Of a DNA stretch of 64,000 nt, positions 1 to 64,000 are shown piece after piece. A program made the position numbers and the translations under genes. Position 1 is the first letter of the stretch. Every line of letters begins with the position of its first letter. Below the pieces are notes generated by a model that worked only from the letters and a program-made list of their open reading frames with translations, searched no databases and had not been told where the DNA came from. The DNA lies in NCBI RefSeq assembly GCF_000003815.2, contig NC_049981.1, positions 24,505,675-24,569,674 of the forward strand. The letters run 5' to 3'. The stretch is from Branchiostoma floridae. Its lineage: Eukaryota; Chordata; Leptocardii; Amphioxiformes; Branchiostomatidae.

Positions 1-577
1 AACGTTTTGCTGCAGCCTATTGGCATCTCTTCCAAACTGTTCTGTAGTTTTGATCCTGACCAGCTCCTGCCAGACAGACCGGCCAATGTCGCTGCCCCCT
101 CCCCCATTTCATTCGCCCTGCTGGAGTAACCGTTCTGACGAGCTGTCCTGTTCCCAGTTTGACCCGTTCTTGGTAGACCACATCATGCATTATCTTCCTG
201 CATTTTTAGTTTGTTTCTCGTTTATGGAAGTATCGATCGTATGCCACATGTTTGCTTCGTTTTGATCAATTTAACTCGCATGTCTTTATATAGCATCTCT
301 ACTTTTTTAAAAGTTTTTCTTTACTATCTTTGAACCTGTTCCCTAGCTTGATGGAATCAAGGAGGTTATACTTTTCATGTCTTTGATGTAACGCTTTTTG
401 TACATTTTCTTGTTACAAGAAACTCTTTATTATTGTCTTGTTATTTCTGACTTTCTTTCACAGTGGTCATTAGAATTCCCTTTGTTTATGACATGAATAA
501 AGATGTTCAGTAACATAGGTTGATTTGCTGTTTCCCTTTTTGTTAATTCTTTAATTGCTTTTATTTGCATGAGAAAG
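1..577. other. Left edge, no gene recognised
   Basis: AT-rich sequence with short open frames on both strands but no splice-flanked frame that resembles a known protein. If TMEM175 copy A is a complete gene, this is part of its first intron. I looked on the minus strand for the conserved second TMEM175 exon (Ile-Leu-Pro-Leu-Ser-Gly) and did not find it anywhere in positions 1-1934. Confidence 0.4.
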
Positions 578-800
578 GTGGGCGTCCTCAACTTAGTCAA
601 TTTATTCGTTACTTAGTACACCCCTACCCCTAGGTACACCATTCAGTTGAATGGTGGGCGTCTCCAACTTAGTCAATTTATTCGTTACTTAGTACACCCC
701 TACCCCTAGGTACACCATTCAGTTGAATGGTGGGCGTCTCCAACTTAGTCAATTTATTCGTTACTTAGTACACCCCTACACCCAGGGACACCATACTATG
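578..800. repeat. 76-base tandem repeat, three copies
   Basis: The phrase GTGGGCGTC(C/T)(T/C)CAACTTAG begins at 578, 654 and 730, giving a period of 76 bases. The copies are nearly identical until the third one decays near 780-800. The high identity suggests recent amplification. Confidence 0.9.
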
Positions 801-1004
801 TAATAGATTGTGAGAAGCAAAAGGTGCCCAGAACCCGGAGGAATAACAGGGACAATGTCCATGACATCTGTAAATGGACGGAGGCAGAGTTCCCGGCCCG
901 CCACAGAGACGGCGGCAGCAATTTTCGTATGGGGGGATTGAACTATTGTTTCGGCACATGGAGCGCCGAATGCGCGACGCATTCCAAAAAAATTTAAAAA
1001 TCAA

Positions 1005-1660
1005 GACCCTCATTTTTGAGGGTTAACCCTCATCCTGCATTTTGGGCAAATTTTGCCGACCGACTAAGCTAGGTTGATTTTGACATTTTCATCAAATTAC
1101 ACATGATTATACTCGTAGCTTTGGCCTCCACCCCCAGAGCCCCGACATATTTTTACCATTTCGAGCTCTGAAGGCACGAGACGTTGCAATGTAAGTCCGG
1201 GAAAATTTTAAAATCTGGACCGTCTGAAACGCCATTTACTGCATTTTGAAGGGCAGATTTTGCCGTCAATCAAATGCCGATTTTGCAAATGCAGATTTTG
1301 CCGTCAATCAGATTTTGCCGTCAAGCTAAATCAAATGACATCTTATTAGAGAGAAAAGTTTTTTTGTGCGAAAACCCACGCCCCTAATATATTTTCGCCA
1401 TGTCATCGTGAGCGCCAAAGGCGCAAGCCGTCGCAATGGAGGTCCGGAGAAACCTCATTTTCTGCATGCTAGGAGAACTTTTTGCCCGACTAAGCTGTTT
1501 GACACTGAAATCTGTATGAGTGATAAAGTTTTGAGGGCGACGCTTCCGCAACATATTTTACCATGTTCAGAGCCGAAGGCCCGGAGGCTCGGAGAAATTT
1601 TGAAATCTGGACCCTTTGAAACGCCAATTCCTGCATTTTCAGGGGCTCTATCTGGCATTT
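1005..1660. repeat. Degenerate long tandem repeat
   Basis: The region contains about three diverged copies of a unit carrying, in order, a motif like CATATTTTTACCAT, a phrase like GCGCAAGCCGTCGCAATG, a phrase like AAATCTGGACC, and CTGCATTTT. Copies can be followed at roughly 1010-1250, 1360-1500 and 1500-1650. The long open frames here (for example 1366-1662) are by-products of the repeat and show no coding features. Confidence 0.6.
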
Positions 1661-1679
1661 GACTTCGTGTGTATAGCAT

Positions 1680-1865
1680 AACGGGTTACGAAGAATTTCT
1701 TGGTGACGCTTAACGGTGAATTCGGGATAACAAATAACGATTAACGTTGAATTGAAACGACCAATAACGCTTCACGAAGAATATAACGATAACGATTAAC
1801 GTTGAATTAGAGCGGGCCAGTAACGATTAACGGTGAATTAAAATGGCTCGTAACGCTTAACGGAA
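1680..1865. repeat. Short-unit repeat rich in TAACG and GTTGAATT
   Basis: Units such as AATAACGATTAACG followed by (G/T)TGAATT recur about every 30-50 bases, at least five times. It is a simple degenerate satellite immediately inside the intron side of the copy A exon. Confidence 0.65.
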
Positions 1866-1881
1866 AACAGGCATGCAGACC

Positions 1882-2510
1882 CTCTTGTAACTGAAACCTG
1901 TAACTCCCACCCCAAGCAGGTTGAAATCTCCTACCATTATAGTGGCGACAATGGAGAAGATGGCGTCGGCGTAGGCCTGAGGGCGCTCCGCAGGCGCAAG
2001 GTGATGTTCTCTCGCCATGCTGCTGCTCGGGGTTTGCTCTCTTCACACACGCGTCTTCTCTGTTCTTTCCCGTGGATTCCTCTCGTACTAGAAGATACCA
2101 GGTGTCGCTATGACGTAAAACGTGTCACCTCTAGTAAATAGCGCGTGTTCCCTGATACCAGTCACCAGTAGCAAAATATTTGGACCAACAGCTTGTCTCA
2201 GTAGATACTAGTAGGTGTGCCCCCCAAAGACAGGCTGGTGATTGGTCGTTTGAACAGTGAACAAATAGACAAACACATAGACAAACTATATATGTATTCT
2301 GATGTAAGTGACTACTTTACAAGTCAAAAGCACCGCGGATCGACCCCAAGCCAACAGGACCATCCAGTTGTAAACAATTAGCTTTTCACGGCAGTCACTG
2401 AGTCAGGAGATGAACTGATAACGTCTTTTATTTCAGCATAAATCAAACCCTTTCGCACAGGTCAGTGACCGTCACGCAACGGATGAGTCACCTTACTGCA
2501 TGAGTGCTAG
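1882..2510. repeat. Segmental duplication: exon 1 and upstream block, copy near A
   Basis: This segment aligns base for base with 22373-23150. It includes 50 bases of intron, exon 1, the untranslated leader and the upstream region, with shared landmarks such as CTATGACGTAAAA (2108; 22583) and ACCGCGGATCGACC (2332; 22811). The copy near B has about 190 extra bases (22840-23030). Weaker matching resumes on the far side of later insertions, at 3318-3360 and 4450-4500, matching 23150-23270. A TGACGTAA element, resembling a CRE/ATF site, is kept in both copies about 95 bases upstream of the start codon in A and 80 in B. Confidence 0.88.
1935..2018 (-). CDS. TMEM175: TMEM175-like copy A, first coding exon (partial)
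   Basis: An 84-base exon encodes 28 residues starting MAREHHLAPA and ending IFSIVATIM, followed by a GTAGG donor. It covers the cytosolic start and the first pore-lining helix of a TMEM175 channel, with the motif RxxxYAD at residues 12-18. All 84 bases are the same as in exon 1 of copy B (22425-22508). The start codon follows a CAGCAGC leader shared with copy B. Exon 2 would lie to the left and is not in the first 1934 bases, so either the gene continues beyond the window or only the promoter and exon 1 were duplicated. Intron identity to copy B stops about 50 bases past the donor, which fits either reading. Confidence 0.75.
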
Positions 2511-2639
2511 GACATGTAGTTGGTCAATAAATGAAAACCTTATTGTACTTTTTTTATTGGGTTTTCAAATAAACAAAAACAAAGAATAGTTGGGGGACCA
2601 TCCAACAAAATGACAGCAAAAATAACAAAAGTGATTTCA

Positions 2640-2850
2640 ATATAGCCATAACAATAATGAACTTAGATTCAAAAAATAATATGAGATCTTAAAACTGTAA
2701 CAATAATGAACTTAGATTCAACAGTAATATAACTGAGATCTCAAACCATAACAATAATGAACTTAGATTCAAAAGTAATATGACTGAGAACTCAAACCAT
2801 AACAATAATGAACTTAGATTCAAAAGTAATACTTTTTGAAGCACAGGGCT
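2640..2850. repeat. 51-base tandem repeat, four copies
   Basis: TAACAATAATGAACTTAGAT begins near 2649, 2698, 2749 and 2800, a period of 49-51 bases. It lies in an 800-base stretch present upstream of copy A but absent from the matching place upstream of copy B. Confidence 0.9.
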
Positions 2851-3362
2851 AAGTACAGGTCACATGGTAACAATTATAAACTTGTAGCAATGGTAACAAT
2901 CATAAACATTTGTATGTACATTCGACTTTATCTCGCTTCTTGGTAATTGCATAGATCAGCTAGATGTATGATTGGTTAGATTTGGTTTGTCGAAGGCCGT
3001 ATTAGGAAATATAAATTACTCTTTACTATTCGAGTACCTGAAGATAACGTCCTTGCCTAAAGTGAGGAAATGTACTTAACACACAGTCGAATGCAATGTT
3101 TGTACCATACAAAGGGAAATCTACAGTAAAATGTATCTCGTCTTCTACTTTATCTTAACTACAACATTGACAGATTCTTTGCTCTAGACGAGTCTTCCTG
3201 ATTCGATCGTAATTTGTGACAGATGATTCTTAGTTCTGTTACGGTAGATCTGTGACGTACATTGCAATCTTAAGATAATCTTCTTCGCTATAGGATTGTT
3301 TTAATAAACTGTACGTTCAATGTTTGTATTAGGCGTTAGTTTTTTTTAAGTAACACATCAAA

Positions 3363-4450
3363 ATATAACTAGAGTTCGGCGACCTCATACCTCCATGAAA
3401 TTTTAGAGCTTTCGTAAATTTCATGCAATTGACTAACAAATTAACATAATTTATGCAGGGTGTTGTTCATCATTGACTAACGTACACATGTCACAATTAT
3501 AAAATTCCCATTATTAATGATAAAGCGGTTTTGCAATTTTTACATAAATTATGCAAATAAGTTCCTCATTACCATATTTGGTATCTGCTTATATTCCACC
3601 TATCATAATTAACATGTGTTACATGTATTGAGGTTCAGTTATTGAAAACAATGGAACTATACAATTTCCTCATTAATTATGCAAATTAAGTTCTCATTTG
3701 CATAACATGTATATCATTATGAACATCTTTACCTAAGCTACCTGCATGCTTAAAATGCAGGCAATCCGTCGTTCCTTTCTGCAGTTATCCTCTTTGGAGT
3801 GTCTTGACAAAAACACCCCTGCAGTTCCACAATTAAATGTTAGGGGGCTGAAACTTGCCCCACTTGTTTATGGCACTAAAAGCTATCTACCACCTAAATG
3901 TCAAGACCATAGCATGTCTGGAACAAGAGATACATTGAAAAAACTGCTATGATAGAATATTCTCATTAATTATGCAAATGTGCTCCTATTTTGCATAATT
4001 AGTATTTCATTTTGTACAACATTGTCTGAGGTACCTACATACCAAAAATGATGAAAATCCGTTGTTCCCTTCTTGAGTTATCCTCTTCAGAAGTTTTTGA
4101 CAAAAATGCCCCTGCTATCCCAAAACTAAACGCTAGGGGGCCCAAACTTATGTCATTTCTTCCTGAGCACAAGAGCTATCTAATACTAAAAAATCGTGAC
4201 CATAGCATGTTCAGAACACCGAGATAGCAAAACCGGAAGTTGCGCTGCAGTACCAAGGGGGGCCGCTAGGGGGCCCAAAATCTAATCATTTCCAGCTTTC
4301 ATCACACACTACCAACACACCAAGTATGAAACCAATCCATCCAACCGTTCTTGAGTTATTTTGTTTACACACACACACACACACAAACACACAGACAGAC
4401 ACACAAACGCAGGGTAAAATATAACCTCCATGACATTTCATGGAGGTAAT
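3363..4450 (+). mobile_element. Transposon-like repeat, family 1, left copy
   Basis: A noncoding element of about 1.09 kb whose ends carry inverted TACCTCCATGAAAT / ATTTCATGGAGGTA. Inside are two diverged subunits of about 280 bases, each with a CTGCAGTTATCCTC- or TTGAGTTATCCTC-like phrase and a GGGGGC(T/C)(G/C)AAACTT-like phrase, then a (CA)n run near the right end. A second copy lies inverted at 27746-28830. The matching site upstream of copy B (near 23185-23205) lacks it, so it inserted, or was lost, after the A/B duplication. The frame at 3746-3952 is repeat-derived: it recurs in the second copy but has no known domain. Confidence 0.8.
4366..4412. repeat. (CA)n microsatellite
   Basis: Mostly uninterrupted CA dinucleotides followed by CAGACAGACACACAAACG. 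It belongs to the end of the family 1 element, whose copies elsewhere in the window also carry a CA/GT run at this place. Confidence 0.9.
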
Positions 4451-4894
4451 TAATGGTCAGTGGGAGTTACTAATGCGAGTGGTAGCTACTACATGTAGCA
4501 AGAGGTATAGATAGCGACGGATAACGGCGACCCGCACACAATAGGCGGCGCCACGCTGCTGTTCGTCAACCTTCCAGAATGCCTCAATCGGACAATCCCA
4601 TTGGTGAGGATAGTTTCGTCGACGGCAGTACAACAGTTCAACAATATTGTTGGCTTACCAATATCATTTCAACATTGATCGCATAAAACATGGCCTTTTC
4701 GGGCATATTCATTTCTATGTAAGCCCTTAAACAGGTAAGTCCTATTCTAGATTCTAGATGATACGAAACATAAGTAATCAGGATTAACCCGAGTATGTGG
4801 TTCAAAACAGTAACTTCGTTACGCCTATTTATCCCGGAAGTCGCTTCCTTGCCCCTAGTTTGTCCCACATTCATCGGGTAAATATTTTAGCTCT
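4451..4894. other. No gene recognised
   Basis: The first 50 bases resume the duplicated upstream block (compare 23205-23260). The rest shows no splice-flanked frame or repeat that I can support. Confidence 0.4.
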
Positions 4895-5790
4895 CTGAGA
4901 ACCAGGTACCAAACCTTGCAGGTAATATTTGTGTGGCTCTTAGCTCTAGGGACAAGGTAACACACCATACAGCTGATATTTGCATGGCTCTTAGCTCTGG
5001 GGACCAGGTAAACACCATACAAGTAACATTTGCGTGGCTCTTAGCTCCGGGGACCAAAAAACACACCTTACACTGTTACAGGTAATATTTGCGTGACTCT
5101 TAGCTCTGGTAACCAGGTAAACACCTGTACGGTGATATTTGCGTGACTCTTAGCTCTGGGAACCAGGTAACACTCCATACTGGTAATTTTTGCGTGGCTC
5201 TTAGCTTTGGAGACCAGGTAACACACCTGTACGGTAATATTTGCGTGGCTCTTAGATCTGCGAACCAGGTAACACACCTTACAGGTAATATTTGTGTCTG
5301 TTAGCTCAGTGGACCAGGTAACATACCTTACAGGTGATATTTGCGTGGCTCTTAACTCTGGGGACCAGGTAACACACCTTACAGGTTATATTTGTGTGAC
5401 TCTTAGCTCTGAGTGCCAGGTAACGCACCTTATAGATAATATTTTCGTGACTCTTAGCTCTGGGCACCAGGTAACACGCCCTACAGGTAACATTTGCGTG
5501 GCTCTTAGCTCTGGGACCAGGTAACACACCTGTACGGTAATATTTGCATGACTCTTAGCTCTGGGGACCAGGTATTGCAACTTAAAGGTAATATTTGTGT
5601 GGCTCTTAGTTCTGGGGACTAGGTTACCCATGTTATAGGTAATATTTTTGTGTCTATTAACTCTGGGGACCAGTTAAGGCACCAAACATGTACTACCTGT
5701 GTGGCTCTTAGCTGTGGGTACCAGGTTGGGCACCTTGAAGGTAATATCTTTGTGATTATTGGCTGTGGGGACCAGGGAACACAATTCTGC
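4895..5790. repeat. Minisatellite of about 50-base units, roughly 17 copies
   Basis: Each unit reads approximately GTAATATTTGCGTGGCTCTT, then AGCTCTGGGGACCAGGTAAC, then a variable ACACCTTACAG tail. Unit length varies from about 38 to 60 bases. Copies diverge in single bases and in the tail, and units beyond about 5580 are more degraded. Open frames across it on both strands (5068-5631) repeat the same few residues and are artefacts of the array. It is not CRISPR: the units have no unique spacers. Confidence 0.92.
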
Positions 5791-6519
5791 ATTTACAGTA
5801 TATCAAAATAAGAAAAGGCTTGTTTTGTGGCGTGTTTTCACTGTACATGTTTAGTTGCAGGCACATGCTGTAGCCGGAAGCTTCTCATTAAATCTAATGA
5901 GAGTAAGCTTACCTTAATTAAGTTACCTTAAATGTTTATTTACCACTTTTCTAGCCTGTGATTAAATATTCTCCAGCAGCACAGACCCACTGGTCAGACC
6001 ACTGGAACAAGATTGATGGCCAATACATGTTGTATATCTTGTTCTTGCCTGTGAGATGATAATATTTGTACATTGTTTTAGATGGAGAAAGTCACAAAGA
6101 AAAGGAAGAGTCATGGAAGGCTTCCCACAGGCCCACACTGATGTCAACCAGGAGAACTGAGTCGCAGTTGCTTACGAGGTGACAAGAACATAGAAAACAT
6201 AATCTAAACAAAAGACAGACAAACTAAGATCTTGGAACAAAGTCAGGGATAGGTTCCACTTCTAGCTTCTTGCAGCTATGAATGTATGGAAATGATGGAG
6301 CTTATATTATATGGTTTATCTAATTGCATATTAAGGCCACACCAATTCAATTTCTTGGTTCTCGGATTATTTCAGAAAAATGTTGGTGCGGTCGGTCGAA
6401 AAAAAAAGAAGAAATAAAAATTTGCAAAATGTCTGGGGTTATTGTGAGGCTTATATAACACAAAAAATAAGGTTAGTAGTCAAGTTTTCAGCTTTTCATA
6501 GCATGAGTCATCCAATGAA
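5791..6519. other. No gene recognised
   Basis: AT-rich intergenic sequence between the minisatellite and the family 2 element, with no supported exon, RNA gene or repeat. Confidence 0.4.
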
Positions 6520-7915
6520 TTAGCTCAACAGTAATTGTAAATATTGTCCGGGTTGCCATCCTTAGTTGAAGCGTTATTTATAGCGCTAGTATCTTCGCTG
6601 CGCCGTTAGCCGCCGTACGACTTTTGTTGACGGTCTGATATCCCTGCGTCGCCGCCTCGCTGATATTCCCCCGGACATGTTTCAAGAAAAATACCTGGCA
6701 AAAACGCTGTTCTGCGTCAAATTCTATTCTATAAAACATGTGGGACTCAGTGTTACAGTCTAAATATTTTGTAGAAGCACCGCTGTGGGAAGAAGGTCCA
6801 AGCAATGCAATACATCACGTAGCATGAAGTTAGCTGTCAACTGGCAGACGGCACATGACTGTTTGAAACTCTAAGTCTAATCAACAGCCGTGTTTGATTG
6901 ATAGCCGGCGGCCCTTTGATGAAGTCGGCGAAAGGTGCGTTAGTTAGACAGTTTGCGTTTAGTTTTAATACGTAATTATAAGTTAGACAGTGGCGAGAAT
7001 GATTATTTTCTCATCAATATTTCTCTTCAGAATTATTTGAACTTAATTGTACATCTAAACAATTGGCTTACCTGTGCAATGTTTATATGAGTAAAGATCA
7101 GTGTACTGAAATCATGTGTAACGTATTGCTGCTAGTCAATAGATCAGCATTTTCTCTATAGTGACCACCTGTCTATAGTGGCCACATTTCTATCACTGGA
7201 CTGGAAAGAAAACTGCTGTATTTTCTCCAGAGCAAATGTAGGTGTTTCTAGTGCTGTTGTTTGACATAAATTTTGAACATTCAAATTGTAAGTAACTTTA
7301 AACTGCAAGAGTTTCAGCTTAATAAAACACTCTCAGCGCCAGGGTATGAACAGACTGACCTCCGAAAAGAAATCCTCGAACAAGGTTCAATCGTATCTTC
7401 CGGGTCTGGCAGGAAGTTGTTACACTAAAATAAGATTAGGCCCGATGGCTGATTGCATACAAAGTAAAACAGTTTAACAGTTTTACAGCTTGAAGAAAAC
7501 AAACGCTCCTACTACACAGTACCTGCACCTGCTTGATAATTATTTAATCGTATGCCCTACTTGAATAAAAAAAAGTTCACTGCAATAATAAATGTACCCA
7601 CATCACAAGGAGCTTATACTTTTTTTATACTTACACCTAGTTATCGTACTGAAAATTGTTAATGACATTACATGAAGTCATTCAACAATTTTCAGTCATG
7701 ATGAAAATGGAAGGTGTGATTATTGTCATTTTCTGAAAAATAGGAGCAAGCTCTGTTTTGACCTGGAATCAATTCACAATACTAGTCCACTTTGGGGGAT
7801 AATGAAGATGTTCCATTTTTGCGCAGGGGTGATTTGGAACAGTCCAATGTTGCGTGGGAAGGGGTATGGCTGAAATATGCTGTATTTGCTCTCAAGCAAA
7901 TGTCGGCCTTTCTAG
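6520..7915 (-). mobile_element. Transposon-like repeat, family 2, left copy
   Basis: About 1.4 kb that matches 28925-30275 in inverted orientation from end to end. Landmarks are GGATGGCAACCC at one end, a doubled CTATAGTG(A/G)CCAC phrase in the middle, and AAATGTCGGCCTTTCTAG at the other end. A frame of about 35 residues (within 6578-6805, minus) is shared by both copies, including FYRIEFDAEQRF; after that the two copies drift out of frame. I do not recognise that peptide. It may be the remnant of an element-encoded protein or a captured exon. Confidence 0.75.
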
Positions 7916-8235
7916 TGACAATTGGTATTGTATGAAAAGAACACATACCAAGCACAACCATTACGTTGAATTTCGATCAATAGCTTTACATTCAATCAGA
8001 TCCTGTTTGTTATGACAAGTGACCATTAATCATATATAGCAACATCAGCATCCAATCGATTAACAAGTGACAGAACCATACATTACGTGATCATGTTAAA
8101 AACTACATTTACACAAGTAAAAGAAATAAGGAACGACTACAATCACTACATGTATGATTTCTATTTCAAAAGATTACGTAGATTTGAAAACTTAGTTTGT
8201 ACAATAGGGTCGGCTACATATACCAGCTAAAACAA

Positions 8236-8237
<2 letters not shown>

Positions 8238-8286
<49 letters not shown>

Positions 8287-8322
8287 CAACACCCACACAA
8301 ACACACACACACACACACTAAT
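8238..8322. repeat. (CA)n microsatellite, interrupted
   Basis: Long CA run broken by CAAACACA and CACAACACCCAC units. The open frame crossing it (8197-8436) is an artefact of the run. Confidence 0.95.
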
Positions 8323-8594
8323 TACTCACTGTTCGTACGTTTCGATATGCAACGACTTCCATTCATTAGCTTTAAGTTACTAGGTAGCAATGAAGTTGCT
8401 TATTGGCCATTCGATGGGTACCCTGTTGCATTTTAAGAAACATTCATTTGGAATTATTCTCTGATTGTATTTCCGCTAGACGGCGGTCGCACCGCAACGT
8501 ACATTTACGTTTGATTTTTGTAGCCCTTGATTTCATATTTGGAATATTATACAAAAACAACTATTTTAAACCGCAATATGTCCTGTTTGAGGGT

Positions 8595-11500
8595 TTACAA
8601 GGAAGTGGACTCAGATTCGACAGCAGCATTGTCGTGCCCCTCTAGACCCCCTTCCTTTGGTCCACCCGGCTGTCCCTTATAGTCGGAGAGTTCTACGTCG
8701 GTTTCCGGGGATTCCTCTGGATCATGTTCACTCACGCATCTCTGTACAAAGAGTAAGGCAATCTCTGTCTTTTTATCACAATTTTTGTGATCTCATTGCC
8801 CGATATAATTGTCAAACATCCACGAAATCAACATATGAAATCAAAAGATGAAAGAATAGGTTATGTTTGCACATATAACATCGGGAACAGAACAGCACAC
8901 CATTGTTCTATTAAACAACATAGAAAATATTATACCTGAGTCCAGTTACGGACAAGTTTTAGAAGTATGAAGACCGCAATCAAGGCAATCTGTACCTAAA
9001 ATGAAAAATCAGAAAAAGATATTCAAACAATTACCAAAAAAACACAAATACAAGAGTCACGTGTAGACATATTTACGATTCATGAGATGAGATGCAGATC
9101 ATTTTATAAAACTATCACACCATGTGCTCCTGGTCAACGAGTCATTAACTTTGACTTTATATAAACTAACATCTTCTTCGGTTAAAGAACGTAGCTTTTC
9201 ACAACAAGTCTCTGCAAAAGTCGGATTGCGTATCTTTTTTCCCCCGGACAAATGGGAAAAGGACTCCAAACAGGCCAGGAAGCCAGAGGAGGAGGGCATA
9301 AATAGCATAAAACAGCAGATTAATAAAATTATGTATTTTGCCTAAGACGACCGTCTGTCAAACTGTAACGCCCCTAGAATTAGCACATCGTGTTGTAATT
9401 GTAAAGATAACATTTTGTACGAGTGAATCATACCCCATTGATCACTGCAGATGGCACTGGAACGGCGAAGCAGACGCAAAATATCACCAAACTGCAATAC
9501 AAGACATGTTGTTTCACTGTCTGTTACAGTCGATCTGCGGGTATACATACAAAGAAACATATAGTATAGGGCCAGTTTAATTATTGCTTTGAGAAATAAA
9601 CTCACCTGACAATGGGATAGATGAGCAGGTTCAAAAACATGAAAACACAGTCGTGGGTGCCGTGAGCAGACGGATGTAGCAGCTCGGACCTACAGATCGA
9701 TATCGTGGTTTTGAGAAGAAACAAAATGAGAGGACTTTCATGTGTTTGTTTCGCGCTGCTGTAAATATTTTCTACAACGTATACACAGATACACACTAAT
9801 TAATAGTCAGCAGAAAATAAAGCAAATCCCAGACAATTTAAAACAAATAAACAAGCTAGAAAACCGCACATCATACAAAGGATATTATGAAATACCATGA
9901 ATTTGCCTACAGTTAGAATTAGTTACTATGTATAATAATAGGTTGATAGGGCTGACATTTTGAAACAGTGACACTTTTCGTACAAAGTTGACTAGCTAGG
10001 AAGTTATGTATGTACGCCCAACCTAGGAGATCCTGGAATTATTGCAGACTACGCAAAATACTGTACGCTCACTAAGATCGTCGCCAAAAAAAATACACAT
10101 GGAATACTCACTTCTTACACATAGCTGTGATCCATATGGCCAGGAACCAGACACTAGCCAGAAACACCGTGCCACTGTTCAGTTGTACGGCTACTGATGT
10201 ATTGTTGTTTCGCACCTGGTGTATCAAACGGTATCGATATCAAAACAGCCGATCAGATACAATTGTAGCCAGTTAATTGCACAACGGATTACCGCACACT
10301 TGGGATCCTCAAATGTCAAGCCGATGTGGTCCAGCTGGATAACTTCGCATTGCTGCACCACCCGGATAATTGCACGAAGTACGTACACAAATGGGATGCA
10401 CAATCAAACGACTCGCAAAAGTTTGAAACATTTTTTTTCATCGGCTACATTGTAATTATTAATTACATGTACTTGCCAATATCACTGTTTTATCAACGTA
10501 TCTTTGTACACAGGATATTGCGAATACTCACCAAGTGCCCAAACTCTCCCGTTAACTTGAAAACGATTGGGAGAAATCCAGCAAACATGAGTGCCTGTCA
10601 TAAGTAAAGGAAATCATTAAGTTGTGGAATATCAAACGAAAACCTAGGCCCACCCACACCAAATCATTCTGACATCGATGGCTTTTCGGCACCAAAATAC
10701 ACAAAAATCAAGACCATGGCGCGTTCAGAATAAAAAATACAAACAGCCGCCAGGATGTTTAATCTTGACCCAGACCTTGCTCTTCCAATATATTTACGCA
10801 CACAAAATATCATTACAACCTATGAAGATGTTTCTAAATATACTGACCAGAAATGTCAAAAACACAGGCACCTAGAAACGCAGGCGCTCACACACATAAA
10901 CACACGCACGCACACACACATATGATACATGCATAGTTCATGTAAAATAGCAAAACAAATCTAGACTATGGATCTCACCAGTTTGTTGAAGGTCAACAGC
11001 AGCGAGTTCTGTGCACGTATGTGCTGTAGATAGTAGGATAGAAAATCCATATTCACAAATGGAATAGTCATTGTCAAAGGTAGTTATCGTATGAACGTAA
11101 TTGACTCCAAGAGTATAGATAAAAAGCCACGACGAAAGAAATCAAAAGAGAATTATAACCATCCTTACGTAGAACATTGAGTGATGCAGGTACCACAGGA
11201 GACCTGAGGATAAAATGTAGAGCATCGATGAAAATTCTCATCAAACCAAATAGTAGGCGTCATCATCATCAAGTATGTGCCATATGGAAACTTTACTTTG
11301 GGTAGTACCGACTCTATATACGGTTATTGGTAGTAAATTGGCTTATTGATAATGCTACACTGAATTCGATACTGCTTCTGGGCGTCTTCAACACTGGCTA
11401 TACCTTATTACTGACAACGCCATCCTTGTAACTGTCTACGCTACACTCTCTTTGGTACCGCTATATTGTCTTTGGTACTGAACACATTGCGTGTGGTACT

Positions 11501-14500
11501 GACTTCTCTATCCCTGCCCTTGGTACTGAATACACTATCCATGGCATTTAGACTCAACTGTTCTTGTCACTTCTACACTACTTATATGGTACCCTAGCTT
11601 GGTACTTACCTTTTAGCTTGGTACTAAGGACGGTGATATTGATTATACAATAGACAAAAACACGCAGCCTTTAGACTGATTTACGATAACTATCTGTGTA
11701 CGTGTATAAAATGAATAAAGTGGTAACCCACTGTCATATCATACTACTTACAAATTGTCACGAATGTTCCAGCGTAAGACAGGAACACACTGGCATCATG
11801 AGCAAGGGCCTCTGCCAAAGTGCCATGAACGTCTAAAATCCCTTCGGCTGGAACGTTGTTCACACTGGAACATAAGGAAATATAAGGAAATCCTTAGAAA
11901 CATGCAGGGCGATTCATAGCACACAACAATCAACATAGTCCTATAGCTATTAGAAAACTGCTGAAATATATTGCTTGTGTTAATTACAGAGAATAGTATC
12001 TTTTGGGGTGATAATGCTTCGCCTTGTTAGAAAATAATAGAAAATTTCGAAATAGTCTTGCCCTTATAACGTGTATTATCAGATGATTACTAAGCAAGGT
12101 CACCAATGATGTATTAATAGATATATTATACAACTATAGATATCAATAGTTAGTTTATCTTCACCATATTGTGGGGCTTTTAATAGAGCTCAAGGTCACA
12201 ATTCCTAGCAAGTCTTGTCAACCTAATATACTCTTATATACTTATCTGGTGATAGCATGTATTTGTACGTACCAAATGTCCAGGATGATGAGGGTGGCCA
12301 CGATGGCATACACACCGTCACTGAAGCCTTCATAATCAAGACATTGAGGATTACATCATGTTCTTTTAAAACAAGTAGATTATGATCTAAAAATCTTTCA
12401 GTATTGTTGCTTGGCTATATCCCCATGCAAATGTGACAATACGTTTGGGAAGGTACTTGCAACACTGCAGCGACACCTAGCTGAATGCTCCAGAATAACT
12501 CGGTCCCCAAAGCGTCAGCTCATGTAAATACTGTATGTGGTTTTATAACGAGCTTTTTATAAGACAGACAGAAAAATTAGGTAATATTTACCATTGGTCC
12601 TGAAAACATCCGATGTCTCCGAATAGAGACGGGACAGCTTAAATAGACTGGTGCCTTCTTCTACTTTGCCTGTAAAACCAAAAGACATATATAAAACTCG
12701 AGGTAACGTAATTTACCGACTAGTTTGCTTCCAATTAGCTTCTAAAATATTGTAACAAAAAATGTGTCTACGTATTTTGATATGAAAACTGATACATGTA
12801 TATCATGAATTACCACAATCAAAGCCAACTACTTACCTTTAGCACATTTTATGATGGCATCCACAATTAAGAAAATGATTGGTTTCAGTACTGCCAGAAC
12901 AAGAAGTGCCCATGCCTGAAAAAATATAATGAGTTGTGTTAAGTTAAAGGTTTTTCATGAATAATTATCTCTGTACAATTCAATAAAATCTTTTCATTAT
13001 TTATTTTCTGCTGGATTCAGTCTCCAAGCTCTTGCTAGAGGATGTTCTAAGAGTGTAATGTTACTGTAGACGGTTAACAACCCCATTATTTTGAAATGTT
13101 TTTTTATATATCTTTGGCAATAATTTCATCTAATAAAAATTGTGTATCTATACATGTAGCTGTAGAAGGCCTTACGAAATTCAGTGTGCTTTTGTTAAAA
13201 ATGAATGTTTTACCCTTCAACTGAAATAACTGAAACAGTTGTAAGTATTGTTATTGGGTTGGCCGACTACTCACTCTTTGCAGCCAGGGTCTGAATTGCG
13301 AGGAGCTTACAATAGGCGGGGCTAAATCGCAAGGGTCTGGAGCGAGCTGCCGTTCGGCGCCACTCAGGTGACCTCAATACGACTGTCGCAAGTGTCTGGA
13401 GCGAGCTGCCATTCGGCGCCACTCAGGTGACCTCAATACGACAGTAATTGCCCCAGGTGCGGCCAAGGTACTGTAGGTTTTGAACCACTCACACCACACC
13501 ATCGCACATATGGCGGGTTCTTTGACGTGCCCGGGGTGTGGCTCTCCCCAGACAAGTATCATGTTCGCCTTCTTTGAAAACAACAGGGGATTTATCTATA
13601 CGGAAAGGCAGATCTAATTCGATTTCAACTAATAATTATAAATTGATATATTAGGACTTACGACTTCGATGGATCCATAACTAACAGGAATGGTGATGAG
13701 GTAAATGATCGGCCTGATCAACACCTTGATGGTAGCGCGTGTCCGTTGTAATTTCTAAACATAAAAGTTTAGACAGGTAAATAAAGTTATATTGTCTTTG
13801 TAATCATAATTCATGAAAAGGTGGACGCCGACTACCGCGTTGCAAGGATGTCATTTGGTCGCCTCTATGAAAATTCAAATGATAATCGACAAATCATTAG
13901 GTTACATTACGTTGATGCCATCAAAATTACATAGTTAATTCAGACACAACTTCAAACATGTTTTAAAATAAGATGAAACATTTAATGCATATTCAACAGA
14001 TCTTTCTGCATGTTGACTGTATAAAAATGATTTCATGATCCCTCTACCCCCCAAAAAACTACATGTAGTTGCAACATGCTTTAGCCTGGTATCCAGCCGT
14101 ATTATGGCTCCCGAGTACCTTCTGTCCTCTCCGCAAATACTTGGAGAGAACAGAAGCAAAGGAATAGGTTTGGAACTACAGACAATATCTAATATTTCAC
14201 TACTTTACGTACGCATGCGCAGCGACATTCATTATAGGTAACATGAAGACTCCTAAGTTCAAGATAAACCAATCGAGACATTGAGACAATCTAGACAGTG
14301 GTAAAAACAAGAAACATTAAGAATTTACTTGTATGGTTCTCATTTCAACCATTGTCTCGATTTGCATATCATCATCATCATCATCACAGTCCTTCTCGCC
14401 CTGACAAACGCTCTGTTTACCGCCGATGGACCGTCTGTGAGCAACAAGGCCAGCTAGACTTCTGCAGGGCTTTCCGGCGTCTGACTTCCAGGGTTTACAG

Positions 14501-17500
14501 TTTGCATAACAATGTCAGGAAATGCTTTGTTTGTCTTGGGGGTCAGAGATCTTCACCTGTGATATATTACCCACAATGCATTTCGCTGTGCATCATGCGT
14601 ACTTACAATCGTGACCGTCCATATCAGATTGGACTTACCATTTCCTCCTTCCCTTGCTGGACAAACTCCTTTTTCAGCAGGTTGGGTCTTGAATAAGCAT
14701 GCAACAGTATGGCCAGCTAAATACACACAAAAGGGATAATAAGTATATAATGATTGACATCATTGCTATATCAAAGCCTGGATTTTTTCTTCTGTTTATG
14801 TATTGATATGGTCAACGAAATTGTTGTTCTTTCAGTTTGAACAGCGCATTTTGAAGTTTATCAGCCATCAGAAAAAATAGTATCTTTATAAATAACAAAG
14901 CAATTCCGTAGAATCAATTTTTCTAAGGCGGTTAAAGTCATATATTACTAGTAGGTATTTAGGTAGGTAGGTATTTGTCATAAGACGTTGAACACTTTGG
15001 TGCAAATGTAAATAAATGTACAACTGTGTGACATGCACCATGAAGAAGCCCTGAATAGCCACGCAGCTACAGAACAGCACCACGGATAGCGGTTCCCTGG
15101 GATGCTCGGCGAACATCAGAAACTGAAAGAGAGAAGAAACTCTAAATATTACATTATGGCACTATTGTGCATAATGATCATACTCGAGCGATTTAGAGGT
15201 ACATGATATACAGAAAATTTAACTTTTAAAAATGATAACCCAATCGAGCTAGACATTACAGATCTCCTAATCTTTGCTCTCCCGAAAATATCTCGACAGT
15301 TCATAATTGTCTTCATCAAAATCAAACGATGACGCTAACCTGGACATGGCCTATAATTCTTAAATAAGTATTAAAAAAATTGATGATAGGATAGAAAGCT
15401 AACACATTATATTACACAAGTAGACTAGTATATCTGGTTTGTAAAAAAAAGTTAGTATTTTTTTTTACATGCATATGGTGGAATCTAGCGGTTATAAGTC
15501 AAACTGCAGGCTGAGCCGGCTCAACCAATCCTGATATGAACAGGTTATATAAGTTTGGCCATCTGTTTACAAACACTACGAATCATTTGAGAAACCGTGC
15601 TGAAAATGTTTGTTTCGGAGAACTACAAACATGGAAAGTACTCACCGCATATGGCACAAAGGTTGTCATCATCAAGACACCCTAGAAAAACACCAGAGAC
15701 AAGATACAGTAAGCTAGATGTCGTGGAAATCCGCATAACATTCACGTTGTTGTGGACTCTATACTTTGATTTTAATGTGTCAGCTGTACATGAAGACCAA
15801 CTGAAATTTCATCAAAAAGTTATTTAATCAAGACAACTAAGGAGATTCCTAAGTTCGTATCATGTCGACGAGTACAAAATGTACATGTTAAATTGACAAG
15901 AGAAGAGAATTGCGTGCCGGACATTAGAGAAATATGTATTGTAGAAGTAATGTATACATTTATATGCGCTCTTACCAGGTTCAGAAGCACAATAGTCTCA
16001 TTAACTTTCTCTATCATCCGGAAAATCCTGTAAAAAGGACAGGAACAATTCGTGTTGATTACCTAGATTTTGTACAAAAACAATACATCCGCAGCATGTT
16101 TAAAAAAAATACTTTTATACCATCTATATGCAACGTACAGGCTGAATATGTTCTTGGCATTTAACGAGGCATGTGCACTTCTTTTCCCCTCGTTAGTATG
16201 TATTCAGACGCGTAAAGCTTAAAAAAGGGATAGTACATTAGAATTTATATTTTATTATTTCTGGAATGTCCTCAATATGGTTTCTAATGAGTATCTCTTC
16301 CTATTTTATTTAATCACTTCATTTTATAGACATTACAACCTAACCAAATGTTCGCTTTGTTCGTCTGTTTGTTCGTTTGCTTATTTAGCACAAGAGATAA
16401 CGACAAACAAGCGGAATAAGACTTTATACAGGCCTTCACTCTGTCATATTTTACCTAAATATTAACCTATCTTAGATCATCAAAATTGTAGGCATGGCCT
16501 GTAATAAAAAAAAATTAGCTGACAGCCGATCAGAGACTGAATGATCTATTTGAGTAAAGCTGATTCTCTGAATGGCTGACAGCTGGTTTGAGCCACGAGA
16601 ACAGACCACGGGTTATATAGGGGCTGTTTAATAGAGAAACGTATATAAGTAGATAGATATGCCTTCCGCACAACATACCATGCGTGCAAGTCCCATGAAG
16701 AGGAGACCAGAAAGAACGATATCGCGTAGATCACCAGTTTGAACCACATCTCTCCTAAACCCGTCAGCAGGTTCTGTAAAGCAACCATACATTAGAACTT
16801 CATGATTGTCGGTGAACTGTAAAAGCAATATGCATGATATGCTTTACATATCGAAGGGATACCCGCGTCATGGCATTTAACATTAGCTATTGAATGATAA
16901 TGAAGTTTAACGGGTATAAATTATTGAGTTTTTATATATTGAAGGACACGGGTATAGTTTTCGAGAGTAAACTGGGAAGGGAAATAGGTATTCCTTTTAA
17001 AGAGAGTAAACTGCAGATATCGGAGGATACGGGTATAGTTTAGTACTATAATAGTATGCTTCATATAAGGTGAGTTCTACCTCTTCATCAGCAATCTCCT
17101 TTACAGCCTCTCCCGACAGGGGCAGTATCTGTGAACAAGAGAGTAAGTTGAGTTAAACAAACAGAGGCTGCATGGTCTCATTAATACTGCAAAATACGTC
17201 TACAATTGGACCGGAAGCTGATACATGGTGTCGTCCCGGTTCAACAAGGGTTGATGGGTCGTCCCTGTAAATTCCCTGAGGCCTCCTTACTATGTATCAG
17301 CAAACCTAAACAATGTTACATCTATTTTAGTCACGTAGCTATTATCTTGTAACTCTAACATGTAGGTCCTGTCCACTCTTATCAAATTTCCCATAAAAAA
17401 ACTCCGATAAATTTGATTAACTATGTCCAAACTATAGTATACTATGTCTTCCAGGTTACATAAAATTGGTTGAAATATATGTGTAAAACATTGCCTGTAA

Positions 17501-17565
17501 CGTTTAAGGACTAATTACTTGAATGAAAAATGGGTGCTACTTTCAGAAGTAGAGTTCTCGCGCGC

Positions 17566-17614
<49 letters not shown>

Positions 17615-20600
17615 TGTGTGTCTGTCCGTCTGTCTGTCTGTGGTTGAACACAAAAGTAAATGCAGAAATGTTCGCGGTGGTATTATGTTCGCTGTTTTCG
17701 CGTTGCTAATTCACACCACCGCGAATATTTTTCCATTACAGTATGTGACTAAAGAAGATGGCGCTACCGCGAACTCAAATTGTCAAAACCACCGCAAGCA
17801 CTTTCCCGCTACGGCGAATTTAAATCCCCGCGAACTTTAATGCATTTAGAGTATCTGCAGAAAGCCTAGGTGATCAAGTCACCAGCTGGTAGGATACATA
17901 AAAACGTAAAAGTAGGTCGATTGCCGTACAACAGTGGCATGCCAAACAGTCGGTGTAAACAAAACACCACGATGATGTCCGGCACGTGTTTATTTTGACA
18001 TTAATGATTCACAGCACGCGGCCGGGTCAGGCCACTAGTTTTCTTCGTACGATCGTTATACGATTGCAAAGTCAATGCAGTCTTGACATAGTCGCGTTCT
18101 TGTCGTAAAAAAAATCAACTGTGTTTGTTGCAAATGTTGTCCTTTCAGTGTTTATATAATTAGTCTTATCGCAGCCTGCTTGAAAGTTCTACAACATCAA
18201 AATCGCAGGACGGCTTATCAGTACATATGTGTCTGCGCCGTAACGTCTGTGACACAGTCCCTCACCGTCAGTGGACTGAGGGACAAGGGTTTATACCGTA
18301 GTCTCTACCAGACTAACTACGCTGGCTATAGAGCTAGGTTCCGGTAAGCGATTTGCAGAGAATCGAACGGGGTGAGACTGCTCACGCAGTGAAGGAAATC
18401 GCGCGGGTTCGATTCTCTTCACCTGAATGCGGAGCGCGCACGGCGATGCTGAGCCTACACTATCGTGCGAGACTATTCCCTTGGTGATGAAACGCGCACG
18501 AGCGCGATTCTCATCGCTTGAAGGCGGAACGCGCACGGCGATCGTGAGCCAATACTACCAGCCTACTAGACAAATTATACGTTCGAATATCTTCAAATAA
18601 AAGCCGCGTGAACCCCCGCCATTTTGAAAGACGTCGGGTACGGGCGCTGACACATTTTTGACAGCGATACTTGTCGATAACAACCCTTCGGGCTTTTGGT
18701 CACTTCTTAAAGAGTACAAATCTAATGATAAAACTGACGATCACGAAACGATTCCAGCTGAAAGCCTACACTCGCACTTCAAAAAGCTTTATGGCATAGA
18801 CCCAAACACCTCGAAACCACGCAGCAGCTTTGAAACACACATTTGAAACTGCACCAGACAGCAAGATGCTGATGTATATTTCTCACCAATTCAAATTGTT
18901 ATTTCCAAGAAATTATCAAGTAATCAACAACTTGGATTTGTTGGATATATTCCCATATATGTTGGAGAAATATATGTACTATTGATTCTTACTAGTTTCC
19001 AGAAAATCAGACATGATCTTATATTTCCGGGGAATTTTGGAATGGACCTAGGTGTCAGTAATGTAACAGCTGAAATTTACATCAAGTTCCAAAGGCTATA
19101 TTTTCTCATCAAAACCATGGATTGACTTGATATTCCAACATATGTTGGAGACATATACGTACTATTGATTCTTGCTATTTTTTTCGAAATCAGAGAAGTT
19201 TTTGTATTTCCGTCTATTTTCTGAAAGTGACTGGGTGTGAATGACAGAAGAGGTCAATTGAAGGTCAACTTTGGATGAGTATTTTTCTTCATCAGAAGTA
19301 TGGATGGACTTGATATTCCAATATATGTTGGAGGCATATACGTACTATTGATTATTGCTATTTTTTTCGAAATCAGAGAAGTTTTTGTATTTCCGTCTAT
19401 TTTCTGAAAGTGACTGGGTGTGAATGACAGAAGAGGTCAATTGAAGGTCAACTTTGGATGAGTATTTTTCTTCATCAGAAGTATGGATGGACTTGATATT
19501 CCAATATATGTTGGAGGCATATACGTACTATTGATTATTGCTATTTTTTTCGCAATCAGACAAGTTTTTGTATTTCCGGGGATTTTTGGAATGTGGCTGG
19601 GTAAGAGTGACAGAAGAGGTCAAATATAGGTCAACTTTGGATGAGTATTTTTCTTCATCATAAGTATGGATGGACTTGATATTCCAATATATGTGGATAC
19701 AAATATATCTATTAATNNNNNNNNNNNNNNNNNNNNNNNNNNNNNNNNNNNNNNNNNNNNNNNNNNNNNNNNNNNNNNNNNNNNNNNNNNNNNNNNNNNN
19801 NNNNNNNNNNNNNNNNTAGTTGATGACATCCTTTGGACATGTTGAAGTTACCACACTTCTGAATAGTGGGGAGGGGGGCAACTACACATGATGTCAACTT
19901 CAAAGATCATTTTCTCAAGATCGCCTTGGCCGATTGACTTCAAATTTTCTGTGTAAGTAGAGTCTATTGAGTTCTGACAAAGGATTATATTCAAAGATAG
20001 CTATATATTACCGTAACCATTTAGGACTTTCGAAATGGTAAAAAAATGACTAGTATATAGCTATAACCTAAAGATACAACACGTGAAAGAAGAGCGATCG
20101 GCACTTAACACAGTACATATAGCATACCGAATGAAACACTGTTTTATCCCCTGTACATACGCACCTTCCATGTGTCGGCACACGGCTGAATAAACGCACA
20201 GTCCCCGGGGTTCTTCAGCACGTCATTGCTCCAAGTTCTGGCGGGCGCCATTTTGGTGAGGCACGCCTAATCCTTCCCATCAGCCTTAGTAGCCACACCC
20301 CCTTGTTTGAACTCCATGACAACGTTTACAAACTTCGTACAAAATTTAGAACATGGGCCGTGATTAGCCTGACTAAAATCAATCCCCTAGCGGCCGGCCC
20401 TACAATTGCCGCCACCCGTAGGGGGAGGGGGTCATTAAGCCCAGCCGGCGAGAGCTTGTGTAAACACAGGCTAGGCCGTGATGCGACGCTACACTACAGT
20501 ACATGTATATCATTCATGAAAACAAATCGAGCGTTTGCTATTTTATAATTAAATCAAACGAGCGTACAAACGTAGACTAGCAAGTATCGTATGTATTCTG

Positions 20601-22508
20601 TATTTCTGTATGTAACTTTACACTACATACATGCCGAAGTATTTACCGAAGTATTTACAGCTTAGTACGTACAAATTTACAAAATCGCTACGAAATTGTC
20701 GGATAACAAAATGGCGTCTGCCCACGCTATCCTGGCGTCCTTTTCAGTATGTTGTCCGGCTTCTCCGTGTTTTCTACCTGAAAGAAAACGCTGAAAAGAA
20801 AAGTAAAGACAAGAATTAGCAATGGCTAATTACGAAAGAAATAGGATGGAAAAATCGTCAATAAAGCCAAAGAATGAAATATCAATTGAGTGGAATTAAA
20901 CAAGTCGAGGATTTAGCGATTACAATCTAGTGGATAAAAGAAGGGCGATCTCGCCGAGACAGCCCAGCAGAAGACACAAGAGGCCAAGGAAGGTCTGGAC
21001 GCCTTCGGGCCCATCAGGTGCACCGTAATTTATTTTTGACATTTGAATATACCACCAAAACTTCACCCACAGTACATTTAGGTGCATCGTACTTTATTTT
21101 TGACATTTGAATATACCGCCAAAACTTGATCCACAGTACATTTAGGTGCATCGTAATTTATTTTTTTCATTTGAATATGCCGCCAAAAGTTGACCCGCAG
21201 TGCATGACGGGTTAGCGTCATCATATCAAGACGCCATGTTTTTCTTTGTCCAAGTAGCGTAGTTCATTTTTCCATGTAGTTGAATTTAGAGAAATCTTTA
21301 GATGCTTATGTACGATATCTCGGCCTGCTATGATAAGAAATTGTGACAAATCAAATAACAGTGTAAATCTATCTGTAAGATTCTGAACAGTTACTGAAGG
21401 TTTATTATTTTTTACATTTAAATGTGCCGCCAAAACTTGACCCGCACTGCGTCAGTGCCATGTTTTCATGTGTCTGAGTTACGTAGTTAATATTTTCACG
21501 TACAATTTAGATTCTGTACGATATCTCGACCTGCGTACATCTTTATTCCATCGTGTAATACTTGTAAATACATATAATATCTGAATACAAATAGCTGCAC
21601 GTCATTCGTTCGGCCAGAGCCAGCCTGTAACCTGTAAGTTCATGTACATTTCATCTTCATTTCATTTTAGCGCTACTCAGACTCAGAGTTAGATCGAAAC
21701 TGTCGACGTTCCATTTGTACCTGTAGAAAAAGAAAACAATACTTTATGTCCTTTTCACTCTTAATTATGATACAAATGTCTAAATAAAGGTTTGTAAGTG
21801 CATCTCAGTATCTTGAGTGCGTTATCTGTGTCTTGCTCAATCCTAGTACATGTACAATTTATTTGCCCCCTCCCTCCGCTGGGAAAGTTACTGGTGCGTA
21901 ACTTCGGAATGTCGTAACGTTATATGCCGGGAAGTATAAGATGTGGTGACAAATGAGCAATACAGATAATCCAATACAAATGGGCAATACAGATATGTCT
22001 AGTAGGCTGGTAGTATAATATTGGCTCACGATCGCCGTGCGCGTTCCACCTTCAAGCGATGAGAATCGCGCTCGTGCGCGTTTCATCACCAAGGGAATAG
22101 TCTCGCACGATAGTGTAGGCTCAGCATCGCCGTGCGCGCTCCGCATTCAGGTGAAGAGAATCGAACCCGCGCGATTTCCTTCACTGCGTGAGCAGTCTCA
22201 CCCCGTTCGATTCTCTGCAAATCGCTTACCTGTTCTTACCTGGACAAAGCAAACCAGTACCAACCTCAATGCTCCTGACCCGACGCTGAAAAAAACAATG
22301 AAAACGACAAATCAAGAAGAACTATACATGCTTTTAAATCCCTTCTTTGACGTTTTTTTTTTTAAATCAGAGCCTTGTAACTGAAACCTGTAACTCCCAC
22401 CCCAAGCAGGTTGAAATATCTTACCATTATAGTGGCGACAATGGAGAAGATGGCGTCGGCGTAGGCCTGAGGGCGCTCCGCAGGCGCAAGGTGATGTTCT
22501 CTCGCCAT
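8595..22508 (-). CDS. TMEM175: TMEM175-like lysosomal/endosomal cation channel, copy B, 20 exons
   Basis: Spliced minus-strand gene. Coding exons in order: 22508-22425, 17128-17081, 16773-16679, 16027-15976, 15681-15646, 15122-15039, 14716-14639, 13754-13662, 12915-12837, 12669-12592, 12327-12273, 11864-11752, 11203-11169, 11023-10979, 10594-10532, 10215-10112, 9689-9606, 9491-9434, 8995-8936, 8741-8595. They total 1491 bases (496 residues), with phases that join throughout and a TAA stop. The product fits TMEM175, known in vertebrates as a potassium channel and proton leak of endosomes and lysosomes: two six-helix repeats, each opening with a pore helix. Repeat 1 has R12-x3-YAD18, then SIVATIMILPL. 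Repeat 2 has R240-x3-FSD246, then AIVATLIILDI. The conserved pore isoleucine sits in both IVAT stretches. LLWYLHHSMF after helix 8 resembles the human LLWFAHHSLF. The 48-residue tail is acidic and lacks helices. Human TMEM175 has 504 residues. Function in this animal is inferred. Confidence 0.88.
10885..10922. repeat. (CA)n-like microsatellite in copy B intron
   Basis: CACACACATAAACACACGCACGCACACACACA-type run within the intron between coding exons 14 and 15 of copy B. It follows AT-rich sequence that only weakly resembles the family 1 element. Confidence 0.7.
13322..13445. repeat. 59-base direct duplication, two copies
   Basis: CGCAAG(G/T)GTCTGGAGCGAGC begins at 13328 and 13387, and both copies continue through GGCGCCACTCAGGTGACCTC. 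It lies in the intron between exons 8 and 9 of copy B. Confidence 0.9.
14366..14387. repeat. (TCA)n microsatellite
   Basis: About six TCA units inside the intron between exons 7 and 8 of copy B. It produces a His run in the spurious frame 14298-14696. Confidence 0.9.
17567..17642. repeat. (TG)n microsatellite with CTGT tail
   Basis: About twenty TG units, then TGTCTGTCCGTCTGTCTGTC. It lies in intron 1 of copy B, roughly 440 bases upstream of exon 2. Confidence 0.95.
18336..18576 (-). repeat. Left arm of a 240-base inverted repeat pair
   Basis: This arm is the near-perfect reverse complement of 21996-22232. Each arm holds two diverged copies of a unit of about 70 bases. In the right-arm sense, one copy reads GGCTCACGATCGCCGTGCG and the other GGCTCAGCATCGCCGTGCG, followed by a GAGAATCG phrase. 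The left arm, read on the plus strand, contains GGGTTCGATTCT, close to a tRNA B box, so each arm could be a tRNA-derived short element rather than a transposon end. No convincing target duplication flanks the pair. Confidence 0.85.
18656..18845 (+). pseudogene. Non-LTR retrotransposon fragment (linker before reverse transcriptase)
   Basis: A 62-residue frame with NPSGFWSLLKEYKSNDK, ESLHSHFKKLYG and a following acidic stretch. This FW-x-LLKE ... HFKKLYG pattern is typical of the stretch between endonuclease and reverse transcriptase in LINE-type elements. No catalytic reverse transcriptase motif follows; the frame ends and satellite repeats begin, so it is a dead fragment. Assignment rests on motif memory only. 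Confidence 0.55.
18940..19716. repeat. 183-base satellite, at least four copies, cut by the assembly gap
   Basis: TATGTTGGAG(A/G)(A/C)ATATA(C/T)GTACTA recurs at about 18957, 19140, 19322 and 19505, a period of 182-183 bases, and a partial unit runs up to the N run. Adjacent copies at 19322 and 19505 are almost identical, so the array has probably collapsed or is unresolved in the assembly. True copy number is unknown. Confidence 0.9.
19717..19816. other. Assembly gap (100 N)
   Basis: Exactly 100 N bases. The round length suggests a scaffold gap of unknown true size, placed at the end of a satellite array within intron 1 of copy B. Frames drawn across it are meaningless. Confidence 0.99.
20165..20251 (-). 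CDS. Candidate alternative first coding exon for TMEM175 copy B (unrecognised)
   Basis: An 87-base frame starts at an ATG in the context CCAAAATGGCG and ends at a good donor (AAG|GTGCGT). It encodes 29 residues: MAPARTWSNDVLKNP, then a stretch with two Cys (GDCAFIQPCADTWK). The donor is phase 0, matching the acceptor of copy B exon 2. Splicing there would give a protein that starts after the first pore helix. I do not recognise the peptide, and it has no membrane segment. AAAATGGCG over a start codon is also typical of YY1-type initiation regions, so this could equally be the first exon of an unrelated gene whose remaining exons I did not find. No transcript evidence. Confidence 0.35.
21016..21205. 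repeat. 64-base tandem repeat, three copies plus a distant partial copy
   Basis: AGGTGCA(C/T)CGTA begins at 21016, 21080 and 21144, each copy continuing with TTTGAATAT(A/G)CC(A/G)CCAAAA. A decayed fourth unit lies at about 21405-21445. All are in intron 1 of copy B. Confidence 0.88.
21996..22232 (+). repeat. Right arm of the 240-base inverted repeat pair
   Basis: Reverse complement of 18336-18576. The outer ends of both arms read GGTAAGCGATTTGCAGAGAA in the inward direction. The two arms enclose 3.4 kb with the LINE fragment, satellite, gap and candidate alternative exon. This arm begins about 190 bases downstream of copy B exon 1. Confidence 0.85.
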
Positions 22509-23270
22509 GCTGCTGCGCAGGTTTTACTCTCACGTCTTCTCTCTTCTTGTCCGTGGATCCCTCTCGTACTAGAAGGTATGATCAGGCGTCGCTATGACGT
22601 AAAAAATGTCACCCCCAGTAAATACCGTGTGTTCCCTGATACCGGTCACCAGTAACAAAACCTTTGGACCAACCGCTAGGACAGGCGTACCCCCCAAGGA
22701 CAGGCGCTACGATGGAAGGCTAGTGATTGGTCGTTTGAACAGTGAAGAAATACACAGACAAACTAAATATGTGTTCTGATGTAAGCGACTACTTTACAAG
22801 TCAAAAGAACCGCGGATCGACCAAGACGACAGGACTATCAATTTTTAGTAGTATTACCGGGTAATAGTATTCCATTTTTTTTCAAACAAATTCGCAGCTG
22901 CTTGGATCAAGAACGTTCTATGGAACGTTCTATGTATAAGGACCTTGTGCTTGGATATATTCATATAGGAACAAGGAGGTAGCATTCCGGTCTGGATTCT
23001 ACAAGTTACGAATATAAGTTAAGAAGTATCCAGTTGTAAACACTTAGTTTATCACGGCAGTAGTCAGAAGATGACATGGTTTATTTCAGCATAAATCAAA
23101 CCCCTTTGTATACACGCACAGGTCACGCAACTGATGAGTCACCATGCTGAGTGCATGTTTGTATTGGGCGTTAGATTTTTTTAGTAACACATCAACACAT
23201 AATAAATGGTCAGTGAGAGCAAGGTGGGAGTTACTAAATGCGATGGCTAGCTACTGGCTAGTCTCTAGTA
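22373..23270. repeat. Segmental duplication: exon 1 and upstream block, copy near B
   Basis: Counterpart of 1882-2510 and its interrupted continuation to 4500. It covers the start of intron 1, exon 1 and the presumed promoter of copy B, which has no clear TATA box. An extra insert of about 190 bases (22840-23030) contains two GAACGTTC palindromes (22911-22933), absent from the A side. Matching ends near 23270. Confidence 0.85.
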
Positions 23271-23947
23271 CTAGACTTTCGCCTGGTCGAATAGGGGACT
23301 TTGGCCAAGTTAGGAAAAAAAGTCTGGTAGTAGGAGTTAATTGGCCTAGTAGTGTTGACCTTTAATATAGGTCGCAAACTATACGTACTCCTCAGCCATC
23401 TAACTCATCTGGCGTGTTTTCTGTCCTATTTGGCAAATTTTTACTATTTTTCAGCGACATGTGGAGCCTGGTAGAGACTAGCTACTACATGGCCTCCTGT
23501 CGGTCAATATTGACCATGGTACAATTCTGTTTGATGTCAGCCCTACAGCGTAGACAGTCCTATACGAGAATGACAGTCTTTGCCACATAGGGCACATCTG
23601 TAGGCTGACTCAGGTGTATTGCAGAGTTCTTTGACCTCTAGCTACTAGCTAGTCTGATTACAGTAGTCACGTGGCCCATCCAAAATCGCCGCCCTCTAGC
23701 GGGGGAGGGGTCAGTTACAGCACTAGATGGCGTAGTTTGTGTTACAGGGATTAGATTGATAATTCAAGTCCATACTTGCGTCGTATATACCTCTGTGAGT
23801 GTAAAAGAGCATACAGACTTTATTTTACACTAGAAATGTGGCATTAATTTTTCTCCATGCATAAGACTTCGATTTGATTTAGACACACAGTCAGTCTACC
23901 CAACTAGCCGGCCATCGCATTTTGTTACCTATATGAAATATGGAGCT
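23271..23947. other. Intergenic region between copy C 3' end and copy B upstream block
   Basis: No gene recognised. At 23666-23674 is GTCACGTGG, an E-box resembling the CLEAR element bound by TFEB-type factors at lysosomal genes; with one site and no conservation data this is weak. The following CGCCGCCCTCTAGCGGGGGA phrase resembles sequence near 20400, so it may belong to a dispersed repeat. Confidence 0.35.
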
Positions 23948-23969
23948 TTTAATATTGTTTTTGGCATTT

Positions 23970-24175
23970 CTCTATGTGTGTGTGTATGTATGTGTGTTTG
24001 TGTGCGTGCATGCGTATGCGTGTTTGTGTGTGTGTGTGTGTGTCTGTATGTGTGTGTGATGTGTGTGTCTCAATACAAGCTGGATGGATTGAGAGGATAT
24101 TTCGTATGTTGGTAGGCCTTGGGAATACAAGATTAAAGTTCGATTTTTGGCCCTAGGCGGAACTTCTGGTTTTGT
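23970..24175. repeat. (GT)n run and diverged fragment of repeat family 1
   Basis: A GT-rich run (23970-24075) is followed by GGATGGATTGAGAGGATATT, then TATGTTGGTAGG and TTTTGGCCCTAG. The same order is found after the GT run in the family 1 copy at 27780-27950. It lies just downstream of the copy C stop codon, probably within its 3' untranslated region. A possible polyadenylation signal ATTAAA (minus) is at 23948-23953. Confidence 0.65.
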
Positions 24176-24197
24176 AACTTTTGTCCTTGAAATGTAT

Positions 24198-27100
24198 TTA
24201 CACTGCTGTAGTCGTTGCAGTTCCTTCATGCATCGCACGAAAAGACCCAGCATTGGTTGGAATCTCCGACAGTTGTTGGTTCTTGTCCATGGAGATTTCT
24301 GCCTCGCCCTTTTCCAAACGTTTCTGGAGTGGTAAGAAAAAACAACCGGCATGAAAAATAAATTTGGACACGTTAAAACTATACAGCGAGTTATTCAGAC
24401 AATCGAAATAAACGTTGTTGCCAAGGGCACAACAATGGGATCCGTCAGGGATTCGAACTCCGTTCCTCCAGGCTTTTAGTCAACTACCCTAAACCACAAT
24501 GAATAATACCGTAAGACCGATGTGTTGACGATTCTTTTTTTTCGATTTTCCCAAATTGTCATCAAGATATTTCTATTTATCTCCAAGATTACCCGAGGGC
24601 ATATGTACCTGGAATAAGTAACGAAGTGAGTATATTTGTACCTGAGCCACGTTACGCAACAGCTTCATGAGAATGAACACTCCGATCATGCCGATCTGAA
24701 CCTGTGAGAAAATAGAATCAGGTTAGCTTACGTACGGGTAACTGTTAGATGAAGATTTTTTTTTACGTTGCACGTTCATATGAAGATCATGAAGAATACT
24801 AAAAGTCCATCTTGTGTAAAACATGATATTTAGCATGACTTTATGTATTGGAGTCCGGTTACAATCATCGTAAGATCACAAACTGAGGGCATTCTTGCGA
24901 CAACAGGCCACATGTACAAATTTAATGTCTTGTGGAGAAAAACGGTGTCTTAGATCCTTTCAAACTATTGATTCTGCCACAGGGTTGCTTTAAAATCCTA
25001 CGACAACAAAATCGTAGGACAACCAACGATCGTATAGAAAGCTGTGAGGTATAACTGTCTTACTCATACCCAGTTGATCACGTCGGAATTGATGGGAACA
25101 ATGAAGCACAGACAGAAGATCACCAAGCTAAGAAAGAAAGACAAAACAGATATTATATTTTCTTCATCCTTAACGAGAAACGTAAAATCTTGAAATCATG
25201 ATAGTGTCCATTCCATCGTTCTTTTTTTTTGTATTGAATTTAAGTCATCTTAGTTTGTGCATAAATTACATACTTATCTCATGTATCACTTCATCATATC
25301 TCTATTCTGAGCCACATCACTTGCATTATTTATTCAACGTTCAAGTTTGATGTCGTATACTAGTAATTCATCCATTAATCCATATATACAATAGTAGCCC
25401 CGGTGTATCTATGGTTATGTATTCGTTACTGACCTGGTAACAGGGTATATAGACAGATGTGTGATCATGAATACGTTGGACATTGTGTTGTGGGCCGAAG
25501 GATGGAGAAGTTCGGACCTACGGAAAATTTAGACACATAACATAGCCCGTTTGTTGACAAACAAATGCTGCTTGAAAAGGGTTATACACAAATAACTGTG
25601 CGTTGGAATAGAAGAAAATCACGTTTTGACCAACACGTCGGATCTACTGTCAATTTCATAAGATCTTGAAACAAATTTTCTCTATAGCTAGAGTTATTAA
25701 GCAGACATTTCACTGGACTGCACCAAATGCATTGCGCCCGCCCGCCGCCTGAATTTGCGATTTTTTAATGTTACAAATTTGCAAATGGGCCCAAAGCGGC
25801 GCAATTCATATATTCCATAGCATTTTTATTGATTTTAATGATCAATGGTTTTTAATCTATTAGTTTATTCATTCCAAACGCTCATCTCGGATCTATACAC
25901 GTACATAGAGAGACCACAAAGGGAAATTGACACTAATTCGCAAAGTTAATAAATTCCCCGTTGTCATTTGGTGCAGTTCAGTTAGACACATGTATTACGA
26001 ATAGAATAAGGAGCAGCTGATTACTCACTTCTTACAGCTGGCTACAATCCACATGGCCAGCAGCCAGACGCTAGCCAGGAAGACTACAGCACTGTTCACC
26101 TGCACTGCTAGAGACGAGTTACCCGTACCCACCTAAAATATGAACACAGCGCAAATCATAGATATAGCGAGGCGAACTTGATAACATTTAACTTAACTAC
26201 GATGGTATGTTGAATATATTGTGAAGTGGTGTCCATTCATCAAACGTTCATTATCAAACCTCTATGGTGAAATTGATTAAATTGCATTTCCATGTGTATA
26301 TGTTATTGCTGTACTAAGACAGACACCCTAACAATTGTTCAAGGAGAATACAGAATGTGAAGATGGACCTCTTTTCCGAACTGTCCTGTCAGCTTAAACA
26401 CGATCGGCAGGTACCCAGCAAACAAGAGTGCCTACAAACAAACACGTAACACTTGTAAGCAACACAAAAGTAAGCAACTTGAAATCGATGTAATGTTTAT
26501 TTGTTTCAGTTTATCACAGAGTGAAGGGGACAGGTCCGAACGACAGGTGTAATAGCTGTGCTTACACGTGTAATACACGTCGTGCAATAGCAACTAGTAT
26601 CAATTGCTCTTTAACCATGCAATCCTTTTTTCCATTCCATTTCGACAAAGTGCATCTTGAATCAATGGTGAATAAGAATTACTGTGATGGTACACATTGA
26701 GACAGCTTAACACAATATAGTGAAGCCATGCGTTTAAAAATCGTCACAGTTAAGACTTAAGTGATTGAATGGCATCAAAAAGACAAGAACACGGATCACC
26801 ATTTTATTACAGGTCAAAACAATGGAGTTCTGGGCCCGGATATGCTGAAATTTTAAAGGAAGACATTGTCAGTCAAATCAACACTTGAGTCATGAAAACA
26901 GTAACATTATTAAATTGCTGAGTATCAATTCGTAAATTTGATACAGCGTAATGAGAATACAATATGTATTGTATGATATATACTTACGCGAAACATAGTG
27001 TGGTGTAGGTACCATAGAAGACCTGGGGTTTAGGAAGAAAAGATATATGAATAAAGAAGCAGACATGTTTTAAAAGATACAAAGTTGACAACAACAGTTT

Positions 27101-30100
27101 GATACTCACAAACAGTTACAAAGGTTCCGACATACGACAGGAACACCGGTGCATCATTGGATAGAGCATTTACCACACTTCCGTGCATCTGCACATGCGC
27201 AGCGGTCGGAACATTGTTCACACTGCAAAAATCATAAAACAATTTACAACAAAATTTCAAACATTATTTTCATTGATTTTAAGCAGGCTCTCTCATTCGT
27301 AATTCGTAATCGTCATTCATAATCGAAGTCGTTGTCCATGACACGTCGTAAGGATTTGAGGTCAAAGGTCAAACTGCTCTTTGCACGAAATGAAAAGTTG
27401 TACAGAAGTGACAAAACACAAGATATAGATCTTACATCTAGATGATCTGGATGTTTTTGACTCGCTATACCTCTATAAGCAAATGCTGTTTTCCCATTAA
27501 GTAACTTTCAAAATGTTTCTAAAAGTGTGACGCCAAAAACATTGACAAATTGATGATAGTGTTTTGTCCATACCATATGTCCAAAATGATGAGGGTGGCA
27601 ACTATAGAATAAACGCCGTCACTGAAACCTGAAAATAACATGTAAGCAAGTCATTAATTAGTACAACTGTATTGGCATGCAATGTTCTCCAGCTATCAGT
27701 GCAGAGAAATTCTGTCTATAAACAAAATCAAAGTCTATGATCTGTGATTACCTCCATGAAAAAATGGAGGTATAGTTTTGGGTGTGTCTGTCTGTGTGTG
27801 TGTCTGTGTGTGTGTCTGTTTGTGTTTCCAGATGTTTGTGGTCAGCATAACTTTAGAACCTCTTGATGGACTACGATGATATTTGGTATGTGGGTAGGGG
27901 TTGGGCAGACGAAAGGTTAAGGTCAATTTTGGGCCCCCTGGTGTTTGACCTTGGTACTGCAGCGCAACTTCCGGTTTTGCTATCTCGGTCTTCTGAACAT
28001 GCTATGGTCAAGATTTTTGAGTATTAGATAGCTCTTGTGCTCAGAAAAAGATGATATAAGTTTGGGCTTCCTAGCGTCTAGTTTTGGGATAGCAGGGGCA
28101 TTTTTGTCAAAAACTGACGAGGATAACTCAAGAAGGGAACAACGGATTTTCATGATTTTTGGTATGTAGGTACCTTAGACAATGTTGTACAAGATATAAT
28201 ACTAATTATGCAAAATAGGAGTACATTTGCATAATTAATGAGCATATTCTATCATAGCAGTTTTTTTTTAATGTATCTCTTGTCCCGTACATGATATGGT
28301 CGTGATATTTGCGTGGTAGATAGGTTTTAGCGTCATGACAAGGTGAGGCAAGTTTCAGTCCCCTTACATTCAACTGTAGAACTGCAGGGGCGTTTTTGTC
28401 AAGAGACTCCAAAGAGGATAACTGCAGAAAGGAACGGCGGATTGCCTGCATTTTAGGTATGCAGGTAGCTTAGGCAAAGATGTTCATAATGATATGCATT
28501 TTATGCAAATAAGGACTTAATTTGCATAATTAATGAGGAAATTGTATGATTCCATTGTTCGCAATAACTGGACTTCGATAAATGTAACACTTGTTAATTA
28601 TAATCGGTGGAACATATCCAGATATCAAATATGCAAATAAGGAACTTATTTGCATAATTTATACAGAAATTGCAAAACAACTTAATGATTAATGATTTGA
28701 ATTGGGAATTTTACTTGTGACATGTGTACTGTACGTTATTCAATGATGAACAATACCATGCATAAATCATGTTAATGTTATTTCTTACTGTAGGCTGGTA
28801 CTTTTGAAATGTAAGGAGGCATACCTGTCTGACAAGTACTTTGGTTCATGATTTCTTTTTCAAAAGTATAAGACTTCCGCTCGCATGCTTACATTAAGTA
28901 CATGTGAAACAGACAAAAAGATGAACTAGAAAGGCCGACATTTGCTTAAGAGCAAATACAGCATATTTCAGCCATACCCCTTCCCACGCAACATTGGACT
29001 GTTCCAAATCACCCCTGCGCAAAAATGGAACATCCTCTTACATTATCCCCCAAAGTGGACTGGTATTGTGAATTGATTCCCGGTAAAAACAGAGCTTGCT
29101 TCTATTTTTCAGAAAATGACAATAATCACACCTTCCATTCAGAAAATTTTCATCATGACTGAAAATTGTTGAATGACTTCATGTAATGTCATTAACAATT
29201 TTCAGTACGATAACTAGGTGTAAGTTTAAAAAAGTATAAGCTCCTTGTGATGTGGGTACATTTATTATTGCAGTGAACTTTTTTTATTCAAGTAGGGCAT
29301 ACGATTTAATAATTATCAAGCAGGTGCAGGTACTGTAGGAGCGTTTGTTTTCTTCAAGCTGTAAAACTGTTAAACTGTTTTACTTTGTATGCAATCAGCC
29401 ATCGAGCCTATTCTTATTTTAGTTTAACAACTTCCTGCCAGACCCGGAAGATACGATTGAACCTTGTTCGAGGATTTATTTTCGTCTGTCTGGTCAGTCT
29501 GTTCATACCCTGGCACTGAGAGTGTTTTATTGGGCTGAAACTCTGGCAGTTTAAAGTTACTCACAATTTAAATGTTTAAAGTTTATGTCAAACAACAACA
29601 GCACTAGGAAATGTGGCCACTATAGACAGGTGGTCACTATAGAGAAAATGCTGATCTATTGACTAGGAGCCATACGTTACACATGATTTCAGTACACTGA
29701 TCATTAATCATACAAATATTGCACAGGTAAGCCAATTGTTTAGATGTACAATTAAGTTCAAATAATTCTGAAGAGAAATATTGATGAGAAAATAATCATT
29801 CTCGCCACTGTCTAACTTATAATTACGTATCAAAACTAAACGCAGATTTTCTAACTAACGCACCTTTCGCCGACTTCATCAAAGGACCGCCGGCTATCAA
29901 TCAAACATGGCTGTTGATTAGACTTAGAGTTTCAAACAGTCATGTGCTGTGTGCCAGTTTACAGCGAACTTCATGCTACGTGATGTTTTACATTGCTTGG
30001 ACCTTCTTTCCTACAGCGGTACTTCTACAAAATATTTAGACTGTAAAACTGAGTCCCACATGTTTTATAGAATAGAATTTGACGCAGAACAGCGTTTTTT

Positions 30101-33100
30101 GCTGGGTATTTTTCTTGAAACATGTCCGTGGGAATATCAGCGAGGCGGCGACGTAGGGATATCAGACCGTCAACAAAAGTCGCACGGCGGCTAACGGCGC
30201 AGCGAAGATACTAGCGCTATAAATAAGCGCTTCAACTAAGGATGGCAACCCGTACAATATTTTTGTATACTGTTGAGCTAGCCTAAGTAAAGTTTGTTGT
30301 TTATGAGGTTTTAGTTGTCTTTGAAGCTTTGACCCGAAATATTTTAAAGTCAAACTGCTGAAGAGAAGTAAGTGACTGCTACGATTATCGTAGATATGGC
30401 CCTAAAAAAACTGATAAAAGAAGCCTTCTCAATAGTCTAAAATGCAAGAGCTTCCGGGGGGCTTCGCCCACCTGGGTCCCCCCCACAGTGGCCCTGCCCC
30501 TGGACCCCGCCAGGGACATTCGGCGGCCCCCGGACCCCTGTCCGACGCTTTGAAAAAATCCTGGCGAGAAGTCTGTACGGCCTGAGTCTTCAAGTTAACG
30601 TATTGTGTGGTCCCGCTTATGAATATTAATTAGCCTTCGCTTTCCTCTTGGCTGATTGGCTGAACCATTAATTGAATTAACTCTTCCTGCCGGCTAGACG
30701 CAGGTGCAAATGTCGGCTCTGTGGGGTGAACGTCCGAAAGGTCATGGCATGGAGAACGAAAGAAAACCAATTTCCCCTAAAAGAAGTGCTGTAATTAAGC
30801 CTTTTACAGTACTTTATGCCAAAAATTTTACTTGGATCATTTTACCAACTATCTTATGCCTATCTATACCAAATGTTACTCATACCAGGGTACAGGGGTG
30901 CAAAATATACCGTTATAAGACGTAACGTAACAGCGCAGCGAAAATACCATCGCTAGCGTTTCAACTTCGGATAACAAGATATAAGTACTGTTGAACTCAG
31001 TAACGTTAAAGTTTGTTTTTAGTTGCCTTTGACGGTTTGACCTGAAATAGTGTTACGCTAAACTCCTGAAGAGAAGTTAAGTGACTGCTGCGATTATCAT
31101 AGATATGCCCCTAAGAACTGATACAATATAAAGCCTTCTGAATAGTCTAAAATGCGAGAGCCTTAGGCGGGCTTCGCTCCCCCTGGCGGGAACACTGCTA
31201 TCTACGGGATCATGAGGCCCCGCTTATGAATATTAATTAGCCTTTGGCCTCCTCTTCGCTGATTGGCTAGGTCTTTGATTCAATTAACTCTCCGGCTGAC
31301 GCGCACAGGTGTGGCTCTGTGCGGGGTCACGGAAGGTCACGTCAGGAGGCCAAAAGAAAACAAATTTCCCCTCAGAAAAGTGCCAAAATTAATCATTTTA
31401 AAGTTGTTTATGTCAAAAATTTTATTTGAATCTTGTTACCAAGTATCTAATGCCTATCTATACCAAATTTCAGGTCATTTGATTGTAATACCAGGGTACA
31501 GGAGCCAAAAGTGTCCTTTTGTGGTCAAAAATTGGCCAAAAATTGGCCAAAAATCGCAAAAATAAACATTTTGTTGCACTGTATACCAAAAGTGTTATTG
31601 AATTTATATGAAGGGATTATCAAGGCACATCTCTGTCAAATTTCAGCTCATTCGGTTGCAATACCAAGGTACAGGAGCCAAAAGTGTCCTTTTTTGGTCA
31701 AAAATTGGTAAAAAAATTGCAAAAATAAGCATTTTGCTGTACTGTACACCAAAAGTGTTATTGAATTTATATGGGGGCATTATCAAGGCACATCTCTGTC
31801 AAATCTCAGCTCATTTGGTTGTAATACCAGGGTACAGGGGCTAAAAGTGTCCTTTTTTGGTCAAAAATTGGTCAAAAATCGCAAAAATAAGCATTTTGTT
31901 GTACTGTACACCAAAAGTGTTATCGAATTTATATGGGGGCATTATCAAGGCACATCTCTGTCAAATTTCAGCTCATTTGGTTGTAATACCAGGGTACAGG
32001 GGGCCCAAATATACAGTTTTGGTCTTAAGATGACCAAAAAACCTTAATAAAATCATTTAAGAGACAGATATGGAAAAAATGAAAAAAACGTCCGAGGGTA
32101 TTGGCCCACTCTACCCTTGTACCAAATTTCAAGTCATTCGGTTGAGGAACAACGGAGATACCGTGTTCTGAAGATTTGACAGGAGAAAGAAAGAAAGAAA
32201 GAAAGAAACATTACGAATACAATATATTTCACCATACCTATGGTATGGCTGAAATATAAATATGGCGTATCCAGGATACTAGTATCCCATTGTCCATTGT
32301 TCACACGTAATTTGCATATGATAGAATTCTCCCGCGGAAAACGGACCGAAAGAAAAATGGCGGACATCAAGGTGGCGGTGTTGTTTATCGCTGACTTTTA
32401 CAAGATATTCGAGAGCAGCAAAGTTTATTAGGTAAGTAAATTTCACCATTTTAAGTGTTAGGTGTTTATTAGTGTGTAACACTGATTCTTAGCATAGCAA
32501 CAAGATGGGAGGTAATTTATTTGACTGTACAGGGTAAATAGCTCGATATCTAATCACTTACAAGAGAGTCTGGAAGTTTCCGCTGTCTCAGACACCAAGC
32601 GAGACGGCCTCATCACCCTCAGTCCATACCTTGTCTTCCCTTTAAAGAAAAACATGAAGGCCCCATGATAATGCCTGTATTGTGAGTGAATGCCATTCCT
32701 TTATATGCATTTTCAACAATAAAACACATCTTGTAAATACTACTATTTTTTAAGCAAAAATGACAAAATACTTGTCATTCTTGGAATGACATGGACATGG
32801 AAGGCCATGACATGACCATGCACTGAGGAACAAAGAATATAAACAAACAGACCTCTGACACAGTGATACACTGCTTCTCCAATCTGACGAAGAACCGGCT
32901 CTAACATCATCAGCAGAAGAAAAGCCCATGCCTTTATGTATGTAGGGAGAGAGACAGAAAGATATGAGATACCCACGTAGGGTTTTAGCATAGTCCGAAT
33001 AAGAGTTAGATGTACATATAGCTATCTGTTTTGAATTCAAACCAGGTGGTTACAGCATTCGCACAACTTTTCTCATCAGTCATATTAAATGTCACCTAAG

Positions 33101-36100
33101 TAAGTACTATCACTGGTCACATTGTTTGTGACCTAAGTACTATACTAGTAACTTGTATCACTCTGCGACAAAGGGCATTCAGACTGGAATGCCAGTCTGG
33201 AACAGTCTGGAGCCAAATCACAATAATGTCCTTATTGATTTGGTAACTGCCTATAAGATACCATCAGGACATTATATCACTATTCACAATACTATCTACA
33301 CAGAAAAGAAGAATTACTAGTGCTGAGAGAACGTTTATGATAGAATAACAAAGTACTTTGAACGACTTAAGCTTATATTGCATAATTGTTTAGCCCTGGT
33401 ACTTTTATTTCAAATGCTGTACTTACGGTTTCAATCGATCCTATGCTGACAAGAGCTGCTATGACGGCTATGATAGGTTTGATCATCACCATTAGTAAAG
33501 CTCGGCGTCGTTTAGAGCTCTGGAAAATATCAAACAACACGTAAACTAAACTAAAGGGACTAAATCCTACAATAACCATTTTCTGTCCCAAGTAATATCT
33601 AGCACAGAAACATCACGACCTTAGCATGTCCAGAACACACACGTTTTACTGCAGCACCATAGCAAGCCGCTTGGAGGCCCATCATCAAAATTGACTTTTG
33701 CTTGACCTATCACTGCCCAATTACAAAGTACCTTTAAGATCTAACGTTTCCTATCGCTTCTTGAGTTATATTGTCTAAACACGAGCCATATTGAATCACT
33801 GAACTCACTGAAATGTTGCTTTTCTGATTGTGTATTTTATTGGACATACCAGATTTCCATCCTCCGCCTCTTCTTCGTTGAGAAGGTTTTGTCTGCTGTA
33901 AACCTGCCAGACAATAGCAGCCTGAGCAAAAAAAAATATCGGCATAATGAGAATTTAGGCTCCTTTAAGTTTAAGGAGGACATGATATCTCTAGCATCTG
34001 TGCTGAAAGTCAATCGTTGCAATCTTTGACTTTTAAAGAAAGCTGTGGTCTAAGAGAACAATCATGTTAAAGCATGAGTTATTTGTCACATATACTTTCG
34101 AGACACATACCTTGAAAACGCCAACAACAGCGACGCAACAGCAGAACAAGACTATGGCGGCTGGCTCCCGCGGGTACTCAGCGATCATCAGGAACTACAA
34201 ACAGACGGAACTTTAAAAACAATGTAACCAGAATTGTGCTGTATAAATTTAGTATGTGAAGAAATTAACTGTTCTCCAATTTCAAAATTGAACTGTTCAA
34301 AAATTTCAACTGACTCGCTCAGTTGCAGTGACCACATGCCTTTCTGTACGTGTGACGTCAGCAATGGGTCAAATGTTGTTGAAAATCGAAATCGCCACCC
34401 TACCGGTTTAGAAGAATGGGTGAGTCATTTAAATTCCTATAAGCCTAATTTCTGAGTTGGAAAAAATTCCTTTTCTCATGTATTTCACCTCAGATGAACT
34501 TTCATTCTTACACGGTTGTTAGTAAAATTTGTAATGGGAAATAAACATGCACAGAGTGTAATATTGTAGTTACATATATGGGAATGCCATGTACGTAGTT
34601 ACTTGATTGGTGCTTCAATCTTCTTAAGTACATGTCATGAATTAAGTTAAGAGATATGATAACAGAAGGCACTATGATACTCACGGCAAACGGGAGGAAT
34701 GTCACAACCATCAGTACTCCCTGTAAAAAAATGAATGCTACAATCAGCTAAAATGTCAGTCAATTTATACTTTAGGAGAGTATATTTTTTTACACATCAC
34801 AACACTCCACTGCCAAAACAAAACTCTGCCTGACAGAATCATTAAGAAGGGGGAGGAAATAATCGATACCCGTAAGCAGAAAGACTCTTACCGACCGTTA
34901 CACTCAGTCTTGTGATCGTGTTCAAGAACGTTAGAATATGTACGTACCAGGTTCAGCAGCACGATCGTTTCGTTGACTTTCTCGATGTAGCGAAATACCC
35001 TAAGATGGACGATACATGCCTTCTTTTAAGTAAGTGACATATCAGGTGTTTATCAACAAAACAGTATCATTTTTGATAAAGCGCGTGCAGTGTGTAAAGA
35101 CGTCGACGAACGCATGCACAAAAGCATTCTTCACAAATAAAGTGAAGAATGCTTTGGTTACCCTTCCCACCCCACCCCTCCCCTTTCCACTATGGCTGCG
35201 ATCGCGCTGTGACCTGCTGAGAGACTTAAGATTTGACATATTGCTCTACTATCGCGAGTTCCCTAGAAAGTTGTTTCCCTTTCTTTCACGCTTTGTGTCT
35301 TTTACTGTTCTTAAGATAATTCTTTTACATCTCATAGCATACTAAAGTTATAAAATCCAATTCTGGTCGCTAGTCGTTCACCGTATTAGTTGGAAAGGAA
35401 CCTATCCGGGGGAAGGGGTACCTAGTAACAAATGTGACAGCTCTCTTTCGGACTAACCTGCTGTGTGTATCCCATGTAGAGCTCACTAGAATAAATGCCA
35501 GCGCGTAGATCAGCAGTTTGAACCATATCTTCAGTAAACCGGCTAGTAAGTCCTGAAAGAAAACAGAGCCTATTTCATTTTCCAGTTTTCTCCAAGCTTT
35601 GCTTGGTCAGTTAATTAATCAAGTAAAATTATGTAATTTTTTCGTAACGTCACTTATTTGGTTACGGTCAACATTCATAAGATATGTTTTATTTTACAAC
35701 TTTTCATTTTGATGAAGGTTGTTGCCATATAGCCGGCCAGACGACGTTGACCAATCAGAAGGCTCTCATTTCATATGAACCATGACACCGTTATACCATT
35801 TAAGTGTCCCGAGAAGGGTTTTTAATGAATTTCTAGGTTTGTAATAAAAATTTGGAGGCCCTGGAAGGCACTGCCAACCCAGGACTACACAGAGTAACCT
35901 GAAACTGAACCGAGGCTGTGAGACTATTTGAAGCTGTCGAGACGTAAAGAGCCGAATAATAGAAATCTATATCTATACACTAGTATTCTATCCGGCACCG
36001 CAATCAGGAGATTTGACAATATTTAAGCCTTATGTACCAAAACGACAAAATTAATGCAAATTTTCAAAATGCATTTCTCAGAAAGGTGACAAATGAATTT

Positions 36101-39079
36101 ACAAGTATTGTATCAAATTATCTATGCGCTAAACAGGAATTTTATGTCTCATACGGGCTAGTTCAGACAGCCTGTATGAGGATAACATGACCCGCCTATT
36201 CTTCAGTGTGTATAGCGCCATAAGGCCTGGACATTTGCTATGACTACCAAATAAATCCACCGAGTAGTTAGCAAAATGTCCAAGAATTATGAAACTATAT
36301 ACTAAGCACACCTTGGAAAAAGCGACTCATTAATCCTTTGTTATCTCTGAAAGGTTAAAGGGGTTAATAATGAAGATAAGATTATAGTCATTAGATTATA
36401 GGCAAGACTTTATCTCATCGACTGTCATCACAAAAGACGACGTCAGGAGACAGTCTAATGTAGTTATCGGCGCGGCGGTTACTGTAGGAGTAGCCTAATC
36501 ACTTAAGGCCCCCTCTCACTTGACGTGCGGCACGCTTGCGGCATTGCTGCGTTCGTTCACTGCGTCACGGTTTTGTTATTTTCTCCGATTTGTTATAATT
36601 CAGATATTGCGCAATACGTCTAAGTGTGACATAGAAGACCACAAAATACACATCAAGTAAGAAAATTCGTTCTTTATCTCTGAAATTCGTTGAGCATCTT
36701 CCGAACGCAGCAATGCCGCAAGCGTGCCGCACGTCAAGTGAGAGGGGGCCTTTAGTCTCAAGGCCTCTCAGTTCTTGTAGGACGACAGCGGCGTGGAAAT
36801 TAATCTAATTAGCAATAGTTGCTCTTTTATTACCAATTTATTTACTTCGCGAAGTATAGCTGACGAAGTATATTTGTCACGTTACGTCTTGTCAAGGAAG
36901 ATCACTTGAATTATTGTACCCGGTTGATGCACTGACGATGGTAATTAAAAGTAGACGTACAGTATCGGTGTTTCATTGCATCCTGTGGCTAACTCGTCAG
37001 AAGGGTATTTCGTACATATACAAGGTGTCTACTATGATGGCATAATCTCAGCATCTTGCCCCAATTAAGTAAGATCATTAGGTATAAAATATCCTCCTTA
37101 CATGTTCAGTGCTTCTAAAATAAACAAGAAAGAAGAAATCCAAAACAAATCCTTTCAACTTCAGCTTTGCCTTATCACAATATGAGACAGTCTCAGAAAA
37201 TTGAATTTTACGTCTGAAGGCACTTCATCTTCAACATAAATTATTCAGGCTCAACCATAATTACGTTTGCGCACACGTTTCCTCAAGGATAGTCTAGAAT
37301 AAACTGACAATTGTTGAGAGCAACGTAACATTACTTACGAGAAAGCAAATATACACGTAGATGAAAGAGGATCACCTGGTCAATTAAAAAGATATACAAA
37401 ACTAGTGGTTTGTACTACCTTGCTCCCAGCAACCCCTTGTACCGCCTGACCGGACAATGGTAGAATCTGTAACGACATATGAAAAATGTTTGTTGATGCT
37501 AAGGAAGAATATTCTAAAGTAGGTTTAAGACATGAATGCGTCTAAGATCAAGGGAAAAGACATGAAAGAGGGAAAACAATTTAAGACATGATAAGAGCAT
37601 GATGCGTCTCCCCACTAATTTTAGAAACGCAATTCGAGAACCAAGTTCGGGTTAACTAGCTTTTTAGAGTAGCTGTTATGTGCGAGATACAAAAATGATG
37701 AATGATGATGACGGCTTATTGGTGATGAAATAAACATTGTTGCACTGTGTATGCCCGTAATACAATACCATTGTAATTCCTATAATGCGTATATACAAGC
37801 CTAAGTCAAGTTTATATCTATGTGCACAAAATATCCCAAAAGATGTGATTAGATCTGTTTTAACATTTCTCAATTCGACTAACGTATCAATGGTTATAAT
37901 CAGAACTATGGAAATTGCAAAATGGTTCCGTCTTTTATCCGAATCAATATCTAATGCATGTGACAATTAGTAATCTTTAGTGCTCAACACACGTTAATCT
38001 GCAATGGGCTTTTACGGGTGCAGCGCATTTATGGCCGACTAATAAAAGTCAGCACGCAATTATGAATCATTTACGAAACAGTCTTGTTTTGAACCTTTTA
38101 CTGTCGCTTTTCATGAAATCATACGTTAGTCATCTTTAATTCGTTGTTTTGATCGGAATTTTAAATAAAGCTATAGAAAGGTCAGAACAGGCTCGTTAGA
38201 ATTTTAAATTAAAAGTAGGAAAAGGTCATGGCCGACATGAGTCATTGACTGTAAGGCGATTTACCAGCTATCTAGGTCTTTGTGAGTGATGGATGGACGA
38301 CATTCGGGACGCAGGCAGTAAACAGTTAATGGTCGATTAACCCACATTTGATGGAAAAAACAGTGATAATGGAATGTTGGCAATCCGTGGCCTACTAAGG
38401 ATAATATGGCTTATGCTGTTAATATTACTTGGACTGGAGACCTGAAAAGGCGACATGGACATCATCATGAACATTCATATAAATATCTAGTGTATAGACT
38501 CTTCATTCATACAGGTATCTAGCCTTGCATAAAAAATCTACTTAAGGGCGCGGTCACATACGTCGCAGCCATGAATGCATGTGTCTTGCAAAGTTCAGCT
38601 ATCTTGCTACAAAAGGTGGTTGGTTCTGTGACAGCCTGCTTAAAATACTGTGCACAGATGTCAACAAACAACATAATGAGGTACCACACGTTTCCGATGC
38701 CACCATTGATAGTGATACCTGTTTAGCCTGGACATTACCTTACGTATACCAAGGTGTAAACGCGTACCGAGAATAGAGTGTAGCCTGATTAGGATTGCAT
38801 TCAGGATTAGCATCTAGCAGCTTATATTTCCTTTGCACTGCGACCGCTGAGTGACAAAACATTTTGCAGGTCACCCAACAAATTTCTTCTGATAAAGAAA
38901 TCGTTGTCTTTTGAATAATCAAAGGTCACACAAGTGCAATTTGATCCCTCAATGGTCGCTCAACGATCGCTGTCTAGTGGAAAGACGGACCTTACCATGA
39001 TAGTTGCCACTATGGCGAAGATGGCGTCGCTGTAAGCTAGGGATCTCTCAGAAGGGTTGATGTGGTCTTCCCTCGCCAT
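24198..39079 (-). CDS. TMEM175: TMEM175-like lysosomal/endosomal cation channel, copy C, 20 exons
   Basis: Spliced minus-strand gene. Coding exons: 39079-38996, 37466-37419, 35552-35458, 34999-34948, 34720-34685, 34194-34111, 33921-33850, 33519-33427, 32931-32853, 32639-32562, 27628-27574, 27222-27110, 27022-26988, 26844-26800, 26431-26369, 26132-26029, 25517-25434, 25127-25070, 24701-24642, 24323-24198. They sum to 1464 bases, 487 residues. Exon lengths equal those of copy B except exon 7 (72 versus 78) and exon 20 (126 versus 147). Twelve helices in two repeats: R12-x3-YSD18 with AIVATIMILPL, and R238-x3-FSD244 with SIVATLIILDI. LLWYLHHTMF follows helix 8. The loop encoded by exon 10 is diverged from B, keeping SRL-x-SET. 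Donors of exons 9, 14 and 15 are weak (GTCTGT, GTGATC, GTCCAT), yet the frame is intact. A TATA box lies upstream. Intron 10 (about 4.9 kb) is filled with transposon remnants. Confidence 0.88.
24438..24507 (-). repeat. tRNA-derived short repeat (Pol III-like boxes)
   Basis: On the minus strand, TGGTTTAGGGTAGTTGACTA resembles an A box and GAGTTCGAATCCC is a near-perfect B box about 30 bases on. The piece does not fold into a full cloverleaf with paired acceptor ends by eye, so it is a SINE head or tRNA pseudogene. It lies in the last intron of copy C. Confidence 0.5.
27746..28830 (-). mobile_element. Transposon-like repeat, family 1, right copy
   Basis: Inverted counterpart of 3363-4450 with the same order of landmarks. 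It starts TTACCTCCATGAAAAAATGG (a hairpin of CCTCCAT with ATGGAGG), runs through a GT-rich stretch and GTACTGCAGCGCAACTTCC, and carries the two 280-base subunits. The far end is degraded near 28800-28830. It lies in intron 10 of copy C. No protein-coding capacity beyond the repeat-derived frame at 28206-28451. Confidence 0.8.
28925..30275 (+). mobile_element. Transposon-like repeat, family 2, right copy
   Basis: Inverted counterpart of 6520-7915, with the same landmark phrases and the same 35-residue frame start (within 29949-30194), including FYRIEFDAEQRF. Its right end overlaps the first unit of a tandem duplication (from 30185), so the original element may be longer than the shared part. 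Confidence 0.75.
30185..31500. repeat. Tandem duplication of a unit of about 700 bases
   Basis: 30185-30925 and 30925-31500 share, in order, CGCAGCGAA(G/A)ATAC, CTGAAGAGAAGT, AGTGACTGCT(A/G)CGATTATC, GGGCTTCGC, GCTTATGAATATTAATTAGC and AATTTCCCCT. The first unit carries an extra GC-rich stretch (30455-30560, rich in CCCC and GGCC). Both lie in copy C intron 10 beside the family 2 element. Confidence 0.8.
31495..32045. repeat. 163-base tandem repeat, about 3.5 copies
   Basis: Phrases like CATTTTG(T/C)TG(T/C)ACTGTA(T/C)ACC at 31567, 31730 and 31893 give a period of 163 bases. Each unit also has CAAGGCACATCTCTGTCAAA and TTGGTCAAAAATTGG. The three overlapping open frames (31263-32047) arise because the period shifts the frame; they are not genes. 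Confidence 0.92.
32046..32256. repeat. Repeat tail with (GAAA)n and terminal hairpin
   Basis: After the 163-base array comes a phrase ending GGAACAACGGAGATACCGTG, then a GAAA run (about 32188-32208), then a hairpin of CCATACC with GGTATGG near 32232-32251. This looks like the 3' tail of a retroposed element. With the array upstream it may form one element together with the tandem duplication. Confidence 0.6.
33605..33790 (+). repeat. Diverged fragment of repeat family 1
   Basis: CACGACCTTAGCATGTCCAG, then CTGCAGCACCATAGCAAGCC, then CTTCTTGAGTTATATTGTCT follow the order seen at 4195-4365 in the family 1 element. It lies in the intron between exons 7 and 8 of copy C. Confidence 0.6.
36503..36754. 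mobile_element. MITE with 50-base perfect inverted ends and TTA target duplication
   Basis: A 246-base element (36506-36751) begins AGGCCCCCTCTCACTTGACG and ends with its reverse complement. About 50 terminal bases are perfectly inverted, through CATTGCTGCGTTCG. Both sides carry TTA (36503-36505 and 36752-36754). A 3-base TWA target duplication is characteristic of the PIF/Harbinger superfamily, so this is a nonautonomous relative by inference. No coding capacity. It lies between exons 2 and 3 of copy C. Confidence 0.88.
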
Positions 39080-39137
39080 GTTGGTGACCTGGCGTCCTCA
39101 CTGTGGCCTTAACGGGACGTGAATAGCGGCGCGTATG

Positions 39138-39145
39138 TTTATATA
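39138..39145 (-). promoter_or_regulatory. TATA box of TMEM175 copy C
   Basis: Minus strand TATATAAA lies 59-66 bases upstream of the copy C start codon, with a GC-box-like CCCGCCCTC just upstream (39153-39165). Transcription would start near 39110-39115, leaving a leader of about 35 bases. No comparable TATA is seen at copies A and B, so the promoters differ in type. Confidence 0.6.
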
Positions 39146-39179
39146 GCCTGTAGCCCGAGGGCGGGACAGATCCAAGTAG

Positions 39180-42100
39180 ACACAGTGGCTACGGCTCAAA
39201 ATCCTGTAACACGATCTAGGCGCCTGTATCGTTAGAGATCAAAGTCAACTAAAATGAAAATATCAACATGGGAGAATCAGTGTTTGCCCTCTAAACTTTC
39301 ATCTGCCTTTTGGGTTCCGATCGTATGTACAAACCATGTCAATCCTATAGTAAAATATAAGCTGCATACTCGATTAAGAATGATAAAAAGTTGACACACA
39401 CAACATCAATGCAGTTCTTACCAATCTTACCGAAAATCAAAATCCAATTCTGCATGTACGCTGTACCTTCAAAGAGAGAAGTACGGAATTGTACGTAATT
39501 GACCAATTTGATGACAATGCTTGTCTTTAACCACTGCGTCAACTCCGCCCGCCGTGACCTCTGTGGTATTTACTTACATGTCAATCGTTTGTTGTCAACT
39601 GGTGTAATACATGTTAATACAGAATAATCAAACCAATTCTTTGACATATATTCCGTCTCTAGGAATTTAAACAAAGACTTACAATCAATTATGTTTTTGT
39701 TTTTTTAAGGAATTTATTTGGTGAGAAACTAGCTAACCCTAAAACACATAAAGGTTTGCTGTACTATTGGTGTTGTTGAGTTTGCACATGCGGACACTGT
39801 ACACATATTTGGTGCCTGGCACTAACAGGTGAAGTCAAACATTGTTGTCGACTTGTTTTGAAACCATAGTAATGAAAGTCTGTAGAGCTGAGGCCATTGG
39901 GGCAGTGAATTATCCCCTAGTCAATGGTACAGTATTGGAGAACGGAGCTCACCCCTCTCCTTTCACCGCCTTTTACACCCCCAACCTAGGTCAGGTAGAC
40001 AGGTACCCACCTTTAGACCTGATGGAATGAGGAAAGTCATGTCTAGCCAGGTATACCAGGAATCGAACAACCCGTGCCTCTCGATCTAGTACCCGCTAGC
40101 CTAGCCATAATCAACAAGCAACCATTATGTAATGCCATAATCAAATGTCTGATGAAATGTTTTCATGAATTCAACCTTGTAAGCTGATGCCTGTAACTCC
40201 GTTGTAGTTCAGGAACCAGTATGCAGTCCCCTGGGATTTTGTCTATATCAACAGCCTACAGTTGTGATAGTCGTGCGATCGTGCCTTGCTACACCATGGA
40301 AAGGCCCTTTTACTCGTCTTTTCAGCAGTTGTATCGGTATTCATGACCCATCCATCGTGCAATATAGACTCGCTTTGGCCATAGTGGACAGTTTTCTTGT
40401 TTAGCTGCACACCTTGCAGTTCCTGTTGACTGTCTAGCAGCGTCCTCTAGCGGTTTGATAGTGAAGCTTACCGACTCTTCATGCGGTCTTCGCTATGTCG
40501 AGTTTTTCTTGCAAGGCGTGCTGCTTGCTACCAATCTACCTAGTTCCTTGCAACTGCCTTCCCTGTCGTTGATAGGGACAAGCACTCTAGGGGACAACAA
40601 ATAAAACTAATAAGTGTCCTCCCAATCGGAGAATGCAAGGTTTCATAACTGACCATGCTTACTCTAATCAGAATACTAGCTTAGGCGTGGGTCCCCATTG
40701 GAAAAAGGGGCCCTGCCGGGCAGTTCACAGGCTGCTTTTTACACTTTCGGACAGGATCCTTACTACACATTGTGGCCCCGACGTTGTTATTTGTTTGCTT
40801 GTTTTTTTGGCCCGGTCGGGTACCGGGTAACAAATAGACACCGTCACCTACCCCACTACATCCCGACGGGTGCCGGTGCAATTGGGACCTTAGCCTTACA
40901 CTTACGATCTAGATCTGCAATGTTCTTTCAAGTCGCAAGGTAGAGCTGTTGCTACATGACGTTGTCGCTAAAACACTGCGGGTAATCCTTAGTTACCTCC
41001 CCTTCCATGGGACATTTAAACAACACCAAAATAAATAAAACCTGAAAGCCATACACATACAGCATAAAAAGCTCTGAAACTTAAATTTGCTAAATGATCT
41101 CCCGTTGTTTCATGATCAATTAATTGTATTGTACTTAAAAGTGCTATATGTCATTGGAAAGCGGTTTTATAATATGTACCTTTTCGATGGTACCAGATCA
41201 ACCATGATCAAAGGCGAACACCAGAACAACAAAAATGCTAAAACTGAATTTAGTAGGAAAATTTCAGCCTTTCTTTAGAAAGCGTTCTACTCGCTACATA
41301 CGCCAAAGGGCTAACTGCACAAAATGTGATGATAACAAATGAGTTTAGGAAACTATGCACACTTTCCAGGGATGCCACTTACAACAAAAACGGACTTATG
41401 ACCAATTAAAATTTTGGCACTTCTTTTGCTCAAACCATGAATGTGTGATTATAAGGAAATAATGTATCATGTAAAGGGCAATACACCCTCTAATGATTTC
41501 TCATGCAATGAGATTGATAAATAAGCTATAAAGACTTAATCGACTCTAATATTTTTTTTTTTAAATTTTGTGTTGAGCTTATCATCTTTATCAACCTACC
41601 CGGTAACTAGATTTTCTATTCGCTCAACAAAAAAGGAACTGTTCACAAAGTAAATTTTGCTGAACACCTTGATAATAGCATTATGAAAAAAGACAATGAT
41701 GTACAAAGAATACAATCACACGAGTCTAGTATAAAGGACAGAGGTGAGGTTTTATTCACAGATCATAACGTGAGCATCTGTCAAATGAGCAAATTTTGTG
41801 CTTCAAAACGCTGAAAATCACTCTAGAAAATATACAGTTGTGCACAGCGTCAGGCTTCTACCTTGCCTCATAGAACACAAGACTAAAACAGCTCTTACAC
41901 GTTCACTCTTCAATACGACTATTTATGTAGCAAAGGCACTTTGTACATAGCATCTAATCCTTGAATATGCCACAGAATTAAATTCCCTCAGATTTATTTA
42001 TTAAGTCATTGCTAACATGTAGCATGGTGACAATACGGTTTTCTAAAGCAATCCATTAATTTTTGTAAAGTTCATCCAATTTTTAGCATTACTCATGGAT

Positions 42101-43610
42101 GATACCATTTTTCAAAGCTAAGTGCAGCTTACTTATGTCAAGGTATATGTCCTTGAGGACACAATAATTACATATATAATGTACTTGATGTCTTTGCTGC
42201 ATTTCGTGAAACATGAAAATGTTACTTGTTCATAAAAGCATGGTATAATAGGAATTCGCTTTCAGAGTTAATGTATAAAGTTCTCTCAATGATAAACAAG
42301 CAGTACTAGTCACCGAATAGTAAACATTAATGTTTTGAAGCTGTAGATTTTAGATGACCTCTTTCATAGCAAAAGGTTCGCTCGTTGAAATCTATCTAAA
42401 ATGCAATTTATTGAAATGTATGTAACTTTGCGCGTTGACCAAACGGCCATAGATATACTTTTGCTCAATTACAATCTGGATGTCTGTATTAGATACCAAA
42501 TACATTGCCTCAGAGATATTGAAAAGAGCAATGTATTTATCACAATATGTTTACGACAACCTTTATTGTCTTGTTAAATACAATGTATGTCTCTCATGGC
42601 TCGTGTATGACAGAGGGAATGTAGTGCATATAATCGCTAGGAGCGCTTTCACTCAGGGATGTTGGTATTACCAAGGAGGTCAATTTTTTCTATAGATGAT
42701 TAGGCATATCAAACTTGCTTACTTGAACTAAATGTAAAAGCGTTTTTAGACAATGATGCCAGAATTCTACCTTGCGTAAAGGTTGTATCTTTGGCTTTGT
42801 GTGTTTGCTGGTGAAAACTACCACAAGATACAATTACTTTCTATGACAGCGTTCATTTCCAATGAAATCGGAATCATCTTTGGGATCTTAATCAATAGAA
42901 TTCTACATGATGAAGCAACCAATACGCAAAAGTCAATAAAATCAATTCCTAGACAATTCAAAATGTTGCCAACACAGCTGTACAGTGCATAACATTAAGC
43001 TTGCAACAAATATATAATATATAATATATACTCTTTGTACATACAAAAGTGTTACCCTGTGTTCCGTTAAGGCTACCGCTTACACATAGTATTGTCGACG
43101 CCATCTATTGTAACAATCCACTATTCTGTAACCTACACCCCGCGTTCTCGTGAGAATTTACGAGATTTCGTTCTCGTTAGAATTTACGAGATCTTACATA
43201 CTAGTAGTTTCACACATACGCTCGAAAAAAAAGGAAAGAAAGGAAAGGAACAAACACTTTCATCATAAGTTAACGTCAATTCTGCAATGCTTATTTCCGT
43301 CCCGGCCTCCAAATGAGTCTCATAAATACATACGTCATAAACACTTTTAATAAAGGTGCAGCTTTCTTTTCTCTCATTGAAAATAGTTGATCTAGACATT
43401 GGCTAAGAAAGTTAGGATTGTGATAATTTACTCATGGCGGAGATGCAGTACACCGAGTTGGCAATTCTGGTCAACATCAAGCCAACTCAAACTTTTCACT
43501 GGTTTCATAACACTGACCGCTTACATCTTAGAGGTACCGAAGGTCATAATTTGTGTTTTACCAAATGTCAACAAAGTTCAATACTTGCTTGCATGTAACA
43601 GCTGAGAAAA
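39180..43610. other. Intergenic region between copy C promoter and Dmbx 3' end; no gene recognised
   Basis: No splice-flanked coding segment is supported. Two stretches look repeat-derived. One is 39890-40110, which contains GGAATCGAACAACCCGTGCC, resembling an inverted tRNA B box. The other is 40680-40890, GC-rich with CCCGGTCGGGTACCGGG. The rest is AT-rich and unremarkable. Confidence 0.45.
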
Positions 43611-43613
43611 CGA

Positions 43614-43619
43614 TTTATT
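43614..43619 (-). terminator. Likely polyadenylation signal of Dmbx
   Basis: AATAAA on the minus strand, 125 bases past the Dmbx stop codon, the first such hexamer after the stop. Longer 3' ends using later signals remain possible. Confidence 0.5.
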
Positions 43620-43743
43620 TTTGTTCAAAACAGAAGATATAGTTGGAAATAGGACATCTGATGCATATTGTAGAAGATTTGGCAAGATAAATGATTCAGA
43701 AGTTTTAAAACAACGGTCATGAATGACGTCAGACGACAGGATA

Positions 43744-46700
43744 TCATATGTCAGAATAATGTATCCCTAGGGCTGCTGCGTGTTGCCTAGCACGCATGCG
43801 CAGACTCTCGATGCTGTTGATTTGCATATCCTTGCTGACTGCTGGTGGTGGAGGCACTGATGGAGGTAGAACGGGCGGTCTGGACCACGCTGGTTGCGGG
43901 GCCGCGTGAAAAGACGGCTGCTGATGCTGGAGATGGTCAATGCCAACATATGGCCCCGGAACCTGCATGAATCAAGAAAAAAACAGGAGATGATGTGACA
44001 TATTGAAGATGACACATGGTGCTGACTACAGCCACAGCTACACTAATTACTTCACTGACAATCACATCTACATCTATATCTACATCTGCAACTACATTAC
44101 ATTCCACAAATAAAAGTCCAATAAATTATCTACAACTTTAGCTACAACGACATGAGAAACTGTATACAAGTATATCTACACGTACAGCTGCATCTACAAC
44201 TTCATCTGCAGTCACAACTACAGCTATAAATATGCAATCCCAACTTAAGTGCCATCTACAGCTTCATCTACCACTACGACTGTGTCTGTCCTGACCTGCA
44301 TGTGAGTCTGGTGGTGGTACATGTGGTTGTTCAGGTTGTTGATGTTCATGGTGTGCTGCTGGAACTGCTGTTGGAGTTGCAGCAGGCTGAGGGGAGAGTT
44401 GGAGTAGGCAGAGTTGTAACCAGGCGTCAGGAAACTCATCGTTCGGGAGATCTCAGGACCTGGGAAAGGCAAGCAAGACAGAGGTTTATTAAGAGAGGTG
44501 AATTAAGCATATTTACCATTTTCGTTGAAATAGTTTCTATTTGCTATAGAATACCAAAAGGAGTATGCCTAAAAACATACGAAGTCTTACAAATGGTCTA
44601 ACAAAAGCTATTTCAAGTCCTATATCATATATAATATTAATCCATAATCGTAATATCATAATATATCTTACCTGCACTAGTGGTCGGCATGCTGGAGGCA
44701 GAACCCCTTCTCTTCCTGTTCAGTGGCTCACTTGTCTCTGACGATGGCGTTGTGGCAGAAGCCTCTTCTCTTTGGTGTATGGCATCATCAATGGCAGATG
44801 CGCAGGCGCCATCTTCGCCTCCATCCGACTCAGAACCGTCACTTCCGGCTGTGACGTCATTTCCGTCATCGCCTAGCACTGGTTCTAGTGTTGAGGAAGG
44901 TGTGACGTCTAACGATGACGGCCTCTCGGAATCGTTTGAGACAACAGTCGATGACGTCTCCTCCGTCTTGGCTTCTTCGCTGCCGTCCTTGTCTTCGTCG
45001 TCCTTCTTGGAATCTCCTTCTTTCTGGTGTTGCTGCTGCTGCATTTTCTGGCGTTTTCGCCATTTTGCTCGTCTGTTTTTGAACCAGACCTGTCAATATG
45101 AAATAAAAGTGTTAGTTATGACCTGTTTTGAATTAAAAGTTATTGAAACTCCATGTTCATCATTACATAAAACAAACCTCATTTGAGCAAACAGCCATAG
45201 TGATAGCTAGTTCTTAATGTTCAAAAGTATGTATATGCTCTGGTCAGAATATGTAGATTAAACATGCTATAAGGATAGTATTTTTCATATAAAAAGCGAA
45301 GAACATACATGGCTGTGGCATATCAAGAGCTACTAAAACATACCAACAAGGGAACAAAAGAATGAACGAACAAAGGAACGAACGACATGCTATCAACGGA
45401 CCTGTACTCTAGACTCGGGCAGGTTGGTGCACATCGCCAGCCTCTCTCTCATGACTACATCCGGGTAATGTGTCTTCTGGAAGCATTTCTCCAGGGCAGC
45501 CAGCTGTTGTGACGTGAAGGCTGTCCTACTGCGGCGCTGTTTCCTGTGCTGGGCCCCGTACCGCGCCTCCAGAATAATATCTGCAGAAACACAGAAACAC
45601 TAGCATCAACAGCTGATACATGTTTTCCACGATATGTTCCACACTATCTATAACATAGTAATATTAACATCTGTTTACGCGTATAACATTTAATCGTTTA
45701 AGCCTTGTACCAGTCACAAAATATCCAGAAAATCCCTTATAGATTGAAAAATACTGGCAAATATTGCCACAGATGATTGATAGACGAATGTGGACTGTAC
45801 AACTGCCCAAATTGACCCACATGCTATATAGTAAGATGGAACGAGTAATTGTTTTAGCTTCAGTCGTATTCCATATTACAAAGCAAAATGTATAAAATGA
45901 AAGCCAACTTCTTTATGACTGATGCAAAATGCAATCTTAAAATACCTAACCATGCAACGGTATCAGGTGCACACGATTTAAGTTTCTTTTTTCTTCTGCT
46001 TACCCAAATATGGTCAATCATCTTTAGTTTGTTGAAATTTGTAATCTTAAATAGATAGTATAATCTAAATACTGTTTTGATATGATTGATCTTTCATAAC
46101 TGTTGACAATCCAACGCGCTTGATCGATTAACTTTAGAAGTGAACACATCAAAATAGACATGTCAATTGTTTGGTATTATTTCAACAGTACAGATTTGTT
46201 GGGGAATCATAAAAGAATAACAAACGTTAAAAAGATGAGAGCACCCTTAACGTTTGTACTGTCTACATCAAACGTACACAGGTCATGTTTAAGGTTACAT
46301 CATCAAGATTATATCTGCACAGTTGGCAACTATGCCGCTATCACAAAAGAATGAAAATGCAGTCTTCAAAGCTGTAAAGATTAATTGTTTGTGTTTGATA
46401 AAACCCGAAAATATCAGGTCTGTTATACTAACATTCTCTTCACATCACTCCATCACACGTTATTGATCTCTTTTTGCATTATAACAGATAATGCCGTAAG
46501 GTAAGATTTCGGATTGGATAAAGATTCCACCACGGGTAAAGACCTGGGGTAAAGACAAATCAATGTTGTGTTGGATATACCTTTCATTATTGTAGCATAC
46601 GACTCGTCGTATTTGACATTAAGTATAGCCTTACTAAATCTCGCTTAGTAAAGATGTCTGGAAAACTTTGGACAGAGTTGGCGTTATATCAAGATAGCCG

Positions 46701-49700
46701 TAGGCGTAGCGTACGACGATGTCCTGCTATAAGCAAAAAAATTAAAATGTACCGTTACCGACCAGTCTTAAGATTCAAGATACTGTCCGGGTACCTTAAG
46801 ACTAACTTGGCGTAATCTGACCACTCCAAATCATGTAATCGTCTCCAGGCAGTCAAACCCTGCCAATCCCCCGTCAACACCGACAACAATGGTGGCATCG
46901 TCTCCTCTCCGCTTCAAGCGTGGAGTCCCGATTAACTGATTGTCTCTGCTTAAACAGCGGGCTGAAGTGTGGTTAAGCCGCTGTTCTCGGTAGAACTTTC
47001 CCATGGATTTCTAACTCCGCTTCGGTCTAAATACCCTTGCAGCTTGGGGCTGATCCCTCTCAAGCCCTCGTGGCGTGTAAATAGAGCGCGTTGGGCAGGC
47101 TTGCACCCTCACCAGCTGAATTGTCCGGGAGAGTGGCCGCCCTCTTAGATCAGGCCGGCGTGGGTGCTTGAGAGAGGGCGTGAGGTGTATTCTCGCAGCT
47201 CGACAAACGGGTAAAAGCTCTTATAGTCCGTAATCCCCTCTCGATCTGTCGCGGTAAGGAGGCGTAGATCAATCAGACCATTGTCGGCAAGGCACCTGCA
47301 TATCGCTAGGTGCAAAAACCACACGGAATCACCTGTGCTACGATGTTTGAGGTTAGGATCGGGGCGTGCTGGTTGACTTGGGCCGAGCTTTGTGCAGTCT
47401 TCCCGCCTATTTGTCTAACACCTCAACTCTGGGCTAATTACGCAGACATGGGGTGTAAAGAAAAACAGAGGAACGCAAAGCTAGCGAAAAGCGTCCCTTT
47501 ACCTGGGATTATACTGTATAAAAGGCGGCCGGTTGCTGTTTGCTGGTGTTTTGAACAAGAGTGGTGTAACAAGGGTCATCGGCGAGATGGGGAAAATGAC
47601 TACTCGGAACAATGGTGCTTGGAGGGTGTGAAAAGCCGAGCTATGCGAGAACAAAAACAAAGAACAACACGTCTTCAAGTGGCTGGCAACAGAGTCAATG
47701 GTGAATGTCGGATTTACAGCTGAAGGGCCGACAACACCTTTCAGATTACACTGGAGTGGTGGAGATTAGCACTGCGCAAGTGCAATCTGGGGCTCTTGTG
47801 CACGTTCTCTGCTGCAGGCACGTAGTGGGCACCGCGGCCGTCAGACGAGCAGAACAGACGCAATACTACTGTTAATGGCAAAACCAAGCTTTCCATAATG
47901 TATGGCACAATTTAAAGTTATTGTTTGAAAAGCAGCAGGTTGAAATGAATTAATAAACCAATCAATTTAAATGAATGAATGAATCTTTTATTGAAGGAAT
48001 TATTTCTTATGGACTATTATTTAAGGACTATTTTACTCATGTTTGTCACTGTTAGGATCACTTGTCTTTTTTTATTAGATTTATAAAAAATTAAGCTACC
48101 TAGAGATATATTCAAATCGTAGCTGTGTTAGGGGAAAATAATGTAATGCAGAAAAAGTAATGATATTTTTTTTCTGACAGACAGCTTCATTTCAAGATGA
48201 ACTCATCATTTCTTCAGTAATCTACTATGCAAGTGTCTTGTGTCACAATGCAATTCAATGACATTTGATGCATAATATATGTAATTTGACGCAACACCCC
48301 GTGTGTCCGTAGGAAAATTGCAAAACAAATCTTCTGGCAGACCAATTTTTCATCTCAGGGTAGTGCATAAACCATGCAGTAATTAAGGGGCAATTTCGTG
48401 TTTCTGATTGTGCTGATATCATCCGAAAACAAACTGTCACTCAACTTTGATTACTTCCAATCATCTACTGTCAAACTGACGGGTTGGATGCCGCAATATT
48501 AAATGTTGACACTTTCTGTAATTACTTTTCAGCTGTCGACCAATCAGGTGTACCGTAACAATCATATGCTCCCGCCTAATCATTTGTATTGCGTCATTGC
48601 GTAACGGACGGTGAAGAAAGGCCAGGCAAATGTGTCAATCATTAGATATTGTAGATTTGTATTTTCACTGAATTGACTCAGTTTGTGTAGCTTTAATCAT
48701 TCATTTGATATGGTCACTTGATAGATACTTGATGTTAAATTTTCATGCATTTTGTAGATCACTTCACATTACACCTTGGTATAAGAAATACCTGCCTGAC
48801 ATCGTGGTGATCTTCGTGCGAGTTTTGATGAAATGAAAATGAAAACAGAAATGACCCTTAACTCTTTCAGCGGCTAAACTCTTTCAGCTTGACCTGCAGG
48901 ACACAGAGGTCCAGGTGGTAATAAGCCGGTAAAATTGGTCATCGAGTGGCGGAATAGAAGGCATGAGCCTGTAATGTCCCCATGTATTTGAAAAAACACC
49001 CCTCTCGATATGTGTGTTGGCTCCTTTAACGTGTAGAGGACCTGAGATTTGACACCGGGGCTCCCTCATACGGGACTCGCTCATGTGAGCGAAGACTCCA
49101 AGTCCCTATTTTTCGTGGCCAGATACAATAGAGCTGACACACCGTTAGGAAAATTGTGAGAGAAAAACACTTCGTAGAACCCGTTGTCATTGTTGAGGTG
49201 GCTAGATATGATCACACTTGCTGGAGTGTAGTACGGGATTCGAACCTAGAACCCCTGAGTTTTACCCTGTCTGCGAAAACAGCAAGGACACTAATCGATT
49301 GCGCTTCATGACATGCCACAACTTTATCGCATGATAACCTTATGTCAGAGTTTGGAATTCGCCAGCCCTTTCTGTTCCTTTTCTGGAAGCCCTAATTTGA
49401 TACCTGACCCTTGTGTAATGTTAGTAAACTTTCCAGTGCTGTGCTCACGGCTAAGTCGCTATCATCCCCCAGCCACGTACCCTATTCTCTTTCCCACAGT
49501 GATTTGGGTTAGAAAAAAGTACATAAAACCGTGGGGGCCAATAGACGAAATGCGCTTAATACTTTATTTACAGGGTCGTGTTTCATTTGTAGTGTCTGAG
49601 GATTTGGGAGGTGAAAATTCGGGTTGATTCCCAGAGACTGACATTATCACGTGGACGCGCAGGTTCTGTTGACGAGAACGCCGTGCCGATATTACCGGGG

Positions 49701-50528
49701 ATACCGTGTCATAAGGCCACACACAGCGCAGGCCCTGGGCTAAGGAAGAGCCGAACCGCACCTCACACGAGTCATAACAAACCTCAACAGTCACACAGGT
49801 GCAAGGTCTGGATGATATCATAACCCATTGCAAACAGTGCTTATCAAAAGCAATGCCGTACATTAAAGAGCCAGAAACCTAAGCGTAATCTCTTGTTTTT
49901 ATCGGTGAAGGATTGGGGAATTAGGTGTGGCTACTTCTGTACATATCTGTGCCATACTGACTTCCAATAACAACGTGATAAAATGATAGAATTAAGAAAG
50001 GAGTAATAGAAAATAAAGATTATGCAATATATCACCAACACTCAGTCGCAATGTACTATCATTATGACAGTCCATTTAATGCAATGCGAACTGTTATACT
50101 TTTTAAGTATTTTTCTCCTACATTGTGCTTCTTTCTTTGTATCTTTGTAACCGATGTATGAACTTTATGCTATCTTACACAGAATAGCATTGATTTGTGA
50201 TACATCTACCATTGAGTCGGAAGACTACGGCTTAAGAAAAAATGATAAACCAGAACTAGAATTGTTTATACAATCGTTGTTGTCGTATTTGTTGTTGTTG
50301 ATCATTCAGTAGTAAACATAGCTTGACATAGAAATCACAAATGAAAACTACGTCGTAAACAAGGAGTAGTGACGTACTAGGGACAGGAGTACCTGCGAGC
50401 CTCTCCGCCAGCGTCAGCGCATGCACACTGGGGCCGTACTCAGGGTGCGCCTGCTGCGCCTGCGCGTGGAGGTTGTACATGGCGCTCAGTGTCTGCATGT
50501 TGTAACCGTTCATGTTGTAGTGCTGCAT
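43744..50528 (-). CDS. Dmbx: Dmbx homeobox transcription factor, five coding exons
   Basis: Coding exons on the minus strand: 50528-50393, 45580-45402, 45089-44672, 44459-44296, 43962-43744; 1116 bases, 371 residues. All junctions are GT-AG and phases join. The start region [10 protein letters not shown] and the block [22 protein letters not shown] match vertebrate DMBX1. The homeodomain spans residues 60-119, with [26 protein letters not shown] and [12 protein letters not shown]. Lys109 is homeodomain position 50, which predicts binding to TAATCC-type sites as in Otx. The intron at homeodomain 46/47 is the classic paired-class position. Residues 120-240 are Lys/Asp/Glu/Ser-rich. A C-terminal OAR motif (about 347-365, [18 protein letters not shown]) ends six residues before the stop. 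In chordates Dmbx acts in the nucleus in anterior neural patterning. The coding exon 1 acceptor at 50543 implies at least one upstream untranslated exon. Confidence 0.96.
46850..47750. promoter_or_regulatory. GC-richer island in Dmbx intron 1 with K50 homeodomain sites
   Basis: Within the intron between coding exons 1 and 2, this stretch is visibly richer in G and C than its flanks. It contains TAATCCC (47231-47237), its reverse GGGATTA (47505-47511), TAATTA (47435-47440) and a plus-strand TATAAAAGG (47517-47525). TAATCC is the site type bound by K50 homeodomains such as Otx and Dmbx itself, so a neural enhancer with Otx or autoregulatory input is possible. A 137-codon open frame (47310-47723, plus) runs through it but matches nothing I know. 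All function here is inference. Confidence 0.3.
49230..49312 (-). repeat. tRNA-derived element (SINE head or tRNA pseudogene)
   Basis: Minus strand GCGCAATCGATTAGTGTCC resembles an A box, and GGTTCGAATCC (49236-49246) is a perfect B box, about 55 bases apart. The acceptor ends do not pair convincingly, so a functional tRNA is unlikely. It lies in Dmbx intron 1. Confidence 0.5.
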
Positions 50529-50542
50529 GGCTGCCACCTCGG

Positions 50543-50543
50543 T
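50543..50543 (-). other. Splice acceptor preceding the Dmbx start codon
   Basis: TTTTCTCGCACATGCGCAG precedes position 50543, 15 bases upstream of the start codon. It indicates that the 5' leader is spliced and that the promoter is farther to the right. Confidence 0.55.
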
Positions 50544-50649
50544 CTGCGCATGTGCGAGAAAATGACTCGTCAAGATATAGCATACGTTCATATATTTATA
50601 TACACTGACATTCATGCATTGTAAACATAGAACAGTATTTACGAAACTT

Positions 50650-50722
50650 GAGCGGTGCATTGGCCTACCAAGTGGAGTGTTCGCCTGGCATCCGGTATAT
50701 CATGAGTTCGAGTCATACCAAG
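50650..50722 (+). repeat. tRNA-derived short element
   Basis: TGGCCTACCAAGTGGAGTGT resembles an A box, and GAGTTCGAGTCATACC a B box 45 bases on. The start of a SINE or a tRNA pseudogene, about 100 bases upstream of the Dmbx start-codon exon. Confidence 0.5.
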
Positions 50723-50729
50723 GGCTTTT

Positions 50730-53500
50730 AAAATAGTGCATACTGTTTCTCTACTTAGCACTAACATATAGGGAAGAGTATGGTAGTTGAACACATACAG
50801 CAATACCAAAAAAAGAACCTTTTGTTGTAGTGATGTTTACAATGTTGCGTGGTCCAAGGGCTCCGAGTCGGAGAAGGGCGCCGCCATAGGCACAATGAAT
50901 AAAGACACGTATTATGTTGGAAATGTTTGTGTAATGCGCAGATTAGTTTAAGTGAACGGAATCTAGGAAAAAAAACTCAACAATTGTATGATAATGAGTA
51001 TGTTGTTTTCCATGATTTGTACTTATGATACATTCTCTACAAATAATTGTAAGCAAGATATTTATTTACCCTAACAAAAATGTAAATTTTCACACTTTTA
51101 TCAACTGTGCGGGTAAATCACCTATCTATATGTCGACTAACTTTTTAGGACGGGACTCCCCGTAAGCAATATGAAAAAAAAGCGAATAATATAGCATTGT
51201 ATAACTGTTTTTGCCAACATTCTATACGCGTTACATGATCCACACACCGTCTTCCATGTTGCCATATATGTCAGCAGCAAACACAACTTTTCCACTAATT
51301 AAAGAGGGCGCTGAACTTGGCTACTCGCTGTTGACTTTTCAGCGTCGATATAAAGTCTTCGTAACGCCAGTGTCAGACAGGCACTTGACTGGGTTTAAAT
51401 GGGCTGTCAGAAATCAAGTTTTACAAAATATGTCAAACAGTTGAACTATTGAATCGAAATCTTATAAAACATCGTGTCCACATCACATCACAACAATAGG
51501 CATATTGTAGAGATCATTTTAAATTGCCTATATTGGTATAGAATATTGGTGGTATATTGTCTTTAAGCAAACTCAATTCAACCCAAAGAGTAGTATAATT
51601 TTTGCTACAAAGTCAATACATGATCACATACAAATCTCAGGAATGAATATTCGACTACAGTTCATTTTGTCTATCAAAATGAAAAGCATTTAAGGTAGCC
51701 TGCTGTCGACAATACTCAGTTTAAATCAAAGCATCATGATATGAGTTAGGTTTGTTGCTACATTAATACACAGTCACTTTGAATTGGTGTAGGTAGACAA
51801 TAACTACTTGGAATTAAGTTGAGGTTATTTTCTTTTTTACAGGAATGTGTAACGATTTATAAAGGAATTTCTGTTCGATTCCCAGATCATCTGGCAGATT
51901 ATATTTCTGTCTCTCAGCCGAAAGAAACAACTCGAGGAAATCTGGCTAAGTACCGTCCACAACTTTGATATAACAACATGCAAATTAGGAGTAACTCAAT
52001 CACACATATACAGCTGTTTTGTTTCAATTGTGTTCGAAATAAGTGCTCTTTGACACGAGAATTAACGCTGATGTCAACACAAAACTCTGCGAGGGTGTGT
52101 AGTGATACCATTGTCACCTTACCGACCGAGATTATTTCGCATTTGGTTCTTAGTCTAAGCATCAAAATAATACCGCTTCCACTGGAGCTTAACCTTTCGT
52201 TCTTTAACTATCTGAAAGAATAGATTACTAACAGCGCCAAACACACATTGGTGAGATCCTTAAAAGTTATTTAAGATATTTGTTTCAATTCAGACTTCGC
52301 AGTCTGTTGCTGCTTTGAAAGCGTAAGGGTTTCGCTCAGCAACTGGACAGAGGTTAGCCTTCACAAGGCCAGTGGCGGGGTCATCATCACTGTCCACTAT
52401 CTATTGGTAGCCAAGGATGATGGCCATCCGGATATGTACAAGGACACCTAGTGATACACACGGACACCCACACGCACACAAACAACAAACAAACAGAGAG
52501 CATCCCGTTTAAGGGGGCACTCAACGAGCCTAGAAGCTAGAACATTCTGATTTGTGAAGGTATCTAAAATCTAGTCTTCAACTTTACCGCTTTAAATAGT
52601 GTCTCACATGTAGGCGCAAATTAGCCGAATCAACCCCAAAGCAACGAGAAAAAGAAGCTAGACTTGCTTACCCTGCCAGCCACAACAAAAGGACCGCGAC
52701 TTGAGTGACATTTGCTATTCTTCTTTGCGATCCGAGACAAGCTAAAGATGAGACTTACAGACAATACAGTCCCGAGGTCGACCCACAGGAGGTTTGTGGA
52801 CTGACAATCCCTGCTTCTATATTGGGATCAGACCGGACTTTACCCGTTATTACAAGTCCAGTGTCGTGACTATACCGTGTTGTCATTATCCCGCTTGACG
52901 TCCTAATAAAGTAGTTCCGTCTGCCACGTTCAGATACTTTAATCGCTTGAGACACGTCCCTTTATCCTGACTACCATAATTATAGGATCTCACCTTTTGT
53001 GACAGTCCAGCTTATACTGCAGCCTAAAACATCTCAATATCTGCCGGGAATGTCAATAGCGCAAACCCCTGTTTAACATAACATAACATTGCAGTACTGA
53101 GAAGAAAAAAAGCGACGCACCTCGTAGATTATAGCGCGATTCTGATGTTTTAATATTTTCTGGCAGGCTTTGACAGAACCAACCGTCAATAATCATTTAA
53201 GGCAACCTTTTCCGTAACAGGGCAGTTAAATTTTGCAAATGTACAATTGCACAACTATCCCAAGAACGCAATTAATCTGCAACAACGTACATACATGACG
53301 CTTAACGTTTTCCATATGATACAATCTACGGCGCGGTCACATTTATGGTGCGTCGCCATACGGCTTTGTAGCTGTAAACGTTTCTAGCAGGTTGTGACAG
53401 AAGCAATCGCCTTACAAGTATATAAGGCAGACTCTTTGCAGATAAAATTTGTACCCAAAGATTGCCGTGTTACGGTCGCACGATCAATGTGTGGACCGGT
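50730..53500. other. Dmbx upstream flank; no gene recognised
   Basis: No coding exon supported. A possible untranslated exon ends at a strong donor (TCT|GTAAGT, near 52757) in a long open minus frame (52755-52955), with GTATAAGC about 55 bases beyond; this is weak. The stretch beginning 53330 (GGCGCGGTCACAT) resembles sequence at 38548 and may be a transposon end. Confidence 0.35.
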
Positions 53501-53520
53501 GCCGGGCCTATACCGACGGC

Positions 53521-53727
53521 AAGGTGGACTCTCACTGCATTTGGGGCACCGGTGCGGCACTGCGGAGTTCGTTCACTGCGGCACCGTTGTGTTATCGAAA
53601 TTTGATAATTTAGATATATAGCGCAATACCTTAAAGTATGACTTCGAAGACGACAAAATGCACCAAACGGAAGAGATCTTCGGTTTTTATCACTGAAATT
53701 CGTTGAGTCATCTACTAGTCCACCTTT
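53521..53727. mobile_element. Diverged relative of the 36506 MITE
   Basis: Begins AAGGTGGACTCTCACTGC and ends ACTAGTCCACCTT. The interior follows the 36506 element: GTTCGTTCACTGCG, a stretch like TATATAGCGCAATAC, GAAGAC(G/C)ACAAAAT and CTGAAATTCGTTGAG. The inverted ends are much shorter and imperfect and no clean target duplication is seen, so this is an older copy of the same family. Confidence 0.65.
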
Positions 53728-54829
53728 ACATCACAGTGAAATAAAGTAACTGAGAAATATTTTGGGCAAGCGACCCACTTCAGACACAGACAGCCACAAG
53801 GCCATGAGTCGGTAAAACAACCTTTGTTATAATGCATCGTGTTTATCTATGACCCATCACTATAGCATTAGATATCGCTGATTTGTCTGTTCAGAGGGAA
53901 GATGAGACGTGCAGGACATCAAGGCCGCCTCATCTCCGTTAATCTGGACACTCATGGCTGTTATATCATCAAGGACAACGGACGACCATCCTCCGACAAA
54001 GCGGAAGTTTTTCGACCTTGGTAGAAAAATGTCTACTCTACAGAAATACGAGAAACGTGTGATTTTATTTGTTTGTATTATCACCGCAGTATAGACATAT
54101 AAAGTACCATCAGAGTGATATTCAGTGTACAATGACGGCCAATAAGTGAACAGCGTGAAAAAGACATCCATCTGCCCTATTTCCTTTTCTCTGCAGTTTT
54201 CGTAAGGTTTGACATCAATGTTTGATATCTCTTTGATAGGAATCTTATTATGTGTTACCGCACTGAACTGTTCAGTCAGTTTAGCCAATGTGTACGAGAA
54301 AACAAATTTACGGATATGAAATTTTAACATAATTCGTGGAATAGAAAGGAACGAAATGCCCAGATGAATAACATGCACGGTGGTAAGTTTAGAATCGCGA
54401 AGTTGTTAACTAGAATAGCTAAAACATCTCTATGCAACACGATTTAGTTGATGCTATGTGCATATCAAGATATCAAAAACGGATACACATGTACGGCATG
54501 TGATCCACAATTCTTTCAGTATGACAAAAAATAAAACATTTTTAAGACAGAAGGTATCGTATGCTTGAAAATTGTGATGGGACATACCAACAAATGGCCC
54601 ACCGAACGTGCTAAACAGCTTTTTCGCCGAGCTCCCAACACACGGCCATTACTAATTCGTACAGCAAACTTTAAAAAAAACTGAAATCAGCAAATCTAAA
54701 CTAAAACATTTTTTTCGTTTACAGCAACGTAAAAAAATCATAACGTTAACAAATTCTGTATCTACTCAAGTTCTATGGAGCGTCCTGAGAGAGCGTCCAT
54801 TACTTCAATGTAATTTCGAAATAACCTAC

Positions 54830-54981
54830 CATTCAGGCTTGATGTACACTGGACAGTCGTGCTGTGGTCAGTACAGACTTCCCTGCGGCCGTTTCTGACC
54901 CGTTTAAACCACCGTCTGGCCAGATAGAGAGGCAGTCTAAAGTATTTGCATGTCCGTTTCGGGTACTGACCTGACACGCCT
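54830..54981 (-). other. Candidate untranslated first exon of Dmbx
   Basis: Minus strand CTATAAAACC (TATA at 55003-55009) is followed 28 bases on by GTCAGG, a possible start at 54981, and then by a donor ATG|GTAGGT at 54830. A 150-base exon from there could splice to the acceptor at 50543. No other minus-strand coding gene nearby needs such a promoter. There is no transcript support, and a core promoter of this strength can occur by chance. Confidence 0.35.
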
Positions 54982-55002
54982 GACGACTGCAGGCCAGTCC
55001 GG

Positions 55003-55009
55003 TTTTATA
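55003..55009 (-). promoter_or_regulatory. TATA box, candidate Dmbx promoter
   Basis: TATAAAA on the minus strand, in a suitable position for the candidate exon ending at 54830. Confidence 0.35.
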
Positions 55010-58000
55010 GTGTAATCTGTCCGTCAGGAAACTCTCAAATATCAGACCGGCCCTGCGTTATATCTGATTCACACAATCGACGTCAGAAATTCGATCATAC
55101 CGCTAAGTTGTTTTGATTGGCTAATTCTGCGGGAGGAGCCACAAAGACACTCTGTTTTGCAAGCTTTGTACCTGTTAGATCGGTTCGTTTAGCCACTAAT
55201 CATGAATGAAATAAAGCTGTTTAAAAACTGTGACAATTTTTTCGTCATACTCAAATTGAAATTGATACGAAAATAAATGTATAATGATTTCTCATTCGAA
55301 ACTACTGAAAAACTCTGGAAAATGACACGTAGAAAATACCGATGTTTGAGAACAATTGTGCGAGTTGTATACTTAATGACAAGCCAATGAAGACTTACAT
55401 TCAAGTGCACAGACCTCATACAGACCAATTCTGATAGCCAGCACAATTTTAACGCCAAACATGGAACGAAGAATTACGATTATAGAAAGCATAACGTGGC
55501 CATTTATCTTCATAATTTGTGGGTAATATCATTCGTGTAAAAAAACTACACTGATACTACTAGCGATATTATCAAGTTAAGGCAAAGCACCATCTTGAAA
55601 ATGATCCAAATTACTGTCTTTCCCAAACAGACAAAAACGCGCCTCCTATTCTTGTACACATAGATCACCTTATCCGTCAATCATACTTCTTCCGAAAACT
55701 GCTATGACTACGCCCGGATGATTAATTTCTAGCATTTAAAGCATATGAAAAAGCTTGATATTTCAGCATAGACCGTTTAGAATGATAAAATTAGCTTAGG
55801 TGCCGCTTGTATGTAGATTTGATTTGTACCAGAACATGTGTTATTCTAGATTTCGTTGGCTTTAAAATGTTAAAACCATATTACAGAACGAAGAGAAAGA
55901 TCTAAGCAGTCACTTGGATCAAAAGTCTTTTTAAAATACCCTGTTTTAAACAAAGGCCAACCATACAGAACGAAAAAAAAGATACAAAACAGCTGCATTT
56001 CCTGTACCATTCCTACACCCCTACGTGAAAAATAATAACATTGAGAGAGAAAAGTAGAAAGTATTAAAGGTCCTATGCTACAATCAATTCTATGACATAT
56101 GCATGAAGCAATGTTTTGTGCAACAACAAAATCCTGCGAAAAACAACTTTATATCTTGACTATTGCCGTTTGTCGTATCGCGAGTATGATCACACTTTTC
56201 CGACCGCGAGTTCTTGACCTTCTCCGTCTCCTAAACAAGACGGTGTTTAGATAACTTTCGAATTTCCGTCCAGATCTGCGCTTGTCCAGGTAAAAGACAA
56301 TAGTATCAGTCATAAGTGTGTTTTAGTGGTTATGACGGCTAATGAAGGAGGCCTATTGTTTCTCTGCCGTCGCGGGCCCACCCACACACGCGCCTAATGG
56401 CTGCTACACCCGGTGTCAAACACTCGGCGTTCTACCGTTTCCTCGCTGTGCATCGCCTTACAAGTCACACAAAACTAGCCGGAACGATGCAGGTAGATAC
56501 ATAATCTAAAGTGTTATGTGATTTCGATGACTCAATATTCGTATAAAGCTGATTAATGAAATCTCGATTGGTACAGGAAAAGCGACATAGTAAAATGTAG
56601 GTGTTAGATACTTAAGTTCTTTCTGCTGTAACCGCTACGTTATGCTAACAATTATACTTTCTTGGATTCTGTCAAAATATGTACATAGTTAAACCTTTAT
56701 GACAGTTACCTTCCCCAAGAATTCAACTAAAACCTGAAAGCAGAAAGGGCGATTCAAAATCAAATTGCATTACCTTGCTTCCCAAACTAGCCCCGGTCGG
56801 CCCGGCGAATGCTTGCGATACCGAATGCCGACAAAGCTTCGCTTTGCAGTTTCAAATCCCTCCCATACTTGGTGTTGGAAAGATTCTTGTAACGAAATGT
56901 CTGTCATATGTTTGGATTCTGTATACTTGAACGAGAAACCGTGAGTATAGTCACGTTCAATGATAAACAAAGTCAGGACGCTTTCTCCAGGCACACTATC
57001 TATCTAGCTGTCTATCCATCTATCCCTATATGTATCCACAACTCCGGCCCGAAACATATGACAAAATACCAACGTTTTCCGTGTCTTCCCATAAATGTAT
57101 AGTCTTAAAGGTAGTTGCCTGTGACATATGATGACTGTAAGAGGTCGTACGAGGCTGTCATGGTCGCAGAATGGTTAACTGAAGGGGCGGAGAAGCGAGC
57201 ATCACAGCTCCAGACCCCCAGCGCGATGTTGATATAAACAGAAGTTTGAGTAACTTACTCAGTCCCCCATGGGTCCGTTTGTATACGGACCCATCAGTCT
57301 GTAAAGTATTATCTCATCAGACTATCTTCAACCTTTCCTTACCGCCGACTGTGCTGTAGTCTAGTGCGTCTACCAACTGATCATTACTTCATCAGAGAAT
57401 CCAAATCTTGGAAGCTAAAACTTGAAATGACGAAAAACAACCCGCAAAAGTTTGAATGTTCGCATGTCTGGGCAGGTTGTATACTCGAAAACGTCATTAC
57501 CATAGTAAAAGAGGCAATTTTTAATTTACATAATCTGTAGTAACGAACGCTCTATGTCAACGATGGCTACCATCGCCAATTTGAAGCGCATGGATGGCAC
57601 AAGCCTTATTCTAAAAAGAGTCCCACTCCTTCTTTCAATTCCGTAAATTTTCATTGGGTAAGAAAGAAGTTTACCGTAAAATACCGATATATCATGAATT
57701 TCATGACGCAAAATGGAATTTCATGACGCAAAATGTAGTATTGTTATGTCTGTCTACTATAAGTTTGATCTTTTTCGAAACAGCTGGATATGGCGGAAAT
57801 TTTCTCGTTACGAAAGACCGTAAGCTACGACGACAAATATACAGAACAATATTGCGAACCCTTGAAACGAAATACTTTCGTCACAGTTAAATCTATACCA
57901 ACGTTTTCTAATTCGAGAGAAGCATGTAGTGCTGTCTTGTTGATTTTTAGGTCATTGTTACCTCTATAACTTTATTAAACAAAATCATAAAGATAAGAGA

Positions 58001-58921
58001 ATGGCAAGAAAATAGCTAATAGTATGTTGATTAAAAAAACATAAACAACGAGCTCATGCAATTTGCAAAATATTGTCAACATCTCCGCCTACTGTAATTT
58101 CGTTATAGCAGAATATATGCAAGACAAAGCTACAGTCCTTCCTGTGAAATATTGTGTGAAATCAGTTATCACACCAAAAGAAACATACAAATCCAAATAT
58201 GAAATTGGTCTTTTCGGTTTTGACAGAAAGACACGAAAGGTATAAGTAACAAGTAAAACGATTTCTAAAATTTCCTAAACATTTTCAATATTTGTACAGG
58301 CCCGACAATATATTCAGCATAACATTACTACTGATTACCAAGTGCTGAAGGCATTTAAAACCTCATCAAGTTATCGAAAAGTACGTGATTAACATTAGTG
58401 CGTTGTTCTTGTGTACTATTTGGGTTAGGTATCATTTGTTGAGAGAGATACATTTTTTTACTTTCTTTTCCGTCTATGAAAAGTGCAGTGTAATGCTCTA
58501 GTAAGACCAACCTACGTTCTAATGGCTATTCAGTACTTAACATTCTAAAGATGTAATAAAACAGCAAACAACGGATAAAATAAGGCGAACAAGGTGAAAT
58601 TTTTGTAATATAAGTTGTCTGATTTCTTTCCGAAAAACGAAAACAAAAAATTTAAAAGTGTTGGAGACCGAGTTTGAAATCAAAATTAGAGTATCTTCAT
58701 GAAGAAGTCAGAAAATGAAAGTGTGCGCTCGTCAACTGCAAATCCTTCCTATGAAAATTTTAGTTGCAAACTAAAGCAGATATAGTTCAGTAAAAGTCGC
58801 CAGTGATTTTAACCGTTCAACAGTCGTCAGAAAGTGACACTGAATCGGTGAGGTAGTCAAACGCGCCCCAAAAATGGTATATACAAATTTGAATGTGACA
58901 AGAAAAATTAAGAACACCTAC

Positions 58922-59023
58922 CGAGGTAAACCGAGGAAAATAAGGCAACATGCCATATTTGTTGTGCAGAGCGTATAGAGGCATCGTTGTACCAGTGTTC
59001 TTCCCGGGGGCTGTCATGTTCAT
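58922..59023 (-). CDS. Candidate first coding exon, gene not recognised
   Basis: ATG at 59023 opens a 34-codon frame ending at donor TCG|GTAGGT (phase 0). The peptide begins MNMTAPGKNTGTTMPLYALH and continues with aromatic and basic residues (YGMLPYFPRF). Its balanced composition looks coding, but I know no family with this start and found no continuing exon. It could be a 5' exon of an unrecognised minus-strand gene nested upstream of Dmbx, or chance. Confidence 0.25.
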
Positions 59024-62000
59024 AGACTCGATAAAACTTCTATACGAAGAAAGTTCCGTCTAAGTTCCGTCTCACCAAGTGTTCCGCACACAACCCTGCT
59101 GTCTCAGGTTAAGAGTCCTGACTGCCTCGCGATCGTACCGCAGTCCTTAATAACGGCTGTCGCGGAGGAAATTGCACGGAGTTGATCCGTAAATTAGTCT
59201 AGCTTGTTTCTTTCCCCTTCCCGATATCAGGTCGCCATGATTGGAAGTGCGATATGAAAGTGTAGGTATAATTCAGTCATGTGGGCGGCGTCCAACTGGG
59301 ATGAGTATTTACACGGAGCACTTAGCCGTCTTTCCCCGACCCACTAGAGAGGGGATTGACGATGTCCCCTTAGATTATTCTCTAACTATATTAAACCTTC
59401 ACCAGATTCCAGGCTTTGAGAAAAGAATGTTGTTTTCGGTACTAAAGCTCGCTAATTAGTGTAGAGTTTCGTCTTGATAGCGTTTCAGTCATTAAGTTCT
59501 CACCAGCGGTTATCCCCGGTAAAGTCTTATATCAGAGGCCTGCAATCGAACCATCTGTAAATTTGAAAAGACCACAGCTCGTTTTGCTGGGCTGGGAGAA
59601 ATGCGGGGCATCTTGCTGGTTACACCGCGTGGTTTATCCAGGGTGTTACAAAGTAAAGTCTGCTGTGTCCAGCCCGACTCTATTACGATGGCGCCAGGCC
59701 GAAACAGAAAAACGCGCCCGACTATTTCGCGCATCTGTGTGCCCAAGACATCGTTAGGGACCTTCTAGACATAGAAGGCGGGAAGAAGACGTCTCGTTAT
59801 TTTACAAAGCCGTCCCCGATAAGGTCTTCTCTTCTTTTAAGGACCAACCTTAAGGACCTTTTCTTCTGTAAAGGACCCCTTACAAAAAGTTGCAAGCAAG
59901 GGTTTGCAATTGTTTTATTACAATCCGCGTAACAGTCCCTTTTCATGTTTCCTATTTCCTTTTTTTCCTAACTATCCTAATACTTATTAGGTATGAAAAT
60001 TTGAATACCATAGATTCTTTATTCACAATTGGTGTATGATTTAAATTAGCTAAGAAGTGACGGTTTCCAGCCGTCAGACGTTTGTAGGACGGACGTATTA
60101 GAACCTTAATGTGTCAGTGATCGCGTTGGCCGGTTTTGGAGGAACTCTTAAATCTGTTTGCCCCGGTGGATAAGGGAAGGGGACCCACCCCGGACCACGC
60201 CCAGGCAGACGGCAGACGTCCTTAACACTGACGTGTAGAATTGACGAGAAAATAACTGAAGACAGGAGCGCTAGGCTACCGACAAGCCCGTCGCAAACAA
60301 CGTGGGAGTTAGTACAAGTAGCCATAGAAGCAACCAACCACATATTGAACGCCAAACTACTTTGTCAGAGCTAACAGTAGTAACAAAAGTTATACCTCAG
60401 TCACTGACGGAAAACAGTGGACGCCATCTCAAACATATGACCGTTCACAAAACGTATCCAGTTGCTTGAGTAACGTTTGTATTGTGTATCTTAGTACATG
60501 AATGTCTGTTTTCTATTGACAAGTAACAAGTACAGTCTTTAGATTACGGACATTTTGTAGGGTTCGGGTGCAAAAGATACATAGCATTTTCAGGTATGTA
60601 ACCCAATGAAGATTTGCAGATGAATTCTACATTTGCAATTAGTACAAGTTTCCAATCATGACTGCGATGACACAACACGCTTTATGAAATGTCAAACTCT
60701 CCCCACACACATGCTGGCCTATTCTGTCATAGCTTGTCTTCACAAGTACTGATAAGCCTTACAAAGTACATGTACTCCTGTCGAAAAATAGTCCTGGATT
60801 TTATTTCTTACTCGGTGCGTAGCAAATTGCACTTCTATCCCTTTACATATTCTAAACGTTGTCTAATGTCGTCAAATTTATCATTGTCAACGTTTGAGAT
60901 AAATGTGTTTTGTTTGATGTAATTAATCCACATGTAAGTCCTACTAGACTAAACATTCACACAAATAATTAGCCTGGCATCAAAAACCTACTATAAATCT
61001 TGGCCGTCACCGCCTGAGATTGGTGAGAGGCCATCTTAAAACAGATTTGTTGTGTTGATTCTTGCTCGTAATGGAGAAAGAACGGATACAAGTCTTGTCT
61101 ATGGAACAATGCTATATTCGACCCTTTTCCGGCTAAGCGTATGCAGCACTGTCGTACCACACGTTTTCTGAATAAGAGGCCATTGTTTTCAACAAAGTCG
61201 GCTTGTATACTAACAATTGGCAAAGGCCTAAGGCGGAAAATTATCCTGTCATACCTGTCATAAGGCTATCTTGATAGAACACAGAAGCATCAATCTACAA
61301 GAAGCATAACCCTAGACCGTGACTGGACTTGTGTTAAATGTTACTTGCCATTCTGAAAAGTGGTGCATATTACAATACTAGTAGTTCCACGTGGCGTTAC
61401 CAGTATTTGGATCAAAGAGTTGCAAAAGATATCAACTCACCGGCATTGCAGCAGCTTAAAGTTTAAGTACATACAGTGGAATAGGTTGTCTTCACAACAG
61501 CTTCTTCCCGCGAATACACAGAAATGCACTTATGTTCTCAAACAGGCCTGCAAACTTCGCTGTCCTCACCACGAAGTTACGGTATTAGAGCTCGCGGAAG
61601 AGTAAACTAGGCCGGTAAAATTATTAGCAACATGCTTTCACGGTCAAACTTTTTGGCACTAAAAGGAAGTTGCCAACCTTGTGTTAGAACGTGAACTTGT
61701 TCGATCCTCGCCCGCAGTGTCTTCTTGGAATTGCCGCGGAAACTTACAAGAGGGAACTGCGTCAATGGTAGAGGACGCCCCCATAGAATGGAGAGGCGAT
61801 CGCTTACAACGGGGTGGTATGGGTGAGGGACTCGAGCCCGTGTCCGTTGTTCCCAGGGCGCAAGCCCTGCTTACGTTTTGTTTGTACCCGCCAACTATCC
61901 GCGGCAGAATTGTGTGTGTGCGGTTGTCAGGGCATTTGGGTATCGAATCGGACGGTAACGTCACTATAACACCGGTCACATTCGTCGATCTTGTTGTCGC

Positions 62001-63429
62001 AGGATTTACAGCAAGGTTACAGCATAGCCGGCATGCAGTCGGAAAGGATTCTTTCTACAACTTTTTTCTGTCATCGCAAGAAATTTAGATTTTGCACGAC
62101 GCATCCACGGCTTTTCGATTTGCTACCGTAACCTGCGGTGTGGCAAGTATGACCGGAGCCCTCAAAACACCTCGGAAGGTTGACAACAATCTCTCTGCTA
62201 GAACTGTTACCCATGATACTTGGAGCACAATATGATTTTTTTCTAGGGAAAATGTTGACCAGAAGAAATCCAAGGGGACCCTTTTTCTTTTCGTGCTCTG
62301 GGAGATTATGAGGTATAGAAAAGATTAGATATTACATTAGACAACAGCTCAACATTCGTGGGAATGTTGTCCCCATTATTTGAAGCAAATGGTACTGGCA
62401 TCAAACTTTGATATGTATGCAAATAGAACGTATTGTGTCAAGAAGGCATTTGAACTGCTAAGCAGTATATAAAGTGCACGGCACACTAAACATATTCACT
62501 ACCCCAACCGCAAAGAAGTAACTTGACAACACTCTACATACAGCCGATCTCTAAAAGCTATGTACAAGCGGAGACATTCCTATTCATGTGCATTACCCTT
62601 TTCTTTTGTCAACTGGTACTTTTACACTTGTCTTCATATAATCTGCTGCTAAAGATTTCCGGATATTTTGAGTGGTGTAGGTACGTGATAGTCGACACGT
62701 ATACGTATATTCCGATATACTGATACATTATGCGCCCCATATCACACTATAAAGAAGTACATGACGATAGGGTGACCTTGTGACAACCGAAAAGTTCGAT
62801 ATGTAAAACAGTCCAGTTGTATCCCGAATAGCAATGTGATAAATGTAAGTTGTACCAAAGATATTCAACATCTAGACTTTTCTGTTGCTGCGCGCAAATG
62901 GCGTAACTTTAGGTATCAAGAATAGTCCCAAAACATTTGATCTTAGATTTGGATTTTTCTGCACGAGAAAAAAAACTTTACCAAAAATTCTCAACGCAGT
63001 TGGAAGAAAAGAAGCATATGTACAGCGAGGTGCAAAGCCCATGTATACATTAACTAAAATAAGTAATGTTATAAATTGATAAGTTTATTGCATGAATGCA
63101 TGGCTTTTCACTTGAACTAAGCTCGCATAGGTACGCACAATAAGACACATTTTACACTTGTTTTTTAAACTGTCGCACAACAAATCGACGTCTACTTCTC
63201 TCGTAGACTACAACTCCGTGAGTGTAAAAAGAGACAAAGTGGAGTCTACAACAGAAGTGTACTACAGCCTGTATTACACTTTTGTAAAAGATTTGACTTT
63301 ATTTTACCTTACACTCAGAAAAAAAGCTGTTGTCTGCGACAGATTTAGAACACTATGTTTGGTACGACAGTTAAAAAAAAAACAAGTGTATAGCGTCCCT
63401 TAGAGATTGTATAGGGCAAGGAGACTTAC

Positions 63430-63599
63430 CAGATCGTAGTGCGGCCGCTGTTTTACCCGGCCAACCCGAAGCGTGCGTCCGTAGCGGCTCTGGTGGTGCA
63501 CTGACGGGAGAGACAGACGGGGATCCTGTTCCGACTACTCGCCAAAGGTCACTACAGTAAACAAACGTGTGGATATCTCCGTTTTCCCACCAACAATAC
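63430..63599 (-). other. Candidate internal exon with strong splice sites
   Basis: The minus strand has acceptor TTTGTGTTTCTGTAG before 63599 and donor TCTG|GTAAGT after 63430, 170 bases apart, with one frame open throughout (begins YCWWENGDIHTFVY). The frame also stays open past both sites, so it could be coding or untranslated. The rest of the gene would be in or beyond this window. Not recognised. Confidence 0.3.
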
Positions 63600-64000
63600 C
63601 TACAGAAACACAAAGTAGACAGGTCAGACATACCATCCATCTACGCACGTCACCAACCATTTGTTTATTGTTTAGCCGTTGTTTGTTTTCATATCAAATA
63701 CGTTGTCAGTTTTTCATCGCCATTATTCAGTGGAAAATAACTTAATATAGTGCTATATTGCGAGAATATTTGATGAATATCAACCAGCAAGAAGTTTATA
63801 AGTAGAGCTAGGAAAGCTGATACGGTGTATCAAACGATTTAGTTCCGAATTTTGACAGACACGACCCGGAACTATGACATTTGGTCTAACATTCAAGTGT
63901 CTGCATGCTACACAAAAACGCGCGGACGCTTTCTGTGATAGTGTTAATGTCATGTTCTTACTGGGAAATTAGTGCGATGGCATTGCGATTTTAATCTAAC

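Follow-up and report, generated by a model that had tools for sequence, protein, structure and literature searches.

Human has one TMEM175 gene. A stretch of 64,000 nucleotides from the lancelet Branchiostoma floridae, hereafter the window, carries several TMEM175-like genes side by side, which raises the questions of whether these are separate genes, how they relate to the human one and whether their products would work in the same way. Read together, the window and its left flank hold an array of four copies in the order D-A-B-C, all on the minus strand and head-to-tail over ~60 kb, at C3:24484625-24544753. The reading that we favour, with fair confidence, is that these are four apparently intact TMEM175-family genes, produced by repeated local duplication and predicted to encode K+ leak channels without human-style acid gating.

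Family membership and gene models of the array

A preliminary description had proposed a tandem cluster of at least three TMEM175-like copies that might continue past the left window edge. Both points hold: with the left flank included, copy A is whole and a further copy, D, lies beyond it, so that the cluster has four minus-strand copies, not three. The Pfam TMEM175 family PF06736 is present in each of the four proteins, at 123.1 (D), 130.4 (A), 132 (B) and 137.9 bits (C), where the curated threshold is 25 bits, and each contains two PF06736 stretches, the two-repeat form of animals. Across the 174-kb region around the window, tblastn with protein C as query gave 41 matches at E <= 1e-3, every one on the minus strand, and the reversed-sequence control over the same region gave none, which rules out chance motif matches. 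At E <= 0.01, tblastn found no further copies in the flanks covered, ~90 kb on the left side of the window and 60 kb on its right, or in 120 kb around gene E, a separate gene described below. Among the matches listed from the open-licence literature, none dealt with lancelet TMEM175 copies; the two papers naming TMEM175 with amphioxus and the one naming it with Branchiostoma contain each word once or twice.

All gene models lie on the minus strand, and negative positions continue the window coordinates to the left. Copy A runs from 2018 to -9846 (C3:24495828-24507692) and has 20 exons encoding 496 aa; its exon 1 (1935..2018, 84 bp, phase 0, start codon at 2018) lies in the window, and exons 2-20 (-1148 to -9846) lie left of it. 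Copy D extends from -11125 to -21049, with 19 exons found and the last exon uncertain; the GC donor after its exon 7 is the only departure from AG/GT splice sites in the four copies. Copy B (8595..22508) has 20 exons encoding 496 aa, at 22508-22425, 17128-17081, 16773-16679, 16027-15976, 15681-15646, 15122-15039, 14716-14639, 13754-13662, 12915-12837, 12669-12592, 12327-12273, 11864-11752, 11203-11169, 11023-10979, 10594-10532, 10215-10112, 9689-9606, 9491-9434, 8995-8936 and 8741-8595. Copy C (24198..39079), likewise with 20 exons, encodes 487 aa, with exons at 39079-38996, 37466-37419, 35552-35458, 34999-34948, 34720-34685, 34194-34111, 33921-33850, 33519-33427, 32931-32853, 32639-32562, 27628-27574, 27222-27110, 27022-26988, 26844-26800, 26431-26369, 26132-26029, 25517-25434, 25127-25070, 24701-24642 and 24323-24198.

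The outer coordinates given previously are exact: exon 1 of copy A has its 3' end at 1935, and copy C begins with its start codon at 39079. The earlier view of B and C as complete genes of 20 exons is likewise confirmed: all 20 phases are equal, as are 18 of 20 lengths, the exceptions being exon 7 (78 in B vs 72 in C) and exon 20 (147 vs 126), and each gene has an AG acceptor and a GT donor at 19/19 introns. A 100-N assembly gap (19717..19816) falls inside intron 1 of B, so that the link between exon 1 of this copy and the remaining 19 exons spans the gap. The four frames contain no stops as modelled and agree in phase; this agreement is partly built in, because the exon boundaries were picked by hand from between-copy protein similarity and AG/GT sites, but an open frame through all 20 exons is not.

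Separate genes or joined haplotypes

The preliminary description had itself raised the reading that would undo its claim, namely that misassembly has placed haplotypes of a single gene side by side. Some observations fit this reading: sequenced lancelets are 3.2-4.2% heterozygous according to PMC12862219, the 100-N gap lies inside B, and a 1.36-kb piece on contig C192 matches A at 97.7% identity, so that unmerged pieces may exist in the assembly. Against it, dS exceeds 2 between D, C and A/B, far beyond alleles, and D, A and C are free of any run of N. The closest pair, A and B, still differs with a dS of 0.118 (dN 0.024, dN/dS 0.20; purifying selection, Fisher p 2.8e-10 from rounded counts) and at 20.7% of aligned noncoding sites, a figure inflated by a partly misaligned intron 1. 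The allele-like C192 stretch is only 83.8% identical to B, and the similarity between A and B fades ~0.5-0.6 kb past both gene ends, where haplotypes would continue. One 49-bp match further upstream is an exception to this fade-out. The haplotype artefact is thus rejected for the array and unlikely for A/B, given dS, the extent of A-B similarity and the C192 piece; overall, we regard it as very improbable. On the favoured reading, D and C split long ago from the A/B line, and A and B are a recent pair.

Gene E and the origin of the array

The same contig carries a further family member, gene E (C3:17479880-17487951; 18 exons, 475 aa), 7.0 Mb from the array, one exon of which, scanned by itself, scores 28.3 bits to PF06736. 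Identity to human TMEM175 is 40.8% for E and 30-33% for the array copies, to which E is itself 31-34% identical. Exon phases are common to E and the array, and 10 of the 18 exon lengths match those of C (with C exons 4 and 5 counted as one), some E exons having been chosen with phase and length as filters. E differs from the array in lacking the introns between exons 4/5 and 12/13 and in retaining His57 and Glu282. E is the likelier orthologue of human TMEM175, and the idea that the array is its direct orthologue was dropped once E was found. Of the earlier account, the family assignment and the tandem cluster stand, but the array is not simply the lancelet version of the one human gene, E being closer to human TMEM175. 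For synteny, 92 of 117 ORFs listed near E and 74 of 167 near the array were compared with Pfam at E <= 1e-5. The six families recovered on the side of E (two glutamate-receptor families, mucin WxxW, SUEL lectin, M1 peptidase and reverse transcriptase) and the three at the array (rhodopsin-type receptor, CARD and Band 7) say nothing on the orthology of E; most exons are too short for such a scan.

The array would thus be a diverged paralogous group, which either pre-dates the lancelet-vertebrate split or is a fast-evolving expansion from E, and the data lean to the former. With repeats I and II of the family both aligned, the best LG+G4 tree, rooted between the repeats, joins E to the human protein in repeat I (78.8/74) as well as in repeat II (86.3/79), which, together with the higher identity of E to human than to the array, argues against derivation from E. 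The repeat rooting carries a caveat, as the free LG+C20+G4 tree roots repeat I inside the array, with one branch at the length ceiling. An origin by duplication of E within the lancelet lineage, followed by fast evolution, in place of an ancient paralogue lost in the human line, stays a serious contender at somewhat below even chances: the AU test does not reject a constraint tree uniting E and the array (p 0.105 under LG+G4, 0.151 under LG+C20+G4), E shares contig and exon phases with the array, and the comparison is limited to one outside species. In the unrooted whole-protein tree of six proteins, the branching order inside the array is unsettled (support 41.1/53), and dating by this tree was abandoned for that reason.

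Pore, acid sensor and predicted function

The closest known system is human TMEM175, an endolysosomal K+/H+ channel (PDB 6w8n, 6wc9, 6wca and others), which aligns over near full length with C (248.3 bits) and D (208.9 bits). The array shares with it the two-repeat plan and the isoleucine gate at positions 46 and 271, which is kept in all five genes (D, A, B, C and E), as are Thr49, Thr274, Arg35, Asp41, Arg260, Ser265, Asp266 and Asp279. Also kept in all five is the interaction network of W92, H95, N113, W324, H327, H328 and N345, that is, the Trp and His of TM2/TM8 and the Asn of TM3/TM9; these residue numbers come from the present alignment, and PMC7141809, which describes the roles of gate and network, gives residue kinds and helices. 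All five genes conserve Arg and Asp of the RxxxFSD motif in each repeat; repeat I has YSD in D, C and E and YAD in A and B (Ser to Ala), and repeat II has FSD in A, B and C and YSD in D and E. In B, the pore-helix exon of repeat I (22425..22508, minus strand) encodes RPQAYADAIFSIVATIM, with Ile46 kept and YAD as the FSD motif, and that of repeat II (12273..12327, minus strand) encodes FSDGVYAIVATLIILDI, with Ile271 kept. In C, the corresponding exons (38996..39079 and 27574..27628, both minus strand) keep Ile46 and Ile271 and carry Ala at residue 45 and Ser at residue 270, respectively. Residue 45 is Ser in D, A, B and E.

The array differs from human TMEM175, apart from identity, the YSD or YAD motif of repeat I, the Ala45/Ser270 of C and its four tandem genes, in the proposed luminal pH sensor, which PMC11792109 assigns to His57-Asp279-Glu282. 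All four copies have G57, D279 and V282, Val282 of B being encoded one exon after the repeat II pore-helix exon, whereas E has H57, D279 and E282, as in human. That the array lacks His57 does not necessarily mean that it was lost, because the bacterial channel in the alignment has Val at this column and a His three residues further. In D, residue 283 is Glu and a His lies seven residues past position 57; these might stand in for the missing sensor residues. The bacterial TMEM175 (PDB 5vre) aligns with repeat I of C (46.5 bits), including the Arg, FSD and gate Ile positions, and differs in having 203 residues and a single repeat; PMC7141809 describes the prokaryotic forms as tetramers.

Each array protein follows the two-repeat plan of animal TMEM175. 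By homology, two subunits would make a pore, with the first helix of each repeat as its lining and a ring of isoleucines at human positions 46 and 271 closing it. The most likely role would be that of a K+ (cation) leak channel of an internal membrane, with luminal acid not gating it as in human. Human-type acid gating is left out of this model because His57 and Glu282 are absent from all four array copies and present in E. The sequences show directly the open, spliceable frames, the conserved gate and network residues, the missing sensor residues and the purifying selection between A and B. That the array genes are expressed and their products assemble, as well as the ion selectivity, membrane location and absence of acid gating given here, is inferred; the 'organellar' location would be carried over from human TMEM175.

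It is also conceivable, though unlikely, that at least one copy no longer conducts and encodes a decayed or repurposed protein. Candidates for this are C, as the human S45A variant carried no current according to PMC7141809 and C has Ala45; D, with its GC donor and unsettled last exon; and A and B, which read YAD for FSD in repeat I. However, no stop interrupts any of the four modelled frames, A and B are under purifying selection, and Ser270 of C, at the equivalent site in repeat II, could supply the missing hydroxyl. The bacterial channel has Ala at the place of residue 45, and the 45/270 exchange of C may therefore mean nothing.

A stronger version of this reading, which we offer tentatively and consider rather doubtful, is that the array represents a second, ancient TMEM175 lineage that was lost in the human line and is gated differently, with the acid sensor absent from all four copies and, in C, the pore hydroxyl beside the gate shifted out of repeat I into repeat II.

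TMEM175 mutations are tied to Parkinson's disease risk, and the channel carries either K+ or H+, as stated in PMC11792109. One lancelet genome offers five natural genes, all with the isoleucine gate and four of them without the proposed acid sensor, as a ready test set for acid-gating residues. Gene E provides the matching control from the same animal, and copy C a natural test of a pore hydroxyl in either repeat. If the array is indeed a second, ancient lineage, early chordates would have had both an acid-gated H+/K+ TMEM175, represented by human and E, and an acid-blind K+ type that multiplied in lancelets.

Four tandem genes and a fifth elsewhere

The preliminary description of tandem TMEM175-like genes was real and well read: A, B and C lie in tandem on the minus strand, as exon models of all three bear out, and the array comprises four genes; a fifth, closer to human TMEM175, lies outside it. 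As suggested there, the cluster runs past the left edge, where 70 kb read leftward of the window completes gene A and adds gene D. From left to right the order is D-A-B-C, every copy lies on the minus strand, and the array spans C3:24484625-24544753 (C3, contig NC_049981.1; C3 position = 24505674 + window position, negative coordinates extending the window numbering into the left flank). Comparing minus-strand frames pair by pair located the series of short exons, whose splice sites were picked by hand. Gene B (22508 to 8595) and gene C (39079 to 24198) are complete 20-exon genes, as described, with AG/GT at 19/19 introns in each; exon lengths are equal at 18/20, the exceptions being exon 7 (78 and 72) and exon 20 (147 and 126). 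Gene A (2018 to -9846; 20 exons, 496 aa) equals B in length at all 20 exons, and gene D (-11125 to -21049) has 19 exons found, 15 of them equal in length across all four copies, a single GC donor after exon 7 and a last coding exon whose position is not settled in the model. Phases are equal at 20/20 exons between B and C and the same as in the other copies at all 19 exons of D, an agreement that is partly built in because boundaries were set with other copies in view; the open frame across all exons is not built in. In a reversed-sequence control, protein C gave 0 matches at E <= 1e-3, versus 41 in the real sequence.

Assignment to the TMEM175 family is secure. Each of the four proteins scores above the 25-bit Pfam threshold for TMEM175 (D 123.1, A 130.4, B 132, C 137.9); human TMEM175 in the PDB, one sequence in 18 entries including 6w8n, is matched over nearly its whole length by C (248.3 bits) and D (208.9 bits), and bacterial TMEM175 (5vre) scores 46.5 bits with C and 42.5 bits with D.

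The separate gene E (C3:17479880-17487951), 7.0 Mb from the array, was located through a whole-genome Pfam match and modelled as 18 exons and 474 residues (475 counting the stop). Its phases agree with those of the array, in part by construction, as several exons were chosen with phase and length as filters. Two E exons each correspond to a pair of array exons, 4+5 (52+36 = 88 bp) and 12+13, and E therefore lacks two introns that the array has. E is 40.8% identical to human TMEM175, and the array 30.3-32.6% to human and 31.2-34.4% to E; inside the array, C or D share 53.0-58.7% with other copies, and A and B 94.8%.

The genome searched holds 513 Mb in 431 contigs, and match counts are lower bounds. 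Protein B gave 51 candidates, every one of which was scored, and at least 50 matches at E <= 1; all 50 listed matches sit in the array, gene E or one piece of another contig, C192. The Pfam search (E <= 0.001) recovered one exon alone, belonging to E, which indicates that single exons score little. Using six proteins (the five genes and human), tblastn at E <= 0.01 across 337 kb (one small locus overlapping another) found no extra copy next to either the array or E.

Several other features lie nearby. A minisatellite with a period of ~51 bp occupies window 4893-5783, downstream of B. Inverted copies, 83% and 90% identical, link window 3440-4450 and 6521-7916, downstream of B, with 27747-28776 and 28925-30280, where they fill about half of the 4.9 kb of C intron 10; they are possibly a mobile element. 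ORFs in three stretches examined near the array, L005:7416-8303 (+), L025:3945-5396 (-) and L028:8936-9601 (-), comprise an ORF that has a CARD and weakly matches the B-box, as well as ORFs of rhodopsin-type receptors, and one more of the 74 ORFs scanned around the array has a Band 7 match. In the right third (window 39080-64000), none of six long ORFs scanned one at a time matches Pfam at E <= 1e-4.

Separate genes and their history

The copies could instead be haplotypes of one gene joined by misassembly, a concern raised in the preliminary description, and we consider this very improbable. Lancelet heterozygosity is 3.2-4.2%, according to PMC12862219. A and B, the closest pair, have a dS of 0.118 (dN 0.024, ratio 0.20; Fisher p 2.8e-10 on rounded counts), and all other pairs have dS above 2 or saturated. 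Local A-B alignments within the gene, exons included, are 78-86% identical; across the gene alignment, noncoding sites are 79% identical, a value that is too low, since part of intron 1 is not truly alignable. Similarity stops ~0.5-0.6 kb beyond both gene ends, with a single 49-bp match farther upstream as the exception. Runs of N are absent from D, A and C, and B has one 100-N gap in intron 1 (window 19717-19816). Contig C192, 376 kb long, carries a 1.36-kb piece with exons 15-17 next to a run of N (L029, G000:C192:127602-128962); its identity is 97.7% with A and 83.8% with B. We take this piece for an allele of A, a very recent partial duplicate being the alternative; B clearly fits neither description.

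Two further observations concern A and B. Tandem repeats of ~183 bp (window 18947-19705) end beside the gap in B and may have caused it. Exons 1 (A 1935-2018, B 22425-22508) and 2 (B 17081-17128; that of A left of the window) are identical, with 0 differences in 132 sites, versus 65 in 1491 for the whole coding sequence; gene conversion or strong constraint is possible.

In a tree built from twelve single repeats (I and II, the homologous halves of each protein), read with the root between them and with human as the one outside species, E joins human both in repeat I (78.8/74) and in repeat II (86.3/79), and the array stands apart (96.9/94 and 95.4/98). So rooted, the tree would place the E-array split earlier than the lancelet-vertebrate split. 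Constraining E with the array costs 5.7 log units (LG+G4) or 4.5 (LG+C20+G4), and the AU test does not reject this grouping (p 0.105 and 0.151, respectively); in the free LG+C20+G4 tree, the repeat I root falls inside the array and one branch sits at the length ceiling. Branching order within the array is weakly supported in a six-protein tree (41.1/53).

Gate and acid sensor

Human residue numbering here reproduces the residues printed in PMC7141809 and PMC11792109. Gate residues Ile46 and Ile271 are common to all five genes, as are Thr49, Thr274, Leu275, Leu278, Arg35, Asp41, Arg260, Ser265, Asp266 and Asp279, and W92, H95, N113, W324, H327, H328 and N345 are likewise kept. The gate is therefore intact, together with the network of conserved residues described in PMC7141809 as anchoring the TMEM175 dimer.

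The proposed acid sensor differs. According to the model put forward for human TMEM175 (PMC11792109), protonated His57 contacts Asp279 and Glu282, which opens the gate when luminal pH is low and increases H+ conductance. Human and E carry His and Glu at positions 57 and 282, whereas all four array copies carry Gly and Val. D has a His seven residues after position 57 and a Glu at 283, and the stretch aligned to human 52-78 is devoid of His in A, B and C. Because both residues differ in every copy, we infer that luminal acid would not open the array channels the way it does the human one, and that they may serve as K+ leak channels. The aligned bacterial channel has Val at the column of residue 57 and His three residues on, so the change may have run in either direction.

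In gene C, moreover, position 45 is Ala and position 270 is Ser. Human S45A folded, yet passed no measurable current (PMC7141809); in C, Ser270, at the matching place in repeat II, may restore the hydroxyl beside the gate. The bacterial channel also has Ala at the place of residue 45, and this hydroxyl is therefore not required in every channel. In A and B, the FSD motif of repeat I has Ala at position 40.

Tandem arrays are common in lancelets, and tandem duplication as such is ordinary. Enlarged gene families are known there, for instance 16 GFP-like genes (PMC2679011), and among the matches listed no paper describes TMEM175 copies in lancelets. What makes this array notable is that every copy lacks two acid-sensor residues and keeps the gate, in a genome that also holds a sensor-bearing gene.
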